Positions 1-64,000 of a stretch of DNA of 64,000 nucleotides are shown here, one piece after another. A program made the position numbers and the translations under genes. This DNA is from Solimonas sp. K1W22B-7 (GTDB taxonomy: Bacteria; Pseudomonadota; Gammaproteobacteria; Nevskiales; Nevskiaceae): NCBI RefSeq assembly GCF_003428335.1, contig NZ_CP031704.1:744001-808000 (forward strand). The letters run 5' to 3'. Position 1 is the first letter of the stretch; each line of letters begins with the position of its first letter. Below the pieces are notes generated by a model. The model made no database searches. It was given only the letters and a program-made list of their open reading frames with translations, and had not been told where the DNA came from.

Positions 1-1029
1 CTGCACCAGCACCGACACCAGCGGCACGCGCGTGCTCGGGCTGAGATACCCCAGCTGGCGGAAGAACAAGCCGTCCTGCGCCATCGCGAACGGCACGCGC
101 GCATTACTCAGCACCGAGCCGTTCATGGCACCCAGTGCCGAGATCACGAAGGCGATGGACACCGCACCCACCGCCGCCGCGCCCATGAAGGTCATCGCCG
201 CCTTGGTCGCCACCGGCAGCGCGCCCGGATTCACGCTGGAGTTGGCGGACAGCACCTCGGTGAGCGGCAGCGCCAGGAAGTAGCCGAGGTTGATCAGGCA
301 GTACACCACCATCACCAGCAGCACACCCAGGATCAGCGACAGCGGCACGTTCTTCTCCGGCTGCTTCACCTCGCCCGCGGCCATCGGCAGGTTGTTCCAG
401 CCGTCGTAGGCCCAGAGCGCGGCCAGCATCGCCATGCCCAGGCCGGACGGCAGCAAGCTCTGCCCCATGCTGGCCTCGCCCAGGTGACCCATGCTGGCAG
501 CGGGGCTGAAGAACAGCACCCCCACGGTGAGCCCCAGGATCAGCAGCAGCTTCACGCCGGTGACCAGCGACTGCACGCGCCCGCCCACCGACACATGCAG
601 GCAGTTGAGCGCGCTGAAGAACAGGATGAAGGCGATGCCCATGCCCGCCTTGCCGCCGATGAATTCCAGGCCCACCGCGCCTTCCATGAAGGTGGCCGCG
701 CCCACCGCGTAGGCGGCGATGGTGCCGGGCCCGGCGATCCAGAAGCGCGTCCAGCCGTTGAGGAAGGCGGTGAGATCGCCATAGGCCTCGCGCAGGTAGA
801 CGTACTCGCCGCCGGCACGCGGAAACATCGCGCCCAGCTCGGCATAGCTCAGCGCGCCGGCCAGCGACAGCACGCCGGCCAGCACCCAGGCCGTCAGCAC
901 CCAGGCGCCGGAGCCCACCTGCTGCGCCATGACGGCGGACTTGAGGAACACCCCGGTGCCGATCATGGAACCCACCACGATCGCCGCGGCGTCTACGAAA
1001 CCCAGGCCGCGGATCAGGCGAGTGGTCAT
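1..1029 (-). CDS. APC-superfamily amino acid permease (3' part outside window)
   Basis: Inner-membrane transporter of the amino acid/polyamine/organocation superfamily; the substrate cannot be read from the sequence. The 343 visible residues begin MTTRLIRGLG and run off the left edge without a stop. The first helix (about residues 12-35) carries the glycine-rich GSMIGTGVF stretch, which in this LeuT-fold family unwinds to bind the amino acid backbone. About nine hydrophobic segments can be followed, out of the usual 12. The ATG was chosen because the first helix follows it directly; no good ribosome binding site precedes it. The next gene rightward is a small ORF on the other strand. Confidence 0.85.
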   Translation of the reverse strand, partial: MTTRLIRGLGFVDAAAIVVGSMIGTGVFLKSAVMAQQVGSGAWVLTAWVLAGVLSLAGALSYAELGAMFPRAGGEYVYLREAYGDLTAFLNGWTRFWIAGPGTIAAYAVGAATFMEGAVGLEFIGGKAGMGIAFILFFSALNCLHVSVGGRVQSLVTGVKLLLILGLTVGVLFFSPAASMGHLGEASMGQSLLPSGLGMAMLAALWAYDGWNNLPMAAGEVKQPEKNVPLSLILGVLLVMVVYCLINLGYFLALPLTEVLSANSSVNPGALPVATKAAMTFMGAAAVGAVSIAFVISALGAMNGSVLSNARVPFAMAQDGLFFRQLGYLSPSTRVPLVSVLVQ

Positions 1030-1190
1030 GGTGAAAAGAGGAGGGAAGGGATGACCCGGATACTACAGGGACGTGCCCGCAAGCAGGCCGTTGCGCAGCC
1101 CGGCTTCGCTATGCGAAACCAGCTGCGAGGCCGTCACCAGCCGCGCGCAATTGTTTAGTTTTTCTAAATCGCCTGGCCAAAACATATCAA

Positions 1191-1219
1191 TTGTTGCGCT
1201 GCGACCGCAGCCCTAATCT
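1191..1219 (+). promoter_or_regulatory. Sigma-70-type promoter for the small ORF at 1255
   Basis: TTGTTG (1191-1196) and TAATCT (1214-1219) are separated by exactly 17 bases. A start site near 1226 would give a short leader before the ATG at 1255. Together with the terminator at 1468-1499 this defines a compact transcript. Confidence 0.5.
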
Positions 1220-1254
1220 GGCCTCACTGAAGCAAGACAAACCGAGGTGCTGAA

Positions 1255-1359
1255 ATGTTTACCGCGATCGTTGTAGCCGTGAGCCTGCTGGCCACCGCCG
1301 TTCCGGAATTCATCGATTCCAAGGTGGACGAGCGCCGCATCGGCGGAGCCCGGCACTAA
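1255..1359 (+). CDS. Small hydrophobic peptide (34 aa), candidate small membrane protein
   Basis: Product MFTAIVVAVSLLATAVPEF followed by a charged tail with DSKVDERR. It is a 34-residue peptide whose first 18 residues could form one membrane helix or a signal peptide. It is preceded by GAGGTG at a fair distance for ribosome binding, by a well-spaced sigma-70 promoter and followed by a rho-independent terminator about 110 bases downstream, so the stretch is very probably a real transcript. Whether the peptide or the RNA matters is open; a small RNA with a fortuitous ORF is the main alternative. It resembles no family I recognise. Confidence 0.4.
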   Translation: MFTAIVVAVSLLATAVPEFIDSKVDERRIGGARH

Positions 1360-1460
1360 CCCAATCCCTGGCCGACCCCGGCCGCCGGGCCTCAACCCCC
1401 GGCATGGCGCCCGCCCGAAAGGCCGGCGACCTTCTCCTCCAGATCCCGCCATGGGATCTA

Positions 1461-2462
1461 CTATTCGGGCCGCGACCCCCCTCGCGGCCTTTTCTTTTTG
1501 GTGGCGCGCAGCGCCTTCTCCGCGTCCAGCGCCGCCTCCTGCAGCAGCCACTGGCGGAACGCCGCCACCTCCGGTCGCCCGGCCGAGCCCGCCGCGGTAA
1601 CCGCCCAGTAGGCCCGGTCCAGCGTGATCGCCAGCGAGAAGGCCACCGCCACGTCACCGCGCTTGAGCTCGTCCGAGGCAAACATCGGCGTCGCCAGGGT
1701 CACGCCCAGGCCGTCGCCGGCGGCGTCCAGCGCCAGCGTCGAGTGGTCGAACTGCAGGCCGCGCCGCGGATCCACGTTGGTCACCCCGGCCTGGCGCAGC
1801 CACTGGGCCCAGCCCGAGCGCGAGCGATCCTCGATGTGCGTGTCGCCGTGCAGCAGCGCGTGGTAGCGCAGATCGTCGGGCGTCTTCAGCGGGTGTGGCC
1901 CGTCCTTGAGCAGTCGCGGGTGGCACATCGGCACGATATCGATGCGGAACAGCAGGTCCGCGTGCTCGGTCTCCGGCCGCTCGCTGCTGAACACGATGTC
2001 GATATCCGGGTCCATCGACGACTCCGCACCCTCGTCTGCCGACGTCGCCGGCGCCCGCAGCACGTTGGCGCTGGCCAGCACCCGCACGTCGATCCCCTGG
2101 TGTACCGCCAGGAAGTTGTGCAGCCGCGGCATCATCCAGCGCGACGCGAAGGTCGGTGTGGCCCGCACCGTCAGGTGCGGCGCCCGGTCGTAGTCGCGCA
2201 ACTCGCTGACGCCGCGAGCAATCAGCCCGAAGGCGCGTTCGAACAGCGGCAGGGCCGCCGCCGCAGCCGGGGTCAGCTCGATGCGCCGCGGCAGGCGCCG
2301 GAACAGATCCACCCCCAATTGCTCCTCCAGCGCCTTGATCTGGTGCGTCACCGCCGCAGGGGTGACGAACAGCTCCTCGGCCGCCTTGCGGAAGCTGCGA
2401 TGCCGCGCCACGGCCTCGAAGGCGCGCAGGGCGTTCAGTGGGGGAAGTCGGGCGCTGCTCAC
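1461..2462 (-). CDS. LysR-family transcriptional regulator, GcvA-like
   Basis: DNA-binding regulator of 333 residues. The N-terminal winged helix-turn-helix (about residues 7-65) contains LNALRAFEAVARHRSF and AVTHQIKALEEQLG, typical of the GcvA/AmpR branch. The rest is the periplasmic-binding-protein-like effector domain. The GTG at 2460-2462 was chosen because it puts the HTH seven residues from the N-terminus, as in the family; the longer ATG frame starting at 2648 adds 62 unlikely residues overlapping the neighbouring gene. The C-terminus is unusually basic (KKKRPRGG). Its target is unknown; no divergent partner is adjacent. Confidence 0.85.
   Translation of the reverse strand: MSSARLPPLNALRAFEAVARHRSFRKAAEELFVTPAAVTHQIKALEEQLGVDLFRRLPRRIELTPAAAAALPLFERAFGLIARGVSELRDYDRAPHLTVRATPTFASRWMMPRLHNFLAVHQGIDVRVLASANVLRAPATSADEGAESSMDPDIDIVFSSERPETEHADLLFRIDIVPMCHPRLLKDGPHPLKTPDDLRYHALLHGDTHIEDRSRSGWAQWLRQAGVTNVDPRRGLQFDHSTLALDAAGDGLGVTLATPMFASDELKRGDVAVAFSLAITLDRAYWAVTAAGSAGRPEVAAFRQWLLQEAALDAEKALRATKKKRPRGGSRPE
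1468..1499 (+). terminator. Rho-independent terminator
   Basis: Perfect 8-bp stem GGCCGCGA/TCGCGGCC (1468-1475 and 1482-1489), 6-base loop, then a T-rich tail to 1499. It lies inside the last codons of the opposing LysR gene and would end the transcript of the small ORF at 1255. Confidence 0.75.
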
Positions 2463-2586
2463 GGGGGTATCGGGACGCTGCCGTCGGTGTGCCGCTATCG
2501 GGCGGTCGGAAGAGTGTAGCCGGGAGGGGGTGGGCGGGACCCACCCTAAGGGAGGACCCGCCACTCGCCATTCTACCGGCCCACTG

Positions 2587-3324
2587 TTACGCACCCACCC
2601 GGTACCAGTAGCGATAGGCGCGCCGGAATCCCAGCTTCTCGTAGACACGGATCGCCGCGGCGTTCGATCCCGTCACCTGCAGGTACGCCAGGTCCGCCCC
2701 CCGGTCCCGCCCCCAGGCCATGAGTCCGGCACACAGCCGGCTCGCCCGCCCGCGCTGGCGGTGCGCGGCGGCGGTGGCGATGTCGAACAGCCCCAGCTTG
2801 CCGTCCACCAGCACGCCCAGGCCCCAGCAGACCGGCTCGCCGCCGAGCTGCTCCACCGCGAAAGCGCAGGGCGCCCGTATCGAGCGCAGCATCCGCAGGT
2901 GGGTCTCCTGCCCGGGCGCGGTGCCGCCCGAGGCATGCTGGAACGTGGCCAGCCAGTCGCCTGCCTCCTGCGTGACCAGGGGCTCCACGGCCGCCTTCAG
3001 GTCCTGCAGCGGCAGGGTCATGACCAGCGACTCGTCGACCCAGCGATAGCCGCGCGCAGCCAGCAGGTCGTCGATGCCGGGTGGAGCCGCCACCGAGCTG
3101 AGGCGGAAGATCGTCGGCAGGCCGCGCTGCCGGTAGCGCTGCTCGATCTCCGCTACCTGCTCCGTGCTCAGGTCGGCGCAGTCCAGCCCGCAGTTGGCCG
3201 AGTTGGCGCGTTTGGTATAGCCCTCGGTGAACTGCAGCCGCCAGCCCAGATAGTCCTCCGCCTCGAGCGCCGGCCAGGCCGCAAAGGCCGCCGCTTCCAG
3301 TTCCGCGTACCTTCGAGCATCCAT
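2587..3324 (-). CDS. GNAT-family N-acetyltransferase
   Basis: Acetyl-CoA-dependent acetyltransferase of 245 residues; acceptor unknown. The C-terminal half carries the GNAT signature: a strand ending GLFDIATAAAHRQRGRASRL (the Q/RxxGxG/A acetyl-CoA loop, here QRGRAS) and later QVTGSNAAAIRVYEKLGF, the N-x-x-A-x-x-x-Y-x-x-x-GF motif. The N-terminal half is a less conserved extension, as in two-domain GNATs. It ends 120 bases before the LysR gene on the same strand and is separated from the gene behind it by a strong terminator, so it may be transcribed alone. Confidence 0.85.
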   Translation of the reverse strand: MDARRYAELEAAAFAAWPALEAEDYLGWRLQFTEGYTKRANSANCGLDCADLSTEQVAEIEQRYRQRGLPTIFRLSSVAAPPGIDDLLAARGYRWVDESLVMTLPLQDLKAAVEPLVTQEAGDWLATFQHASGGTAPGQETHLRMLRSIRAPCAFAVEQLGGEPVCWGLGVLVDGKLGLFDIATAAAHRQRGRASRLCAGLMAWGRDRGADLAYLQVTGSNAAAIRVYEKLGFRRAYRYWYRVGA

Positions 3325-3339
3325 CCGCGGAGACTACGC

Positions 3340-3377
3340 AAAAAAATGCGCCGATGGTGTCGAACACCATCGGCGCA
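3340..3377 (-). terminator. Strong rho-independent terminator for the DUF6351 gene
   Basis: A perfect 14-bp stem (3347-3360 with 3364-3377, three-base loop) followed on the minus strand by seven T residues (A-run at 3340-3346). It lies between the stop of the DUF6351 gene and the start of the GNAT gene. Confidence 0.9.
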
Positions 3378-3397
3378 TCGTTCCTGCCATCCCGCAG

Positions 3398-5719
3398 CTA
3401 CGGCCGCGCAAACACCTCGAACGACGGCGCAGCCCAGGCCAGGCCGGAGTTCAGCGGCACCGCCGGCAGCGGCTTGCCGCCGTAGACCGCCTTGCTGGCG
3501 TTGCCGTAGGCCATCCAGGGGATCGTCGGCTGCTGGCTCACGCCCGGCTTGCTGAAATCGCAGACGCCCTCGGGGAACACCGCCTGCAGCTGCGCCCACT
3601 GCTCGTCACTGAAACCGAAGATGCCGTAGTTGTCGTTGCGGTCCAGCGGCTTGAGCTGGCACTTGTTGGTGTCGGTGGTGATCGCGTCACCCGCGCCGGT
3701 GCGCGGCGTGCCGTAGATGCCCACGATCAGCGGACCGCAGATGCCGTCCTTGAGCTTCTGCCCCAGGCCGTCGTAGCAGGCGTCCTGCAGGTCCGCCGGC
3801 TTGTTGGCGACGATCTTCTGCGCCACCGGCGTCGCGCTCGTGTCCTGCTCCACCGCCGCCAGCCAGCGATCCATCGCGATGAAGCTGTTCTTGGCGCAGG
3901 AGTTGTCGGCCAGGATCGGCACCGGACCTTCCCAGATCAGCTGGTTGTCGTGGTGGCCATGCGCGCGGTCCAGGCGCGCGCGCATCGCGTAGGCGCGGTA
4001 GGCATCGTGGAACAGGCCCGGATCCGGGCCGCGGCAATCGATGATCGCCACCTGGTCCATGTTGTTGGCCTGGTTGATCATGCCCGTGCGATAGGCATTG
4101 GCCAGTGCCGGCTGCACCGCCACCATGCGCTCCGGCACCAGGTTGGTGTCCTGGTCGGCGCCGCCGATCTTCACGTTCAGGTCCACGAACTGCGCCGGCA
4201 GGATCAGGCCCTGCTGCAGCGCCTTCAGTCCGTACTGCACGCCCACGTTGTCCAGCGGAAAGCCGGCGAAGCCGCGGTGAATCTGCTGCTCGTAAGTGCT
4301 CCAGCGCTCCGGCGGGCGCGGGCCCAGCAGGTTGATCGCCGCGTCCTGCACCGTGCAGCGCGTGCCGCCGGGATTGGTCTGGGGGTCGTAGCGCTGCTCC
4401 TCGCTGACGCCGGCACAGGCATCGGTCGGCACCGCCACGTGGAACTGCGCGCTGTCGCTCACCTGCGAATTCAGGATCGCCAGGTGATCCTGTGCATTGG
4501 CCATCTGCGTCGGCAGCCACAGCACCCCCGGCGCCCACTTGGCCGGGTTGAGGAAGTAGGCCAGCGTCAGGTGGTAGTCCAGGAACTGCGTCGCCGTGCT
4601 CCAGGCATCCGGGAACGAGCAGGTCGGCAGGATGCCCTGGTAGATGCCCGGGTAGGCGTTGGCGATCTGCTGCTGCGCCAGCGAGCCGCCCGAGCAGCCC
4701 TCACCGACGGTATAGCGCAGCTCGCCGTACTGCTCGATCACGCGCTCCTTGGCCATCACCAGCGATTCCGCCTGCAAGGCCACGTTGCAGTTCTGGGCGC
4801 TGTGATCCAGCGCCGTCGACATCACCGCAAAGCCCTTGCCCAGCGCGTACTCCGTGGCGTCCTTCAGCACCTCCAGCGGCAGGCCGAAGGGCAGCAGCTG
4901 GCCGCCGACGATGGGAATGTCCGTGCCGCTGCTCGGCGTCACCGGCGGCGCTTCGCCGGTCTGGTACTGCACGCCGCAGGAGAAGCCATGGTTGATCAGC
5001 AGCTTGTGGTTGAACTGCGGCTGCGGCACCGCCGCCGTCCAGGGCTGCTCCGGCTGGTAGATCGCCGCGATCTTGTACTGGTCGCGGTCCTGGTAGCCGG
5101 TCTCGATGCGCACGATGAAGGGCACCGTCACGCCCTGGTCCGTGGTGGTGTCCGCCACGTCGGAGGGCGGGTTCTCCGGGTCATAGGCCTGCAGGCCCGG
5201 CAGCAGCGGATTGCTCGACTTGTAGACGAACACGTACTCCGGCGGCTGGTTGCACTGCGCGTCCACCGCGCCCTCGTTCAGGCAGGTCCAGGGCTGCAGC
5301 TGCGGCCCCGAGAACAGCGGCCCGCCATGCGGGTGGTTGATCAGCGCCACGCTCGCCGCGCCCGTGCCCGGCAGGCTCGCCGTCACCGTGTTCCGGCCGA
5401 TCGCCATGCCGCTGACCAGGCCCAGCACCCGGCCGTCCTCGCGCCGCGTGAACTGCGCGCTGGCATCGCTGCCGCCCACCATCACCTTGAGCTGGCTGGC
5501 ATCGGCCCCGGCCCCGGCCGGCAACACCACTTCCAGCAGCGCATCGCCGCTGGAGATCAGGTCCGCCCGGTTCGACAGCACGCGGACCTGCATGCCGCCG
5601 CTGCTGCCGGAGCCTCCCCCGGCATCGCCGGACACCTCGTCAGACCGGCTGCAGGCGGCCGTCAGGCTGGCGAGCAGCAAAACGGAGAGGGACAGCAACA
5701 GCTGGCGCGATATGGTCAT
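3398..5719 (-). CDS. DUF6351-like secreted lipoprotein with alpha/beta-hydrolase-type nucleophile
   Basis: Exported protein of 773 residues. The N-terminus is a lipoprotein signal with Cys23 after LASLTAA, then a Gly/Ser-rich linker. The body resembles the large proteins annotated as DUF6351: an early Ig-like strand region, then LLINHGFSCG and a nucleophile-elbow-like GCSGGS at about residues 341-346, which suggests a serine hydrolase such as an esterase or polyester depolymerase. Substrate unknown. The start was placed at the ATG at 5717-5719, directly before the signal peptide; an upstream in-frame ATG would add 70 residues of unlikely sequence. It is monocistronic, with a strong terminator behind it. 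Confidence 0.7.
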   Translation of the reverse strand: MTISRQLLLSLSVLLLASLTAACSRSDEVSGDAGGGSGSSGGMQVRVLSNRADLISSGDALLEVVLPAGAGADASQLKVMVGGSDASAQFTRREDGRVLGLVSGMAIGRNTVTASLPGTGAASVALINHPHGGPLFSGPQLQPWTCLNEGAVDAQCNQPPEYVFVYKSSNPLLPGLQAYDPENPPSDVADTTTDQGVTVPFIVRIETGYQDRDQYKIAAIYQPEQPWTAAVPQPQFNHKLLINHGFSCGVQYQTGEAPPVTPSSGTDIPIVGGQLLPFGLPLEVLKDATEYALGKGFAVMSTALDHSAQNCNVALQAESLVMAKERVIEQYGELRYTVGEGCSGGSLAQQQIANAYPGIYQGILPTCSFPDAWSTATQFLDYHLTLAYFLNPAKWAPGVLWLPTQMANAQDHLAILNSQVSDSAQFHVAVPTDACAGVSEEQRYDPQTNPGGTRCTVQDAAINLLGPRPPERWSTYEQQIHRGFAGFPLDNVGVQYGLKALQQGLILPAQFVDLNVKIGGADQDTNLVPERMVAVQPALANAYRTGMINQANNMDQVAIIDCRGPDPGLFHDAYRAYAMRARLDRAHGHHDNQLIWEGPVPILADNSCAKNSFIAMDRWLAAVEQDTSATPVAQKIVANKPADLQDACYDGLGQKLKDGICGPLIVGIYGTPRTGAGDAITTDTNKCQLKPLDRNDNYGIFGFSDEQWAQLQAVFPEGVCDFSKPGVSQQPTIPWMAYGNASKAVYGGKPLPAVPLNSGLAWAAPSFEVFARP

Positions 5720-5861
5720 GGCAGCCCGTCTATAGGAATGGGAATGGAACGGCGGCGGGGAATTATAGGACGCAGCCTCCCCGCCCCAGCAGGGGGAAGA
5801 TGGACCTATATGGGGTGTGCCGGGGGAGGACATGGGTTGATACCCCGGGCACCCCCCGACG

Positions 5862-5919
5862 GTGCGCGGTGCGCACCCTGCAACAGCATTGCTCCACCTG
5901 TAGGGTGCGCACCGCGCAC
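5862..5919. repeat. 18-bp inverted repeat, intergenic
   Basis: Two perfect 18-base arms (5862-5879 and 5902-5919) built on GTGCGCGGTGCGCACC, with a 22-base loop. It lies between the SDR gene stop and the DUF6351 promoter region, both on the minus strand. There is no T-run, so it is more likely a dispersed palindromic repeat than a terminator. Confidence 0.7.
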
Positions 5920-5939
5920 GCGGAGCCACACTCGCCGGG

Positions 5940-6872
5940 CTAGCCCAGGTACGAAACCCCGGTCAGCTTCTCCGAAACCTCCCACAGCCGCCGCGCCGCC
6001 TCGGCGTCCCGCGCCAGCGCGCTGCGCTGGGCCCTGGCCGGGTGGCCGCGCAGCTCCTTGAAGCCGTCCGGTCCCCAGTAGTCGTCGTTGCGCACGCCGG
6101 GCATCGTCGCCGCGTAGAGCGGCGGCAGCGCACCCATGGCGCCCGTGCCGATCACGTACTTCAGCGCCAGCGGCGTGACCGTGCGCAGGTACAGCGCGTG
6201 CAGCGCGTGCTTCGGCTTCTTGATGTTGGTGGCGGCAAAGCCCGGATGCGCCGCCGCCGCCACGGTCTGCGCACCGCGGGCCTCCAGGCGCCGCGCCAGT
6301 TCCAGCGCGAACAGCAGGTTGGCCAGCTTGCTGTTGCCGTAGCCGCCGAACTCCGAGTACGGCGTGTGCGCGTATCCCAGGTCGTCCAGCGCCAGCGCCT
6401 TGGCGCGCAGGTGGCCCAGGCTGCCCAGCGTGATGATGCGGGAGCCCGGCGTCGCCATGATCCTGTCGATCAGCAGTCCCGTCAGCGCGAAGTGGCCCAG
6501 GTGGTTCGTGCCCATCTGGCTCTCGAAACCGTCCACGGTCTTGCTCAAGGGCCCGCCGAGGATGCCGGCGTTGTTGATCAGCAGGTCCAGCGTCGCGTAC
6601 TGGCGGCCGAACTCCGCGGCAAAGGCGCGCACCGAAGCCAGGCTCGCCAGGTCCAGCGTCATCAGCACCGCATCGCCGCCCGGCGCGCGCCGCCGCAGTT
6701 CAGCCAGCGCATCGGCAGCTCTGGCCGGGCTGCGGCAGGCCATCACCACCCTGGCGCCGGCCGCCGCCAGCGCCACCGACATCTCCAGCCCGATGCCGCT
6801 GTTGGCTCCCGTGATGAGCACGGTACGCCCCGCCTGCGAGGGGATCTGATCGCTGGTCCATTTTTCGGTCAC
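5940..6872 (-). CDS. Short-chain dehydrogenase/reductase
   Basis: NAD(P)-dependent oxidoreductase of 310 residues with a Rossmann fold. Visible motifs in order are the cofactor loop TGANSGIG (TGxxxGxG) near the N-terminus, NNAG (structural), the catalytic Ser in the ITLGSLGH strand and the catalytic YxxxK in YGNSK. The long C-terminal part with PGFAATNI is typical of the retinol dehydrogenase/WW-oxidoreductase-like classical SDRs. The GTG at 6870-6872 gives VTEKWTSDQIPSQAGRTVLI, which fits the usual start of this subgroup; a longer ATG frame adds 18 residues. Substrate unknown. Confidence 0.85.
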   Translation of the reverse strand: MTEKWTSDQIPSQAGRTVLITGANSGIGLEMSVALAAAGARVVMACRSPARAADALAELRRRAPGGDAVLMTLDLASLASVRAFAAEFGRQYATLDLLINNAGILGGPLSKTVDGFESQMGTNHLGHFALTGLLIDRIMATPGSRIITLGSLGHLRAKALALDDLGYAHTPYSEFGGYGNSKLANLLFALELARRLEARGAQTVAAAAHPGFAATNIKKPKHALHALYLRTVTPLALKYVIGTGAMGALPPLYAATMPGVRNDDYWGPDGFKELRGHPARAQRSALARDAEAARRLWEVSEKLTGVSYLG

Positions 6873-7251
6873 GCCGGGCCTTCCAGGTGGTGCTGTTCGG
6901 GTTGCGGCGCAGCCGCCGGAGCGCAACGCGCGCGCCTTGCAACCTTAGCGGACCCCCAAGCACAGGGCTTGACCGGAAACGACAGGGATTTTGTCCTGGG
7001 GTGACTGCAAAGAGGGTTGGTGATTGTGATTTTTTATTAAATATAAAAAATTTTATTTAATAATTTTATGAGATAGAATCCGCCACCGGAATTCGCTCAT
7101 GCCCGCCGGCGCAGTCACCTGATTCATTTGTCAGATTGCACGGCGCCCCGAAGGCAGGGAAGCTTTGGGCGAGAGCGACACAGGCTCCGGCAAACCATGA
7201 ACCCAGGGAACCCATGCGCCTTTCCGCAACCGGACGGCGTCAAGCAAGCAC
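6873..7251. other. Intergenic region with A/T-rich tract
   Basis: Gene-free divergent region between the SDR gene and the first duplicated small gene. It holds a strikingly A/T-rich tract (about 7029-7070) in an otherwise GC-rich context and a candidate -10 TAGAAT at 7074-7079 with no good -35, then the palindrome at 7117-7136. Confidence 0.5.
7117..7136. promoter_or_regulatory. Candidate operator, ACCTGAT-N6-GTCAGAT
   Basis: A 20-base imperfect palindrome with six-base spacer, 115 bases before the ATG at 7252. It is followed by TTGCAC, as in the sites at 7833, 28197 and 33353 (GTCANRTTGC). Confidence 0.45.
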
Positions 7252-7734
7252 ATGAAAAAAATCATCATCATCGTCGTCATCGCCCTCGTAGTGGGCTTCC
7301 TGATGAAGAAGAAGCCGCAGGCGGAAGCCGCCGACGCGGCCATCGTCAACCCGGTCTATGCCGAAACCCGCATCACCTTCGAAGTCCCCGGGGCCTCGAT
7401 CGAAGGCGTGCTCCTGGGCATCGCCAAGGACGAGGCGGAATGCGAAATGCAGAACCAGATCCTGCAGAGCACGATCCTGGCGGGCTGCCAGGAGTGCAAG
7501 ACCAAGAAGACCGAGTGCTGGTCCAAGCTGGAACCCCGCTACGCCAAGCTGTTCCAGAACAAACCAGCGGCCACCACCTATCTCAGCCTGGCCAAGGGCA
7601 GCGCCGACGAGCGCGAGCACCGCATGCTCTTCTGGGGCATCACCGTGCCGCAGAGCGACATGATCTGCGACAGCGTCGCGAGCATGCAGCGGTCCCGCAA
7701 GGGCGAAGTGCAGTGCATCCGCGCGCCGCGATAG
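7252..7734 (+). CDS. Small N-terminally anchored Cys-rich protein, paralogue 1
   Basis: Unknown 160-residue protein. The N-terminus MKKIIIIVVIALVVGFLMKKK is a single membrane helix or uncleaved signal; the remainder should be periplasmic. Cysteines occur as CEMQ, GCQECKTKKTECWS, ICDSV and VQCIRA, a spacing kept in the second copy, so disulfides are likely. The body reads as mixed alpha/beta with a conserved LEPRYAKLF and RMLFWGITV. It is tandemly duplicated with the gene at 7967 (same length). The upstream palindrome links it to the 22.9-38.8 kb genes. No family recognised. Confidence 0.75.
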   Translation: MKKIIIIVVIALVVGFLMKKKPQAEAADAAIVNPVYAETRITFEVPGASIEGVLLGIAKDEAECEMQNQILQSTILAGCQECKTKKTECWSKLEPRYAKLFQNKPAATTYLSLAKGSADEREHRMLFWGITVPQSDMICDSVASMQRSRKGEVQCIRAPR

Positions 7735-7832
7735 AGGCCCGTTCGTGCTCAGCCCCGCGGTCCATTGACGAGTTGCCGCCAGTCCTTCGACCGCCTCGGG
7801 GAAAACGGCAGGCCGCAGCTGCGGGCATCCTC

Positions 7833-7852
7833 ACCTGACTCGGCTGTCAGAT
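7833..7852. promoter_or_regulatory. Candidate operator, ACCTGAC-N6-GTCAGAT
   Basis: Twenty-base palindrome with a single mismatch between the 7-base arms and a six-base spacer, followed by TTGC. It occupies the same place in duplicate unit 2 as the site at 7117 in unit 1, 114 bases before the ATG at 7967. Confidence 0.5.
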
Positions 7853-7966
7853 TGCGCGTTGACCCGAAGACAGGGAAGCTCTTGGCGGAACCGGCAGCGC
7901 CGCCGGCAAACAACAGAACCAGGGGAACCCCAGCGCCTTCCGCAAAGGACGGCGTCAAGCACACGC

Positions 7967-8449
7967 ATGAAGAAGATCATCCTGTTCGTCGCCATCGTCA
8001 TCGCCCTGGGCTACTTCATGAACAAGAAGCCGCAACAGGAGGCGGTCGCCGCTGTGCTCACAAAGCCGGTGTACATCGAGCTGCGCCTCAGCATGGACAC
8101 GCCGCGCGGCGCGGTTGAGGGCGTGATGCTGGGGCTGGCCAATGACGACGCCGACTGTGAGCTGCAGCTTCAGACCGCGCGGGATTCGATCGGGCGGACT
8201 TGCGAGGAATGCAGGATCAAGACGAGCGACTGCCGGACCCTGCTGGAAGCCCGCTACGCCAAGCTGCTCGACAACAAGCCCACCTCCGTCACCTACCTGA
8301 GCATGGCCAAGGGTGTGGACTGGGAGCGCGAGTACCGCATGATCTACTGGGGCATCACTGTGGCGGAAAGCGACTCGATCTGCGACAAGGCCGCAAAGAA
8401 ACTGCGCCGCCACCAGGGCAAGGTGCAGTGCATTCGCGCGCTGCAGTAG
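7967..8449 (+). CDS. Small N-terminally anchored Cys-rich protein, paralogue 2
   Basis: Unknown 160-residue protein, second copy of the tandem pair. It starts MKKIILFVAIVIALGYFMNKK (membrane anchor) and keeps the cysteines of paralogue 1 (DCEL, TCEECRIKTSDC, ICDKA, VQCIRA) plus LEARYAKLL and RMIYWGITV. The two proteins differ at many positions, so the duplication is not recent, yet length and leader are conserved, which argues that both are functional. The ATG at 7967 aligns exactly with the first copy; a longer in-frame start at 7859 lies inside the duplicated leader and is rejected. Confidence 0.75.
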   Translation: MKKIILFVAIVIALGYFMNKKPQQEAVAAVLTKPVYIELRLSMDTPRGAVEGVMLGLANDDADCELQLQTARDSIGRTCEECRIKTSDCRTLLEARYAKLLDNKPTSVTYLSMAKGVDWEREYRMIYWGITVAESDSICDKAAKKLRRHQGKVQCIRALQ

Positions 8450-8468
8450 TGTTGACGGCCGCGCCGTA

Positions 8469-8489
8469 GGGCGGGTCCTCGACCCGCCC
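8469..8489. repeat. GC-rich hairpin between convergent genes
   Basis: Perfect 9-bp arms GGGCGGGTC/GACCCGCCC with a three-base loop. It sits between the stop codons of convergent genes and may act as a bidirectional transcription stop, although no T-run follows. Confidence 0.5.
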
Positions 8490-8532
8490 GCCGCGGCAGC
8501 GACAGGCGACGCCCCGGCTCGCAGCCGGCCGC

Positions 8533-9546
8533 TCAGCTGCTGCCGGCCGCCTTCTCGCGCTGCGCATACCAGGCCACCGCATCCCGCACCGTCTCCGCCA
8601 CCGGCCGCGGATTCCAGTGCAGCTCGCGGCGCGCCTTGCCGTTGTCCATCCGCTGGAAGGCGTTGGACAGGAACACCGCATCGGTGCTCACCAGGTAATC
8701 CTTGCGCCGCAGCAGCCTGAAGATCCGTTCCGCCACCCAGGCAATGGAATACGCCAGGCGTAGCGGGACCAGTTTCGGCGGCGGATTGCCGCGCTCCGCC
8801 GCCGCCATGGCGTAGAACGCCCGGTTGCTGATGAACTCGTTGGCGATGATGTAGCGCTCGCCAATGCGGCCATGCGCTTCCGCCAGCACCGCAGCCTCCG
8901 CGACATCGCGGATGTCCACCATCGGCGCCCCGGCATCCAGCGCGTACTTCATCGCCCCCCTGGCGGTCTGCCACAGGGCACCGCCATGCGGCGTCGGCTG
9001 GAAATCCTCCGGGCCATAGGTGTTGGCCACGCACAGCGCCACGCCCGGCAGGCCCTGCTCGCGGCAATACGACAGGAAGCGCGTCTCCGCCTCCAGCCGC
9101 GTGAGGATGTAGGCCGACGCACGGTCGCGCCAGTTGAAGGGGATGTCCTCCGTCACCGGGCCGTCCGGGTTCAGTCCCAGCGTGCCCATGGTGCTGGTGA
9201 AGATGAAGCGCTCCACGCCGCAGGCCAGCGCCGCATCCATCGCGTTGACCAGGCCCTCGACGTTGTTGCGGCGCAGCGGCGTCGTATCGGTGAGCCAGAA
9301 GCGCGGATCCAGCACGTTGTAGAACACGCTGCCACAGCCCTCCATCGCAAGGCGCAGCGACGCCGGGTCCAGCACATCGCCGTGAATCACCTCAACCGGC
9401 AGGCCCCGCAGGGCCTCCGCGTTGCTGGTCTTGCGCAGCAGCACGCGCAGCTTCCTGCCCCGTGCGGCCAACAGCCGGGCCACGTGGCTGCCCACGAAGC
9501 CGCTCGCGCCAGCGACCAGCACGGGCTTCTCCAGCGGGCTCTGCAT
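8533..9546 (-). CDS. NAD-dependent epimerase/dehydratase (extended SDR), YxxxR variant
   Basis: Extended short-chain dehydrogenase of 337 residues, similar in layout to dihydroflavonol-4-reductase/3-beta-HSD-like enzymes. The cofactor loop is GASGFVGSH (residues 13-21) and the catalytic region is FTSTMGTLG followed by SAYILTRLEAE. Where these enzymes normally have Y-x-x-x-K, this one reads Y-I-L-T-R, so the lysine is replaced by arginine. The last 70 residues form the usual substrate cap. It is followed on the same strand, 11 bases upstream, by another epimerase-type gene and a SnoaL-like gene, suggesting a three-gene operon (11185 down to 8533) acting on one small hydrophobic substrate. Confidence 0.8.
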   Translation of the reverse strand: MQSPLEKPVLVAGASGFVGSHVARLLAARGRKLRVLLRKTSNAEALRGLPVEVIHGDVLDPASLRLAMEGCGSVFYNVLDPRFWLTDTTPLRRNNVEGLVNAMDAALACGVERFIFTSTMGTLGLNPDGPVTEDIPFNWRDRASAYILTRLEAETRFLSYCREQGLPGVALCVANTYGPEDFQPTPHGGALWQTARGAMKYALDAGAPMVDIRDVAEAAVLAEAHGRIGERYIIANEFISNRAFYAMAAAERGNPPPKLVPLRLAYSIAWVAERIFRLLRRKDYLVSTDAVFLSNAFQRMDNGKARRELHWNPRPVAETVRDAVAWYAQREKAAGSS

Positions 9547-9557
9547 GCGGCTCTCCT

Positions 9558-10667
9558 TCAGAAATCGGTGGGTGCGAGAATCTGCTTGCCGTAGTGCTGG
9601 CTCACCAGCGCCCAGGGATTGGCATACGGGCCGCGGCCTTCGCGCCTTCTCTGCGCCGCGAAGTGAGCGCGCATCAGCATCCGCAGCAGCGGGCTGAGCG
9701 CGCGCACGACGAGGCGCTTGCGCCCCATCGCCTCGGCCATCCAGGCCAGCGTCTGGCGCCAGTCATGCTCTTGGAACTCCAGCAGCGCCTGCGCCTCCGT
9801 GGTGTCGAACCAATCCGTCAGGCCCCAGCCGCGATCATCCCCGGGGTCGCCCGGCAGGCTGGCCGAGGGGCCCAGCCGCCCGATGCCCAGGGCCTGCATC
9901 AGGTCGTCCTCCAGCCCGCGCTCCAGCAGCACGTAGGACTCGTTGCCGCCGATCAGCAGGATCTTGCCGTCGATGGCCGAACCCCGCTCCGCGGCATTGG
10001 CAAAGGCCAGCGCCGCATCGCGCGCGTCCACCGCGTGGATGCGGTTGTCGCCCGGCGTGGCACGCGTCAGCACCCGGTACTCCGGCCCGGTGGACGACAT
10101 CCCGTCCGGCGAAATGATGCCGCCCAGGCGCAGCAGCGCATGCGGCAGGCCGCTGGCCGCCACGATCCTTTCCCCCGCCACCTTGTCCTCGCCGTAGCAC
10201 TCCACCGGGTTCACCGGCGTCTGCGCCGTGACCCGCTCCGGGTGGCGATGGGGGTTGCGCGAGCCATACACCGAAGAGCTGGATGCCTGGATGAACACCG
10301 GCGCCTGCGGCAGCGCCTGCGCCGCCTCCACCAGGTTGTGCGTGCCTTCCACGTTCACCTTGCGCGCGAACTGCGGGTTCTTGTAGCAGGGCGGCGCCAC
10401 CACCGCCGCCAGGTGCACGATCGCGCCCGGCCGCTGCTCCGCCAGCAACGCGCGCAACGCCTCCGCGTCGAGCAGGTTCACGAACGCCGGCCGCAGTTCG
10501 CCGGGCTGCCCCGGCCCCGGCTGCAGCGCCGCGGCCACCGGCAGCGTCGCCTGGTTGCGCAGGTCCAGCGCAATCACCTTGTGCCCGCGCCCGAGCAGGA
10601 TCGCCGTCACACGCTTGCCGAGCTGGCCCATGGCGCCCGTCACCAGGATGGTCTTGTTTGCCGACAT
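9558..10667 (-). CDS. NAD-dependent epimerase/dehydratase (extended SDR)
   Basis: Oxidoreductase of 369 residues. The N-terminus reads MSANKTILVTGAMGQLG, with the cofactor loop TGAMGQLG. IVHLAAVV and IQASSSSVYG precede the catalytic YGEDK (YxxxK), so unlike its neighbour this enzyme has the full catalytic set. The C-terminal 80 residues, rich in Arg and Ala, extend beyond the usual epimerase core. The ATG at 10665-10667 sits directly at the Rossmann strand; the reading frame stays open far upstream but carries no recognisable domain there. It is probably cotranscribed with the SnoaL-like gene 17 bases upstream and the epimerase downstream. Confidence 0.85.
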   Translation of the reverse strand: MSANKTILVTGAMGQLGKRVTAILLGRGHKVIALDLRNQATLPVAAALQPGPGQPGELRPAFVNLLDAEALRALLAEQRPGAIVHLAAVVAPPCYKNPQFARKVNVEGTHNLVEAAQALPQAPVFIQASSSSVYGSRNPHRHPERVTAQTPVNPVECYGEDKVAGERIVAASGLPHALLRLGGIISPDGMSSTGPEYRVLTRATPGDNRIHAVDARDAALAFANAAERGSAIDGKILLIGGNESYVLLERGLEDDLMQALGIGRLGPSASLPGDPGDDRGWGLTDWFDTTEAQALLEFQEHDWRQTLAWMAEAMGRKRLVVRALSPLLRMLMRAHFAAQRRREGRGPYANPWALVSQHYGKQILAPTDF

Positions 10668-10684
10668 GCCTTCTTCCGGTGAAC

Positions 10685-11185
10685 TCAGGCTGCAGCGCGG
10701 CGCGCCGCGGCCTTGATGATCTTCTGGCGCAGCCAGTCCGAGATGTACACCGAGAAGAACGGTGTGACGATGTCCTCGCGCAGCCGCGTCAGCGTCGACG
10801 ACCGGATGCGCCACTGGCCGCCGCGCTTCTCGTAGGTCTCGTGGTAGTGCCCGTAGCCATGCATGCTCAGCCCCGGCGCCAGGCGGACGAAATCCTCCAG
10901 CGCCCAGATGCCGCGCGCCGTCGTGGGCGAGGTCAGCTCCAGTTCCGGCGCATGCACCTGGTGCACCGTCACCTGCTTCGGTTTTCCCAGGGCGTCGCGC
11001 ACGAAGGCGATGAACTCGTCGGCGCCGTCGATCTTCCTGCCGCCGCTCTCGCGGGTGTCGCTGGCGAAGTCGTCGGTGAAGAGGCCGCGCCAGGCCGCCC
11101 AGTCCTTGGCGTCGAGCAGGCGGCAATAGCGTGCCTTGAGCTGCTTGAGCGCCTCGATGTCGTGGATCGCTTCGATATCGTTCAT
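10685..11185 (-). CDS. SnoaL-like / NTF2-family protein
   Basis: Cone-shaped alpha+beta barrel protein of 166 residues, of the SnoaL_4 type found as dehydratases, cyclases or binding proteins acting on polycyclic or aromatic substrates. The pattern LKARYCRLLDAKDWAAWRGLFTDDF at the N-terminus and the YEKRGGQWRIRSSTLTRLRED strand pair near the C-terminus are characteristic. It is first in a probable operon with two extended SDRs, a combination seen in steroid, terpene or aromatic side-chain metabolism (inference). The ATG at 11183-11185 was preferred to the one at 11218, which falls inside the promoter/operator described separately. Confidence 0.75.
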   Translation of the reverse strand: MNDIEAIHDIEALKQLKARYCRLLDAKDWAAWRGLFTDDFASDTRESGGRKIDGADEFIAFVRDALGKPKQVTVHQVHAPELELTSPTTARGIWALEDFVRLAPGLSMHGYGHYHETYEKRGGQWRIRSSTLTRLREDIVTPFFSVYISDWLRQKIIKAAARRAAA

Positions 11186-11201
11186 GGCCGGCCGGGGTCT
11201 G

Positions 11202-11235
11202 GATATATGAAACAACAATGTTGATTACAACATTG
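11202..11235 (-). promoter_or_regulatory. Promoter with overlapping palindromic operator
   Basis: On the minus strand, TTGTAA (11225-11230) and TATATC (11202-11207) are 17 bases apart. A perfect palindrome CAATGTTG-ATTA-CAACATTG (11216-11235) covers the -35 and part of the spacer, a typical repressor position (TetR-like geometry). It would control the SnoaL/SDR operon. Confidence 0.55.
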
Positions 11236-11252
11236 GTGGCCGGAATTTGCCA

Positions 11253-11693
11253 CTACCCCCGGCCTTGCGCCCCTGCCGCCCTTTTCCCCTTCACCTTCCC
11301 CATCGCCCCACCTTCCGCCGCCGCCAGGATGCGCCGGAAACTCGGGCACTCCAGGTGACTCGGCGCCCTGCAGGCCGCGGCATGGCGCAACCCGTCGCGC
11401 ATGATCGTCATCCGGCGGATCGTGAGTTCCAGCTCGTCCGCCTTGGCGCTGAGCATGGGCCGGTCGATGCGCAGCCCCTCGGGCGCGAACATCCGCCCGA
11501 TCTCCGCCAGCGTGAAGCCCGCCGTGCGCCCCAGGCCGATCAGCGCCAGGCGCTCCAGCACCGCCGGCGCAAACTGCCGGCGCAGGCCGCGGCGGCCGAT
11601 CGAGCCGATCAGCCCTTTCTCCTCGTAGAAGCGCAGCGTCGCAGGCGCCACGCCCGAGCGCTGCGCCACCTCGCTGATGTCCAGTTCCGCCAC
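11253..11693 (-). CDS. MerR-family transcriptional regulator
   Basis: Regulator of 146 residues. The N-terminal winged HTH contains ISEVAQRSGVAPATLRFYEEKGLI (about residues 5-28), then the GRRGLRRQF wing, and a coiled-coil dimerisation helix follows (KADELELTIRRMTIMRDGL). The C-terminal segment has two cysteines in ACRAPSHLECPSFRR, possible metal or redox ligands; it lacks the four-cysteine SoxR cluster. A GTG at 11691-11693 with GAGG upstream was chosen. It is divergent from an MFS efflux gene, with a dyad between them, so it probably controls that pump and itself. Confidence 0.8.
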   Translation of the reverse strand: MAELDISEVAQRSGVAPATLRFYEEKGLIGSIGRRGLRRQFAPAVLERLALIGLGRTAGFTLAEIGRMFAPEGLRIDRPMLSAKADELELTIRRMTIMRDGLRHAAACRAPSHLECPSFRRILAAAEGGAMGKVKGKRAAGAQGRG

Positions 11694-11700
11694 GGGCTTG

Positions 11701-11720
11701 ACCTCAAGTGCACTTGAAGT
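11701..11720. promoter_or_regulatory. MerR-type dyad operator, SoxR-box-like
   Basis: ACCTCAAGTGCACTTGAAGT is a 20-base dyad with one mismatch, close to the SoxR box CCTCAAG-N4-CTTGAGG. It lies between the MerR start and the MFS gene, overlapping the MerR ribosome binding region, and follows a TTGACC hexamer (11698-11703). Confidence 0.5.
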
Positions 11721-11767
11721 TGCACAGTGCAGCCATCGCCATCCGAAGGCAAGAGCAGGGAGCCCGC

Positions 11768-13330
11768 ATGAACACCTCAATTCGTACCGCCACCTCCAAC
11801 CCGGCAGGAGCGGAGCCCCTCTCCCGCTTGCGGGAGAGGGGTGGGCGAGGGGATGGATCCCCCGAGGTAGGGCAACGCAGGAGCAGGTGCCGAGGAGAGG
11901 GTTTCTGTGAATCTCTACAGGGCCAGCCTGTCCGCGAGTTGAAGAACCCCACCCCACGCCCCACCTGGCCCCTGGCCGCCCTGTCGCTGTCCCTGCTGCT
12001 GTCCTCGCTGGGCACCAGCATCGCCAATGTCGCCCTGCCGACGCTGGCGCAGGCCTTCTCCGCCAGCTTCCAGCAGGTGCAATGGATCGTGCTGGCCTAC
12101 CTGCTGGCCATCACCACGCTCATCGTCGGCGCCGGCCGGCTCGGCGACCTCGCCGGCCGCCGGCGCCTGCTGCTGGGCGGCACCGCCCTGTTCACCGCCG
12201 CCTCGGTCCTCTGCGCCATCGCCCCGACGCTGTGGCTGCTGGTCGGCGCCCGCGCCGTGCAGGGCCTGGGCGCCGCCGTGATGATGTCGCTGACCATGGC
12301 CTTCGTCGGCGAGATCGTGCCCCGCGAACACAGCGGTGCCGCCATGGGCCTGCTCGGCACCATGTCCGCCGTCGGCACCGCGCTGGGGCCCGCGCTGGGC
12401 GGCCTGCTGATCTCCACGCTGGGCTGGCGTGCGATCTTCCTCGTCAACCTGCCGCTGGGCCTGCTGGCGCTGCGTCTCTGCCGGCAATACCTGCCCGATA
12501 TCCCTCCTGCTCCGGCTGCACGCCTGCGCTTCGACAGCCTCGGCACGCTGCTGCTGGCCCTCACGCTGGCCGCCTACGCGCTGGCCATGACCCTGGGGCG
12601 CGGCAGCCTCGGCCCGCTCAACCTCGCCCTGCTGCTCGCCGCCGCCGTCGGCACCGCGCTTTTCATCTTCGTCGAGGGCAGGGCGGCCGCACCCCTGATC
12701 CGCCTGGCGATGTTCCGCGATCCCGTGCTCAGCGCCGGCCTGGCCAGCAGCGCCCTGGTCGCCACCGTGATGATGGCCACGCTGGTCGTGGGCCCGTTCC
12801 ACCTGTCCCGCGCGCTGGCACTGCCTGCGGCGCTGGTCGGCATCGTCATGTCCGCCGGCCCGCTGGTCGCCGCGTTCGTGGGCTTGCCCGCCGGCCGCGG
12901 AGTCGACCGCTACGGCGCACGGCGCCTCGGCGTCGTCGGGCTCACCGGCATGGCGCTCGCCTGCGTCGCCTTGGCCCTGTTGCCGGCCGCGCTCGGCATT
13001 CCCGGCTACGTCATCCCCCTGGTCCTCCTCACCGCCAGCTACGCCCTGTTCCAGGTCGCCAACAACACCGCCGTCATGGCCGGCGTGCGCCCCGATCAGC
13101 GCGGCCTGGTGTCCGGCGTGCTCAGCCTGTCGCGCAACCTCGGCCTCATCACCGGCGCCTCCGCCATGGGCGCCGTCTTTGCCGCCGCATCGGCGGCCAC
13201 CGACATCGGCTCGGCCAGCGCCGAAGCCGTCGCCCACGGCACGCACTTCACGTTCGCGGTCGCTGCGATCCTGATCCTCCTGGCCCTTGTCATCGCCATG
13301 GCCGCCGGCAAGAGACCTCTCACCCCGTAG
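11768..13330 (+). CDS. MFS drug-efflux transporter, DHA2 (EmrB/QacA) type, with repeat-derived N-terminus
   Basis: Inner-membrane proton-driven efflux pump of 520 residues. Motif A GRLGDLAGRRRLLL, the ARAVQGLGAA region and the motif C-like GPALGGLLISTLGWRAIFLVNLP identify the 14-helix DHA2 family. The reading frame from the ATG at 11768 (GGGAG upstream) begins with about 60 residues that are not transporter sequence. Residues about 17-49 are the translation of a dispersed palindromic repeat (11816-11913) found elsewhere in this window as intergenic DNA. Either the pump carries a cytoplasmic N-terminal extension created by repeat insertion, or translation starts later, for example at the TTG just before KNPTPRPTW. 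It is divergent from the MerR gene. Confidence 0.8.
   Translation: MNTSIRTATSNPAGAEPLSRLRERGGRGDGSPEVGQRRSRCRGEGFCESLQGQPVRELKNPTPRPTWPLAALSLSLLLSSLGTSIANVALPTLAQAFSASFQQVQWIVLAYLLAITTLIVGAGRLGDLAGRRRLLLGGTALFTAASVLCAIAPTLWLLVGARAVQGLGAAVMMSLTMAFVGEIVPREHSGAAMGLLGTMSAVGTALGPALGGLLISTLGWRAIFLVNLPLGLLALRLCRQYLPDIPPAPAARLRFDSLGTLLLALTLAAYALAMTLGRGSLGPLNLALLLAAAVGTALFIFVEGRAAAPLIRLAMFRDPVLSAGLASSALVATVMMATLVVGPFHLSRALALPAALVGIVMSAGPLVAAFVGLPAGRGVDRYGARRLGVVGLTGMALACVALALLPAALGIPGYVIPLVLLTASYALFQVANNTAVMAGVRPDQRGLVSGVLSLSRNLGLITGASAMGAVFAAASAATDIGSASAEAVAHGTHFTFAVAAILILLALVIAMAAGKRPLTP
11816..11913 (+). repeat. Dispersed palindromic repeat inside a coding sequence
   Basis: Hairpin CCCCTCTCCCGCTTGCGGG plus the conserved tail GAGGTAGGGCAACGCA...GAGGAGAGGGTTTCTGT. 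Closely related copies lie at about 33064, 39666, 40413 and 62446; here it is read in frame within the MFS gene. Confidence 0.75.
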
Positions 13331-13458
13331 CGCCGGACCGGCACCCTCGGCACGGGTGATTCCCGCTTCCCCGCAGGCCCGTAGGATGCGGAGCAAACCG
13401 CATCATTCGCGCGGGCGAAACAGCGCAAACAGCGCACACGGCAAAAAAGGAAAAACCA

Positions 13459-13788
13459 ATGAAACCTCTCCAGCTCACCGCCATCCTGCTGTGGCTGCTG
13501 ATCCTCGGCATCACCCTGCGCGCCGTGCTGGCCCTCGGCAGCGACGGCGGCATGGTCTTCCTCACCGACCTCGCCCACCCCTGGCGTCTGCAGTTCAACG
13601 CCGACCTGCTGATCCACCTGCTGCTGTTCGCGGCCTGGGTGTTCTGGCGCGAGAAATCGAAGCGGGCGGGCGGGATCTGCGCCCTGCTGTGCCTGATGGG
13701 CGGGCTCTTCACGCTGCCTTACCTGCTGTTCGCGCTGCACCGCGCCCAGGGCGACGTGAGGAAATTCCTGCTGGGTGCGCAGGCCTGA
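13459..13788 (+). CDS. Small integral membrane protein (3 TM)
   Basis: Protein of 109 residues with three hydrophobic segments: residues about 5-27, 48-63 (LLIHLLLFAAWVFW) and 70-92. The layout, with WRLQFNADLLIHL before the second helix and WREKSK after it, resembles small membrane proteins annotated DUF1475/DUF2834; this assignment is tentative. Good purine-rich sequence (AAAAAAGGAAAAACC) precedes the ATG. Function unknown. It follows the MFS gene on the same strand with about 128 bases between, so it is probably independent. Confidence 0.65.
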   Translation: MKPLQLTAILLWLLILGITLRAVLALGSDGGMVFLTDLAHPWRLQFNADLLIHLLLFAAWVFWREKSKRAGGICALLCLMGGLFTLPYLLFALHRAQGDVRKFLLGAQA

Positions 13789-13944
13789 AAGCGGGGGCGC
13801 CTGAGCGCGGTGAACCCTGATATCCCCGGGTACTTTTGAAGGTTTATTTTCGTTCTTCGTCAAAATTAGATTGTGACAAAGCGTAGTGTTTGCTCTACTC
13901 GCTCCCATGCAGGGCTTTTCCTGTGGATCTATAAGGATTTCGAC

Positions 13945-14505
13945 ATGGCGGGGAAGAAGAAGGCAGCCAAGAAGGACGCGAAGAAGGCGACCAAGAATTC
14001 CGGCAAGGCGATCGCAAAGAAAGCCGCAAAGAAGGCCGAGAAGAAGGTCGCGAAGAAACCGGTGAAGAAGCTGGCTGCCAAGAAAGCGCCCAAGAAAGCC
14101 GTGAAGAAGGCCGAGAAGAAGGCCGCCAAGGCCGCGAAGAAGGCCGAGAAGGCTGCGAAGAAGGCCGTGAAGAAGGTGGCGAAGAAAGCCGCCGTGAAGC
14201 CGGCGAAGAAGGCAGTTGCCAAGAAGGCAGTGGCCAAGAAGGCAGTGGCCAAGAAGGCCGTGAAGAAGGTGGCCGCGAAGAAGGCTCCCGCCAAGAAGGC
14301 CGCTCCCAAGAAGGCTGCCCCCAAGAAGGCCGCTTCCAAGCCGGCGACCAAGCCGGCCGCGAAGCCCGTGAAGAAGCTGGTGAAGAAGGCCGTCCGCAAG
14401 CCGGCGAAGAAGGCTCCCGTTGCCGCCGCCGTCGTCGTACCGGCACAGGAAGCGCCCGCCCCGGCTGAAGCTTCCGGCATCACCAGTGACGTAACGCCTG
14501 CCTAA
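13945..14505 (+). CDS. Histone H1-like Lys/Ala-repeat protein (AlgP-like)
   Basis: Protein of 186 residues made almost wholly of KKA/AKKAV repeats, such as AKKAVAKKAVAKKAVKK, giving a very basic, intrinsically disordered tail like eukaryotic H1 and Pseudomonas AlgP. Such proteins bind DNA without sequence preference and help compact it or tune transcription. The last 30 residues (VVVPAQEAPAPAEASGITSD) are acidic and not repetitive. The start ATG at 13945 follows AAGGATTTCGAC. A strong terminator follows at 14556. The repeated codons make the locus prone to length change. Confidence 0.8.
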   Translation: MAGKKKAAKKDAKKATKNSGKAIAKKAAKKAEKKVAKKPVKKLAAKKAPKKAVKKAEKKAAKAAKKAEKAAKKAVKKVAKKAAVKPAKKAVAKKAVAKKAVAKKAVKKVAAKKAPAKKAAPKKAAPKKAASKPATKPAAKPVKKLVKKAVRKPAKKAPVAAAVVVPAQEAPAPAEASGITSDVTPA

Positions 14506-14555
14506 AGCGCAAGCCGGGACAGCCCCTCGGGTTTTCCCAAGGCGAAAGAGAAAAA

Positions 14556-14604
14556 AGGGCCGGGTCCGACTTCCTCCGTGGCAAGTCGGGCCCGGCCCTT
14601 TTTC
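14556..14604 (+). terminator. Rho-independent terminator of the H1-like gene
   Basis: A 17-bp stem with one mismatch (14556-14572 with 14583-14599), 10-base loop, then TTTTT. The rest of 14605-14847 holds no gene that I can support. Confidence 0.85.
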
Positions 14605-14847
14605 ATTTCCCGGCCCCCTGGCTGCTGTACCGATTGCTGCCCTCCAGGGCAGGAACTCCTGCGCTCCACCGCCCTGTAGCCCCTGCGGAATGTGCTAATT
14701 TGCGCTCACGCATCACACCAGAGGCAGGCTAGCCAAGCCGCCCGCCGCAACACGCCGAGGAGCTTCCACGATGGTCCCGTTTTTCCGGCCGGCCCCGGCC
14801 CTGGCCAACGCGTCGGCGTTTGCCGGCCGCAGCCGCCCGCCCGTCGC

Positions 14848-15531
14848 ATGAAAGCCCCCGTCGCCCTCGTCGCCGCCCTGCTTGTCGCTGTGGCCGGCAT
14901 TGCCGGCTGGCAGGGCTACCGCGCGCTGAAGGACGCGCGCAGCGCGCTCGCCAGCCTGCAACCCGGCCCCATCGACGTGGGCTTCGCCCAGTCCATGATC
15001 CTGCATCACCAGCAGGCCATCGGCATGGCCCAGTTCATGATCGACGGCCGCCCTCCCGGCCTGGCGCATGCCATCGCCTTTGCGCAGCTCGAAGAGCTGG
15101 GGCAGATGCGCGGCTGGCTGACGCTGTGGAACCAGCCCCTGCAGCTCGCCGGCAAGCCGAGCATGGACTGGATGCTGCTCGGCAATGAGCCTCCCGGCCC
15201 CGAGCTGTCGCGCTACCTGCTCGACTGCCAGCGCTCGCCCACCGGCATGACCGGCCTGGCCACCAGCGAGCAGCTCAATGCCCTGCGCCAGGCACAGGGC
15301 CGCGAGCGTGACCGGCAGTTCCTCAGCCTCATGCTCGCCCACCACGAAGGCGGCATTCCCATGGCCCGCTTTGCCGCCGTGCAGGCGCGCCTGCCCGCCG
15401 TGCGCCAACTGGCCGGTCGCGTCGTGATGGAGCAGTCGCAGGAGATCAGCCGCATCCAGTTCATGCTGCAGGTGCTGGCCGACGCCGACGCCACCGCCGA
15501 CGCAGCCTTCGGCACGGCAACAAAGAATTGA
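14848..15531 (+). CDS. DUF305 family exported protein
   Basis: Protein of 227 residues with an N-terminal helix (APVALVAALLVAVAGIAGW) that anchors or exports it to the periplasm. Two DUF305 repeats are visible: GFAQSMILHHQQAIGMAQF and, later, FLSLMLAHHEGGIPMARF, each with the paired His and Met residues that in this ferritin-like four-helix family suggest copper or other metal binding. The start ATG at 14848 immediately precedes the signal; the open frame upstream is rejected. It ends 20 bases before the LVIVD gene and probably shares its transcript. Confidence 0.8.
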   Translation: MKAPVALVAALLVAVAGIAGWQGYRALKDARSALASLQPGPIDVGFAQSMILHHQQAIGMAQFMIDGRPPGLAHAIAFAQLEELGQMRGWLTLWNQPLQLAGKPSMDWMLLGNEPPGPELSRYLLDCQRSPTGMTGLATSEQLNALRQAQGRERDRQFLSLMLAHHEGGIPMARFAAVQARLPAVRQLAGRVVMEQSQEISRIQFMLQVLADADATADAAFGTATKN

Positions 15532-15551
15532 TCGATCCCCGGAGCAGAAGC

Positions 15552-16979
15552 ATGTCCCTCAACACCCTCCTCATCGCCACGCTGCTGCTGGCCGCCGGCG
15601 CACTTGGCGCCTGCACCGGCCGCAGCGGCGAGGCCACCGCAGGGCAGCCCGCCACCGGCGGTGCCACGCCCCGCGCCGTCTGCGGCCCCGGATCGCGTCC
15701 CGAGACCGGCATGCAGGGCCGCGTCAGCCCGGAAGACCACGACAGCGGCCGCGCCGCCGCAGGCTTCACCTGCAACACCGAGCTGGTAGGCAGCTACATC
15801 GTCCCCAACGCCATCGGCACCGTCGGCGGCTTCAAGGTCGAGCGCTACACCGACAAGGCCGGGCATGACTGCGCCTACTACGACAGCACCCTGCTGTTTC
15901 CCACCAACATCCTCGACGCCAACGTCGGCGTGAACGTGCTCGACATGAGCGACCCCACCCAGCCCGTGCTCACCGCGCGCCTGGTGTCCCTGGCCATGCT
16001 CTCGCCGCACGAATCGCTGGTGGTGTCGCAGGAGGCCGGCGTGCTCGCCGCCGTCATGGGCAACCCGCTGGCCTATCCCGGCATCGTCGACGTCTACGAC
16101 ATCTCCGAGGACTGCCGCAGCCCCAGGCTGCGCTCCTCCGCGCCGGTGGGCATCCTCGGCCACGAGAGCGGCATGTCGCCCGACGGCAAGACCTTCTTCT
16201 CCGCCACGCCGATGATCCCCACGCTCACCGCCGTGGACATCTCCAACCCCTCGCTGCCCATCCCGATCTGGACCGGCGGCTACAGCTCGCACGGCCTGTC
16301 GATCAGCGCCGACGGCAACCGCGCCTACCTTGCCTACGGCCAGAACACCGGCGTGGTGATCCTCGACATCTCCGAGATCCAGGCCCGCAAGCCCAACCCC
16401 CAGGTACGCGAGATCAGCCGCCTCACCTGGGACAACCAGAGCGTCCCGCAGAACGCCATCCCGTTCACGCGCAACGGCAAGCCCTACCTGCTCGAGATCG
16501 ACGAATACTCCACCAACAACCCCGGCAGTCTCGGCGTGGGCGTGCACGGCCGCTACGTCGGCGCCGGCCGCATCATCGACATCGGCGACGAAACCCAGCC
16601 CGTCGTCATCTCCGACCTGCGCCTGGAAGTGCACGAGCCCGACAACCGCGACGCCATCGCCGCCGATCCCGGCGCCAGGAACCCCATCGGCGGCTACGCC
16701 GGCCACTACTGCAACATCCCCACGCGCGTGAACCCGGACATCGCCGCCTGCAGCATGATCCTGTCGGGCCTGCGCATCTTCGACATCCGCGATCCGCATC
16801 ATCCGAAGGAGATCGCCTACTTCAACGCCCCCGTGCAGCCGCGCATCATCACCGTGCCCGCCCCCGCCAGTAACTGGGCCATGTCCAGCCCCTCCTTCGT
16901 GCACGAGCGCAAGGAGATCTGGTACACCGACGGCTTCAGCGGCTTCTACGCGGTGCGCGTAACCAACGGCGCGTGGTGA
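15552..16979 (+). CDS. LVIVD-repeat beta-propeller lipoprotein
   Basis: Exported lipoprotein of 475 residues. The signal MSLNTLLIATLLLAAGALGAC ends in the lipobox LGAC. The body has LVIVD-type propeller repeats: VNVLDMSDPTQP, VDVYDISEDCRSP, LTAVDISNPSLPIPIW, VVILDISEIQ, GRIIDIGDETQP, LRIFDIRDPHHPKEI. Such propellers act as surface or periplasmic binding scaffolds. It is probably cotranscribed with the DUF305 gene. An IS30 copy is inserted directly behind the stop codon, separating the gene from the terminator-like hairpin at 18093. Confidence 0.75.
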   Translation: MSLNTLLIATLLLAAGALGACTGRSGEATAGQPATGGATPRAVCGPGSRPETGMQGRVSPEDHDSGRAAAGFTCNTELVGSYIVPNAIGTVGGFKVERYTDKAGHDCAYYDSTLLFPTNILDANVGVNVLDMSDPTQPVLTARLVSLAMLSPHESLVVSQEAGVLAAVMGNPLAYPGIVDVYDISEDCRSPRLRSSAPVGILGHESGMSPDGKTFFSATPMIPTLTAVDISNPSLPIPIWTGGYSSHGLSISADGNRAYLAYGQNTGVVILDISEIQARKPNPQVREISRLTWDNQSVPQNAIPFTRNGKPYLLEIDEYSTNNPGSLGVGVHGRYVGAGRIIDIGDETQPVVISDLRLEVHEPDNRDAIAADPGARNPIGGYAGHYCNIPTRVNPDIAACSMILSGLRIFDIRDPHHPKEIAYFNAPVQPRIITVPAPASNWAMSSPSFVHERKEIWYTDGFSGFYAVRVTNGAW

Positions 16980-16984
16980 AACAT

Positions 16985-17007
16985 CGTCATACCGGCGAAA
17001 GCCGGTA
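16985..17007. repeat. Palindromic intergenic repeat split by IS30
   Basis: CGTCATACCGGCGAAAGCC plus GGTA is the left part of a common short palindromic repeat (ACCGGC-GAAA-GCCGGT). The continuation TCCAGTCAATC is found at 18042, on the other side of the IS element. Confidence 0.6.
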
Positions 17008-17991
17008 GGTGGATTCACATTTGAAATGCAACACTTTGGCGAAGACCTCGGCAGGGGTTTTGAAGCCGAGGCACTTGCGTGGCGTGTGATTGTAGATCTG
17101 AGCGATCTGCAAGAGTTGGTCTGGTGAGAGGTCTTCGACGTTGGTTCCCCGGGGTAGCCAGCGGCGCAAACGCCCGTTGGCATTCTCGACGCCACCCTTC
17201 TGCCAGGGGGAATGCGGATCGCAGAAATAGGTCTGCAAGCCCAGGGGCTGATGCAGGGTGTAGTGCAAGGCGAATTCGGTGCCGTTGTCGAAGGTGATGC
17301 TGCGGCGCAGGGCTGGGGGCAGTGGGGCCAGCAAGGCCTGGAGGGTTTGCGCCACCGGCGCAGCGGCCTTGCTGGGCTGGCGGACGATGGCGGTCAGCCG
17401 GGACGTTCGCTCATGCAGGGTCAGGATGGCTTGGCCATAGCGCGCAAAGAGCATCAGGTCGGCTTCCCAGTGTCCCGCCTGGCGCCGGTCAGCCGCAGCC
17501 TTGGGGCGCTTTTCGATCGAAACCCGCTGCTGGATGTGCTCTGCCGGGCTGCCGCCCTTGCGGCCACGGAAGCCGCGCTTGCTCTTGGCACGGGGCAGAT
17601 AGAGACGCCAGGAAAAGTCGTTGGTCCGGGCGATCTGGGCGGCAATGAAGCGATAGATGCTCTCGTAGCTGATCTGCAGATCCTGCTGAGCCAGCCGCCG
17701 CGATACCTGCTCGGGAGACCAGCCTCGGCGCAATCCCTCCAGAACCCTGGCTTGCAGCTCGGCATCACGCAGAAGCCGGCTACCTTGCCAGCGGCGCGCC
17801 CGAGCTTGCTCGCCGGCATAGACGCTCTGGTAGCCCGTCGCGCCAGTGTTGCGCTTCAGTTCCCGAGAAATGCTCGATGGCGCGCGATCCAGAGCTGCCG
17901 CAATTTGCCGGATCGACTCCCCGGCTTGGCGCCGACGGGAAATCTCACACCGTTCCTCGATTCCAAACTGCTCAAAGCTCTTGCGTCCCAT
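16987..17991 (-). CDS. IS30-family transposase
   Basis: DDE transposase of 334 residues. N-terminal HTH region with FEQFGIEERCEISRRRQAGES and IAAALDRAPSSISRELKRN; catalytic core with HWEADLM (first Asp), ITFDNGTEF (second Asp) and DPHSPWQKGGVENANG (Glu), the order and wording typical of IS30. Full length with no frameshift, so the copy could be active. The last few codons read past the left inverted repeat into flanking DNA. Confidence 0.9.
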   Translation of the reverse strand: MGRKSFEQFGIEERCEISRRRQAGESIRQIAAALDRAPSSISRELKRNTGATGYQSVYAGEQARARRWQGSRLLRDAELQARVLEGLRRGWSPEQVSRRLAQQDLQISYESIYRFIAAQIARTNDFSWRLYLPRAKSKRGFRGRKGGSPAEHIQQRVSIEKRPKAAADRRQAGHWEADLMLFARYGQAILTLHERTSRLTAIVRQPSKAAAPVAQTLQALLAPLPPALRRSITFDNGTEFALHYTLHQPLGLQTYFCDPHSPWQKGGVENANGRLRRWLPRGTNVEDLSPDQLLQIAQIYNHTPRKCLGFKTPAEVFAKVLHFKCESTYRLSPV

Positions 17992-18037
17992 TGCAGCACC
18001 CTCGTAATAGGGTGTTGCATTTGGTTTGTGAACTCAC
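17008..18037 (-). mobile_element. IS30-family insertion sequence
   Basis: About 1030 bp containing one transposase gene on the minus strand. Left end (17009-17033) and right end (18013-18037) form imperfect terminal inverted repeats sharing GTGRRTTCACA and AAATGCAACA. The element is flanked by GGTA on both sides (17004-17007 and 18038-18041), consistent with a target duplication. Removing element and duplication restores a palindromic repeat that reads GCCGGTATCCAG. Confidence 0.85.
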
Positions 18038-18092
18038 GGTATCCAGTCAATCCCGTGGTAACTGCTGTGTGGGGTTGAAGTGAGAAAGCAAG

Positions 18093-18128
18093 AAAGGCCG
18101 GAGTGATTGCTCCGGCCTTTCCTTTTTT
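18093..18128 (+). terminator. Terminator-like hairpin (GGCCGGAGT type)
   Basis: Perfect 11-bp stem AAAGGCCGGAG/CTCCGGCCTTT with a six-base loop and a T-run at 18123-18128. Before the IS30 insertion it lay close behind the LVIVD gene and was probably that gene's terminator. A near-identical stem lies at 50980. A fragment of the CCCCTCTCCC repeat follows at 18131-18155. Confidence 0.7.
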
Positions 18129-18219
18129 GTTCCCCTCTCCCCTTGTGGGAGAGCCGGGGGGTGTTCAGGTAGCTGCGGTCTCGCCATGGATGGCGTCACC
18201 GAACTTGGGAGCCTAAACC

Positions 18220-19557
18220 TCACGGCCCCTCGAACACCCGCCCCCACAAGCCGCCCGCACCCCACACCAGCAGCGGATTCCCCAGCGCATCCACCGCCGC
18301 GCGGATGCCATACGCCGGATCGGCCACCACGAATTCCGCAGCCAGCGGGTTGCCGTCGGCGCCGAAGCGCCGTGCCTCGACACGCTTGGAGATCACGTCC
18401 CCGCCGGGCGTCTTGGTCGAGTTCTCCCAGCCGAGCACGAAACTGCCGCCGGGCGCCACGGCCACGTCCACATGCTCCTGGATCCTCGCGCTGTCCACGT
18501 GTGCCAGCACCGCGGCCGAGCGCGCCTTGCCCGCGGCGTCATAGCGGCGCAGCATCACATCGCGCTCCCAGCTGTACTGCACCGGCCCGGCGCTCCAGGC
18601 CACCACCGCATTGCCCGCGGCGTCCATGTCCACCGCCGTCGAATCGATCGCGAGGCTCTTGTAGACCAGGATGGACGAGAGACCCTGCTCCTTGCCCGCG
18701 GCGCTGTAGCGCTGCATGCGCAGCTCGGTGTCCTGCTTGTATGACTGGTAGTCGTAGGACTTGCTGGCCCAGGCCACCAGGGTGCGCCCGTCGTCGTGCA
18801 TCGCCACCGAGGGATTGCTCAGGGTACGGCCCAGGCCCAGGCCAGGGCCGTTGCCCGGGTCCAGCAGCAGCGGAAACTCCGAGCGCACACCGGTCGCCAC
18901 CCGCTGCGCCTTGCCCAGCGGCGTGCCGTTGGCACTGAAGCGCTGCGCCACGATCGCGCTGGATTGAATCCAGTAGTAGTCGAAGGAGAACAGGAAGACC
19001 AGGCTCCCGTTCACCACCTCCGGATCCTGGCGCAGCCACACCACGATGAAGTCGCCGTTGGCCGCCATCGCCACGGCCGGCTCGATGTTGCGGATGCGGT
19101 AGGAAGCCTCCTCGTTCACCTGCAGGGCAGGGCCCCTCGGCTGTCCGGCCGCGTCATAGGCGCGGACATAGATGTCCTCGTAGCCGAAGTTCTTCGTCTC
19201 CGCCCAGGCCACCGCGTAGGCGCCGCTGTCGTTCGATGCCACCGCGGGCGAGTGGGCGTTGCCAGCGCTGCCCTCGACGTGGTCGTCCGCCTCCAGCGGC
19301 GCGCCGGCGGCGTCGAAGCGACGCAGGTAGATGCCATCGCCTGCGGATTGCACGTTGTTCTCGCCGCGCCAGGCGGCGACGAAGCGGCCGGAGGCCATGC
19401 CGGCCACATCGACCTGGCCCACCCTCTGCACCAGCCCCGGCGTATCGAGACGGAACGGCGGCCCCTGCGGCGCGCCGGGCGCCGCCGCAGCGGCCAGGGG
19501 AAGCAGCAAAGCGGCGAGCACGCCGCAGCCCACCCGCCGAAAGACGATCCGGTCCAT
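18220..19557 (-). CDS. Exported repeat protein, unknown function
   Basis: Protein of 445 residues with a cleavable signal peptide (LAALLLPLAAAAAPGAPQG). The mature part is built from about seven imperfect repeats of the type SGRFVAAWRGEN...IYLRRFDAAGAPLE, i.e. a strand with F/V-V-x-W followed 20-30 residues later by R-x-Y/F-D-A-A-G-x-P. This suggests a beta-propeller-like surface or periplasmic protein. GGGGGAG before the ATG supports the start. The divergent neighbour is the toxin-antitoxin pair. No function can be assigned. Confidence 0.65.
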   Translation of the reverse strand: MDRIVFRRVGCGVLAALLLPLAAAAAPGAPQGPPFRLDTPGLVQRVGQVDVAGMASGRFVAAWRGENNVQSAGDGIYLRRFDAAGAPLEADDHVEGSAGNAHSPAVASNDSGAYAVAWAETKNFGYEDIYVRAYDAAGQPRGPALQVNEEASYRIRNIEPAVAMAANGDFIVVWLRQDPEVVNGSLVFLFSFDYYWIQSSAIVAQRFSANGTPLGKAQRVATGVRSEFPLLLDPGNGPGLGLGRTLSNPSVAMHDDGRTLVAWASKSYDYQSYKQDTELRMQRYSAAGKEQGLSSILVYKSLAIDSTAVDMDAAGNAVVAWSAGPVQYSWERDVMLRRYDAAGKARSAAVLAHVDSARIQEHVDVAVAPGGSFVLGWENSTKTPGGDVISKRVEARRFGADGNPLAAEFVVADPAYGIRAAVDALGNPLLVWGAGGLWGRVFEGP

Positions 19558-19737
19558 GACTGCTCCCCCTCGGGATGCATCCCGTTATGTCGCTGCCACG
19601 CGATCCGGCGCGGCGTTCTTGTTGTGCCCTGAGTCTATGCCGGCTTTGGGTCCGGGCCAATGGATGTTTTATTTAAACTAATAAAACAGCATTTACAAAT
19701 TATTTATAAGCCGTCTGGGGCCGCTTGTCGGAGTTCA

Positions 19738-19770
19738 TGGACCATAATGGTCCAAAAGGCCATAATGGCC
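19738..19770. promoter_or_regulatory. Twin palindromic operators of the toxin-antitoxin operon
   Basis: TGGACCATAATGGTCCA (19738-19754) and GGCCATAATGGCC (19758-19770) share the core CCATAATGG and are centred 18 bases apart, just before the antitoxin ATG at 19791. This matches autorepression by a Phd/YefM-type antitoxin. Confidence 0.65.
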
Positions 19771-19790
19771 CAAAGCACAGGAGCCTTGCC

Positions 19791-20129
19791 ATGTCCACCG
19801 TCGTCAAGCTGCGCGCCCCCAGCAATGGTCAGATTCGCGATGTCACCGCCGTGTCGGTCGCCGAGGTGAAGCAGAGCGTGGCCAGCGTCATGAACAAGGC
19901 CGTCCAGGAGGGCATGGTTGCGGTGACCAAGCGTGGTGCGGTCAGTGCGGTCGTGCTCGACGTCCAGACCTACAACGACCTGGTGGCCCGTGCCGGCGAT
20001 CCGCTGGCCAAGCTGTCCGACCGCTACGACGAAATGATGGCGTTCATGCAGACCGACGCGCAGCGCGCGGGTGTCGCGACCTTGTTCGGGCCGCTGCCGG
20101 CCCAGCCCAAGTCGCGGATGGCCCGCTGA
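19791..20129 (+). CDS. Phd/YefM-family antitoxin
   Basis: Antitoxin of 112 residues. The Phd/YefM fold is recognisable in VTAVSVAEVKQSVASVMNKA, MVAVTKRGAVSAVVLDVQTYNDLVA; the N-terminal part binds DNA and dimerises, while the C-terminal tail (KLSDRYDEMMAFMQTDAQRAG) should wrap the toxin. The ATG at 19791 was chosen because it follows the operators; an upstream in-frame ATG at 19725 would place the operators inside the gene. The zeta-like toxin starts four bases after its stop, so the two are translationally linked. Confidence 0.8.
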   Translation: MSTVVKLRAPSNGQIRDVTAVSVAEVKQSVASVMNKAVQEGMVAVTKRGAVSAVVLDVQTYNDLVARAGDPLAKLSDRYDEMMAFMQTDAQRAGVATLFGPLPAQPKSRMAR

Positions 20130-20132
20130 TCC

Positions 20133-20774
20133 ATGGCACAGATCGTCGTTCTTGCCGGGACCAACGGAGCGGGCAAGAGCAGCGTCGGCGGCGAAGCATT
20201 ACTGCGCGCCGGCGCCCGCTTCTTCAACCCCGATCTCGAGACCCGGAACATTCTGGCCGAGTACCCCGGGATGAGCCTCGACGAAGCCAACGCGCTCGCC
20301 TGGAACAAAGGCGCCGAACTCCTGCGCCGGGCGATCGACGGCGACCTGGACTACGCATTCGAAACAACCCTGGGCGGCAAGACCATCACCGACCTGTTGA
20401 TCGAAGCGTCCCGGCGCGGGATGACGGTGCGGATGTGGTACTGCGGTCTGACCAGCCCGGAGTTGCACATCGAGCGCGTCGCGGCCCGCGTCGCTGCCGG
20501 CGGCCACGACATCCCGGAACACAAGATCCGCGAGCGCTATGACGCCAGCCGCGCGAACCTGATACGGCTGCTTCCTCACCTGGAGGAACTGCGCGTGTTC
20601 GACAACAGCGAGAACACGTCGCCGGAGACGTTGCCGGAAGCAGGGGCAGCCCCCGCGTTGCTGCTGGCCACCCGCCGCGGCCGCGTGAGCTACATCGATT
20701 CCGGGAGAATGCAGGAGTGGGTCAAGCCCATTGCCGCGGCAGCGATGCAGATAGGGTTTGATGCGGCTCGCTAG
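20133..20774 (+). CDS. Zeta-toxin-family kinase
   Basis: P-loop phosphotransferase of 213 residues. Walker A GTNGAGKS (residues 9-16), then FFNPDLETRNILAEYP and YAFETTLGGKT, the aspartate- and glutamate-containing segments of the zeta/PezT group that phosphorylates UDP-N-acetylglucosamine and so blocks wall synthesis. RMWYCGLTSPELHIERVAARVAAGGHDIPE is also characteristic of chromosomal zeta-like proteins. Paired with a Phd-type rather than epsilon-type antitoxin. A non-toxic kinase role cannot be excluded. Confidence 0.75.
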   Translation: MAQIVVLAGTNGAGKSSVGGEALLRAGARFFNPDLETRNILAEYPGMSLDEANALAWNKGAELLRRAIDGDLDYAFETTLGGKTITDLLIEASRRGMTVRMWYCGLTSPELHIERVAARVAAGGHDIPEHKIRERYDASRANLIRLLPHLEELRVFDNSENTSPETLPEAGAAPALLLATRRGRVSYIDSGRMQEWVKPIAAAAMQIGFDAAR

Positions 20775-20862
20775 CCGCCGGCGGCGTCGCGCAAGGCCCG
20801 GTGATTGAAAAGCGCTGCCTTTGGGCGCAATCTGGAAATCCGCGTCAAACGGGAGAACCACC

Positions 20863-21498
20863 ATGGCCTACGTCGACTGGCATATGCAGGGGATGCAGAT
20901 CTCCAACTGCAACTGCGATCTCGGGTGCCCCTGCCAGTTCAACTCGCTGCCCACGCATGGCAACTGCCGCGCCTTCGTGTTCATCCAGATCGACAAGGGC
21001 CACTTCGGCGACGTGCCGCTGGACGGGCTGCGCTGGGGCGGCTTCTACGAATGGCCCGGCCCCATCCACCTCGGCAACGGCAGGGCCATGCCGATCATCG
21101 ACGAGCGTGCCGACGCGAAGCAGCGCGCCGCCCTTGAAGCAGTGGCCTACGGCAAGGAAACCGAACCGGGCTCGCTGATCACGCAGGTCTTCAGCACCAC
21201 CCTGAGCAGCGCGCTGCCCACCCAGTTCAGGCCGATCGACCTGAAGATCGACCAGAAGGCCGGCACCGCCCAGGTCAGCATCCAGGGCCTGATCGACGCG
21301 CATGCCGAGCCGATCAAGAACCCCATCACCGGCGCGCCGCATCGCGCCACCGTCAGCCTGCCCACCGGCTTCGAGTACACCGAGGCGGAGTTCATCTCCG
21401 GGACCGCCAGGACCACCGGCGAGATCAAGCTCGAGTTCAACGGCACGCACGCGCACATCGCCAAGGTCAACTGGAGCACCCACGGCCTCGTGCGCTGA
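20863..21498 (+). CDS. DUF1326 domain protein
   Basis: Protein of 211 residues. The N-terminus MQISNCNCDLGCPCQFNSLPTHGNC carries the cysteine cluster (CNC, CPC) that defines DUF1326 and suggests metal binding. The rest is beta-rich with no transmembrane helix. GGGAGA precedes the ATG at 20863. The next gene encodes DUF2182, its usual partner, 15 bases downstream, so the two very likely form a functional unit, possibly in metal handling (inference). Confidence 0.85.
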   Translation: MAYVDWHMQGMQISNCNCDLGCPCQFNSLPTHGNCRAFVFIQIDKGHFGDVPLDGLRWGGFYEWPGPIHLGNGRAMPIIDERADAKQRAALEAVAYGKETEPGSLITQVFSTTLSSALPTQFRPIDLKIDQKAGTAQVSIQGLIDAHAEPIKNPITGAPHRATVSLPTGFEYTEAEFISGTARTTGEIKLEFNGTHAHIAKVNWSTHGLVR

Positions 21499-21513
21499 TC
21501 GCCGGGCCGCTGC

Positions 21514-22308
21514 GTGAGGCCGGCCGGTCTCGACATCGACACCCCGCTGGAGTCCGTCCTCAAGCGCGACCGGGCCATCGTGCTCGCCGGGCTCATCGCC
21601 GCCGCCGCCCTCTCCTGGCTGTACCTGGTGCTGGCTTCGCACGACATGTACGGCGCCATGGACGGCATGTCCGCGTGGATGATGACCGCCGCCTGGGACA
21701 CCGAGTACAGCCTGCTGATCTTCGGCATGTGGACCGTCATGATGGTCGGCATGATGTTGCCCAGCGCCGCGCCCGCGATCCTGCTCTACAGCCGCATCCA
21801 GCGCAGCAGCGGCCAGGCCACCGCGGTGACGCGCAGCTACGCCTTCATGGGCGGCTACCTGCTCGCCTGGACCGCCTTCAGCGCGCTGGCCACCCTGCTG
21901 CAGGGCCTGCTCGCCGCGGCCAGCCTGCTGTCGCCGATGATGGACAGCGCCCGCCCGTGGTTCAGCGCCAGCCTGCTGATCGCCGCCGCCCTCTACCAGC
22001 TCACGCCGCTCAAGCAGACCTGCCTCGACAGCTGCCGTTCCCCGGTCGATTTCCTCACCCGGCACTGGCGCCCGGGGCTCGGCGGCGCCGTCCGCCTCGG
22101 CATGCATCACGGCTTGTACTGCGTCGGTTGCTGCTGGGCCCTGATGCTGCTGCTGTTCGCCGGCGGCGTCATGAGCCTGCTCTGGATCGGCGCCATCACC
22201 GTCTACGTGCTCGCCGAAAAGCTCGCACCCCAGGGAGCGCACAGCAGCCGCTGGAGCGGCGTGCTGCTGTTGCTGGCCGGCGCCTGGTTGCTGGTGAAGA
22301 GCGCCTGA
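21514..22308 (+). CDS. DUF2182 integral membrane protein
   Basis: Predicted metal-binding membrane protein of 264 residues starting at a GTG. Methionine-rich stretches (MYGAMDGMSAWMMTAAWD, FGMWTVMMVGMMLPSAAPAIL) and MHHGLYCVGCCWALMLLLFAGG in the second half are hallmarks of DUF2182; the Met/His/Cys residues in membrane segments suggest copper or nickel. Six or seven helices are visible. Coupled to the DUF1326 gene. Confidence 0.85.
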   Translation: MRPAGLDIDTPLESVLKRDRAIVLAGLIAAAALSWLYLVLASHDMYGAMDGMSAWMMTAAWDTEYSLLIFGMWTVMMVGMMLPSAAPAILLYSRIQRSSGQATAVTRSYAFMGGYLLAWTAFSALATLLQGLLAAASLLSPMMDSARPWFSASLLIAAALYQLTPLKQTCLDSCRSPVDFLTRHWRPGLGGAVRLGMHHGLYCVGCCWALMLLLFAGGVMSLLWIGAITVYVLAEKLAPQGAHSSRWSGVLLLLAGAWLLVKSA

Positions 22309-22375
22309 AGCTGCAGCAGGGCGAGCCCTCGACCCGGACGCGGCTTTTCCTGCTCATGGAAACAGCGGCCGGAGT

Positions 22376-22402
22376 TGTAGGAGCGAGCTTGCTCGCGACA
22401 AG
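22376..22402. repeat. REP element of the type common in Pseudomonas
   Basis: TTGTAGGAGCGAGCTTGCTC followed by GCGACAA, a palindrome with GAGC/GCTC arms identical in core to the well-known fluorescent Pseudomonas REP. Only one copy was noticed in the window. Confidence 0.6.
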
Positions 22403-22419
22403 CTCGTTATCCCGAGCAA

Positions 22420-22708
22420 GTGCTGTTGCTGGCCGGCACCTGGCTACTGTTCAAGCGCCGAAACGCAGGACACCCACCGCCTCTGCTCCCTCGGCGGCGC
22501 ACTGGACCGTGTGCGCAGCGGCGAGAAGCCCGGTGAGACGGGCGAACAGAAGCTCGCGGTGACACCGCAACTCCTGCTCGACGTGGACGCCATCACCGGC
22601 ATGAAAGGCGACGCCAGGCTGGTGATCCAGCGCGCCCAATGGCGTGACGGGCAGGGCGGCGCAGACTCCGGGCGCGTCTGGCAGATCAACCTGCGCTGGC
22701 GCTTCTGA
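22420..22708 (+). pseudogene. Gene remnants: DUF2182-like end and beta-barrel-like C-terminus
   Basis: Two degraded pieces. Bases 22420-22458 resemble the last codons of the DUF2182 gene (VLLLAGTWLLFK against LLLLAGAWLLVK). From 22442 another frame runs without an in-frame ATG near its beginning to a stop at 22708 and ends VWQINLRWRF, a terminal Phe strand typical of outer-membrane barrels. No complete gene is present. The remaining 22709-22965 holds only the palindrome at 22779. Confidence 0.35.
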
Positions 22709-22778
22709 GCAGGGGCAGGGCCTCGCCACTGGCCCTGCCGAAGCAAAGAGAGCGTCGTAGATTCCATTGGCGTCCGAA

Positions 22779-22798
22779 ACATGACACCTGAATCATGT
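22779..22798. promoter_or_regulatory. Candidate operator, ACATGAC-N6-ATCATGT
   Basis: Twenty-base palindrome with one arm mismatch, 168 bases before the ATG at 22966. Its spacer ACCTGA is identical to that of the site at 28160. Confidence 0.5.
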
Positions 22799-22965
22799 CT
22801 CTGTTTCTTCGTTGGAGAAGGGCGGGTTCCGAAGGACAACAAGTGGTTGCCGAGTATCTGTTTGCCGTGCTTTATTTCGCCTATGCAGCACATTCGGCAA
22901 GCCTCGTCCCGAGGAAACTTTCCGACTGCAACGGTCTGTTCGGCAGGTGAGGGTACGAGGCGTAT

Positions 22966-24072
22966 ATGAATACTAAAAAAAATGTGAGCTACAAATGGAT
23001 TTCGAAATGCATTCGGCGGCCATGCCGTTCTTATCTCCGCGCGCTTCTACTCGCCCCGCTACTCCTTCCTTCCACCAGTTTCGCTGCACCTCCAATCGTA
23101 GCGCCTGCAGTGATTGCACCTCCCAGGCCGGCGAGCGGACAATCGGAATCTGCCGGGTCTTACTATTCAGTTTTGAGCGCTCTGCAGAAAGATGTGTCTG
23201 GGTTCCCCCCGCCTGCGGAGTACGTAGTCAACGGGAGCCAGAATGTCAGCACCAACTTGATTGCCGCAAGGCGTATTGTTTTTCTGCCGAATGCGAATTT
23301 GGTTTTCACCGGGCTGCGCAATCCGGGTCCGGTGCAAATTGTAGCTAATGAAATATCGATCCAGGGCAATGCAACAATTTCCTGGGTGCCGGCCTCGGAT
23401 ACCTCAAAAGTGCCCCCGGCGCGGGGCCAAGCACCGAATGGTCTATCTGGTCGATTCAGTGGAGAGCCTGGATCTCGTGGCAACGATGGAGAACCAGGAA
23501 ATAATGGATACAGCGGGGCAACGGCGCCGTCCGTATTGCTTCTTGCCTCGACGATAACTGGGAGCGGCCTGCTTGCCCTAGACCTCCGGGGCCAAAGCGG
23601 TGGCCTGGGGGGGCAGGGCCAAGCTGGCGGCGATGGCGGGCCGGGAGCTCGCGGTGAAAACGCCAAGGAAGCGCCTTTTGCAGGTTGTCGTGCCGGTCCG
23701 GGTTCTGGAGGTACGGGTGGGGATGCAGGCGGCGGCGGGCGTGGTGGGAGCGGTGGTGCCGGTGGTGATGGTGGAGATTTTGCCCTTGTCGTCGCCGATA
23801 CAACATTGGCGGATCGATTTCGAGTCTTCAATGACGGTGGGTTGGGAGGCAAGGGCGGAACGGGCGGGCCTCCCGGTAAGCTTGGGATTCCAGGGAGTGA
23901 AGGGGCGACGACTGGGTGGTGCCAATCCGCCTCTCGACCTGGAACTTCCGGGAAGTTGGCGAGTGCGGGATTGGACGGGCCGAAAGGGGGCGATGGGGTG
24001 GTCGGCAAGTTCTCGATCATTCAGGCAACTCCAGAACAGTTGCAGGCCTTTCCTCCGAGCCGCGCCCAATAG
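22966..24072 (+). CDS. Secreted glycine-rich collagen-like protein
   Basis: Protein of 368 residues with a long basic N-region and signal peptide ending PSTSFAAPP. Residues about 70-160 form a strand-rich region (NVSTNLIAARRIVFLPNANLVF, VQIVANEISIQGNATISWV) like a short parallel-beta or polysaccharide-binding fold. It is followed by glycine-rich repeats such as GGLGGQGQAGGDGGPGARG and GGTGGDAGGGGRGGSGG, interrupted by a hydrophobic strand. This looks like an extracellular matrix or scaffold protein. First gene of a four-gene operon with two proteases; the next gene starts six bases after its stop. Clearly more A/T-rich than the flanks at its start, hinting at transfer. No named family. Confidence 0.7.
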   Translation: MNTKKNVSYKWISKCIRRPCRSYLRALLLAPLLLPSTSFAAPPIVAPAVIAPPRPASGQSESAGSYYSVLSALQKDVSGFPPPAEYVVNGSQNVSTNLIAARRIVFLPNANLVFTGLRNPGPVQIVANEISIQGNATISWVPASDTSKVPPARGQAPNGLSGRFSGEPGSRGNDGEPGNNGYSGATAPSVLLLASTITGSGLLALDLRGQSGGLGGQGQAGGDGGPGARGENAKEAPFAGCRAGPGSGGTGGDAGGGGRGGSGGAGGDGGDFALVVADTTLADRFRVFNDGGLGGKGGTGGPPGKLGIPGSEGATTGWCQSASRPGTSGKLASAGLDGPKGGDGVVGKFSIIQATPEQLQAFPPSRAQ

Positions 24073-24078
24073 GCCTCC

Positions 24079-25092
24079 ATGAAAGCCTGGGCTCGACGCG
24101 TTTGCGTGGCGGCTGTGGCGCTCAGGGCTGTCTGCATTCCCGCTTCCGCCGATGCTGATGCTCTTCCAGGTGCAGAAGCAGACAAAACTCCCCGGCTGGC
24201 CCTGGTAATCAGCACCAGTGAGTATGGCGACCATAGACTTAGCAATGTGAGCAATGCCTTAAATGACGGCCGCCTGGTTGCCGAAAGACTCGTCGCCAGC
24301 GAGTTTGACACGGTGCTGCGGGAAAACGCTGATTACGAGTCCATACTCACCGAAGTGGATGACTTGGCAGATCGAAGAATTCGATTGCAAAAGAATCGTC
24401 GAGTCCGGCCGCTTGTCGTCGTTTACTTTTCCGGACACGGATATCGTGCAGGAGACAACGATTTCATCACCGGGAGCGACGTCAATTTCGACAGCCCCAC
24501 TGAGAGCAGTGTTTCGGTTCAGTGGATAATGTCTCGCTTGGCATCAGACTCGACAGCAATCATTTTTGTAGATGCGTGTAGAAGTCATTTGGCAAAGGCG
24601 ATTGACAACGAAGATCCGCTGGCCAAGGCGTTCGCCCCCATAGAGGATCGTCGGGAGCGGGAGAGTGAGCAAATTCTCTACCCAACGAGGAACTGGCATG
24701 CGAGGAATGGTATGTATTTGTTTGCCACGGAACCCGGAAAGGCGGCGTGGAATAGTGCTAAACGGTCGCCGCACAACAGTCCATTTGCCCAGCAGATAGG
24801 AGTAGAGCTGAATAAGCCTGGAGTGCCGCTTGCATCTCAGATAACTGGAATTATCAAGGGAGTCGGCACGGCAACAGAAGAAAAGCAGGCTCCACAGCCA
24901 GTTGGATCAGTCGGCACGGTTTATCTTCTAGAGAACGAAGAGTCTCAGGAGGAAATGCAGCAAAAGTGGAATCGGGCCCGGACGTCCGCGACCCTGGACG
25001 ATGTAAACCGCTATTTGGACGACTATCCGGCGGGACCTTGGCGATCCGCTGCGATTGAATGGCTGGACCACAACAAAGGGGAATCAAGATGA
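24079..25092 (+). CDS. Secreted caspase-like peptidase (C14)
   Basis: Cysteine protease of the caspase/metacaspase fold, 337 residues, with an N-terminal signal peptide (ending about PASADA). The p20-like core has RLALVISTSEYG, the catalytic His120 in VVVYFSGHGY and the catalytic Cys167 in AIIFVDACRSH, so the dyad is intact. ALNDGRLVAERLVA matches the helix following strand 1 in this family. The p10-like part contains LFATEPGKAAWN and SPFAQQI. The C-terminal 70 residues (EEMQQKWNRARTSATLDDVNRYLDDYP) are helical. Its stop overlaps the next ATG (ATGA), so expression is coupled to the trypsin-like protease, a possible substrate or activator. Export makes it unlike cytoplasmic defence caspases. 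Confidence 0.85.
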   Translation: MKAWARRVCVAAVALRAVCIPASADADALPGAEADKTPRLALVISTSEYGDHRLSNVSNALNDGRLVAERLVASEFDTVLRENADYESILTEVDDLADRRIRLQKNRRVRPLVVVYFSGHGYRAGDNDFITGSDVNFDSPTESSVSVQWIMSRLASDSTAIIFVDACRSHLAKAIDNEDPLAKAFAPIEDRRERESEQILYPTRNWHARNGMYLFATEPGKAAWNSAKRSPHNSPFAQQIGVELNKPGVPLASQITGIIKGVGTATEEKQAPQPVGSVGTVYLLENEESQEEMQQKWNRARTSATLDDVNRYLDDYPAGPWRSAAIEWLDHNKGESR

Positions 25093-26003
25093 CTGCCTGC
25101 TCGTATCCGGCGGCGAGAATCATACTCATGGGAGTCGCCCTGGTTTTTGGTGGATTTGCGAGCGCTCAAGACGAGGATATTCCACCCCTGAAACCGTATC
25201 AGGCAGCGCTTGATAACTACAAGAATCGTGAAAAGCTTGGGCGAAAGATTTTCCAGGGAATTCCGGCGACATTTTCAGATCGCCCATGGCAAGTGGGCCT
25301 GATGGTTCACGCGATCAGCGATCCCATGTACGCCCACTACTGCGGGGGCGTGTTGATCGACAGTACAACTGTATTGACTTCTGCGCACTGCGTATCTGAA
25401 GGGCAAACTGCCGGGGACATCGACATCCTTGCGGCCACCGATGATCTAACGGCGGCGGGGCAGCGCATCGGAGTAAGCGTGATATGCATTCACGAGGACT
25501 ACGTTCCATCCACCCATGCGAACGACATCGCAAAGCTGGTCCTTGGTGGAGCCATCACGAGCCCCGCTGTTCCAATAAAGCAATTGGCCTCCAAGGCAGA
25601 TATAAAGAAAGGCTCCAATGTCACGGTCAGTGGCTGGGGAAACATTTATGACTGGGGGTTGAAGTCCGAAAAACTTCTGAAGATTGTGATTCCGATCCAA
25701 TCGCAGAAGCTATGCAATGCAAAGGACGCATATGGCGGGAGAGTTCTGGGTGATATGTTTTGCGCCGGAAAGGCTGAAGGCGGAATGGATGCCTGCAATG
25801 GTGATTCTGGTGGCCCGGCAACGCTGGGGGATGGCGCGAATGCACATCTTGCGGGGTTGGTGAGTTGGGCAAGGATCAAGAGCTGCGGCCTGGCAAAAGT
25901 CTACGGCGTTTATACAAATGTTCCGGTGCTGTCCGGTTGGATTGATACTCCAATTGTTTCTGACTCTAAAGGCCAGCAGCCGAATCCGAAGGGCTGCAAG
26001 TAA
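25089..26003 (+). CDS. Trypsin-like serine protease zymogen (S1A)
   Basis: Secreted chymotrypsin-fold protease of 304 residues. Signal peptide to about residue 26, propeptide to about Lys53, then IFQG...RPWQVGL in place of the usual IVGG. Catalytic triad His100 (LTSAHC), Asp146 (HANDIAKL) and Ser240 (NGDSGGP) are all present. Asp234 in DACNGDSGG is at the S1-pocket position, predicting cleavage after Lys or Arg; the Lys before IFQG suggests autoactivation or activation by a similar enzyme. Coupled to the caspase gene by a 4-base overlap. Full length for the family. Confidence 0.9.
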   Translation: MTACSYPAARIILMGVALVFGGFASAQDEDIPPLKPYQAALDNYKNREKLGRKIFQGIPATFSDRPWQVGLMVHAISDPMYAHYCGGVLIDSTTVLTSAHCVSEGQTAGDIDILAATDDLTAAGQRIGVSVICIHEDYVPSTHANDIAKLVLGGAITSPAVPIKQLASKADIKKGSNVTVSGWGNIYDWGLKSEKLLKIVIPIQSQKLCNAKDAYGGRVLGDMFCAGKAEGGMDACNGDSGGPATLGDGANAHLAGLVSWARIKSCGLAKVYGVYTNVPVLSGWIDTPIVSDSKGQQPNPKGCK

Positions 26004-26035
26004 TGCAGTGGCGTTGCCGAATGAAGGGGGAATCC

Positions 26036-27313
26036 ATGAAAACGCGTTGGGGGATTGCACTGATGCTGTCTGCCTGCTTGTTGTCGAGCAGTGGAAGTGC
26101 CGCAGAGAGTTCTGCGGATACCGCCAGCCCGTCTGACGGTTGCGACAAAGCTACGGTGCCTGAAGGAAGCAGCGATGCGGTGAAGGCGGTGTATGAGGCT
26201 CTCCAGGCCAAGTGCGCGGAGCTCAAGCTGCAGAATGTCACTGATACGATAAAAAACCTGAAGGTGCAGGGCCTGATCGCTTCCTTGGGAAGCTTCTCGG
26301 ACATCAAATCGCTGAGCGGCGAGATAAAGAACCCCGAGAAGGCTGATCATCTGGGCGAACTGCTTGCGGGGCGAGTCCTGTACACAGCCGGACAGAAAAT
26401 CGGCGGGAAAGTTAAGGGAAGACTTGATCCGCTGAACAAGATTACGATAATCGTTGATCCAAAGGTGACCTCGATGAGGGGAGCCCTGGAGATCGCAATG
26501 CAGGATTTGAGTAGCCACGAGGCGGCAATTTTATCCTCGAGTGCGAAGGCCAGCACGGCGCTAAAGGATGCGCCCGCAGCGGGAGGCAGCGAGAATCGGA
26601 TGGGGCCGGCAGCCATGATTGCTTTGGTGCCACCCGTGATTGAAGCAGCGAAATCAATCGGTGGCCTCTTCAAGGACGAGACCACGCTTTCCGCTTTGCC
26701 GGTAAAGGGGGATTCAAACCTTCTGATTGCTGGCTTTCGTGATTGCGTGGAAACAACTGCCATCCTGCATGTTCCTGGGTTTGGGACGATGGGCAGCGCC
26801 TTCGCGAAGAAATTCTCCACGATCCAAAGGGCTTCGGATACCGCGCGTCTTCTGGTGGGAAAGCTGGAAGCGGAATCCGAGAGGATCAAGGGGAAGGCTG
26901 GTAAGAAAAGGAATGAAGAGCTGAAAGTGGCGGAAGAGGGTCTGGAGGGGGCGCTTAAGGCTTTTGAACTGTATGCGAGCAGGCTCCACGAGCCCCTTAA
27001 GCCGGATGTGACAGAAACGTTGTTCGAAAAACTTGCGATCACATCCGAGACGTTCGGGGATTCGCAATCGGCGTACCTGGTTCTATATGCGTCGCAGCTA
27101 GGTGCAAGTGGTGGTACGCGAAAGCGAACGTTTGGATCGGATCAATTGGCCTATCTCGCGAGCTCCAACGTTCTGTTCCTCATCCTGAGCAAGGATGGAA
27201 ATCTGATCTATAGTGGGGCAGTCGATGGCACTGTTGCTCTAAAGACTACGATTTCGGCAGCGGCCGATGATATGCGTGCTGCGACCGGTACTTCTGTCTG
27301 CCCCACGAAGTAA
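26036..27313 (+). CDS. Exported protein of unknown function in caspase/trypsin operon
   Basis: Protein of 425 residues with a signal peptide (MKTRWGIALMLSACLLSSSG). The mature part is mostly helical: DAVKAVYEALQAKCAELKLQ, a hydrophobic segment AAMIALVPPVIEAAKSIGGLF and a charged coiled-coil-like stretch around AERIKGKAGKKRNEELKVAE; the C-terminus (LAYLASSNVLFLILSKDG) is strand-like. The internal hydrophobic segment could insert into a membrane. The ATG at 26036 begins the signal peptide, although an ATG overlapping the previous stop at 26003 is also in frame. Last gene of the operon. No homology recognised. Confidence 0.65.
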   Translation: MKTRWGIALMLSACLLSSSGSAAESSADTASPSDGCDKATVPEGSSDAVKAVYEALQAKCAELKLQNVTDTIKNLKVQGLIASLGSFSDIKSLSGEIKNPEKADHLGELLAGRVLYTAGQKIGGKVKGRLDPLNKITIIVDPKVTSMRGALEIAMQDLSSHEAAILSSSAKASTALKDAPAAGGSENRMGPAAMIALVPPVIEAAKSIGGLFKDETTLSALPVKGDSNLLIAGFRDCVETTAILHVPGFGTMGSAFAKKFSTIQRASDTARLLVGKLEAESERIKGKAGKKRNEELKVAEEGLEGALKAFELYASRLHEPLKPDVTETLFEKLAITSETFGDSQSAYLVLYASQLGASGGTRKRTFGSDQLAYLASSNVLFLILSKDGNLIYSGAVDGTVALKTTISAAADDMRAATGTSVCPTK

Positions 27314-27316
27314 ATC

Positions 27317-27367
27317 AAAAAGGGGCCAGGCTTGACCTTTGTCCAACAAAGTCGATCCTGGCCCCTT
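27317..27367 (-). terminator. Terminator behind the membrane protein gene
   Basis: Stem AAGGGGCCAGG/CCTGGCCCCTT (27320-27330 with 27357-27367) with further T residues on the minus strand (A-run at 27317-27321). It separates the convergent operon end at 27313 from the gene ending at 27429. Confidence 0.65.
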
Positions 27368-27428
27368 GACCGGCCTGCATGTTCTTCGGGCTTGGCCTGC
27401 GCTGGAAACTCTCCGCCGTGGAGTCCCG

Positions 27429-28082
27429 CTACCGCCGATACGGCAACACGCTGGTGCGCTCTTCAGGCGTGGTGATCAGCGGCAGCGTGCGGCTGGCGAC
27501 CATCCAGGCGATTCCGAAAGCCACCAGTCCCGCCGTCTCGCAATAAAGCACCAGGGCCGAGTCCTTGTTTGCAGCCTTGTCGGCCAGAACCGCATCCAGC
27601 CCGATCAGCGCAATGGAAGCGATGATGATCGCGCCACAGGCTGCGTAGATGCTCGCGCGCCAGTTGGCCTGCCGATGCTGCTTGGCCCGTGCACGCCGGT
27701 AGAAAACGACACACATGCCCGCCAGCACCAGGAACATCGCGGCGGCGCTCGCAATGTGAGCCGTGTTGATCAAGTCCTCTTTCCGGCAGCCGCAGGCGCA
27801 GGGGCACAGGGCAACGCCCAGCGCGGCCAGCGCGGCGATCTTGCTCATGAACCACTCGCTTGCATGCTCGCCGTTGTAGGCCAGCAAAAAAGAGCTGATG
27901 GCAAACAGGAAGCCCACGAAGACATTCCGCGCCATGTCGTCGGCATGATACGAGGCACTGATCGAAGTCAGATCCTTCCCTGCGAGCGCCATGGCAAAGA
28001 ACGGAAGGGTCACTGCAATGAGCCCGACGATGAGCTTCAGGACGTGATGATCGATCTCGTACTGCTTGAACGTGGCGCGCAT
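27429..28082 (-). CDS. Multi-spanning membrane protein, DUF998-like
   Basis: Membrane protein of 217 residues with six hydrophobic segments. The sequence ISASYHADDMARNVFVGFLFAISSFLLAYNG and the later NTAHIASAAAMFLVLAGMCVVFYRRA resemble a widespread family of small membrane proteins with a conserved SxSAYYH...RDxFVG motif, often filed under DUF998; that link is tentative. CPCACGC in the loop after helix 3 is unusual and could bind a metal. The ATG at 28080-28082 has GGAGG upstream on its strand; a longer frame to 28244 is rejected. Divergent from the unit starting at 28295, with candidate operators between them. Confidence 0.65.
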   Translation of the reverse strand: MRATFKQYEIDHHVLKLIVGLIAVTLPFFAMALAGKDLTSISASYHADDMARNVFVGFLFAISSFLLAYNGEHASEWFMSKIAALAALGVALCPCACGCRKEDLINTAHIASAAAMFLVLAGMCVVFYRRARAKQHRQANWRASIYAACGAIIIASIALIGLDAVLADKAANKDSALVLYCETAGLVAFGIAWMVASRTLPLITTPEERTSVLPYRR

Positions 28083-28159
28083 CCCCAAGCCTCCGATGAC
28101 ATTCCCCAAACTCACGTTAGTGCGCTTTCGGGCGAGAAGCAACGGCGGTCTGTAGAGGC

Positions 28160-28179
28160 TGATGACACCTGACTCATGC
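28160..28179. promoter_or_regulatory. Candidate operator, TGATGAC-N6-CTCATGC
   Basis: Imperfect palindrome sharing ATGACACCTGA and TCATG with the site at 22779, including the spacer. It lies 78 bases before the minus-strand start at 28082. Confidence 0.4.
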
Positions 28180-28196
28180 ATCATGATTTGGAAACA

Positions 28197-28216
28197 ACCT
28201 GACTGGCCTGTCACGT
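28197..28216. promoter_or_regulatory. Candidate operator, ACCTGAC-N6-GTCACGT
   Basis: Seven-base arms with one mismatch, six-base spacer, followed by TGCAG, as in the site at 33353. It lies 79 bases before the plus-strand start at 28295. Confidence 0.5.
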
Positions 28217-28294
28217 TGCAGCACTTGGGTTGCACGCGCAGCATGAATACCGGGGCGCGGAAACAAGCGCAGGGACCAAGGCTAGGGGAGCAGC

Positions 28295-28789
28295 ATGAGC
28301 ATCAGGCAAGTGGAAGTCCCGGACAACAGTTCGGGCGATATGAATTTCACCGCCACGAAAGTCGTGGCTGCCGTACCGCACTCGCATGCGTACTCGCCGC
28401 ATGCCACCGCCAGTTCGGTGTTGTTCACTGACCTGAGTGCCCGCGCCCAGGACGCGGGCGGCGTAGCGGCGATCTCCGCCACGCTGCAGACCACCCTGGA
28501 GGGCCGTGCGCCAGGCCGGGTCCGGATTGACGTCCGTGGAAAAGTCGTGCTGTCCGCCGGCGCCAAGGCCGCCGTCTACGTGCTGGACGGCAGCACCCGG
28601 CGCGGCAAGAAGTTCACCAACCGCGACCAGGACCTGTTCATCAGCTGGACCCGGCGTGCAAAGCCCGGAGAAGTCCTGCAACTGACCCTGTTCGCCACGA
28701 CGCGCGTAACGGCGAAAGTCGGTGGAGGACTGGAAGGATTCGTGGAGCTGGACTCCATCGACATGGTGTCGCTGGCTTCGAAAAAGTAA
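28295..28789 (+). CDS. Unknown beta-rich protein (164 aa)
   Basis: Cytoplasmic-looking protein of 164 residues with no signal peptide or membrane segment. Alternating hydrophobic strands (VRIDVRGKVVLSAGAKAAVYVLD, DLFISWTRRAKPGEVLQLTLFATTRV, GFVELDSIDMVSL) suggest a beta-sandwich. GGGGAGCAGC precedes the ATG. First gene of a unit with the 191-residue protein and the ATP-grasp ligase downstream. No family recognised; it could be a carrier or substrate-presenting protein for the ligase, but nothing in the sequence proves that. Confidence 0.55.
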   Translation: MSIRQVEVPDNSSGDMNFTATKVVAAVPHSHAYSPHATASSVLFTDLSARAQDAGGVAAISATLQTTLEGRAPGRVRIDVRGKVVLSAGAKAAVYVLDGSTRRGKKFTNRDQDLFISWTRRAKPGEVLQLTLFATTRVTAKVGGGLEGFVELDSIDMVSLASKK

Positions 28790-28907
28790 GCGACGAAAAG
28801 TGCCCGCTTGAAGGGGCCGGATTCGAACTCCCCAGGAGCGAAGTCGATTCAACGCGAAGTGTCCTGAAAGCCTCGGAGGCCGAGGCTTCTACAACCGGAG
28901 GAATGTC

Positions 28908-29483
28908 ATGCTGATCTATCGTGTCCTGGACGTGGTGGTGGTGCGGCAGGAAGGAAAACTGGTGGTGATGGCCAGCGGGCTGGCTTCGTCGACGGGCTGG
29001 ACCCACCCGAAGCTCGACAACAGCCATGATCCCAATCCCAAGGACAAGATCGCCGAATTCACTTTCGAAGCGACGCCGCCTGCAGGTCCGGCTTTGCAGG
29101 TGATCACGCCGATTGCCGCGACCGCGGTGATCGATGACGCCATCGATGCGGTCCTGGTCAAGGCTCGCACCAACAGCATCAGCGTGCACGTGAGCGAGTT
29201 CGTATCCCAGCAGGTGGGCGCCAGCTCGCCCGCCAATCCCGGCCTGCGAGCCCTGAGCCTCCGCGCCGGACCCTCCAACGGCCTGACGCCGATCCCGCCC
29301 GACGGTGGCGATGGCTGGCCGCCGTATCCGCGTTGGCCTTTCCCCGGCTGGCCGCCGATTCCGCGCTGGCCACATCCCAAGACGCTGGCCATCGGCGAGG
29401 AGCATGGTCCCTGGACCACCTCGCCGCTGATCGACGATCCGATGAATCCCCTGATGCGCGGCTATCCCTTCGGTCAGTACTGA
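28908..29483 (+). CDS. Unknown protein with Pro/Trp-rich C-terminal segment; possible ATP-grasp substrate
   Basis: Protein of 191 residues in two parts. Residues 1-115 form a strand-rich domain (MLIYRVLDVVVVRQEGKLVV, AATAVIDDAIDAVLVKA). Residues 125-191 are low-complexity: a Pro/Trp/Arg repeat (WPPYPRWPFPGWPPIPRW) and a tail containing Thr, Ser, Lys, Asp and Glu (KTLAIGEEHGPWTTSPLIDD). A strong GGAGG precedes the ATG. The stop TGA is immediately followed by the GTG start of the ATP-grasp gene, so the two are made together. The leader-domain-plus-tail layout resembles a modified-peptide precursor, though it is longer than known graspetide precursors. Function otherwise unknown. Confidence 0.55.
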   Translation: MLIYRVLDVVVVRQEGKLVVMASGLASSTGWTHPKLDNSHDPNPKDKIAEFTFEATPPAGPALQVITPIAATAVIDDAIDAVLVKARTNSISVHVSEFVSQQVGASSPANPGLRALSLRAGPSNGLTPIPPDGGDGWPPYPRWPFPGWPPIPRWPHPKTLAIGEEHGPWTTSPLIDDPMNPLMRGYPFGQY

Positions 29484-30362
29484 GTGGCCCTGCTACTGGC
29501 CGGCGGTGCGCTGGATCCGAATCTGTCGTGTGTCGCTGCGGCATGCTCGCGAACAGGCGCACCACTGGTTGATTGCCGGTTCGAGCAGGAAAGCAGCCCG
29601 GCGTTCAGCTGGCAATTGGGCCCGGGGGCGGCGGACGCCGGCGAACTCGCCGGCGTCGCCGCCGCTTTTTTTCGCTACGACGTATTCACCCCGGTGTCGT
29701 CAGGCGAGCAGGCCAGCACGCTGCGAGCCTCTGCGTGGTTCCAGTGCGTGAACGCCTGGGTGCTGTCGCGTCCCGGCGTCCGCGCGCTCAATCGGGACAT
29801 GAAGCAGGCCGCCACCAACAAGATCGCCGTACTGGCCCTCGCCGAAAAGCAGGGTCTGCGCATCCCCCGCACGCGGGTCTCCAACCTGCAGGAGCATGCA
29901 ATGGCGATGGCAGCCGGCGGCGGTGTCACCAAGCCGGTCACCGGGGGCGACTACTGCCGCTTGCTGCAGGACGTGCTCCCCGGCGTCGAGTTCCGGCACG
30001 GCCGGGCACCCCTGCCTGCTTTCCTGCAGGAGCGCCTCAGCGCGCCGGAGATCCGCCTGTATGTGGTGGGGGAACACCGCTTCGCGTTCGAAATGCGCAG
30101 CTCGTCCCTCGACTACCGCGAGCACCAGGACGTGGACGTGCTGCCGGTCGAAGTGCCGGCGGAAGTAGAGCCGCTGCGTGCGCTGATGGCTTGCCTGGGG
30201 ATGGACTTCGGAGCGGCGGATTTCAAAACCGACCCGGCCACAGGCAAGCGCATCTTTCTTGAGTTGAACAACAGCCCGATGATCGCCAACTTCGACCAGG
30301 TGGCCCAAGGGGCCATTGCGGATGCCATCGTCCGAACGCTGCTGCCATCTGGTGGCGTCTGA
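29484..30362 (+). CDS. ATP-grasp ligase, related to RimK/graspetide synthetases
   Basis: ATP-dependent carboxylate-amine (or ester) ligase of 292 residues, starting at the GTG right after the upstream stop. NKIAVLALAEKQGLRIPRTRVSN is the usual entry to the ATP-grasp fold; VTKPVTGG gives the ATP-binding Lys. EIRLYVVGEHRFAFEMRSSSLDYREH and the C-terminal FGAADFKTDPATGKRIFLELNNSPM supply the acidic/Asn metal ligands (D...E-x-N-N). The order closely follows MvdD-like ligases that form lactam or ester crosslinks in graspetides, but the N-terminal domain is short and divergent. The likely substrate is the product of the coupled upstream gene (inference). Confidence 0.75.
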   Translation: MALLLAGGALDPNLSCVAAACSRTGAPLVDCRFEQESSPAFSWQLGPGAADAGELAGVAAAFFRYDVFTPVSSGEQASTLRASAWFQCVNAWVLSRPGVRALNRDMKQAATNKIAVLALAEKQGLRIPRTRVSNLQEHAMAMAAGGGVTKPVTGGDYCRLLQDVLPGVEFRHGRAPLPAFLQERLSAPEIRLYVVGEHRFAFEMRSSSLDYREHQDVDVLPVEVPAEVEPLRALMACLGMDFGAADFKTDPATGKRIFLELNNSPMIANFDQVAQGAIADAIVRTLLPSGGV

Positions 30363-30754
30363 GTCCGTATCCTTGCCGACGGCCGCCAGCGCGTGGAAGA
30401 AGGGATTGGAACGGCCTGCGTGAAAAGTATCGAGGCCCTTTTTTTCCGTCCATGTGCAGGGCGTGGCTGCCGGAGCGGGTCTGGAGTCTGTCGCGGAAGG
30501 CGGATCAAGGAATCCGAAATCGTCGAGTCCCATCAACATGACAGTCGAGTCATGTGTCATGTCGAGATGATCAGATGTCAGCGTCCACCGCGCCACGCCA
30601 CGCCACGGCGTCCCCGATGAATTTTCTGTTTCAGCCGTTGCTGCTGCAGCGGCAGGGAGGATAGGGTAGAAGGACCGCGCATCCGATTGATCGGGGGAAT
30701 CATGCAACTGGATCTTTGTCCACGACGTGATCGCTGCACCACGGAGCTTGCGCA
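30363..30754. other. Intergenic region upstream of the protease-nuclease gene
   Basis: About 390 bases without a supportable gene. It contains the palindrome at 30537-30556 and a short C-rich stretch with two CCACGCCACG-like repeats (about 30588-30605). No clear terminator for the ATP-grasp gene was found. Confidence 0.5.
30537..30556. promoter_or_regulatory. Candidate operator, ACATGAC-N6-GTCATGT
   Basis: Perfect 7-base inverted arms with six-base spacer AGTCGA, 199 bases before the ATG at 30755. The closest relative is the site at 22779. Confidence 0.55.
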
Positions 30755-32902
30755 ATGGTGACGCTCGTCGGTGAGGTCAAGGCCGCACGCCAGGCCGTTC
30801 TTGCCGAGGCCCTGCAGCGCTGGGAGCGGCACGCACGCCGCCGCGATGCCGACAGGAAATCCATTGCTGCCCAGGGCCCCGGCGCCGCGGATTCCGAAAT
30901 TCAGCGCAAGCGCTATGCCGAGCGCGAGGCACGCCGCAAGGCCATCCAGCAGTTCTCTGCTGCCGAGCGAATGATCGGAGATGCCTGGGAGCCCACCGTC
31001 TTCGCTCCGAGCGAACGCGCGCGCCAGGCGGCCATCCCGGTGGCACGCATCGTCACCCTGCCGGGAAAAGGTTATGAAGCCCAGGGCGTGGCTACGGGCT
31101 TCCTGATCAGTCCCGGGCTGTTGATGACCAATCATCACGTGTTCCCGGATCCCAGCTATGCCCTCAGCATGGGCGCCAACTTCCTGCACCAGACCGACGA
31201 GAAGGGAAAGCAGCTCGGCATCTTCTTCGCGGTGGAGCCCGAGACCTTCTTCCTGTCCGACGCCGTGCTCGACTATGCGATCGTCGCGGTCGCAGCCCGT
31301 GGCACCAACGGCGAACGCCTGGAAGACCTCGGCTTCGTCCGGCTGATCGAGGCGGCGGGCAAGATCCTGAAGGGCAGGCCGGTCAACATCATCCAGCACC
31401 CCGGTGGTGGCGCCCGGCAATACGCCACCACCGGAAACCTGCTGCTCGACATCCTCGACGAAGGCTTTCTCCACTACGAGGCTGACACCGCCCAGGGTTC
31501 CTCCGGATCGCCCGTGTTCAACGAAAACTGGGAGTTGGTCGGACTCCACCACTGCGGCATCCCGGATAGCAGGGATGGGCAGATCCTGCGCGACGACGGC
31601 AACCCCTGGAATGCCGAGGGCGATCCGGAGGACGACATCCACTGGCTCGCCAACGAAGGCGCCCGGGTAAGCCACATCGTCGCCAGCCTCAAGATGGTCC
31701 GGGTCGAAAGCGAGGCCCAGCAGCGGATGCTGACCGAGCTGCTGACCAGCACGGCGGATCCGCTGCGCAACGTACAGATCGAATCGGCGGCACCGGATGC
31801 CGCTGAAATGAGTTCAAAGGGAGGGGTTGGCATGGCGCAGAACATCTTCAACATCAGCGGCAACGTCACCATCAATTTCGCCGCGCCGGCGGCTGCGGCT
31901 GCCGTGGTTCCGCCCGAGAAGCCGGCACCCACCCCCAAACCGATTACCGCGCTCGAAAAGACCCAGACCTTCGATCCGGACTATGCGGAACGCCCGGGAT
32001 ACGACCCGGATTTTCTTGGCGTGGAGGTGCCGCTGCCAGGCGTGACAGCGGCGCGAGCCGAGGAGCTGTATACGGTAGACGACTATCGGGCCTACCTCGC
32101 TGAAGACCGCAACGCCATCGAACTGGACACGCACAACCTCGGCGGCACAGACCCGCTGGAGCTTCGCTACCATCACTTCTCGCTCGTCACCAACAAGAAG
32201 TACCGCATGCCCATGTGGACCGCGGTAAACGTGGACTACAGGGCCGAGGCCCGCGAAGACCCGCGGTCCCGCCAGGATTTCGGCGGCGAGAACTGGCGGC
32301 TCGATGGTCGCGTGCCCAAGAAGTTCCAGCTGGTGGATGCCGACATCTACGGCCCCGCCGGAAACTTCGATCGCGGCCACATCGTGCGGCGCGACGACAA
32401 CTGCTGGGGAGAATCGGGGCTCCCCACGGCCTACGCCAACGCGGACACCTACCACTGGACCAACTGCACCCCGCAGCACGAGTTGTTCAACCAGGAAACG
32501 CCCGACGGCAAGGAATATCGGGGGCGCATCGGAATCTGGGGAGCGTTCGAGGGGCGGCTCGCCGACCAGATCGAGGCAGGCGGCGGACAGGCCGTGATCT
32601 TCGCCGGGCCCGTGCTCGGCACGGATGGCCGGACCCATGACTTCGGCCGCGGTCGGGTGTGGTATCCGCTGAAGTTCTGGAAGGTCGTGATCGTGCCGGA
32701 AACCACCCGTCGCCGGCCCAGGCTCCTGGCCTATGGTTTCGTGTTCAACCAGAGCGCGGTGATCAAGGAGTTTGGCCTCGACATCAAGGAGGGGCTGGAC
32801 CTGACCGGGTTCGGGCGGCAGGCAAAGTCGATCAAGGCCATCGGCGAACTGGCCGGCATCGAGTTCCCCGATGTGGTGATCGCCGCGGATCAAGCCCCCT
32901 AG
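30755..32902 (+). CDS. Trypsin-like protease fused to a DRGH (NUC-type) endonuclease
   Basis: Single polypeptide of 715 residues with two catalytic modules and no signal peptide. Residues about 20-70 form a charged helical region. Residues about 95-310 are a trypsin-like/HtrA-like protease domain with His128 (MTNHHV), Asp173 (VLDYAIVAV) and Ser250 (QGSSGSPVF). A linker follows, with an odd hydrophobic patch (NIFNISGNVTINFAAPAAA, about 363-383) and Pro-rich stretch. Residues about 440-700 are a DNA/RNA non-specific endonuclease domain with DRGH (539-542) and HWTNCTPQHELFN supplying the metal-binding Asn. Protease and nuclease in one chain suggests proteolytic release or control of the nuclease. 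Preceded by its own candidate operator, followed by repeats; probably monocistronic. Confidence 0.85.
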   Translation: MVTLVGEVKAARQAVLAEALQRWERHARRRDADRKSIAAQGPGAADSEIQRKRYAEREARRKAIQQFSAAERMIGDAWEPTVFAPSERARQAAIPVARIVTLPGKGYEAQGVATGFLISPGLLMTNHHVFPDPSYALSMGANFLHQTDEKGKQLGIFFAVEPETFFLSDAVLDYAIVAVAARGTNGERLEDLGFVRLIEAAGKILKGRPVNIIQHPGGGARQYATTGNLLLDILDEGFLHYEADTAQGSSGSPVFNENWELVGLHHCGIPDSRDGQILRDDGNPWNAEGDPEDDIHWLANEGARVSHIVASLKMVRVESEAQQRMLTELLTSTADPLRNVQIESAAPDAAEMSSKGGVGMAQNIFNISGNVTINFAAPAAAAAVVPPEKPAPTPKPITALEKTQTFDPDYAERPGYDPDFLGVEVPLPGVTAARAEELYTVDDYRAYLAEDRNAIELDTHNLGGTDPLELRYHHFSLVTNKKYRMPMWTAVNVDYRAEAREDPRSRQDFGGENWRLDGRVPKKFQLVDADIYGPAGNFDRGHIVRRDDNCWGESGLPTAYANADTYHWTNCTPQHELFNQETPDGKEYRGRIGIWGAFEGRLADQIEAGGGQAVIFAGPVLGTDGRTHDFGRGRVWYPLKFWKVVIVPETTRRRPRLLAYGFVFNQSAVIKEFGLDIKEGLDLTGFGRQAKSIKAIGELAGIEFPDVVIAADQAP

Positions 32903-32916
32903 GGAAGCTCTGATTA

Positions 32917-33021
32917 AGTTGCCGTTCGCCCTGAGCCTGTCGAAGGGCGGGCGGCAACTCATTGACCGGCCGTGGGGAAAGTCCACCCGTGCTTCGACAG
33001 GCTCAGCACGAATGGACTTTT
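32917..33021. repeat. Two adjacent hairpins built on a dispersed CCTGAGCCTGTCGAAGG repeat
   Basis: First hairpin: arms AGTTGCCG/CGGCAACT around TTCGCCCTGAGCCTGTCGAA (about 32917-32959). Second: arms AAAGTCCA/TGGACTTT around GCTTCGACAGGCTCAGC (about 32979-33020). The second is the inverse orientation of the same common bacterial intergenic repeat. They follow the stop at 32902 and could end transcription. Confidence 0.6.
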
Positions 33022-33063
33022 CAGAGGGTCCCTAGTGTCCTGAGTTAGAAGTTCGCTGCAATC

Positions 33064-33196
33064 GTCCCCTCTCCCGCCTGCGGGAGAGGGTGCCCGGAGG
33101 GCGGGAGAGGGTTTCTGTAAATCGTCCTGTGGTTAGCCCAGTCTAGATTTACAGAAACCCTCTCCCCTCTCGCCTAACCCCTCTCCCGCCTGCGGG
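33064..33196. repeat. Inverted pair of CCCCTCTCCC repeats
   Basis: Two copies of CCCCTCTCCCGCCTGCGGGA flank a perfect 21-base inverted repeat (33103-33123 and 33146-33166) that includes GAGGGTTTCTGTAAATC. The whole could form a large cruciform between the protease-nuclease and lipoprotein genes. The rest of 32903-33473 holds no gene. Confidence 0.7.
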
Positions 33197-33352
33197 AGAG
33201 GGGACGCCGTTTAATTCAACGAACTTCCAATTCACGATACGAGTAGCGCAGGGATGCAGGGCGGGCAAGCCTTCCGGCTTCGCCCGCGCGCGCCCTCGCT
33301 TGCCGCGCGCCTGTATCGCCGCGCCCTTCACCGTTCCCCCCGGCCTCATGAG

Positions 33353-33372
33353 ACCTGACAGTGTCGTCAGGT
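33353..33372. promoter_or_regulatory. Candidate operator, ACCTGAC-N6-GTCAGGT
   Basis: Perfect 7-base inverted arms with six-base spacer AGTGTC, followed by TGCAG. It lies 102 bases before the ATG at 33474 of the lipoprotein/patatin unit. Confidence 0.55.
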
Positions 33373-33473
33373 TGCAGAGACGCCGCGGCAGGCGTTAAGT
33401 ACGTGAAGGACTGCTCGGTCACGTCGGGGGATGTGACAAGCCGGCGCAGCGAAAAGAAGGTGAAGGGGGAGCG

Positions 33474-34898
33474 ATGAACCCGCGCATCCTGTCACGGCCG
33501 GTACCCGTTTTCGCCGCGCTGCTGCTCGGCGCATGCACGCACCTGACGGCGTATCGCGACAATCACGAACCCTGCCCGGCGGGCGCCGTGCCCTCCGCCT
33601 GCGCCGACCGCCCCGTGCAGGACGTCACCGTGCCCAGCGGCGGCAGCTACCGCATCGGCTACATCGAGTTCGACGATCAGGGACACCTGTTCGATCGCCG
33701 GCAGATGGATGCGGTGATCAATCCGCTGATCGACGACGCGAGCAGCACCGACTTCCTGATCGTGGTTTTTGCGCACGGCTGGAAGCACAGCGCCCAGGGC
33801 ATTCCCCAGGACGACCCGAACATCAGCACCTTCAAGGGCGTGCTCGAGCAGCTCACGCAGACCGAGCAGCAGATCTCGAAGCTGACCAAGAGCCGGCCGC
33901 GCAAGGTCGTCGGCGTATACCTGGGCTGGCGCGGCCTGTCGGCCACCTGGCCGGTGGTCAAGGAGCTCACCTTCTGGGACCGCAAGAGCACCGCCCACCA
34001 GGTCGGCGAGATCGGCGTCGCCGAAGTGCTGATGCGCCTTGAAAGCCTCAAGGACATGCGCCGCGCCTACCTCGACAGCATGCCGGGCAAGCGCCGCAAC
34101 TCCAAGGCCGCCTCCTGCGACGAAGACCGCGAGGACGAGCGCAGCCGCCTGGTGGTCGTCGGCCACAGCTTCGGCGGCGCCATCGTGTTCTCGGCACTGG
34201 CGCAGCGCTTCGAGGAGCGCTTCATCAACACCGCCTGCGGTCCCTTGCAGGCCAGCCGCGTGCGGGGCTTCGGCGACCTGGCCGTGCTGGTCAACCCGGC
34301 CTTCGAAGCGATGAAGTTCTCGACCCTCTCCGACATGGCCTACGAGCGCCATTTCTATCCGCCGACGCAGCTGCCGGTGCTGGCGGTGCTGACCTCCGAA
34401 GCGGACGGCGCCACCGGCAAGATCTTCCCGCTGGGCCGCTGGTTCTCCACCCTGTTCGAAAAGGAACGGGTCTACGAGCGCCGGCGCGGCGACGGCGCCA
34501 CGCAGCGCGTCAGCGAGAAGAGTGCCAACCGGCAGACCGTCGGCCACTTCGAGCCCTACCGCACGCACGTCCTGCAGCCCGAAGGCAAGTTGCCGAAGCC
34601 GGTGCAGGGGCTGTCGGACGTCGAACTGCTCGCCGCCACGGTGCAACTGCTGCAGGGCTGGCGCAGCGACAGCGGCCAGACCGGCAGCCTGCGCTTCGGC
34701 CCGCTGAAGTTCGAGCGCGGCATCCACGGCTCGCCGCGCAACCCCTACCTCGTGACCCGGGTCAGCGGCGAGCTGATCGCCGATCACAACGACCTGGGAA
34801 ACCCCCTGATGCTGGACTTCATCAGGGGGCTGATCCTGCTCAAGAGCCAGCCCGAGGAAAGCCTCCGGGCCTATTCGCAGTACCTGCTGAAGCGTTGA
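33474..34898 (+). CDS. Alpha/beta-hydrolase-fold lipoprotein
   Basis: Lipoprotein of 474 residues: signal peptide with lipobox LLGAC (Cys21). VVFAHGWKHSA is the oxyanion strand-turn of an alpha/beta hydrolase (here with HGW), and RLVVVGHSFGGAIVFSAL carries the nucleophile Ser in GHSFGG. The catalytic His is probably in the C-terminal HNDLGNPLMLDFI region. The fold suggests an esterase or lipase attached to the outer or inner membrane. The patatin gene starts 58 bases downstream on the same strand; the two are likely an operon of lipid-active enzymes. GGGGGAGCG precedes the ATG. Confidence 0.75.
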   Translation: MNPRILSRPVPVFAALLLGACTHLTAYRDNHEPCPAGAVPSACADRPVQDVTVPSGGSYRIGYIEFDDQGHLFDRRQMDAVINPLIDDASSTDFLIVVFAHGWKHSAQGIPQDDPNISTFKGVLEQLTQTEQQISKLTKSRPRKVVGVYLGWRGLSATWPVVKELTFWDRKSTAHQVGEIGVAEVLMRLESLKDMRRAYLDSMPGKRRNSKAASCDEDREDERSRLVVVGHSFGGAIVFSALAQRFEERFINTACGPLQASRVRGFGDLAVLVNPAFEAMKFSTLSDMAYERHFYPPTQLPVLAVLTSEADGATGKIFPLGRWFSTLFEKERVYERRRGDGATQRVSEKSANRQTVGHFEPYRTHVLQPEGKLPKPVQGLSDVELLAATVQLLQGWRSDSGQTGSLRFGPLKFERGIHGSPRNPYLVTRVSGELIADHNDLGNPLMLDFIRGLILLKSQPEESLRAYSQYLLKR

Positions 34899-34955
34899 GA
34901 AGAAACCGGCGGCGCGAGCAGCGTCGCCGGATGCAGCCTTGTGTAGGGGAATGCC

Positions 34956-37900
34956 ATGAGCGACAACGATTCCGGCCTGGACACTCGTACCGAGCAGGAG
35001 CTGATCGACGCCCGCCGTCAGGCGGCCGGCCTCGGGCAAACCGGCCGGCCCTGGGCGCTGGCCTTCTCCGGTGGCGGCATCCGCTCGGCGACCTTCTGCC
35101 TGGGCCTGGCGCGCGCGCTGGCGCGCAACGGCCTGTTCAGCCGCTTCGACTACCTCTCCACCGTCTCCGGCGGCGGCTACATCGGCAGCGCCATCGGCCG
35201 CCTCTACTCGAAGAAGGCCACTGCGCCACGCGTCAGCGAAGGGCTGCAGGACGACCGCAGCCTGTTCCTCTGGTGGCTGCGCAGCAACGGACGCTTCCTG
35301 CTGCCGGCCGGCTTCGGCGACGCCATCAGTGCCGGCGCGAGCTACGTCCGCGGCACACTGGCCACGCACATCGAAGTGGGTGTGCTGGCGCTGCTCCTGT
35401 CCTGCCTGGCGATCCTGCCGCACATGCTCATGCTGCAGTTCGCGCCGCTGCTGGCCTGGGGCGCCGCGCTGGGGAATCCCTGGTGGTCGCTGCTGCCGCT
35501 GGCCGTGTTCGGCGGCATGGCACTGCTGGCGGCCTACTGGTTCGCGCGCGACGACAGCGAGCGCTGGCCCTGGGACCTGTTGTGGTGTGCACTGCTGTTC
35601 CTGCTGTCGATGCTGTTGTACCGGTGTGCCCTGCAGCACACCGGCACGGACACCCGCTACTGGGCCCTGATGGCCGTGGCGGTGGTCCTGCTCGCCGGCC
35701 CGGCGGGCGGGCTGATCTACCTGCTCTACCGCAGGGGCTCGCAGTGGCTGCGCACTCTGAATCCGCGTCTCCTGGACCATGAACTGACACCGCCGCACAT
35801 CCGGCTGCGCCTCACGTTCTGGTTCAGCCAGATGATCGTGCTGTCCTTCCTGGCCTTCGGCCTCGGCCTCATGGACCTGCTCACCTGGATGGCGGCGTCC
35901 AAGCTCAACCGCCTGACGGCCGAGCTCTACGCCACCGGCGTCGGCTTCACCACGGCCCTGGTCCTGGCGCTCCGCATCGTGGTGCCCGCCATCCAGAAAT
36001 ACCTGGCGGAGCCGGGCCAGGGTTCCCGCCTGATGCTGCTGCTCAATGCCGGCGGCCTGCTGCTGACGGCGCTGGTGCTCACCCTGTGGCTGATCGCAGC
36101 GCAATGGTTCGTCTACTTCCTGCCGCTCTCGCCGGGCGACGCGCTTTGCGGCGCCGTCAAGATGGCCTGCTCGCTCAATCCGCTGAACGGGCTCGACACC
36201 GTGCCGGGGCGCTGGCTGCTGCTCACGCTCGCCCTGCTGGCCTACGTGCTGATCACCGGCCCCAACGCAGACCAGGTCAACCGCTCGTCGCTGCACCCCT
36301 TCTACCGCTCGCGCCTGGCGCGGTCCTACGTGTCGGTGGGCAACTCGCCGGATCATCCGACCACCGAGGGTGACCGGCGCTTCGAGGTTTCCCCGCTGGA
36401 AAAGGCCGAGCGCAGCAGCACCGAGCAGGTCGGCAAGGTCGGCGAGTACCGGCTGGGCGACGACGTCGCGCTGAAGCTCTACCGCCCGTACGAAAGCGGC
36501 GGCCCGATCCACCTCATCAACTGCTGCATCAACCAGACGGTCGACGACCGCACCGGAAACTTCAATGCCGACCGCAAGGGCGTCAACCTCACGGTCAGCG
36601 CCCTGGGCGTCGAGATCGGCACCCGTGCGCCTTATGACGACGGCGTGATCGGCGACACCGGCGTAGCCCAGTGGGTGGCCATCTCCGGCGCGGCAGCGGG
36701 GCCCGGCATGGGCTCCGAAAGCCGCTTCGGCCTTTCCGCGCTCAGCTTCCTCACCGGCGTGCGCCTCGGCTTCTGGTGGACCCGCGACCGCGCGGTCTAC
36801 GGCCGTTCGCTGCTCGGCAAGTACAGCGCCACCCTGCGCGAATGGTTCGGCAAGTTCCCCGGCCTGTCCAGCTCGCCGCTGTATCTCTCCGACGGCGGCC
36901 ACTTCGACAACACCGGCATCTACACCCTGCTCAAGCGCAAGCCCGAGCTGATTGTCGCCGCCGACTGCGGCGCCGATCCCAAGTACCTGTTCTCCGACAT
37001 CGAGAACCTGATCCGCAAGGCGCGCATCGACTACGACATCAGGATCGACTTCATCAGCCCCGCCTCGCTGAAGGACCAGCCGGAACTGAAGGATTGCCTG
37101 CCGCTGTTCGGCACGCCCGACAGCATCACCGCCGAGCCCGAAGGCGACTTCCTGATGTTCGCAAAGGTGGACTACGGCAACGGCGAGCAGGGCTCGATCA
37201 TCTTCGTCAAGCCGCGTCGCGTGCGGAGCCTGCCGCTGGACCTGGCGGGATACTCCGACCGCGATCTCGAGTTCCCGCAGCAGACCACCGCAGACCAGTT
37301 CTTCGACGAAGCGCAATGGGAGAGCTACTGCGAGCTGGGCAAGCGCCTGGGCCTCAACATCACCCCGGAGCTGCTCAAGCTGCTGCCGCTGCTGCAGGCC
37401 GGCAAGGTTGCCGAGACGCGCAACCTGGCCGGCGAAATCCTGGCCGCGGAAAGAAGGGAATCCGGCAGCCGCCGCGAGCGTTTCACCGCCACCGTCGGCA
37501 AGACGCTGGGTGCCGGTGCCGCGGCCAGCCTGCTGGTGGTCGGCTGGCAGGCGTGGCAGGACACGCGGACCGCCTGGGTGCAGGCGCGCGACGGCGAGAA
37601 CAGCGCCGTCGGCGGCCTGCTGAAGGATGTCCGCGAAAAGCTCGATGCCCTGGCGGAGGGCTCAGAGGTCAAGATCAAGCCCGCGCTCGCCGGATGGGTC
37701 GCCGCCATCGAAGGCATCGACGCCAAGCATGGCAGCGTTGCGCGCAACCAGGCGCACGACCAGGCCTTGTCCGCAATCTACGAAGCCTGCCGTCCGGACA
37801 CCGAGGGCGATGAAGCGTCCAAGGACGATGCGCAGCGCCGCTTCTGCTCCACCGCCCTGGCGGTGCTGTCGAGCCCGCGTGTCTCGCCCTGGAGCGCGGC

Positions 37901-38828
37901 GCACCAGCAGTACTGGAGCCCGGCGATGCTGTTCGCCTCCGAGGAGAAGCCCGCCATCGCTGCCTGCGCACAGCAGGAGGGCGTGCGCCGCAAGCTCGTC
38001 ATCCACACCGCCGGCGGCCAGGACAGCCGGATCGAAGGCGTCGTGAGCCTGGCGGTCGGTGCCGGCATGGATGTCCGCATCCGCGCGTCGGGCGGACCGT
38101 CGCAGGCGCTGGCGGAGCGCGCGCTGGATGCCGTCAGCTTCCCGCAGCCTGCGCTGCTGGGCTTGCTGCCCGACGGACGCTGCCTCGGCGAACTGCGCGA
38201 ACGCCTCCTCGAGCCGCTGGGTGCGGTGAGCGAGATCGTGGTCCCCGGCTTCGATCATGCCAAGGGCACGCTGCACCTGTGGCTGCCGCCAGAGCAGCGG
38301 CAGGCGGCCGCCGCCACGCCGGAACCCATGGCCCCTGTCGAGCCGCCTCCCGCCATCGTGATGTCGGCCCCGCCCCCCGATATCGTCATGTCGGCCCCAC
38401 CGCCCTCATGGGACCCCGGGACCCCGGTGAGGTCTCCCGCGGGAGACTCCGACGACGCTTCGGCTGCCGCGCCCACGGAATACGTCGTATACGTCCAGTT
38501 CCAGGGCCTCCTGACCCGCGCGCAGATCAACGAGTACCGCAGGCAGTTGCAGGACGGCAAGACGACCGTGAGTTTCCGCATGGAGCCGGCGGAGCGTCTC
38601 GAGGGGCGCTATGGCAACCTCGTCAAGTACTTCAACAGGAACAACGCCGCCGCCGCGGAAATCCTGGCCAGCAGCACGACGGACTTTTTCAGGAAGAAGG
38701 GTTGCGAACTCACGCCGGCACTCCAGGTCGGCCTGCACGGCGGCAAGGCACCGCCGAACTCCCTGGAGGTCTGGATCAGCCCCCCCAAGTGCACAGCCTG
38801 GAGCAGCCCCTCGAAGGGGGCCTCGTAA
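34956..38828 (+). CDS. Large membrane-spanning patatin-like phospholipase
   Basis: Protein of 1290 residues. The patatin catalytic fold is split. The oxyanion loop FSGGGIRSATF and nucleophile region YLSTVSGGGYIGS lie near residues 34-75, then about eight transmembrane helices (about 125-440) intervene. The catalytic-Asp motif LSDGGHFDNTG appears only around residue 650, before ELIVAADCGAD. A further hydrophobic helix (GAGAAASLLVVGWQAW) follows near 850. The C-terminal third has an Ala/Arg-rich region, a Pro-rich linker repeating IVMSAPPP and a final domain (EYVVYVQFQGLL...). It is predicted to cut membrane phospholipids from within the inner membrane. Coupled to the hydrolase lipoprotein upstream and followed by a terminator. 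Very long for a bacterial patatin. Confidence 0.8.
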   Translation: MSDNDSGLDTRTEQELIDARRQAAGLGQTGRPWALAFSGGGIRSATFCLGLARALARNGLFSRFDYLSTVSGGGYIGSAIGRLYSKKATAPRVSEGLQDDRSLFLWWLRSNGRFLLPAGFGDAISAGASYVRGTLATHIEVGVLALLLSCLAILPHMLMLQFAPLLAWGAALGNPWWSLLPLAVFGGMALLAAYWFARDDSERWPWDLLWCALLFLLSMLLYRCALQHTGTDTRYWALMAVAVVLLAGPAGGLIYLLYRRGSQWLRTLNPRLLDHELTPPHIRLRLTFWFSQMIVLSFLAFGLGLMDLLTWMAASKLNRLTAELYATGVGFTTALVLALRIVVPAIQKYLAEPGQGSRLMLLLNAGGLLLTALVLTLWLIAAQWFVYFLPLSPGDALCGAVKMACSLNPLNGLDTVPGRWLLLTLALLAYVLITGPNADQVNRSSLHPFYRSRLARSYVSVGNSPDHPTTEGDRRFEVSPLEKAERSSTEQVGKVGEYRLGDDVALKLYRPYESGGPIHLINCCINQTVDDRTGNFNADRKGVNLTVSALGVEIGTRAPYDDGVIGDTGVAQWVAISGAAAGPGMGSESRFGLSALSFLTGVRLGFWWTRDRAVYGRSLLGKYSATLREWFGKFPGLSSSPLYLSDGGHFDNTGIYTLLKRKPELIVAADCGADPKYLFSDIENLIRKARIDYDIRIDFISPASLKDQPELKDCLPLFGTPDSITAEPEGDFLMFAKVDYGNGEQGSIIFVKPRRVRSLPLDLAGYSDRDLEFPQQTTADQFFDEAQWESYCELGKRLGLNITPELLKLLPLLQAGKVAETRNLAGEILAAERRESGSRRERFTATVGKTLGAGAAASLLVVGWQAWQDTRTAWVQARDGENSAVGGLLKDVREKLDALAEGSEVKIKPALAGWVAAIEGIDAKHGSVARNQAHDQALSAIYEACRPDTEGDEASKDDAQRRFCSTALAVLSSPRVSPWSAAHQQYWSPAMLFASEEKPAIAACAQQEGVRRKLVIHTAGGQDSRIEGVVSLAVGAGMDVRIRASGGPSQALAERALDAVSFPQPALLGLLPDGRCLGELRERLLEPLGAVSEIVVPGFDHAKGTLHLWLPPEQRQAAAATPEPMAPVEPPPAIVMSAPPPDIVMSAPPPSWDPGTPVRSPAGDSDDASAAAPTEYVVYVQFQGLLTRAQINEYRRQLQDGKTTVSFRMEPAERLEGRYGNLVKYFNRNNAAAAEILASSTTDFFRKKGCELTPALQVGLHGGKAPPNSLEVWISPPKCTAWSSPSKGAS

Positions 38829-38896
38829 AAAAACGGAGTTCCGTTAGGAGATCGGCGAAAAATCGGAGACAATATTCGCAGAGACCTCGCGTCCAG

Positions 38897-38927
38897 AAAA
38901 AGCCCGGCTGATTGCCGGGCTTTTTTG
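38897..38927 (+). terminator. Rho-independent terminator of the patatin unit
   Basis: Stem AAAGCCCGGC/GCCGGGCTTT with a five-base loop and six T residues (38921-38926). Confidence 0.9.
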
Positions 38928-39002
38928 TTTCCGCGTCCCTGATTCCTTCCTCAACTAACCATCCCATCCACCCGGGAGGCCGGCTGCTGCCTGCAAAACG
39001 CC

Positions 39003-39635
39003 ATGAACTACTACAAACGCTACGCCATCGACCACGCTGCCAGGACCGCCCACTTCAGCATCCTCGAAGAGGGCGCCTACACCCGCCTGCTCGACTGGCA
39101 ATACAGCAACGAATCCCCGCTGCCGCCCACGCCCACCGAGCGCTACCGCATCACCCGCGCCATCACCCTCGCCGAGCGCCGCGTCACCGACAAGATCGCG
39201 GCAACCTGCTTCGGCGCAGACGGCTGGCAACAGCGCGCCCGCCAGGAGATCGAGCGCAGCCGCCCAGCCATCGAAGCCCACCGCCTGGACCTCGCCTCAG
39301 TCCTGCGCAGCTCCCCGGCAAACGAAAGGGAAGTCCCCCAGGGCGTGGCAGACCTGATCCGCATCCCCTGCGCCCAGGCGCCCACGCCCGCCGCGGAAGC
39401 AGCCCCGCCTGCTCCCATAGCCGTCGCCGACGCGGCCCCGGTCCTCACCTTCGGCCTGACGCTGCTCACCGCCCAACAGGTGGACCCCGGCATGGCAGAG
39501 AGCTTCCTGGCGCTCATGCGCCAAGCCCTGGGAGACGACAGCACATTCGACCTGCTCCGGGCTTGTGAGCGGCAGAAAGTCCGCGATCCCTTGCCTTGGC
39601 TACGCAGGCACATGGAAGTGCGGCGGGCGCGGTGA
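39003..39635 (+). CDS. DUF1376 domain protein (phage-type YdaU-like)
   Basis: Protein of 210 residues starting MNYYKRYAIDHAARTAHFSILEEGAYTRLLDWQY, a clear DUF1376 N-terminal domain. This family is found mainly in prophages and phage-derived replication or helicase-loader regions. The middle is Ala/Pro-rich linker and the C-terminal 60 residues form a separate helical domain ending WLRRHMEVRRAR. No other phage gene lies nearby, so it appears to be an isolated remnant or a domesticated gene. Confidence 0.75.
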   Translation: MNYYKRYAIDHAARTAHFSILEEGAYTRLLDWQYSNESPLPPTPTERYRITRAITLAERRVTDKIAATCFGADGWQQRARQEIERSRPAIEAHRLDLASVLRSSPANEREVPQGVADLIRIPCAQAPTPAAEAAPPAPIAVADAAPVLTFGLTLLTAQQVDPGMAESFLALMRQALGDDSTFDLLRACERQKVRDPLPWLRRHMEVRRAR

Positions 39636-39665
39636 CTTGATTAAGTCCGTCCCCGGATCTGCTGC

Positions 39666-39802
39666 TCCCCTCTCCCCTTGTGGGAGAGGGCGTTTTGCTT
39701 ACTGGGGAGTGACTTAATGTCACTCCCCAGCCCGGCAAAACGCGGCGAGGGGATGGATCCCCGAGGTAGGGCAACGCATGGAGCAGTTGCCGAGGAGAGG
39801 GG
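39666..39802. repeat. CCCCTCTCCC repeat interrupted by a 54-bp palindromic insert
   Basis: The repeat reads CCCCTCTCCCCTTGTGGGAG, then departs from other copies at 39690-39743. There nested stems GCGTTTTGC/GCAAAACGC and CTGGGGAGTGAC/GTCACTCCCCAG form one hairpin, after which the usual GGCGAGGGGATGGATCC...GAGGTAGGGCAACGCA continues. Confidence 0.7.
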
Positions 39803-39849
39803 GATCGTCCCAATAGAACGGCTCTCTCCTCTACCCTCAGCCCCACCCC

Positions 39850-40296
39850 TCACTGATCCGGAATCTCCGGATCGGTCAGCTGCGCCAGCTGCATCAGCGA
39901 CTCCTGCCACCCCAGGTAGCAGCCCTCCGGCGGGATCACGTCCGGAACGCCTTCCTGCGTGATGCTCAGCTCCGTGCCGCAGGACACCTTCCTGAGGCTG
40001 ATCGTCACGATCATCTTGCCCGGCAGGTTCGGGTCCTCGAACTGGTCGGTGTGAACGATGCGCTCGTTGGGCACCAGCTCGAGGTACTCGGCGCGGAAGT
40101 AGTGGCTGCTGCCGGTGGTGAAGTTGGTGAACGACATCCGGTAGCCGCCCCCCACGCGCCCCGAAAACTCATGGACCTTGCCCGTAAACCCGTTTGGCGG
40201 CAGCCACTTGGCCATCGCATCGGCATCGGTAAAGGCGCGATAGACGCGCTCGGGCGGGGCTTTGAGGACGCGGTGCAGGCGGATGGTGCTGGGCAT
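39850..40296 (-). CDS. SRPBCC/AHSA1-type ligand-binding protein
   Basis: Helix-grip (Bet v1-like) protein of 148 residues of the activator-of-Hsp90-like (AHSA1) group common in bacteria as small hydrophobic-ligand binders. VLKAPPERVYRAFTDADAMAKWLPPNGFTG and the later FRAEYLELVPNERIVHTDQF, then GWQESLMQLAQLTD, are characteristic. The ATG at 40294-40296 was chosen; the frame stays open upstream but adds unlikely residues. Isolated gene, flanked by palindromic repeats. Confidence 0.85.
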   Translation of the reverse strand: MPSTIRLHRVLKAPPERVYRAFTDADAMAKWLPPNGFTGKVHEFSGRVGGGYRMSFTNFTTGSSHYFRAEYLELVPNERIVHTDQFEDPNLPGKMIVTISLRKVSCGTELSITQEGVPDVIPPEGCYLGWQESLMQLAQLTDPEIPDQ

Positions 40297-40412
40297 GGCA
40301 AGACTCCGAAAAAGCGGGGAAAGCCGGTATTGGCATTTATACGTCGAATGAGCGCGTCGGATTTCGACAGCCAGAGACACCAGGGTTCAAAATTTCCCCC
40401 GCCCGCTTCTTT

Positions 40413-40530
40413 ATCCCCTCTCCCGCCGGCGGGAGAGGGTAGGCGAGGGGATGGACCCCCGAGGTAGGGCAACGCACGGAGCAGTGCTTTTTTATCCCCT
40501 CTCCCCTTGTGGGAGAGGGGTAGGGGAGAG
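40413..40530. repeat. CCCCTCTCCC repeat pair
   Basis: A copy with the full tail (GAGGTAGGGCAACGCACGGAG at about 40460) directly followed by a second hairpin CCCCTCTCCCCTTGTGGGAG at about 40496. It fills the gap before the GMC gene. Confidence 0.7.
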
Positions 40531-40713
40531 GGGGCTCGGCCAAGTAGAGCCGCCGCCCGTTCCAGTGCGATACCCCCAACCCAACCCGCTATAGTCCCTT
40601 GCCCGACACCCCCCGCCCCCCCGCGAGGCCGCCATCGGACCAAGGCTCGACCCGCGCCGTCACCCGGCGCCCCCAGCCGCCCTGCGGCATCGCACACCGG
40701 ACTCAGGCAGCGC

Positions 40714-42324
40714 ATGAAGGAATTCGGCAGCTATGACTACATCATCGTCGGCGGGGGCACGGCGGGCTGCGTGCTGGCCAATCGCCTGTCGCAGGACCCA
40801 TCGTCCTCCGTCCTCCTGCTCGAAGCAGGCGGCAAGGACAACTGGATCTGGATCCACATCCCGGTCGGCTACCTCTACTGCATCGGCAACCCGCGCACCG
40901 ACTGGTGCTACCGCACCCAGGGCGAAGCCGGCCTCGGCGGGCGCAACATCCTCTACGCGCGCGGCCGCGTGCTGGGCGGCAGCTCATCGATCAACGCCAT
41001 GATCTACATGCGCGGCCAGGCCCGCGACTACGACGAGTGGGCGCGCCTCTGCGGTGACGAGTCCTGGAGTTGGGAGCGCGTGCTGCCCGTCTTCAAGCGC
41101 AGCGAAGACCACTGGCGCGGCGGCGACGCCTTCCACGGCAGCGGCGGCGAACTGCGCGTCGAGCAGCAGCGCCTGCGCTGGGACATCCTCGACCGCTTCG
41201 CCGAGGCCGCCGAACAGGCCGGCATCCCGCCCACCGCCGACTTCAACACCGGCGACAACAACGGCTCCGGCAAATTCGAAGTCACGCAGCGCCGCGGCAT
41301 CCGCTGGAACGCCGTCAAGGCCTTCCTGCGCCCGGTGATCAAGCGCCCCAACCTGCGCATCGTCACCGACGTGCTCGTCGACAAGCTCAGCTTCGAAGGC
41401 ACGCGCGCCACCGGCGTCGAGTTCCTGCTCGGCGGCGAACGCATGCGCGCAAGGTCACGCAAGGAAGCCGTGCTGGCCGCCGGCTCCATCGGCTCGCCCG
41501 CCATCCTGCAGCGCTCCGGCATCGGCGACGCCGGCAAGCTGGCCGAGCTGGGCATCGCCCCCGTCCACCACCTGCCCGGTGTCGGCGCCAACCTGCAGGA
41601 CCACCTGCAGCTGCGCGCCATCTACCAGGTCGAAGGCATCCGCTCGCTCAACCTGCTCGCCAACAGCAAATTCGGGCAGATGCTCATGGGCCTGGAATAC
41701 GCCTGGCGCCGCGGCGGCCCGCTGAGCATGGCCCCCAGCCAGCTCGGCATCTTCACCCGCTCAGACCCCACGCAGCCCACGCCCAACCTGGAGTACCACG
41801 TGCAACCGCTGTCGCTCGACAAATTCGGCGACCCGCTGCACCGCTTCCCGGCTTTCACCGCCAGCGTCTGCGCCCTGCGCCCCAGCTCGCGCGGCCATGT
41901 CCGCATCGTCTCGCGCGAGCCCGCTGACGCCCCGCGCATATCGCCCTGCTACCTCTCCACCGAAGAAGACCGCCGGATCGCCGCCGACGCCCTCAAGCTC
42001 ACCCGCCGCATCGCCGCCATGCCCGCCCTGGCCCCCTACAAGCCCCGGGAACACCTGCCAGGCCCGCAGTACCAGACCGACGAAGAACTAGCGCTGGCCG
42101 CCGGCCTCGTCGGCACCACCATCTTCCACCCGGTCGGCACCTGCAGGATGGGGGCCGAGGCGGATGACGGAGCAGTGGTCGATACCCGTCTGCGGGTACG
42201 GGGCATCGGCGGGCTGCGCGTAGCCGATGCGTCGATCATGCCGACGATCACCTCAGGGAATACGAATGCGCCGACCTTGATGATTGCGGAGAGGGCGGCG
42301 GGGATGATGGTGGGGGATCGGTGA
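40714..42324 (+). CDS. GMC-family FAD oxidoreductase (choline/alcohol dehydrogenase-like)
   Basis: FAD-dependent alcohol dehydrogenase/oxidase of 536 residues. FAD-binding GGGTAG (residues 13-18), GMC signature 1 GRVLGGSSSINAMIYMRG and signature 2 GSIGSPAILQRSGIG are all present. The active-site His is in FHPVGTCRMG, and the C-terminal [14 protein letters not shown] closes the FAD domain. Full family length. The ATG at 40714 lies just before the Rossmann strand; no strong ribosome site. Its last 122 bases and short 3' flank are duplicated at 45377. Confidence 0.9.
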   Translation: MKEFGSYDYIIVGGGTAGCVLANRLSQDPSSSVLLLEAGGKDNWIWIHIPVGYLYCIGNPRTDWCYRTQGEAGLGGRNILYARGRVLGGSSSINAMIYMRGQARDYDEWARLCGDESWSWERVLPVFKRSEDHWRGGDAFHGSGGELRVEQQRLRWDILDRFAEAAEQAGIPPTADFNTGDNNGSGKFEVTQRRGIRWNAVKAFLRPVIKRPNLRIVTDVLVDKLSFEGTRATGVEFLLGGERMRARSRKEAVLAAGSIGSPAILQRSGIGDAGKLAELGIAPVHHLPGVGANLQDHLQLRAIYQVEGIRSLNLLANSKFGQMLMGLEYAWRRGGPLSMAPSQLGIFTRSDPTQPTPNLEYHVQPLSLDKFGDPLHRFPAFTASVCALRPSSRGHVRIVSREPADAPRISPCYLSTEEDRRIAADALKLTRRIAAMPALAPYKPREHLPGPQYQTDEELALAAGLVGTTIFHPVGTCRMGAEADDGAVVDTRLRVRGIGGLRVADASIMPTITSGNTNAPTLMIAERAAGMMVGDR

Positions 42325-42335
42325 GGTGGGCAGAT
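42203..42335 (+). repeat. GMC 3'-end direct repeat, copy 1
   Basis: Last 40 codons of the GMC gene plus about 11 bases downstream. It matches 45377-45509 without gaps at roughly 92 percent by eye; the differences are nearly all A/G transitions. Confidence 0.85.
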
Positions 42336-42477
42336 CGATGGTGGCTGATTCCATTGATTCCTCCCCATCGATTCCTACTAGGCGGCAAAATCGTTAAATC
42401 GAGGCCTACTCCCTCATGCGTGCCCTAACGCCTAATATGCGATACGCGACTTCTAACACGCGACTTTTAATCAAAAA

Positions 42478-43833
42478 ATGGACAGCAATACCTTCGATGC
42501 CCCTCCGGAAGAAATCGTTTCATATGTCGAGGGTGCAGGGCAGCGGATCTTTCGACGTCGTGCCGTGCTGCTAAAGCGACAGGGCGGTAAAGGGGAGCTG
42601 ATTTGCTGTGTGGTTGAGGCGCTAAGAGATGGTGCGGGGTCTCTCCCTCGGGCGAGGTCGCGCCACTACTCTCAAGCCCTGCTTTTTGAGGACTTTATCA
42701 ACGGTGCCGAATGCTTGAGATTTGCTAGAGAAGTACGAGGAGGAGCCTTGCGGATAGAAGGGGTTACCTTGCAGAAAAGTAAATCATCGCAATGGGATGT
42801 CCAAAGAGTCGCGTCAAAAAATGAGTACATGGATGCTCCCGGATATATCGTAAACACTCAATTCTCTGAAAGCGGGTATGCAAGCTCAGGACCTTTGTTG
42901 AATCCTTATGAGCCCTTCTATCCCGACGTGGAGGATGCGGCTCGGCATTGGCTTCCATTTCGCAAATATCACGGTAGCCGTGATGCAAGAAATGGGCAGG
43001 TAGTATTTATTCTACCGGAGGTTCGCGCCTTCTTCTCTGAGCTAGAGCTAGATAGTGAAGGGAAGCTGCATGTCTCTGTTGCCGGTGACGAGATGGATAG
43101 GCTGTCTCTCTTTTTACGTGGAGCATATTGGCTGAATAACTCGATACACCATATTGATGGCCCCTTGCTGCGCGGAAAGATCGTGTTGGAAGTCCCAGAA
43201 GATTTTCATAGGCTTGAGTTCTACTTAATAGATAATTCTGCGGCTATATACGACTACTGTATGGTGGATCGCAGGTCCCAACATTCGGTTGGTGCAGTGG
43301 TATCGGGGCTTACCCAGAATTCTCTGTCTGATAAGGTTCGCGCAGCTGCTTCTGACGGCGAAGGGGCTCATGTTGAGTTCAAGCCTTTTGTTGACCCAAA
43401 CCAAAAATTTCAGGTAGCAGCAGGAAAAACGAAGATAAGAGAAATTCTTACCACCATTGCTGCTTTTTCAAATGGAGGTGGTGGACGGATTTATCTTGGG
43501 ATTGACGATGATTGCGTTATCGTCGGGATAGATAAAGAGCTCGCAACATGGGCAGGGGCAGCGCCAGACGAGGCTGCAGCGGCCCGTTATATCGGGGCGC
43601 TTAAAAGCAAAATAAGAAGTGCGCTGCAAGGACATATTACCGTGCAGCTGGCATGTGTACGTGTCAATGAAGTGCTTGTTGTTGTCATCGACGTTTCTAT
43701 GGCTTCTGAAAAGCCAATTACCATCGATCAGGACAGCTATCTTTATGCAAGAGTAGGAGCGAGCAATCGAAAGATTTCGCCGCAGCAATGGCGGGATTTT
43801 CTTGACGAAAAGCAAAGCTTTTTTGGAAATTAA
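42478..43833 (+). CDS. AlbA_2 (Schlafen-like) domain protein with novel N-terminus
   Basis: Protein of 451 residues. The C-terminal part (about 290-430) is an AlbA_2 domain: GAHVEFKPF (E300-F-K302), ILTTIAAFSNGGGGRIYLGIDDDCVIVGID, as in Schlafen-like putative NTP- or nucleic-acid-binding proteins common in defence islands. The first 280 residues are unlike any domain I recognise and may sense or act. The gene is markedly more A/T-rich than the GMC gene before it and has no ribosome site before its ATG, both signs of recent arrival. It stands alone, directly behind the GMC 3' end. Confidence 0.75.
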   Translation: MDSNTFDAPPEEIVSYVEGAGQRIFRRRAVLLKRQGGKGELICCVVEALRDGAGSLPRARSRHYSQALLFEDFINGAECLRFAREVRGGALRIEGVTLQKSKSSQWDVQRVASKNEYMDAPGYIVNTQFSESGYASSGPLLNPYEPFYPDVEDAARHWLPFRKYHGSRDARNGQVVFILPEVRAFFSELELDSEGKLHVSVAGDEMDRLSLFLRGAYWLNNSIHHIDGPLLRGKIVLEVPEDFHRLEFYLIDNSAAIYDYCMVDRRSQHSVGAVVSGLTQNSLSDKVRAAASDGEGAHVEFKPFVDPNQKFQVAAGKTKIREILTTIAAFSNGGGGRIYLGIDDDCVIVGIDKELATWAGAAPDEAAAARYIGALKSKIRSALQGHITVQLACVRVNEVLVVVIDVSMASEKPITIDQDSYLYARVGASNRKISPQQWRDFLDEKQSFFGN

Positions 43834-43962
43834 TGGAGTAAGCCGTATAGGGGTCTTAGGGTAAATCACTCCGCCAATTTTCCAGGGAATTCCGACTCCG
43901 ATTCTTCTCCAGACCCCGATTCTTCTCCATTTTCTCCCCTAAATAGTGAGATCGATGTTCCG

Positions 43963-44355
43963 ATGGCGAGCGCCAGGAAGACAAAGCGAAGTGTCGTGCA
44001 GATGTACGGCGAGCCGGACCGGTTCTCCCCGCTACTCGATGCGGAGCCGGAAGCGGCCGACGCGGCGATCGTGGTGAAGGCCAAGGTATGGCGCTGGAAG
44101 GAGGACGCCGGCTGGCATTTTGCGACGGTGCCCAAGGCGCAGTCGGCGCAGATCCGCAGCAAGGCTACAGGTACCAAGCGTGGCTGGGGATCGATGCCGG
44201 TGCGGGTGAAGATTGGCGAGACGGAGTGGGAGACGTCGCTGTTTCCGCAGGGCAAGACCGGGACGTACCTGTTTGCGATCAAGGCGAGTGTGCGGAAGGC
44301 GGAGGGGATCGAGGAAGGGGCGGTGGTCAGGGCGGAGGTGTTTCTCAGGAGGTAG
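43963..44355 (+). CDS. DUF1905 domain protein
   Basis: Protein of 130 residues. The stretch AIVVKAKVWRWKEDAGWHFATVPKAQS followed by GWGSMPVRVKIGETEWETSLFP defines DUF1905, a small beta-barrel domain of unknown role, often alone or fused to YdeI/OmpD-like modules. An N-terminal 35-residue basic extension precedes it. Base composition is like the chromosome, in contrast to the AlbA_2 gene on its left. No operon partner is evident; the nitroreductase begins 105 bases later. Confidence 0.8.
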   Translation: MASARKTKRSVVQMYGEPDRFSPLLDAEPEAADAAIVVKAKVWRWKEDAGWHFATVPKAQSAQIRSKATGTKRGWGSMPVRVKIGETEWETSLFPQGKTGTYLFAIKASVRKAEGIEEGAVVRAEVFLRR

Positions 44356-44459
44356 GGGAGTCTGACTTTTCAGTTTCCCCTCAGGGCGCCCCGGCCAAGG
44401 ATTCAAGTGGCAGGGGCGGCTACAGTGCGACTTACCACTTTCCGAACTGAAGCATACCC

Positions 44460-45278
44460 ATGCCCGCCCAGACCAAGACCCGCAAGAAAGCCGCCAAGCC
44501 CGCAGTGAAGGCCGCCGCGCAGAACACTGTGACTGTCGATGGCAAGGAGCGCTACCACGAGCCGGCGCCCAGGGGCATCGATGTGGAGTCCTTCCGCCAG
44601 GTGGTGAGCAGCCGCCGCTCGGTGCGCAAGTTCACCGACAAGCCGATCCCCAAGGCGGTGCTGGATGACTGCATCGACATGGCGCTGCTCGCGCCCTGCT
44701 CATCCGGCCTGCAGCCCTGGGAGTTCTACGTGGTGAAGTCGGCCGACAAGAAGGCGCGACTGGTGAAGGCCTGCATGAGCCAGCTCGCCGCGAAGACCGC
44801 AGCCGACCTGATCGTCTGCGTGGCGCGCACCGACCGCGTGCAGGAGTTCTCGCGCAAGATGCTGCGCGAGTGGCCGATGCCGGATGTGCCGGTGCTGGTG
44901 AAGCGCTACTACCAGCTGATTCCCTACAACTATGCTCCGGGCCCGCTGAACAGCTTCGCGATGGTGAAGAAGGCCGCCACCGCCGCCGGTGGCCTGCTGG
45001 CCGCCGTGCCGCGCGGGCCCTACACCAGCGCGGAGGTGAAGCTGTGGGCGGCCAAGAGCACGGCGCTGGCCTGCGAGAACCTGGTGCTGGCCCTGCGCGC
45101 GCACGGCTACGACAGCTGCATGATGGAAGGCTTCGACGAGGTGCGGGTACGCAAGCTGCTGAAGCTCGACGATGCGGCGTTCCCGATCATGGTAGTGGGC
45201 GCCGGCGAGCGCGCCGACGACGGCGTGTTCTGGCCACAGCTGCGCTTTGATCGCAAGCTGTTTGTGCACGAGGTGTAG
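44460..45278 (+). CDS. Nitroreductase-family FMN oxidoreductase
   Basis: FMN-dependent NAD(P)H oxidoreductase of 272 residues. [48 protein letters not shown] is the family's N-terminal FMN-binding segment; the C-terminal half has [27 protein letters not shown] and [13 protein letters not shown]. The first 25 residues are Lys/Ala-rich ([15 protein letters not shown]), an unusual extension recalling the H1-like protein at 13945. Substrate unknown. Native base composition. Confidence 0.85.
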
Positions 45279-45376
45279 TGTTGGGCGACCTGCCGCGTTC
45301 CGGTGTAGCCAGGCGCAAAGAGTTCAGCAGAAGGGGGTGGGAGTAATTTACTCCGCCCCTCTTCTTCCGGTCCCGA

Positions 45377-45498
45377 GCATCGGCGGGCTGCGTGTAGCCG
45401 ATGCGTCGGTCATGCCGACGATCACCTCAGGAAATACGAATGCGCCGACCTTGATGATTGCGGAGAGAGCGACGGGGATGGTGGTGGAGGATCAGTGA
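45377..45498 (+). pseudogene. Duplicated 3' end of the GMC oxidoreductase gene
   Basis: Encodes [20 protein letters not shown]...ATGMVVEDQ and a stop, in frame, but no start or FAD domain. It matches 42203-42324 at a constant offset of 3174 bases. An A/T-rich AlbA_2 gene begins about 100 bases behind it, just as another does behind the intact GMC gene. Confidence 0.85.
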
Positions 45499-45600
45499 GA
45501 TGGGCGAGAGAAAGGGGGCAGGCTTGCTTGGCTTCTCAGAAAACTCGATATTTCCCCTTTTTGCTAACTTCAACATACGGAAGCATTTCTGAGGATCACT

Positions 45601-46584
45601 ATGCGCAACGAAGGATCTTGGACAGAGGAGCGGTTGATAGAGCTGGTGCAATCAGGCGAGAGGGAAAGTCTGATGCTTGAGTTCAAAGGGAGCGACGCTC
45701 TATCTCTCTCCGACAATAAGAAGAAAAATGAGATCAGTAAGGATGTATCAGCCTTCGCAAACTCTGCAGGGGGAACCCTGATCTATGCAGTTGTTGAGAA
45801 CGATGCGCACATGGCAGCCTACGTCGATTCCGGAATTGACCCGCACGAGATTTCAAAAGAATGGCTTGAGCAGCAAATCAACTCCAATATTCAAAGGAGA
45901 ATTGATGGCATCAGAATCCATCAAGTTGATCTATCCGGTGGTCACGGAAGGGTTGCGTATGTAGTGGAAATTCCGCAAAGCGATCGGGCTCCACATCAGG
46001 CCTCTGATACAAAGTTCTACAAAAGGTTCAACTTTCAGTCGATTCCTATGGAGGAGTATGAAATCCGAGATGTGTCTCGGAGATCAGAAGCGCCAGATTT
46101 ATTCATGGATATCGGAGTCATTCCGACATTGAGTGTTGATCAAGAACAGGTGACGGAGTTTCGTCTTTCCGCAACTGTAGGGAATAAAGCGGTCGTAGTT
46201 GCAAACCATGCCATCATTGCCTTATTCGTCGATGATGAATTAAAGCTCCGTGAGGCCCCAGGATACCTTAGTGTTGGAATGTCTGAGTACATTACCTTTG
46301 GGGATACGAAGCGCGCTGCCAGGCGGTACTCCTACAATCACATGCCGAACACGCATATGCCGCTCTTCGAAGGGGTGGAATTCTCACTCTGGGACTATCC
46401 GGGCTTTGTGTTCGATATGCCTTCTAACGGATCCTATCTGCTTGGTTGGAGAATTCTGGCCCCTGGAATGCCGATGAAAGAAGGTGTCGTGCTCATTAAG
46501 TGGAATGGCGCGAGGCTTCTGGCGGAAAAGAAAGCAGAGAATTACCCATCGGAGGGGCTAGGATCGGGCCTTCAGAAAATATAG
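45601..46584 (+). CDS. AlbA_2 (Schlafen-like) domain protein
   Basis: Protein of 327 residues with an N-terminal AlbA_2 domain: LVQSGERESLMLEFKGSD (the E-F-K motif), NEISKDVSAFANSAGGTLIYAVVEND and VAYVVEIPQSDRAPHQASD followed by FYKRFNFQSIPMEEYEI, the usual ending where the domain contacts nucleotide. The C-terminal 170 residues are beta-rich and unrecognised. GGATCAC precedes the ATG. Its domain order is the reverse of the AlbA_2 protein at 42478, so the two are not simple duplicates. Base composition is low in GC; member of the defence-like segment. Confidence 0.8.
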   Translation: MRNEGSWTEERLIELVQSGERESLMLEFKGSDALSLSDNKKKNEISKDVSAFANSAGGTLIYAVVENDAHMAAYVDSGIDPHEISKEWLEQQINSNIQRRIDGIRIHQVDLSGGHGRVAYVVEIPQSDRAPHQASDTKFYKRFNFQSIPMEEYEIRDVSRRSEAPDLFMDIGVIPTLSVDQEQVTEFRLSATVGNKAVVVANHAIIALFVDDELKLREAPGYLSVGMSEYITFGDTKRAARRYSYNHMPNTHMPLFEGVEFSLWDYPGFVFDMPSNGSYLLGWRILAPGMPMKEGVVLIKWNGARLLAEKKAENYPSEGLGSGLQKI

Positions 46585-46675
46585 CTCATGTAGGCGGGGC
46601 CTCGATCTGCCTGCCACGAAGGGCGCTCAAGGACCCGCCCTGCGCTGCTCAGAAGAGAGCAGGGAAAAGTTAAAA

Positions 46676-47596
46676 ATGAACTGGCCCAGGGTGGCTCATA
46701 GAATAAAGATGAAGAAGCCGATCCCCATGCGCCCATATCGTGATCCGGAAGAGGATCGCAATCGTGTTCGACAGCTGGCCGGGCGGATCCTCCAGCCAAT
46801 GACACCAAGACAGCGGCGGAAGTACCTGCTCTCACAGCCAACGCCCTACCGACGCCACCTCTACAAATACACCGCGGCCGAAAATGACGCGCACCTTCGG
46901 GATGCCATCGTTGGCAATCGACTTTTTCTATGCGGTGCAGACAGGCTTAATGATCCAGGTGAGTTGCAATTGGAAGTCCGCCTTCCGATTGATGTTCCGG
47001 AAGCGCTTAAGGCGCTAGAGAGGTGGCTTCACCGTACTTCGCTTTTAAAGTGGAAGGATCGAGTGGTCCAGGCAAGAGAAATTTATAAGCAAGGAAACTT
47101 CGCGAGTATCCACCAAGCTGCTGGGGACAAAACTCGGGTTGAAACAGGCATCTGTAGCCTCACAACGGATCCACACAATCAGCAGATGTGGGCGAACTAC
47201 GCGAATGGGCACCAAGGCATTTGCCTTCAGTACAACGTTGCCTTGGGCTACGACACGCTCTGCGAGGCCGTTCCTGTCATTTATGATGATCTCCCTGTGG
47301 TGGAGATCTTTGGAAGGAACGATCTAGAAGATCCCATCCGACGGATGGTTCTCAGGAAACACACAGCTTACTTGAGTGAAAAGGAGTGGCGTCTCGTTAG
47401 GCCGACACAAGCAGGCCAATCTGCTTTGGTGCACCACACTGCTCTGTCGGGGATAATTCTCGGGGTCAGGGCATTAGCCGAACTGGAAGCTAAAGCGCGC
47501 GATTTTATCGAAGAGAGACGCCGTTCCGGCATGTCGGCACCGAAACTCTATCGCGCAACAATGCGAGGGGGAAGGATTTCGGTTCGTCGTATCTAA
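46676..47596 (+). CDS. DUF2971 domain protein
   Basis: Protein of 306 residues. YRRHLYKYTAAENDAHLRDAIVGNRLFLCGADRLNDPGEL is the conserved N-terminal block of DUF2971, followed by the second block ICSLTTDPHNQQMWANYANGHQGICLQYN and a third near EKEWRLVRP. The family's biochemical activity is not settled; members often sit in variable islands beside defence genes. The first ATG at 46676 has only a weak ribosome site; one at 46709 is an alternative. It lies between an AlbA_2 gene and a possible HEPN-motif gene. Confidence 0.75.
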   Translation: MNWPRVAHRIKMKKPIPMRPYRDPEEDRNRVRQLAGRILQPMTPRQRRKYLLSQPTPYRRHLYKYTAAENDAHLRDAIVGNRLFLCGADRLNDPGELQLEVRLPIDVPEALKALERWLHRTSLLKWKDRVVQAREIYKQGNFASIHQAAGDKTRVETGICSLTTDPHNQQMWANYANGHQGICLQYNVALGYDTLCEAVPVIYDDLPVVEIFGRNDLEDPIRRMVLRKHTAYLSEKEWRLVRPTQAGQSALVHHTALSGIILGVRALAELEAKARDFIEERRRSGMSAPKLYRATMRGGRISVRRI

Positions 47597-47835
47597 GGAT
47601 TAGGACTAAAAAGGAAGGCGGAGCCACCTAAAATGGTGGAGCTGGGGTAAGGATGATTCCGCAGGGTCGAATAGTCTACTCCGCCCCGATTCTTCTTACG
47701 CCCACGAGCGGCAGCTGCTTTTTTCCGATCCAGAGGGCCCGCTTCTGAAATTTCACGTACTACAGCGTACCCCGTAAGATGATTAGAACGAGTTAAGGGA
47801 CCGGCTTTTTCCCTGCTGCATCTTGGAGTTGCCAC

Positions 47836-49014
47836 ATGAAGCAAACAACTGTCGATTCACTTCTGGTGGCTCGTGCTCTGATGGAGAGAGCTACGGAATT
47901 GGCTCAGTCTGACGATCGACACCTGGCTTCCGCAGGCCTAGTCCTCATACAGGATGCTCTAGAAATTGCCTTCTATGCCTTATTGATTGAGCGCTCTGTA
48001 GATGAGGAAGTTCCTCTTGAAAGAAAGAGCTTCGATGAGCTTATCGGGGAGCTGAAAAAGGCGGGCATCCCTGTCCCGAAAAGCGGCACACTTAAGGTTC
48101 TAAACAAGCAGCGTGTGCTGACGAAGCATTATGCGCAGCTGGTCGAACCGCTTATGATCCGTAACTTCCTGGACGCTGCCCTGTTTGTTTTAGATAGCAC
48201 CGTTAAGGCTGTCATTGGCCGGCCGCTGCGCGACCTCTTCTTCGCCGATTTTCTGAAGGATGGTCCGGCGAAGAAGCATCTCAAAGAAGCCGAGAAATTG
48301 ATTGATGGCCGTCAATACTTCGAGGCCGCAGTCGAGGTGCGCAAGGCGGTGTTTCTCGAGTTTGAACTGCCCTATTGCATCCATTCCTGGAAGGACCATG
48401 AGGGCCCGCCGGATTTCAATTCCCTGCTGGGTTTCAGTCGAGGGGGCTGGAAGGCTCAGTCCTGGAAGCTCAACAAGAGCTGGGTGGAGAAGAACGTTAA
48501 TGAGCCTACGGACTACGTCCAAATCAGCCCAGAGCAGTGGCGACTTGATGCCTTGGAGTGGGGGATTCACACCGCCGAACTCTCAAATATTCGCCGGCTT
48601 ACACCTGCCGTCTTTCAGGAGAAAGCGTCTGCGTCCTGGGCGATAAAGATCGACCTATCGGCCCGGGAGCACATCAGTACCGTGGCTAATGCCAAGTATT
48701 GTCTCGATAGGGCGATCGCCGCGATTCTCAAGAAGCAGATGCATGATGATTCACACCGCAGGAGCGGCGGCTATGCGCCTCTTGATGCGCCAGAGGAGTA
48801 CAACAGTAAACCATTGTATGCGAAGGCATCAACGAAGTCGGAAGTCGTTCACCAAGTGAACAATGCGTTCACCTACACCTTCAATGAGATTGTTGACGGA
48901 TTCGATGATGAGGAGCGCTTCGTCCGATTGACCGGCCGGTCGAAAGCTCGCGACGACGATGGCCCTGCGGACTATGCCTTCGGATACCTTCAGGTCCGGC
49001 GGGAAATCAACTAG
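47836..49014 (+). CDS. Unknown protein with a possible HEPN-type N-terminal region
   Basis: Protein of 392 residues, no signal peptide. The first 120 residues are helical (LLVARALMERATELAQS, LVLIQDALEIAFYALLIERS) and contain RVLTKH in LNKQRVLTKHYAQLVEP, an R-x4-H pattern as in HEPN ribonucleases; the residue after Arg is Val rather than the common polar one, so the assignment is weak. The middle (EAEKLIDGRQYFEAAVEVRKAV) is also helical and the C-terminus has no known motif. TTGGAG precedes the ATG. Adjacent to DUF2971 and, on the other strand, a NACHT gene. Confidence 0.55.
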   Translation: MKQTTVDSLLVARALMERATELAQSDDRHLASAGLVLIQDALEIAFYALLIERSVDEEVPLERKSFDELIGELKKAGIPVPKSGTLKVLNKQRVLTKHYAQLVEPLMIRNFLDAALFVLDSTVKAVIGRPLRDLFFADFLKDGPAKKHLKEAEKLIDGRQYFEAAVEVRKAVFLEFELPYCIHSWKDHEGPPDFNSLLGFSRGGWKAQSWKLNKSWVEKNVNEPTDYVQISPEQWRLDALEWGIHTAELSNIRRLTPAVFQEKASASWAIKIDLSAREHISTVANAKYCLDRAIAAILKKQMHDDSHRRSGGYAPLDAPEEYNSKPLYAKASTKSEVVHQVNNAFTYTFNEIVDGFDDEERFVRLTGRSKARDDDGPADYAFGYLQVRREIN

Positions 49015-49106
49015 CCGGCGCGGCCCTCGCAGCTTTCGTAACGCATCTCTGGCGGGAGGGGAAGCAAAAAGGGGCAGAGTACACTTCGACCTCTTTCTTC
49101 CACTAT

Positions 49107-50954
49107 TCAAAGGCCAAGCAGATTTCCATCGCTGACGAGGCTACTTCTCTTTTGCACTTTGCTAAGAGCTGACGTGTATTTTCTTGCGAAGAGGACCGCT
49201 GCTGCTTGGGCTATCGCACTAGATGCCACATCCGTCGAAGCATCGGCTGCTTTAAGTAGCTCGCCAAGCGTTGATATGTGAAAGCCATCAATGCCGCGGC
49301 GCCCTTTTTCGACTACCAGTAGAGCGAGGCTAAATTCTGACATCCCCAAATCAAGAACAGAGTTCGCCATGTTGAACAATCTAGTGTAGCTCTCGGCCAT
49401 ATCAGCCGATTTTTCAAATCTAGGGCCTTGATATTCTGAGTAGGTTGATTGGCGTCCGGAGCTTGAGCCCTTTACTCGAGAGACCTTGGCTTTGACTGTT
49501 TGATCGAGGAAGAGACTTAAGACGCTGTCAGGTATATGTAGGTTGTGCGAAAGATCAAAGTTTTGCTCCCCGAATACTGCTCTAACGGTAGGTAGTAGGT
49601 AGTACTCAGCATGCGCATAGTAGTCGAGGTCTTCTAAGAAAAAGAGTGTGTTATTAAAAGTTGAATAGTGTTGATGACTTTGCCAGCAACTTTTGTAAAA
49701 AATGCTTTTCTCATTTGAGCCCAGAAATCTGACAAAAGAGGCAGTGAAAAATTCCTGAACCGATTTATGAACAAAGCGGTACTCGTTGAATCCGTCCTCA
49801 ATAATAAGATTGGTTATTCCGCTAAGTTCATCGAGAATTCTGTCGCTTAGCTTTTCGTCTTCGTTTACATATAACAGGGCTTTGCTCAGGCCCTCGGTTA
49901 AGTGCAATCGAGTAAAGCTTGACCCGCGCATTTTCTGCGTAAAGAAGCATAGGCCTTCGAATACCTGACGATATATTCGCCGATTGTCATTCCAGTGACG
50001 CGTCCGGTTTACGCGGCCCTTTAGATTGTCATGACGAAAGAAAATGGTCTCAAAGATGTTCTCGTAGAATTGGGAGAGAGTGGAGGGTATCTCTTCTCCC
50101 AGGTTGTAGCTGATGCAGAAAAGAACAACCAGAATAGGGGATTTAAGCACCGAGTCTGACTGTTTGTGCAGATGGGTTCTGGATAAGGCTTGGATGAGTT
50201 CATCTGCCTTCTGCGTGTCAGATGCTGTTTTCTTTATAATTGAAAAAATCTGGTCTTCATTGAGTTCGCAAACCTCATAGATGTGCCCCTGAGTGACGGA
50301 GTCGAGCTCCGTATCTGGTCGTGTTGTCACGACAAGGTTGCAGTTATATTTTGCGATTATCTTTCTGATTTCTTCAACGAGCTCTTCGCGAAATTGAGTG
50401 GGGGTTTCGTCGAAGGCATCTAAGTAGACCTTGACCTCGCTATCTTTGAGCACAATTTGCACGGTCTCTTCATCGATAGTGAGGCCGCTGCGTGTGAGTT
50501 TCTCTGCGATCTGTGATTCGAGGGTTCCCCCCTTGTAGTTCTTTAATTCATAGAACAAGGGAAAGCGATTGTTCTTTATTGCATTATTCGCAATAAGCTT
50601 GCGGAGCAAAGTCGATTTTCCTTGCCCAGCCAAGCCCTTTATAAAGACGGTCCTTTCCTCTAAATCCAGAGTTACATCATCTGTGACCAGCACGCTAAAG
50701 CTTTTTATACCGCGCAAGTTCAATGGCACATAAATGTCATTGATGAATATTGTCTCGTTTGGCGAGGCGAGGGTTTTTACACTTAAGAGATCGACGCAGT
50801 ACTTTATGTACTGCTTTCGGAATGTCTGACTTTTTGAATTGTCTGTGCGATTTAGCTGGTACTTGCTGGAGATAAAGTCGTAGGCCTTCTCAATGGATTT
50901 TTCAATGGCTGCTGTTACAGCAGCGCTCTTAGCAATGGCGACAAGGCTTTCCAT
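49107..50954 (-). CDS. NACHT-domain STAND NTPase (bacterial NLR-like)
   Basis: Signal-transducing NTPase of 615 residues. N-terminal helical region (1-90), then NACHT ATPase with Walker A GLAGQGKST (107-115), Walker B VYLDAFDE (176-183, with the extra acidic residue typical of NACHT) and NLVVTTRPDTE (sensor). A helical/winged-helix region follows, with FVHKSVQEFFTASFV, the usual NACHT helical motif. The C-terminal 200 residues are short and lack leucine-rich or other sensor repeats. No enzymatic effector domain is visible. Proteins of this kind defend bacteria against phages. Low GC. It sits directly behind the nrdB terminator on the same strand, so it should use its own promoter. Confidence 0.85.
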   Translation of the reverse strand: MESLVAIAKSAAVTAAIEKSIEKAYDFISSKYQLNRTDNSKSQTFRKQYIKYCVDLLSVKTLASPNETIFINDIYVPLNLRGIKSFSVLVTDDVTLDLEERTVFIKGLAGQGKSTLLRKLIANNAIKNNRFPLFYELKNYKGGTLESQIAEKLTRSGLTIDEETVQIVLKDSEVKVYLDAFDETPTQFREELVEEIRKIIAKYNCNLVVTTRPDTELDSVTQGHIYEVCELNEDQIFSIIKKTASDTQKADELIQALSRTHLHKQSDSVLKSPILVVLFCISYNLGEEIPSTLSQFYENIFETIFFRHDNLKGRVNRTRHWNDNRRIYRQVFEGLCFFTQKMRGSSFTRLHLTEGLSKALLYVNEDEKLSDRILDELSGITNLIIEDGFNEYRFVHKSVQEFFTASFVRFLGSNEKSIFYKSCWQSHQHYSTFNNTLFFLEDLDYYAHAEYYLLPTVRAVFGEQNFDLSHNLHIPDSVLSLFLDQTVKAKVSRVKGSSSGRQSTYSEYQGPRFEKSADMAESYTRLFNMANSVLDLGMSEFSLALLVVEKGRRGIDGFHISTLGELLKAADASTDVASSAIAQAAAVLFARKYTSALSKVQKRSSLVSDGNLLGL

Positions 50955-50979
50955 TTTGTCTCTGCAAGCGAGTTAATAG

Positions 50980-51008
50980 AAAAAAGGCCGGAGTAATTTA
51001 CTCCGGCC
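50980..51008 (-). terminator. Terminator of nrdB (GGCCGGAGT-type palindrome)
   Basis: Nearly perfect palindrome GGCCGGAGTAA/TTTACTCCGGCC followed on the minus strand by six T residues (A-run at 50980-50985). The stem matches the hairpin at 18093 in its outer bases. Confidence 0.85.
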
Positions 51009-51049
51009 CTTCGTTACTTCACGTCACCTGTTCTAGTGGCGCCTAACCA

Positions 51050-52288
51050 TCAATCCCAGCTCAACGCCCCACCCGTCTGATACTCCGTAACCCGGGTCTC
51101 GAAGAAGTTCTTCTCCTTCTTCAGATCCAGCACCTCGCTCATCCAGGGGAAGGGGTTCTCGCAGGCCGGGTAGATGGCCTTGAGGCCGATCTGGGCGCAG
51201 CGGCGGTTGGCGATGAACTTCATGTACTCGTTGAACATGGCGGCGTTCAGGCCGAGCACGCCGCGGGGCATGGTGTCGTGGGCGTAGGCGATCTCGAGCT
51301 CGGTGGCTTCGATGATCATCTTGCGCGCCTGCTCCTGGAACTCGGCGGTCCACAGGTGCGGGTTTTCGATCTTGATCTGGTTGATCACGTCGATGCCGAA
51401 GTTCATGTGCATGGCTTCGTCACGCATGATGTACTGGATCTGCTCCGATACACCCACCATCTTGTTGCGGCGCCCGAAGCTGAGCAGCTGCACGAAGCCC
51501 ACGTAGAAGAAGATGCCTTCGAACACCACGTAGAAGGCGATCATGTCGCGCAGGAAGCGCTGGTCGGTTTCCGGCGTGCCGGTGTGGAATTCCTGATCGG
51601 CCAGGGACTGGGTGTACGGCAGGGCCCAGGCGGCCTTGTCGTGGATGCTCGGCACTTCGCGGTACATGTTGAAGACTTCGGCTTCGTCCAGGCCGAGGCT
51701 TTCGATGCAGTACTGGTAGGCGTGCGTGTGGATCGCTTCCTCGAAGGCCTGGCGCAGCAGGTACTGGCGGCACTCGGGGTTGGTCAGGTGGCGGTACACG
51801 GCCAGCACCAGGTTGTTGGCAACCAGGGAGTCGGCGGTGCTGAAGAAGCCGAGCGAGCGCTTGATGATCATGCGCTCGTCTTCGGTCAGGCCGTTGGGAT
51901 CCTGCCAGAGCGCGATGTCGGCGCTCATGTTGATCTCCTGCGGCATCCAGTGGTTGTTGCAGGCGTCCAGGTACTTCTTCCAGGCCCATTCGTACTTGAA
52001 GGGCACCAGCTGGTTGAGGTCGGCGCGGCAGTTGATGATCTTCTTGTCGTCCACCTGGATGCGGCGGGCGCCCATCTGCAGGTCTTCCAGGCCGGTGGCG
52101 CCGGCTTCGATCTGCGCCTGGGTCGGCTGCAGCCTGAAGTCGCTGGCGGCGGGGATCGGCGGCACCGGGGTGGGGTGGGTGTCGGCCACGGCGCCCATCA
52201 GGATGGCCGTGTGCGCGGCGCGCGGCGCGGCCTGGGGGGCGGCGGGTTTCGGGGTGGCGATGGTCGGTTCGTCGTCCCAGCTCAGCAT
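51050..52288 (-). CDS. nrdB: Ribonucleoside-diphosphate reductase, beta subunit (class Ia)
   Basis: Radical-generating subunit of aerobic ribonucleotide reductase, 412 residues; it makes deoxynucleotides together with NrdA. Di-iron ligands are visible as Asp153 (STADSL), Glu184 and His187 (EEAIHTHAY), with the radical tyrosine at Tyr191, i.e. a class Ia and not a tyrosine-free Ic enzyme. The second EGIFFY...EAMH set lies in the C-terminal half. The C-terminus ends GGALSWD, the tail that binds NrdA. The N-terminus has about 65 extra residues, Ala/Pro-rich. nrdA is not within the window, which is notable because the two are usually adjacent. Upstream are NrdR-like boxes and a DnaA box. Confidence 0.95.
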
Positions 52289-52481
52289 GGCATGTGCTCC
52301 TTGTTACTCCGGGCGATCGGGCCCGGGTGCGTGTCTGTTCGTCGCGCTATGGCTGCGTCCTGCGGGTCTTTTTTGACCCTCTCCCCGGGGCTGCATTCCG
52401 GCATGGTTTGATGCCACGCGAAATCCGCAACGCCCAGGGGAAGAGATTGCTCTTCGGCAGGGGCGTAGTCAAGGGCAAAAT

Positions 52482-52528
52482 ACAACTGCTAGTGGGTACT
52501 TTATGTCCGCGCCCCACTATGTAGTAAA
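52482..52528 (-). promoter_or_regulatory. nrdB promoter with two NrdR-like boxes
   Basis: ACAACTGCTAGTGGGT (52482-52497) and CCCACTATGTAGTAAA (52513-52528) resemble NrdR boxes (CwAtATaTwG core) and are about 31-32 bases apart, three helical turns as NrdR requires. TTTACT (52523-52528, minus strand) and CATAAA (52500-52505) form a 17-base-spaced promoter lying between them. Confidence 0.6.
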
Positions 52529-52572
52529 CCGCGGACAGTTTATGCCCCGCTTATGAGCGGGTTTTGCAGGGC

Positions 52573-52581
52573 TTATGCACA
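52573..52581 (+). promoter_or_regulatory. DnaA box
   Basis: TTATGCACA fits the TTATNCACA consensus and lies about 45 bases upstream of the nrdB NrdR boxes. DnaA control of nrd genes is known in Escherichia coli. Confidence 0.45.
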
Positions 52582-52724
52582 GCTTTCGGGCAGGGTTGTG
52601 CAGGGCTGGGGCGGGAACGGGCCCTGGGTGGATTCTGGATGGGATTTCGGGGCGGATTTCGGTGGATTTCGGGCGGCCGGGTGGGGTGGGGCCGTTGATC
52701 GGGGTGCCGCAGGATTATTCAATT

Positions 52725-52843
52725 ATTTATCACATTCTGAGCCGGGGGCTCCCTACCAAGGCTTTGACAGGCTCAGCGAGAGCCCCCTCTCTCCCGGCCT
52801 CTCTCCCACAAGGGGAGAGAGGAGCAAGGCGAGTGTGATAAAT
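52725..52843. repeat. Repeat block bounded by ATTTATCACA inverted ends
   Basis: ATTTATCACA (52725-52734) and TGTGATAAAT (52834-52843) flank about 100 bases containing a TTTGACAGGCTCAGCGAGAG repeat and a CTCTCTCCCACAAGGGGAGA hairpin. The arrangement looks like a small non-coding insertion. The rest of 52289-52954 holds no gene. Confidence 0.5.
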
Positions 52844-52954
52844 GATCAAACAGTATTGATCTCTTCTGTGGGAGGGGGTGGCTACAAGCAGGCGTGGCGT
52901 GGTCTTCGCTTTTTTTTTCGCCGAATAGGTACAGTCATTCTCAGGAGGCCTTAC

Positions 52955-53188
52955 ATGCGCACTATCGACTACACGATTGCACGGCGGCATCTTGCGGAGA
53001 CCATGGACCGGGTCAACGCTGATCGCGCGCCAGTATTGGTAACGCGCCAGAACGGCGAGCCGGTAGTCATGATGTCCCTGGCCGACTACAACGCGCTGGA
53101 GGAGACGGCCTACCTCCTACGCTCGCCGGCGAATGCCGAGCGTCTGTTGAAGTCGGTCAACAGACTGCGAACGGGCCGCAGAATCTGA
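52955..53188 (+). CDS. Phd/YefM-family antitoxin, solitary
   Basis: Antitoxin-like DNA-binding protein of 77 residues: [50 protein letters not shown] is a textbook Phd/YefM fold, closest to YefM, which neutralises the RNase YoeB. CAGGAGG at 52942-52948 fixes the ATG at 52955; the frame is open far upstream through repeat DNA, which is rejected. No YoeB-like toxin gene follows (the next 460 bases have no candidate), so the gene is an orphan or its toxin was lost. Confidence 0.85.
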
Positions 53189-53372
53189 AGCGTCCTGATT
53201 GAAGTCGAGCAAGCGTGCCGGTAGCACTGCAATGACACGTCAGCACTTCGCTTCACGATCGCCGCCGCGCTTGTAAGCATTCTCCGCGACGCACTGCAGC
53301 ATGAAAAATGACGCTTGCTGCATTGCGGTATGTCATTGATTCAACAAGAGCGCCGCAAGGGCGTCTCCATCA

Positions 53373-53411
53373 CTACCCATCGCGCGTAGAGAAAACTACC
53401 CATTCGTGTAG
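53373..53411. promoter_or_regulatory. Two CTACCCAT...GTAG sites, possible NarL/FixJ-type regulator boxes
   Basis: CTACCCATCGCGCGTAG (53373-53389) and CTACCCATTCGTGTAG (53396-53411) each contain a TACCCAT heptamer (the NarL-type TACYYMT pattern) and lie 23 bases apart upstream of the RND cluster. Apart from these and the short ORF at 53512, the region 53189-53653 is empty. Confidence 0.35.
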
Positions 53412-53511
53412 TGCGGCCATTTCCCCCCGGCCGTAGTTTCACCACCACGCAGCAAGGACCCGGCGCGCTGAGGCGACGCGGGGCCTACACAAACATAACG
53501 AGGAGAAAAAG

Positions 53512-53607
53512 GTGAACGACACCTTGCTTGGTGCCTGGCCCCCGGAGCGGTGCGCATCCGCAGTTCTCCGCCTGCCGCACTGCGGCGCTCTCCCGAACGA
53601 CCCGTAA
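53512..53607 (+). CDS. Possible leader peptide (31 aa)
   Basis: GTG start preceded by an excellent ribosome site (GAGGAG, 53500-53505). The frame gives VNDTLLGAWPPERCASAVL... and stops at 53607, 46 bases before the RND gene, which itself lacks a strong ribosome site. It could couple translation into the cluster. No similarity recognised; it may be fortuitous. Confidence 0.3.
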   Translation: MNDTLLGAWPPERCASAVLRLPHCGALPNDP

Positions 53608-53653
53608 CGGCGCCGCCGGCCACCACCGGCGTCCCGTTATCCACGGAGCACCC

Positions 53654-56107
53654 ATGGACAACCTGCGTTTCCGCATCGCCAAGGCCGTCATCCGCCACAG
53701 CCGGATCTCCTGGGCGATCTTCATCGCCATCACCGCCTTCTTCGCGGTGGGCCTGCGCCATGTGGAGCTGAGGACGATCTTCTCCGACCTGCTGCCCAAG
53801 GACGATCCCTTCGTCCAGGTCTACAAGGATCATCCCAACTTCGGCAATCCGCTGACCGTCACGCTGATGGTCAAGCGCAAGAACGGCGACATCTACAACC
53901 CGGAAACGCTGCAGAAGGTCTGGGACCTGACGCGCAACATCGACCTTGCCCCGGGCGTGGACCACGACCAGATCCTCTCGATCTCCACCGAGAAGGCGCG
54001 CTACGCCGAGGCCACGCCTTTCGGCATCGACGTCAAGCCGCTGATGGAAGACCACGTGCCGAAGACGGCCGCGGAAATCGCGGAGTTCAAGGCGCGCGTC
54101 GACAAGAGCCCGGCGGCACGCAACTTCCTGATTTCCGCCGACGCCTCCGGCACGCTGATCAACGCCACCTTCATCGAGCAGCGCCTCGACTACGGCGAGG
54201 TCTTCAAGTACACGCAGGACCTGGTGGCCAAGGCACGCGACGCCGACCACGAAATCTACATGGCCGGCCAGCCGGCACTCACCGGCTGGGTCTACCAGTA
54301 CCAGAAGCAGATGGTCTGGATCGCGGCGATCACCATCGGCGCGCTGATCTTGTCGCTGGTGCTGTACATGCGCAACATCGTCGGCGTGGTCACGCCCATC
54401 GTCACCAGCGCGGTGGCGGCGGTCTGGGGCTTCGGCTTCGTCGGCTGGCTCAAGTCGCCCATCGAGCCGCTGCTGATGGTGGTGCCGCTGCTGCTGGTGG
54501 CGCGCTCGTTCTCGCACTGCGTGCAGTTCACCGAGCGCTACTACGAGATCTACGCCCACATCAGGGACCGCAAGAAGGCCGCCGAGATCACCATGGGCGT
54601 GATGATGGCGCCGTCGGTGCTGGGCATCTTCACCGACATCGTCGGCATCTTCCTCATCGCCATCGCGCCGATCCCGGCGATGGAACGCTTCGCCCTGTTC
54701 TGCGGCTTCTGGGCCATCTGGCTGATCCCCACCGGCGTGATCCTGATCTCGCTGCTGCTGGCGGCGCTGCCGGCGCCGAAGAACGTCGAGAAGCTGATCG
54801 GCCAGGGCAAGGTCGGCGGCGTGCACAAGGCGCTCACCAGCTCGCTGCACGGCATCGCCCACATCACCCACGGCAAGGCGGCGCGCGTCACCACCGTCAT
54901 CGTGCTGATCGGCGCGATCGCGGCCACCTGGACCGGCCTGATGATCAAGATCGGCAACCCGGTGGAAGGCAGCAACCTGCTGTGGCCGGTGTCGGAATAC
55001 AACCAGGCGGTGTCCAGCATCAACAGCAACTTCCCCGGCGTGAACACGCTGGAGATCGTGTTCGAGGCCAAGGACCAGAAGAACCCCAACCGCACGATGC
55101 ACCACGCCGACACCATGCTGACCATGCAGCGCATGCAGGCATTGATCGAGCGCGGCGACGCACCGCCGCGCGCCACGCTGTCCTTCGCCGACTACCTGAT
55201 GGAGGGCAACCGCCTGTTCAGCGGCGGCAATCCCAAGTGGCTGCCGCTGGACCCGGTGGACGGCGCCGTCAGCGCCGCGGCCGGCGCGGTGATGGTGGGC
55301 AGCAGCCCCAAGGCCTATTCCAACGTGGTGGACTTCGAGCAGCAGAACGGCACGGTGTCGCTCTGGTACAAGGACAACAAGCAGGGCACGGTGGACGCGG
55401 CGCTGGCCTCGGCCAAGGCCGCGCTGGCCGAGGTGGGCGCCGACCACAAGACCTTCACGGTGCGCCTGGGCACCGGCACCATCGCGCTGCAGCAGGCGAT
55501 GAACGACGTGGTGCACCGCTACCACTGGCTGATCATGGGCTGCCTCAACCTGGTGATCTTCCTCGGCACCAGCCTGGCCTACCGCTCGGCGGTGGCGGGC
55601 ATCATCCTGCTGGTGCCGGTCAACCTGTCCAACTTCGTGATGATGGCGGCCATGCACCTGATGGGCATCGGCCTGGACATCAACTCCCTGCTGGTGGCCT
55701 GCGTCGGTGTCGGCGTCGGCATCGACTACGGCATCTACCTGCTTTCGCGCATCTGCGAGGAATACCATGCGCATGAAGGCGACTGGGGCCGCACCAACGT
55801 GGCGGCGCTGACCACCACCGGCAAGGCGATCATGTTCACCGCCTCGATCATGGTGGTGGGCATCCTGCCCTGGTACTTCCTGTCGGGCCTGAAGTTCATG
55901 GCCGACATGGGCCTGCTGCTGGTGCTGATCATGCTGATCAACATGGTGCTGGCGCTGGTGGTACTGCCGCTGATCGTCTGGCTGGTGAAGCCCAGCTTCG
56001 TCAAGCGCACCGACCTGCTGGTGGGCGAGGGCGCCGATCTGTCGGCCTACACCACGCAGGATTCGCCCAAGCCTGCCGCACCGCTGTCGCAGCCGGTGCG
56101 CGTATGA
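53654..56107 (+). CDS. RND-superfamily exporter (MMPL/HAE-type)
   Basis: Inner-membrane proton-driven transporter of 817 residues with the duplicated RND layout. Each half has one helix (WAIFIAITAFFAVGL; VTTVIVLIGAIAATWTGL), a large periplasmic loop and five further helices. SPIEPLLMVVPLLLVARSFSHCVQF and GLDINSLLVACVGVGVGIDYGIYLL are the paired helix-4-like motifs, the latter with the conserved acidic residue. This branch (predicted exporters of the RND superfamily) handles lipids or other hydrophobic molecules rather than drugs. It heads a co-directional cluster with DUF1329, YCF48 and DUF1302 genes, which recur together in several genera. Confidence 0.85.
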   Translation: MDNLRFRIAKAVIRHSRISWAIFIAITAFFAVGLRHVELRTIFSDLLPKDDPFVQVYKDHPNFGNPLTVTLMVKRKNGDIYNPETLQKVWDLTRNIDLAPGVDHDQILSISTEKARYAEATPFGIDVKPLMEDHVPKTAAEIAEFKARVDKSPAARNFLISADASGTLINATFIEQRLDYGEVFKYTQDLVAKARDADHEIYMAGQPALTGWVYQYQKQMVWIAAITIGALILSLVLYMRNIVGVVTPIVTSAVAAVWGFGFVGWLKSPIEPLLMVVPLLLVARSFSHCVQFTERYYEIYAHIRDRKKAAEITMGVMMAPSVLGIFTDIVGIFLIAIAPIPAMERFALFCGFWAIWLIPTGVILISLLLAALPAPKNVEKLIGQGKVGGVHKALTSSLHGIAHITHGKAARVTTVIVLIGAIAATWTGLMIKIGNPVEGSNLLWPVSEYNQAVSSINSNFPGVNTLEIVFEAKDQKNPNRTMHHADTMLTMQRMQALIERGDAPPRATLSFADYLMEGNRLFSGGNPKWLPLDPVDGAVSAAAGAVMVGSSPKAYSNVVDFEQQNGTVSLWYKDNKQGTVDAALASAKAALAEVGADHKTFTVRLGTGTIALQQAMNDVVHRYHWLIMGCLNLVIFLGTSLAYRSAVAGIILLVPVNLSNFVMMAAMHLMGIGLDINSLLVACVGVGVGIDYGIYLLSRICEEYHAHEGDWGRTNVAALTTTGKAIMFTASIMVVGILPWYFLSGLKFMADMGLLLVLIMLINMVLALVVLPLIVWLVKPSFVKRTDLLVGEGADLSAYTTQDSPKPAAPLSQPVRV

Positions 56108-56216
56108 AGCACCTCCATCATTTTACCCACGAGACGGCGCAGACCCGCGCCGCCGGTAGTACGCGAGCCCAGCCCGCCGCACGCGATTCGTCAACAGCGA
56201 ACGAGGAGATTTGAAG

Positions 56217-57626
56217 ATGACTTTCCGTATCAAGAAATACGACTTCGACTACGGCCGCCGCATGCTGTTGCAGAAGTCCGCCGTGGGCGCCGCTGCCGGC
56301 GTGCTCGCGCCGCTGTGGCCGACGATCGCCGACTCGGCCGACAACACCGCCAAGGCCTACCCCGAGGAACTGCTGCACATCGAGGCCTACACCAAGGGCA
56401 AGATCAAGCCCGGCGACGTCGTCACCAAGGACAACGTCGAGGCGGTGAAGGACCTGCTGGACCCGGTGGCCTACATGCACGTCAAGACCATGGGCCGGCG
56501 CATCCACATCGTCGAGTCCACCAAGGATGTGACCAAGCTCTACCCGCATGCCTACCTGCAGGGCACGCTGCGCAACAAGGGCAAGGCCAAGATGGGCGCC
56601 GACGGCAACGTCTACGACCAGGCCGGCAATCCCTGGGGCGCGGGCATGCCCTTCCCGGACCCGAAGAACGGCATCGAGGCCACCGCCAACCTGACGCTGA
56701 GCTGGGGCCGCCACGACTACTCGCAGTACGCCGTGCGCGACTGGGACATCGCCCCGGACGGCAGCCTGGCCTACCAGTACGACTTCGTCTGGGCCGAGCT
56801 GAACACCACCGCGCGCAACGACGACAAGGTCTGGAACGGCAAGAAGGACCTGCTGCGCTACCAGTCGGTCTGGTTCACGGCGCCCAACGACACCGCCGGC
56901 AGCTCCTTCCTCAACATCTGGAGCTACGACCAGCGCAAGTTCCCGGAGCTGTACGGCTACCTGCCGGCGTTCCGCCGCGTGCGCCAGTTCCCCACCAACC
57001 AGCGCTTCGAGCCGCTGGTGCCGGGCATCACCCTGTTCCTGTCCGACGCCTGGGCCGCCGGCGACCCGATGGGCACCTGGGGCAACTACAAGATCGTCGA
57101 GCGCAAGCCGATGCTGGGAGTGATCGGCAGCCGCAACTTCATGGGCGGCCGCGGCGGCACCATGAACAACTACGAGCGCCCGGTGCACGGCGGCCCCAAG
57201 GGCCAGACCTTCCACGACGTGTGGATGGAACTGGTGCCGGAATGCCTGGTGGTCGACGCCGAGCCCACCGGCTACCCGCGCGCGCCGGTCGGCAAGAAGC
57301 GCACCTGGATCGACGTCCGCAACGGCATGTACGTGGCCTACAACACCTACGACCGCCGCGGCGAGATCTGGAAGACCTTCGAGCCGCACTACGCGCAGTA
57401 CTCCAACGAGAAGCTCACGGTGAAGGACGACAGCGGTCACCCGGCCTGGTCCTGGGTGGGCGTGCTCAGCCATGACCTGCAGGCCAACCGCATGAGCCGC
57501 TTCGTGCAGGCGCGCGAAGTCACCGGCGGCTACAAGAGCGGCTACGACGCCTCCGCGATGAAGGGCGAAGACGTCTACAACAAGTACCTCACGGTACAGG
57601 CCATCACCCGCCTGGGTACGGTCTGA
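56217..57626 (+). CDS. DUF1329 protein, Tat-exported, paralogue 1
   Basis: Exported protein of 469 residues. The N-terminus has GRRMLLQKSAVGAAAGVLAP, a twin-arginine signal. The body is DUF1329, an outer-membrane-lipoprotein-sorting-like (LolA/LolB-like) beta fold: AYPEELLHIEAYTKGKIKPGD, LSWGRHDYSQYAVRDWD, RFEPLVPGITLFLSDAW and TYDRRGEIWKTF are shared with the paralogue at 61019. GAGGAG lies eight bases before the ATG at 56217. It probably carries or accepts a hydrophobic molecule in the periplasm for the RND and DUF1302 proteins (inference). Confidence 0.85.
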   Translation: MTFRIKKYDFDYGRRMLLQKSAVGAAAGVLAPLWPTIADSADNTAKAYPEELLHIEAYTKGKIKPGDVVTKDNVEAVKDLLDPVAYMHVKTMGRRIHIVESTKDVTKLYPHAYLQGTLRNKGKAKMGADGNVYDQAGNPWGAGMPFPDPKNGIEATANLTLSWGRHDYSQYAVRDWDIAPDGSLAYQYDFVWAELNTTARNDDKVWNGKKDLLRYQSVWFTAPNDTAGSSFLNIWSYDQRKFPELYGYLPAFRRVRQFPTNQRFEPLVPGITLFLSDAWAAGDPMGTWGNYKIVERKPMLGVIGSRNFMGGRGGTMNNYERPVHGGPKGQTFHDVWMELVPECLVVDAEPTGYPRAPVGKKRTWIDVRNGMYVAYNTYDRRGEIWKTFEPHYAQYSNEKLTVKDDSGHPAWSWVGVLSHDLQANRMSRFVQAREVTGGYKSGYDASAMKGEDVYNKYLTVQAITRLGTV

Positions 57627-57668
57627 GCTAGTTGTGAAGCGTCCCTCCATTGTCACCGCTGTTCTTAG

Positions 57669-57790
57669 TCCCCTCTCCCGCTGGCGGGAGAGGGCTAGGG
57701 TGAGGGTGGAGCAGGACGAAGCCTTCGAGGCCTGGCTGGCGAAATCCGGCCTCCACCCTCACCCCACCCTCTCCCGCCAGCGGGAGAGGG
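57669..57790. repeat. Inverted pair of CCCCTCTCCC repeats
   Basis: Two hairpins, CCCTCTCCCGCTGGCGGGAG at the left and CCCTCTCCCGCCAGCGGGAG at the right, in opposite orientation about 60 bases apart, each next to CTAGGGTGAGGGTGGA or its complement. They fill the gap between the DUF1329 and YCF48 genes and could form a long stem. Confidence 0.7.
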
Positions 57791-57812
57791 ATACAAAAGA
57801 AAGGCCATCAGC

Positions 57813-58778
57813 ATGACTCGCCTTACTGTTCTTGCCGCAGCCGGTCTTATGGTTGCGGGTGCTGTTTCTGCCGCAACTGCACCCGCCAAGCCGGCTGAAG
57901 GCCCGCTGCAGGTTGTCCTCGCCGGCACCGTCCACCAGGCCCTGTTCGCCATCGACTTCGGCGACAAGCTGGGCGTGGCGGTGGGGGCGGGTGGCGAGGT
58001 GCAGGAGTCCGCCGACCACGGTGTGAGCTGGAAGCTCGCCAAGGCGCCGACGCAGCTGTCGCTGCTGGGCGTGGGCGTGGCCGGCGATCACGCGGTGGCC
58101 GTGGGGCAGAGCGGCACGGTGCTGCTGCGCGGTGCCGACGGCCAGTGGGCCGCGGGCACCAGCGGCAGCAAGCAGCGCCTGCTGGCGGTGGAGATCAACA
58201 GCGCCGGCCGCGCGGTGACGGTCGGCGCCTTCGGCACCGTGCTGGTGTCCGACGATGCCGGCAAGACCTGGCGCAATGCCGCGCCGGCCTGGCCGGAGTT
58301 CGTGCCCGACGGCATGGAGCCGCACATGTACGCGGCCCACGTCGCCGAGGACGGCACGCTGACCATTGCCGGCGAGTTCGGGCTGATCCTGCGCAGCGCC
58401 GATGCCGGCGCCACCTGGACGGCGCTGAACAAGGGCGATGCCTCGCTGTTCGCGTTGCAGCTGCGCGATGACGGCGTCGGCTACGCGGTGGGGCAGAGCG
58501 GCATGATCCTGCGCAGCGCCGACGGCGGCGCCACCTGGGAACAGCGGCCCTCGGGCACCGACGCCCTGCTGCTGGGCGTGCACGCGGCGGCCGACGGCAA
58601 GGTGGTGGTCACCGCCATGCGCGACATGCTGGTGAGCCGCGATGGCGGCGGCCAGTTCAGCCATGTGAAGGGCGGCAGCGTGAACAACCTGTGGTTCGTG
58701 GACGTGACGCAGGCCACGGCCGGCGCCGCGGTGCTGGCCGTGGGCCAGGCGGGACAGATCGTGCGGGTGGAGCCATGA
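57813..58778 (+). CDS. YCF48-type beta-propeller, exported
   Basis: Periplasmic seven-bladed propeller protein of 321 residues with a cleavable signal (LAAAGLMVAGAVSAATA). Repeats such as GVAVGAGGEVQESADHGVSWKLA, GRAVTVGAFGTVLVSDDAGKTWRNA, GEFGLILRSADAGATWTAL and GYAVGQSGMILRSADGGATWEQR match the YCF48/photosystem-II-stability (BNR-like) pattern G-x-x-G-x-I-x-x-S-x-D-G-G-x-T-W. Commonly found next to RND exporters of this type, where it may act as an adaptor. Confidence 0.85.
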   Translation: MTRLTVLAAAGLMVAGAVSAATAPAKPAEGPLQVVLAGTVHQALFAIDFGDKLGVAVGAGGEVQESADHGVSWKLAKAPTQLSLLGVGVAGDHAVAVGQSGTVLLRGADGQWAAGTSGSKQRLLAVEINSAGRAVTVGAFGTVLVSDDAGKTWRNAAPAWPEFVPDGMEPHMYAAHVAEDGTLTIAGEFGLILRSADAGATWTALNKGDASLFALQLRDDGVGYAVGQSGMILRSADGGATWEQRPSGTDALLLGVHAAADGKVVVTAMRDMLVSRDGGGQFSHVKGGSVNNLWFVDVTQATAGAAVLAVGQAGQIVRVEP

Positions 58779-58867
58779 ACGGCTCCTGATTTCCGGGGAA
58801 GCAAAAGCCCGAAGCCGGGCGGTGTCGCGGTGTTGCGAAAGAACAGCGTCTCGAGAGGAGAGAACAA

Positions 58868-60910
58868 ATGCGCAAGACGTACGTGACGGGGATGATGGCG
58901 GCGGGCAGCCTGCTGGCGGCGCCGGGAGCACAGGCGGAAGGCTGGTTCGACGACGTGGGCTTCAACATCGGCGGCTTCATCCGCCCCGAATACGCCTACT
59001 CGCTGAGCAGCGACGACAACCCGGCCAACCAGCTCGGCAATTTCTACAACGAGCAGTCGGTCGCGCGCCAGGCCTACTCTCCCCCTTCGCTGGTGCCGGT
59101 GCTGCTGGGCAACCTGGGCCTGCCGCCGCTGCTTCCCGGGCAGGTAGGCACCTGGACGACGCTGCCGCTGCCGGCGATTCCGGGGCTGGCGGCCGACGCC
59201 AGTTCGCCGGGCCTGCGCGGCGTCAACAACGCCACCGGCGAGGGCACGCCGATGCGCAAGGTCGACAACGACACCAACTACGCCGTGATCCGCTCCGAAG
59301 TGGAACTGGGCGTGCGCTTCACTCCCAACCTCAACCTGACCGCGCGCCTGCGCGGCATCTACGACCCGGTGATGTACGACGAGTTCGACGCCCGGCGCTA
59401 CGCCAACATCCAGGGCGGCATCAGCGGCGGCGATCCGGCGCTGTATGCCGGCAAGCCCAACTACTTCGAGTATCGCGTGGAGGGCGACAACAGCCCCAAC
59501 CCGCTGGAATGGGCCGGCGACGACTACCTGCTGTACTTCCCCAGCCTGGTGCTGGAGTACAACAACGGCCCGCTGACGGTGCGCGCCGGCAACCAGCAGA
59601 TCGCCTGGGGCCAGGCGCTGTTCTTCCGCGTGTTCGACGTGGTCGACGGCCTGGACCTGCGCCGCCACTCGGTGCTGGACTACGCGCAGGAAGAGTATTC
59701 CGACAAGCGCGTGCCCTCGCTGGGCCTGCGCCTGGGCTACCAGTTCAACGAGGAAGTGCTGGTCGACAGCTACGTGCAGAAATTCCAGCCGACCATCTAC
59801 GGCAATCCCAACACGCAGTACAACGTCATCCCGGCGCAGTTCACCGTGCATGACCGCTACGCCGAGGGGGGCTGGGACAGCAAGCTGAGCTACGGCATGC
59901 GCGTCAAGGGCAACTACGGCCAATGGGGCTTCCAGGCCATGGCGGTGCAGCGCTACAACCCCGACGGCGTGTTCCGCTGGACCCAGTCCGGCGTCAACAA
60001 GGACCTGCCGAGCACCCCGGGCTCCACCGGCCAGCTGGTCAACATGTCCCTGGGCCTGTCGGGGAGCCCGAGCTCCGGCACGCTGCTGGCCGGCTCGGCC
60101 TTCGAGGCTTCGCCGGGCGGCGTCTACTCGGCGCAGGAGTGGTTCACCTACGCCGGCTTCGCGCGCCTCAACGCCATCAGCGGCCTCAACGCCTCGATCA
60201 CCGAGTTCCCCACGGCCGGCGGCCTGTTCGCCACGCCGGTGGACACGGTGCCGCAGGCCTACAACGAGCTCAACACCTTCTTCATCGCGGCGGGCGGCAG
60301 CCTGCGCGGGCACATCGCCCGCGAATACGCGCAGGAAGAGGTGTTCGGCCTCGGCGCCAGCTATGTCACCGAAGGCGAGCCCGGCGGCCTGCTGGACCAG
60401 CTGATCATCAACTTCGAAGTCAGCTACACGCCGGACCGCACCTTCACCAACACCTCCCTGAGCCGCAACTACATCAAGGAAGATTCGGTGACGACGGCCC
60501 TGGTGCTGGAGAAGTACCACCGCTTCACCCAGGCCTTCCCGGCCACCTACATCGTGTTCCAGCACATGTATCGCAGCGTCGACGACCTGTTCGGCCGTCA
60601 CCTGAGCGGTTACGGCGGCACGGTGGACAAGGCGGCTCCGGGCGTGGACGGCGCGCACTACTTCGCCTTCGCCTTCCAGCAGCCCTTCCCGCAGGACATC
60701 TACCGCATCGGCTTCGCCACGCTGTACGACCCGCGCGGCAGCATCCTGGTGCAGCCGGGCATCAAGTGGAAGCCCAGCGGCGACTTCACCGTGGAAGCCT
60801 TCTACAGCTACATCGACGGTGCCATGGGCAGCGCCAACCCCAACGACACGCTGCTGTCCACGGTCGACTACGCGGACGAGGTGACGGTGCGCCTGACTTA
60901 CCAGTTCTGA
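58868..60910 (+). CDS. DUF1302 outer-membrane protein
   Basis: Outer-membrane beta-barrel candidate of 680 residues with signal peptide (AAGSLLAAPGAQAE). DUF1302 features are FNIGGFIRPEYAYSL at the mature N-terminus, YAVIRSEVELGVRFTPNLNLTARLRG, VLEYNNGPLTVRAGNQQIAWGQALFFRVFDVVDGLD and a C-terminal strand ending VRLTYQF with terminal Phe, the barrel-assembly signal. GAGAGGAGAG precedes the ATG. It is the probable outer-membrane channel or receptor of the cluster, working with DUF1329 proteins and the RND exporter. Confidence 0.9.
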   Translation: MRKTYVTGMMAAGSLLAAPGAQAEGWFDDVGFNIGGFIRPEYAYSLSSDDNPANQLGNFYNEQSVARQAYSPPSLVPVLLGNLGLPPLLPGQVGTWTTLPLPAIPGLAADASSPGLRGVNNATGEGTPMRKVDNDTNYAVIRSEVELGVRFTPNLNLTARLRGIYDPVMYDEFDARRYANIQGGISGGDPALYAGKPNYFEYRVEGDNSPNPLEWAGDDYLLYFPSLVLEYNNGPLTVRAGNQQIAWGQALFFRVFDVVDGLDLRRHSVLDYAQEEYSDKRVPSLGLRLGYQFNEEVLVDSYVQKFQPTIYGNPNTQYNVIPAQFTVHDRYAEGGWDSKLSYGMRVKGNYGQWGFQAMAVQRYNPDGVFRWTQSGVNKDLPSTPGSTGQLVNMSLGLSGSPSSGTLLAGSAFEASPGGVYSAQEWFTYAGFARLNAISGLNASITEFPTAGGLFATPVDTVPQAYNELNTFFIAAGGSLRGHIAREYAQEEVFGLGASYVTEGEPGGLLDQLIINFEVSYTPDRTFTNTSLSRNYIKEDSVTTALVLEKYHRFTQAFPATYIVFQHMYRSVDDLFGRHLSGYGGTVDKAAPGVDGAHYFAFAFQQPFPQDIYRIGFATLYDPRGSILVQPGIKWKPSGDFTVEAFYSYIDGAMGSANPNDTLLSTVDYADEVTVRLTYQF

Positions 60911-61018
60911 GGATTCTTTGAGCGAGTCCGCTGCCTCCCCCACTCCTCCTATGGGCAGCGTGGATGCCGACGGTGACGAGCCGTCGGCAATTTTTAACAA
61001 CAGGAGCGGCACGTAGGC

Positions 61019-62398
61019 ATGAGGATTCTCCGCTACGACCGTGATTTCAGCCGCCGCCGCTTCCTCGGCGGCCTGGCACGCGGTGCGGCCACGGCCGGCG
61101 TGCTGATGCCGTTGTGGGATGCAGTGGCCAGGGACGGCGATGTCAGTCGCGCCTATCCCGAAGAACTGCTGTCGATCGAGAACTGGTCCAAGGGCAAGCT
61201 CAAGGCCGGCGACGAGATCACGGCCAACAACGTCGAGCTGGTCAAGGGCCTGCTGGAACCGATCAAGTACGCCCAGGTGTCGACGATGGGACGGCGGCTG
61301 CGCATCCTGCCCACCACCACCGACATCATGCGGCTGAGCCCCTGGGAATACCTGGAGGCTTCGCTGAAGAATCGCGGCCAGGCGCAGTTCGACGCCAAGG
61401 GCAACGTGGTGACGCAGCAGGGCAAGCCCTGGATCGGCGGCAATCCGTTTCCGGATGCGAAGACCGGCCTGGAACTGTTCGCCGCCCTGACGCTCAGCTG
61501 GGGCCGGCATGACGCCTCGATGTACGCGATCAAGGAATACGACGTCGGCCTGGCCGGCGACATCGACTTCCGCTACGAGCTGGGCTGGGCCGAGATGTCG
61601 CCGGTGGCGCGCACCACGATGGAGCCGCGCCCCTACTGGACCGGCAAGGAGGACACGCTGCGCTACCAGTCGGTGTTCTTCCTCAAGCCCGACTCGGTCA
61701 ACGGCACCTCCTTCCTCAACATCTGGCCCTACGACCAGAACCGCTTCCCCGATCTCTACGGCTACCTGCCGGAGTTCCGGCGCATCCGCCAGTTCCCTAC
61801 CGACCAGCGCTTCGAGCCGCTGATCGCCGGTTCCACGCTGTACCTGTCCGACGCCTGGGCGGCCGGCGATCCGCTGCACACCTGGGGCAACTACAGGATC
61901 GTCGGGCGCGGGCCGCTGCTGGCCGCGGTGTCCGGCGGCTGGAGCCCCGACCATGCCAACTGGGAGCACCGCACGCACGGCGGTCCCAAGGGCAAGACCT
62001 TCTGGGACACCGGCGTGGAGCTGGTGCCCGAGGCGATCGTCGTCGAGGCCGAGCCGGTGAAGTTCCCGCGCGCGCCGGTGAGCAAGAAGCGCGTCTGGTT
62101 CGACGCCCGCACCGGCCTGCCGGTGGCGATGGTCACCTACGACCGCCGCGGCGATCCCTACCACTCCTTCGACGCCGCCTTCGCGCTGTACGACGCGGGG
62201 CCGAAGTCGGTGATGGACGGCAAGCATCCCTACTGGTCGTGGAGCCACGTCCACGCCTTCAACCTGCAGACCAGCCAGATGACGCGGCTGGAACAGGTGC
62301 GCGAGATCTCCGGCGGCCACCGCAGCCAGGCCAACGATCCGGGGATGTACGAGCGCTATCTGACGAATACGGCGTTGATGCGGCTGGGGAGGGTGTGA
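61019..62398 (+). CDS. DUF1329 protein, Tat-exported, paralogue 2
   Basis: Protein of 459 residues, paralogue of the gene at 56217, sharing AYPEELLSIE, LTLSWGRHD, RFPDLYGYLPEFRRIRQFPT and TYDRRGDPYHSF. Its signal DFSRRRFLGGLARGAATAGVL is an excellent twin-arginine motif (S-R-R-x-F-L), indicating folding in the cytoplasm before export, perhaps with a cofactor or partner. Two diverged paralogues in one cluster suggest two steps of relay or two ligands. Confidence 0.85.
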   Translation: MRILRYDRDFSRRRFLGGLARGAATAGVLMPLWDAVARDGDVSRAYPEELLSIENWSKGKLKAGDEITANNVELVKGLLEPIKYAQVSTMGRRLRILPTTTDIMRLSPWEYLEASLKNRGQAQFDAKGNVVTQQGKPWIGGNPFPDAKTGLELFAALTLSWGRHDASMYAIKEYDVGLAGDIDFRYELGWAEMSPVARTTMEPRPYWTGKEDTLRYQSVFFLKPDSVNGTSFLNIWPYDQNRFPDLYGYLPEFRRIRQFPTDQRFEPLIAGSTLYLSDAWAAGDPLHTWGNYRIVGRGPLLAAVSGGWSPDHANWEHRTHGGPKGKTFWDTGVELVPEAIVVEAEPVKFPRAPVSKKRVWFDARTGLPVAMVTYDRRGDPYHSFDAAFALYDAGPKSVMDGKHPYWSWSHVHAFNLQTSQMTRLEQVREISGGHRSQANDPGMYERYLTNTALMRLGRV

Positions 62399-62445
62399 TG
62401 AGAACGTTCACCGCTGCTTTCGAAGCCTTGCCCACACGGGAACCC

Positions 62446-62530
62446 CTCTCACACCGGGAGAGAGGCAGGGCGAGGGAATGGATTCCCGAGGTAGGGCAAC
62501 GCATGGAGCAGTTGCCGAGCGAGGGTCGGA
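62446..62530. repeat. CCCCTCTCAC repeat with conserved tail
   Basis: Diverged copy of the CCCCTCTCCC family with the tail GAGGTAGGGCAACGCATGGA. It occupies part of the 62399-62777 gap; the rest of that gap shows no convincing gene. Confidence 0.65.
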
Positions 62531-62777
62531 AGCCGACCGCGGCGCAGGCTCTGCGCCAACCCTCCCACCGGGAGAGGCAGGACGAGTGGGAGCGCTTCGC
62601 CGCGGCCTACTCTTCACAACTACCCGCCCGGGTGGCGAGCGCCAACGACACGACGCATAGGGTACTCACACGCACCGACAAGAGTGCCGCGGAGGAGCCC
62701 ACCATGAGAACGACAGCAGCATCCGCGACGCCACGCCAGACCGACGGCCGTCGCAACCGCATCCAGGAGAACGGTTC

Positions 62778-64000
62778 ATGAACGCAGCAACAGAAGCGGA
62801 CGTCCGCGCCCGCAGCCGCCGTGCCACGGCGGAAGCGCCCGCGGCAGCCGCCCCGGTGCCGAAGTCCGGCGCCGGCAAGCTGATCAACATCGACAACGGC
62901 GGCACGCTCACCGATTTCTGCGTGATCGACGGCAGCCGCGTCTACCGCACCAAGTCGGTAACTACGCCCTACGACCTGTCGAAGTGCTTCTTCGACGGCC
63001 TGCGCAAGGCCAGCGTCGCGATCTATGGCAAGGAAGACTTGCTGGGCCTGCTGCTCAGCACCGACCACATCCGCTATTCCACGACGCAGGGCACCAATGC
63101 CCTGGTCGAGCGCAAGGGCCAGCGCCTGGGCCTGCTGCTGGGCGGCATCGAGCCCGCGGCGCTGCAGGCCGACGCGCAGCAGAAGGACGTGTTCGCCGGC
63201 CTGGTCGGCGCGCGCGTGACCGTGCTCGACACGTCGGCCGACGACGCCACGCTGGAAGTGGCGGCGACGCAGGCGATCAACCGCCTGTCCTCGGAAGGCG
63301 CCAACCGCATCGTCATCGGCTTCGGCGGCGCGCAGCGAGACGAGGGCGAGAACCGCCTGAAGCGCATCCTGCTGAAGAAGTTCCCGCCGCACCTGCTCGG
63401 CGCCATCCCGCTGCTGTACTCGCATGAAGTGGTGCAGGACGAGGACGACTCGCGCCGCATCTGGACGGCGATCTTCAACGCCTTCCTGCATCCGGCGATG
63501 GAGCGCTTCCTGTACAACGCCGAGCACCGCCTGCGCGAGTACAAGACCAGGAATCCGCTGCTGATCTTCCGCAACGACGGTGCCTCGGCGCGCATCTCGC
63601 GCACCGCCGCGGTCAAGACCTATTCCTCCGGCCCGCGCGGCGGTGCCGAGGGCGCGCGCGCACTGGCGGCGCACTACGGCTTCAAGCGCCTGCTGGGCAT
63701 GGACATCGGCGGCACCACCACCGACATCAGCCTGGTGGAAGGCGGCAACGTCACCACCGAGCGCCGCGGCCACATCGAGGGTGTGGTCACCTCGCTGCCG
63801 CTGTGCAAGGTGGTCAGCGCCGGCGTCGGCGGCTCTTCCATCGTGTCGGTGGTGGACGGCCGCATCAAGGTCGGCCCCGAGTCGGTCGGTGGCGCGCCCG
63901 GCCCGGCCTGCTTCGGCCTGGGCGGCACGCTGGCCACGATCACCGATGCCTTCCTGGTGCTGGGCCTGCTGGACCCGGCGAGCTTCTTCGGCGGTGAACT
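62778..64000 (+). CDS. Hydantoinase/oxoprolinase-family protein (N-terminal part)
   Basis: First 407 residues of an ASKHA-fold enzyme of the HyuA/acetone-carboxylase-beta group; the gene runs off the right edge. After a 30-residue Ala/Arg-rich extension, LINIDNGGTLTDFCVIDGSRVYRTKSVTTP is the first phosphate-binding loop (GGTxTD), and LLGMDIGGTTTDISLVEGG with GVVTSLPLCKVVSAGVGGSS is the second half of the ATPase core. ATP-dependent lactam or ketone activation is the family's chemistry. GGAGAACG precedes the ATG. Its place behind the DUF1329/DUF1302 genes hints that it acts on the same imported or exported substrate (inference). Confidence 0.85.
   Translation, partial: MNAATEADVRARSRRATAEAPAAAAPVPKSGAGKLINIDNGGTLTDFCVIDGSRVYRTKSVTTPYDLSKCFFDGLRKASVAIYGKEDLLGLLLSTDHIRYSTTQGTNALVERKGQRLGLLLGGIEPAALQADAQQKDVFAGLVGARVTVLDTSADDATLEVAATQAINRLSSEGANRIVIGFGGAQRDEGENRLKRILLKKFPPHLLGAIPLLYSHEVVQDEDDSRRIWTAIFNAFLHPAMERFLYNAEHRLREYKTRNPLLIFRNDGASARISRTAAVKTYSSGPRGGAEGARALAAHYGFKRLLGMDIGGTTTDISLVEGGNVTTERRGHIEGVVTSLPLCKVVSAGVGGSSIVSVVDGRIKVGPESVGGAPGPACFGLGGTLATITDAFLVLGLLDPASFFGGE

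Follow-up and report, generated by a model that had tools for sequence, protein, structure and literature searches.

Lux boxes end in ACCTG, and most TetR proteins act as repressors. In the account given in PMC7585371, lux boxes are 20 nt long and located 42.5 nt upstream of the transcription start; as 20-bp palindromes just upstream of the -35 element, they and the sites of LuxR and LasR resemble the palindrome reported here (PMC7585371). Vibrio harveyi LuxR is described as a TetR-type protein that both activates and represses from a 21-bp dyad operator; together with HapR it provides a likeness to the system proposed below, as a TetR-family global regulator acting in both directions on many genes through a dyad of about 20 bp (PMC2628434). 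A further TetR-like activator, FasR, is described in mycobacteria (PMC7382501) and is among the nearest solved relatives of our candidate regulator.

The locus examined here is a window of 64 kb (G000:C1:744001-808000) in a genome of 5.37 Mb, for which a 20-bp palindrome shared by several transcription units had originally been predicted. Its inner bases, TGAC-N6-GTCA, differ from those of the lux box, and the operator sequence of V. harveyi LuxR is likewise a different one. The -35-adjoining geometry observed here is lux-box-like and distinguishes these sites, which are not known to be linked to quorum sensing or a ligand, from those of LuxR/HapR.

Palindromic sites in the window and in the genus

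The window contained seven matches to ACMTGACN6GTCAKGT with up to three mismatches (Table 1). This count says little on its own, because about five matches are expected by chance (mean 4.96) and 26 of 100 shuffles gave seven or more, which is not significant. All seven sites had at most two mismatches: none at 30536 and 33353, one at 7833, 22779 and 28197, and two at 7117 and 28167. At this threshold 0.4 matches were expected, and at up to one mismatch the five sites seen compare with none in 60 Markov shuffles and with 0.6 expected from the genome average. All seven were intergenic in a window that is 84% coding and 16% non-coding according to our own gene calls, which are home-made and weak in low-G+C stretches. 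The seven intergenic palindromes of the original prediction were thereby borne out, and the proposed distance of 78-200 bases to the start codon agrees with the 78-199 bases measured to the gene on the plus strand. Some details changed. Both sites with perfect arms were recovered, one of them starting at 30536 instead of 30537. In place of the site at 28160 a better palindrome was found 7 bases further on, at 28167, and it is weak. The region 28083-28294 had been proposed to hold one site for each direction; 28197 does have promoter elements for the plus-strand gene, and 28167 has no canonically spaced promoter either way. The two predicted subtypes exist in unequal numbers: among 95 sites from four genomes whose nearest gene lies no more than 320 bases away, 68 had ACC and GGT ends and 19 contained ACA or TGT. 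A reading of the sites as RNA elements was dropped after an Rfam gathering scan of the window returned none.

Table 1. Putative operators, promoter elements and associated genes, in window coordinates
Feature	Position	Strand	Details
Operator ACCTGATTCATTTGTCAGAT	7117-7136	+	-35 TTGCAC (7136-7141), -10-like GAAGCT (7159-7164); 115 bases ahead of start of ORF 7252-7734
Target, 160-aa protein	7252-7734	+	Cys-containing, hydrophobic N-terminus by eye; no Pfam family
Operator ACCTGACTCGGCTGTCAGAT	7833-7852	+	-35 TTGCGC (7852-7857), -10-like GAAGCT (7875-7880); 114 bases ahead of start of ORF 7967-8449
Target, 160-aa paralogue of 7252 protein	7967-8449	+	BLASTP cluster
Operator ACATGACACCTGAATCATGT	22779-22798	+	No promoter at canonical spacing; 167 bases ahead of ORF 22966
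Putative downstream operon	22966-27313	+	368-aa protein without Pfam family, caspase (Peptidase_C14), trypsin, 436-aa protein without Pfam family
Weak palindrome ACCTGACTCATGCATCATGA	28167-28186	.	Originally placed at 28160
Operator ACCTGACTGGCCTGTCACGT	28197-28216	+	-35 TTGCAG (28216-28221), -10 CAGCAT (28239-28244); 78 bases ahead of start of ORF 28295
Target unit, three ORFs	28295-30362	+	No Pfam family in any; originally called the ATP-grasp unit
Perfect operator ACATGACAGTCGAGTCATGT	30536-30555	+	No promoter at canonical spacing; 199 bases ahead of ORF 30755
Target, trypsin-like protease fused to DNA/RNA non-specific endonuclease, 715 aa	30755-32902	+	Pfam
Perfect operator ACCTGACAGTGTCGTCAGGT	33353-33372	+	-35 TTGCAG (33372-33377), -10 TTAAGT (33395-33400)
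Inferred start site for 33353 promoter	near 33407	+	
Target unit, 474-aa protein and 1290-aa patatin-like protein	33474-38828	+	

Across the source genome (G000), the same pattern gave 50 listed sites at up to one mismatch and 98 at up to two, compared with 20 for the reversed pattern. The stricter form ACCTGACN6GTCAGGT was found at up to one mismatch 45 times in G000 and 12, 18 and 21 times in three congeners (reversed control 0, 0, 1 and 1). The other 76 relatives among the 80 genomes examined, G000 included, had 0-2 copies each. Exact copies occurred in two of 369 genomes of the class, eight in G000 and one in another. Within the four motif-bearing genomes 101 of 110 sites with up to one mismatch were intergenic, in fetched loci which are 14% non-coding, and 110 of 121 once the weaker sites in these loci were included. 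The fetched loci comprise every listed site with up to one mismatch in the four genomes, those of G002 being taken from the stricter pattern; outside the counts lie the 11 of 121 sites within called genes, 15 of the 110 intergenic sites, for which no gene-facing stretch within 320 bases could be used, and two-mismatch sites beyond the fetched loci. The arms also showed a preferred spacing. CTGAC-N2to12-GTCAG matched 83 times in G000 (reversed control 25), and six bases was the commonest spacer, with 17 among the 39 matches listed; seven matches with a 5-base spacer among those listed were copies of one repeat.

Site-bearing genes recurred between the genomes. Sites preceded the SDR, DUF4124, TetR and iron-alcohol-dehydrogenase-like clusters in four of four genomes and PilZ in three of four. 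For window positions 22700-39700, a DNA search of the three congeners returned mostly repeats and, among the matches listed, one of 73% identity over 401 bases. Orthologues of this segment are likely absent from the congeners, although repeats swamped the scored candidates of this search. In other genera, a contig scan found 15 loci at 31-45% identity to the hydrolase protein of the window.

Being intergenic, enriched genome-wide and common to related genomes, the palindrome has the properties of the shared regulon-type operator that had been postulated, and we are nearly certain that a genus-restricted regulon is real. In titles and abstracts retrieved under guessed genus names no such regulon was found, nor was a paper on the motif among the titles inspected.

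Promoter geometry at the sites

When the sites were oriented by their target gene, the palindrome adjoined a -35 element, and in a large minority of sites a -10 element followed at a fixed distance. The main set comprised 57 sites facing a single gene in the four genomes. Positions 21-22 read TG, as in a -35, at 20 of 57 sites (other offsets: mean 4.0, maximum 14); preceded by the last T of the operator, this TG forms the TTG of the hexamer. In 17 of 57, a hexamer occupying positions 43-48, 17 bp beyond the -35, had the A and T of a -10 element, compared with a mean of 2.1 and a maximum of 6 at 108 other offsets (8/28, 2/8, 4/9 and 3/12 by genome). Among the 95 sites that have a gene no further than 320 bases away, a limit which applies to the site-to-start distances by construction, 41 had the -10 pair at position 43 or 44 against a chance mean of 10.5 and a maximum of 17 at other offsets; more than half of the 95 thus had no activator spacing. 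The -10 spacing was found in 34 of 68 sites of the ACC/GGT subtype, in 4 of 19 containing ACA or TGT, and in 4 of 19 lying within 50 bases of the start codon. Outside the arms, conservation stood out in the bases adjoining them and at the -35 and -10 positions only, and the flanks otherwise showed little.

These tests of the -10 element stand in for a combined -35/-10 score, by which 59 of 134 gene-facing orientations exceeded 95% of the null. That score was dropped as evidence, because the last base of the operator is the first T of the -35 and because, of 100 orientations that face no gene, 30 passed as well.

Four window sites (7117, 7833, 28197 and 33353) had TTGC at the -35 and the A/T pair or TTAAGT at the place of the -10. 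They are exactly the subtype that had been distinguished as "followed by TGC"; given an operator adjoining the -35, this TGC is therefore part of the -35. Neither the two ACATGAC-type sites (22779 and 30536) nor 28167 had a canonical -35/-10. If the start site is placed by reference to the -10, the operator would span about -54 to -35 with its centre near -44.5. Activation at the canonical sites is quite probable.

Since the palindrome adjoins the -35 with the -10 at a fixed distance, this activator geometry comes near that of the lux box, and a GerE-domain activator of the LuxR type, though not a classical acyl-homoserine-lactone receptor, might bind the site as a relative of the lux box. The outer bases fit such a reading (a 20-bp palindrome with ACCTG-N10-CAGGT), and the centre, put at about -44.5 from the place of the -10, compares with 42.5 nt for the lux box. 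GerE domains were matched 33 times in G000, and any one of these proteins might recognize a lux-box-like site. Nevertheless, 29 of 30 fetched GerE loci (of the 33 matches) had no site with up to one mismatch, L156 being without a gene call, and we regard a LuxR-type activator as unlikely. The acyl-homoserine-lactone receptor type itself is disfavoured, because Autoind_bind (PF03472), found in 24 of 80 relatives, was present in none of the four motif-bearing genomes. No LuxI synthase was found in G000 either; its only PF00765 hit passes the cut-off, yet fits the GNAT family PF13444 far better (107 vs 31 bits). At one GerE locus (L151) a two-mismatch match lies at the edge of a small GerE ORF and was taken as chance.

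A candidate TetR-family regulator and its alternatives

Of the four site-neighbour clusters found in all four genomes, just one encodes a regulator, namely a TetR-family gene at G000:C1:1421962-1422609 (L043:1560-2216, minus strand). Its product matched TetR_N (PF00440) with 47.7 bits at a cut-off of 24, and all its NCBIfam matches fell under the cut-offs of named subfamilies, among them HapR (24 bits vs 350) and FasR (41 bits vs 330). The likeness to the solved FasR structure is remote as well (38 bits). The structure model of the candidate was poor (mean pLDDT 57), so that Foldseek matches carry little weight; none was obtained at E ≤ 0.001.

At E ≤ 1e-20 the protein was found in all four motif-bearing genomes, and the other 76 of the 80 gave no match. 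At E ≤ 1e-18, with the best few candidates per genome scored, one match was obtained among 398 genomes from the phylum, and it came from G000. This co-occurrence with the motif proves little, because any genus-specific gene would show it. The orthologues in the three congeners were 83-84% identical to the G000 copy, and the N-terminal third was almost invariant.

The promoter of the TetR gene carries two palindromic operator-like sites. The 20-mer AAATGACTCGTTAGTCAGAT, located 53-62 bases upstream of the gene, does not vary between the four species. A second TGAC-N6-GTCA, nearly invariant in the alignment, lies 38-39 bases nearer the gene in all four genomes. Mean column identity of the promoter alignment was 69%. 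The identity around the 20-mer spans 29 columns, which exceeds the operator, and other constraints may therefore act on this block. Outside TGAC-N6-GTCA both sites match the consensus poorly, with two mismatches in one and at least three by eye in the other; two-mismatch matches arise by chance at about 0.4 per 64 kb. The sites at the TetR gene, at its divergent neighbour and at the SDR gene have no activator spacing. On the evidence of sequence and distribution, the TetR protein is probably the regulator, and we infer that its dimer binds the palindrome.

That the TetR sites are not the best consensus matches would also be expected if another genus-specific regulator bound the palindrome and the TetR gene were merely one of its targets, and 20-bp palindromes are bound by many regulator families. 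The four site-neighbour clusters common to all four genomes nevertheless include no second regulator gene, and this alternative appears rather improbable.

The original prediction had leaned towards a CRP/FNR-family factor. The six-base spacer and the activator position would suit such a factor with altered specificity, and a CRP-family gene in G002 (L092) has a site 146 bases upstream. However, CRP and FNR sites are TGA-N6-TCA, whereas the core found here is TGA-N8-TCA in a layout nearer the lux box, and CRP is widespread in the class whereas the motif is confined to one genus. At L092, moreover, the -35/-10 spacing faces the other gene. A CRP/FNR-family factor does not fit, because the half-site spacing differs; it was rejected on this spacing and on the genus restriction, and we consider it highly unlikely. 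Although the genus is rich in dispersed palindromic repeats, a REP-like element in place of an operator has a negligible probability and was rejected, because the 6-base spacer and flanks vary, unlike the alike flanks of one such repeat that was compared, and little beyond the arms is conserved except the promoter positions and the bases adjoining the arms.

Target genes and proposed function of the regulon

Among 43 site-associated proteins of G000 scanned against Pfam, 26 had no Pfam family. The 43 were hand-chosen (10 at E ≤ 0.01, 3 from a set of 9 and 30 at E ≤ 0.001), include some later operon members and form a subset of all G000 targets. Families recognized among the other scanned targets included caspase, trypsin, RDD, TerC/DUF475, tannase, penicillin amidase, solute-binding protein, OmpA, NHL, AAA, endonuclease and patatin. 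The 474-aa protein of the 33474 unit is weakly alpha/beta-hydrolase-like, below the Pfam cut-off. With 26 of the 43 lacking a family, the regulon is not mainly one of proteases and hydrolases. Many targets are accessory proteins without assigned function.

The idea that housekeeping genes are spared fails in part, since pgsA-like, PilZ and clpB-type neighbours have sites. In congeners, sites lie 31-35 bases ahead of CDP-alcohol phosphatidyltransferase (pgsA-like) and PilZ genes, and in G000 a site is located between a clpB-type gene and its divergent neighbour. At the iron-alcohol-dehydrogenase-like locus the divergent gene encodes 199 aa without a Pfam family and shows the activator spacing in G001-G003. 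The labels TetR, DUF4124, SDR, PilZ, pgsA-like, CRP, ClpB and ketosynthase were assigned by eye first and then Pfam-scanned. The regulon seems to gain and lose promoters rapidly.

We lean slightly towards a mechanism in which ACCTGAC-N6-GTCAGGT would be the operator of one dimeric transcription factor confined to the genus, with the TetR protein as best candidate, activating the canonical targets and repressing itself. A TetR dimer at about -54 to -35 would help RNA polymerase at a poor promoter, which at these targets would consist of a TTGC-type -35 and a degenerate -10. At its own gene TetR would more likely repress, and repression would also be more likely where the site is no more than about 50 bases ahead of the start codon, as at the SDR, PilZ and pgsA-like genes. 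The outcome would be one genus-specific regulon with many accessory genes activated and TetR autorepressed. The computed basis of this mechanism consists of the intergenic enrichment, the genus restriction, the fixed -35/-10 spacing in a large minority of sites, the co-distribution of TetR and the two operators in the TetR promoter. By analogy with the nearest solved relatives, an acyl-CoA-like ligand is our guess.

A broader interpretation, which we offer tentatively, is that a genus-specific TetR protein has turned into a global activator via lux-box-like operators adjoining the -35. An unrelated protein family would thus have converged on the promoter architecture of quorum sensing, and recently acquired accessory genes, mostly uncharacterized, would be drawn into a single, rapidly changing regulon. 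The regulon of about 50 promoters has a named candidate regulator and is open to test. Proteins without a Pfam family would stand together with the caspase/trypsin, protease-nuclease and hydrolase/patatin units under one possible signal, which offers an entry point to what they do. Should the TetR protein prove to be the activator, the genus would clearly exemplify the rewiring of a global regulon, its lux-box-like promoters operating without a LuxR receptor; such promoters under a TetR-type regulator would, if shown, be an unusual combination.

Repeats near and resembling the operator

Dispersed repeats occupy window positions 32894-33205, a short way upstream of the perfect operator copy at 33353. 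When window 22700-39700 was used as query in a DNA search, the three congener genomes returned 50, 64 and 60 matches, and among the matches listed all except one fell within 32894-33205. Nine places were read in the source genome and the congener G001 (loci L174-L182), and at each of them a larger, imperfectly palindromic repeat is centred on CTGACATTGAGTCAG. Several of these REP-like copies begin with GTAGGAGCGGC. The repeat has half-sites in common with the operator ACCTGAC-N6-GTCAGGT, but its spacer is fixed at 5 bases.

Other genes

The gene for the Schlafen AlbA_2 domain protein adjoins a low-G+C stretch (window 44001-52000; 51-57% vs 64-69% across most of the window). The source genome also holds seven short ORFs of 54-107 aa with a GerE domain, according to home-made ORF calls. 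Its match to the LuxI synthase model PF00765 is better read as ornithine-lipid-type than as a LuxI, given the far better fit to PF13444 and the acyltransferase-like ORF (judged by eye) that follows. A large gene lies in the neighbourhood of the candidate TetR regulator locus, and its product, as judged by eye, is a PfaD/ketosynthase protein of a polyketide or PUFA synthase.

Locations of the genes and domain matches
Feature	Location	Strand	Basis or remark
Large gene, ketosynthase and nitronate-monooxygenase-type domains	L090:2-3022	minus	Pfam scan
Short GerE ORFs, source genome	L142, L147, L149, L151, L157, L160, L163		
PF00765 match	G000:C1:3848482-3848841 (L017)		GNAT model PF13444 fits far better
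Schlafen AlbA_2 domain protein	window 42478-43833		Pfam
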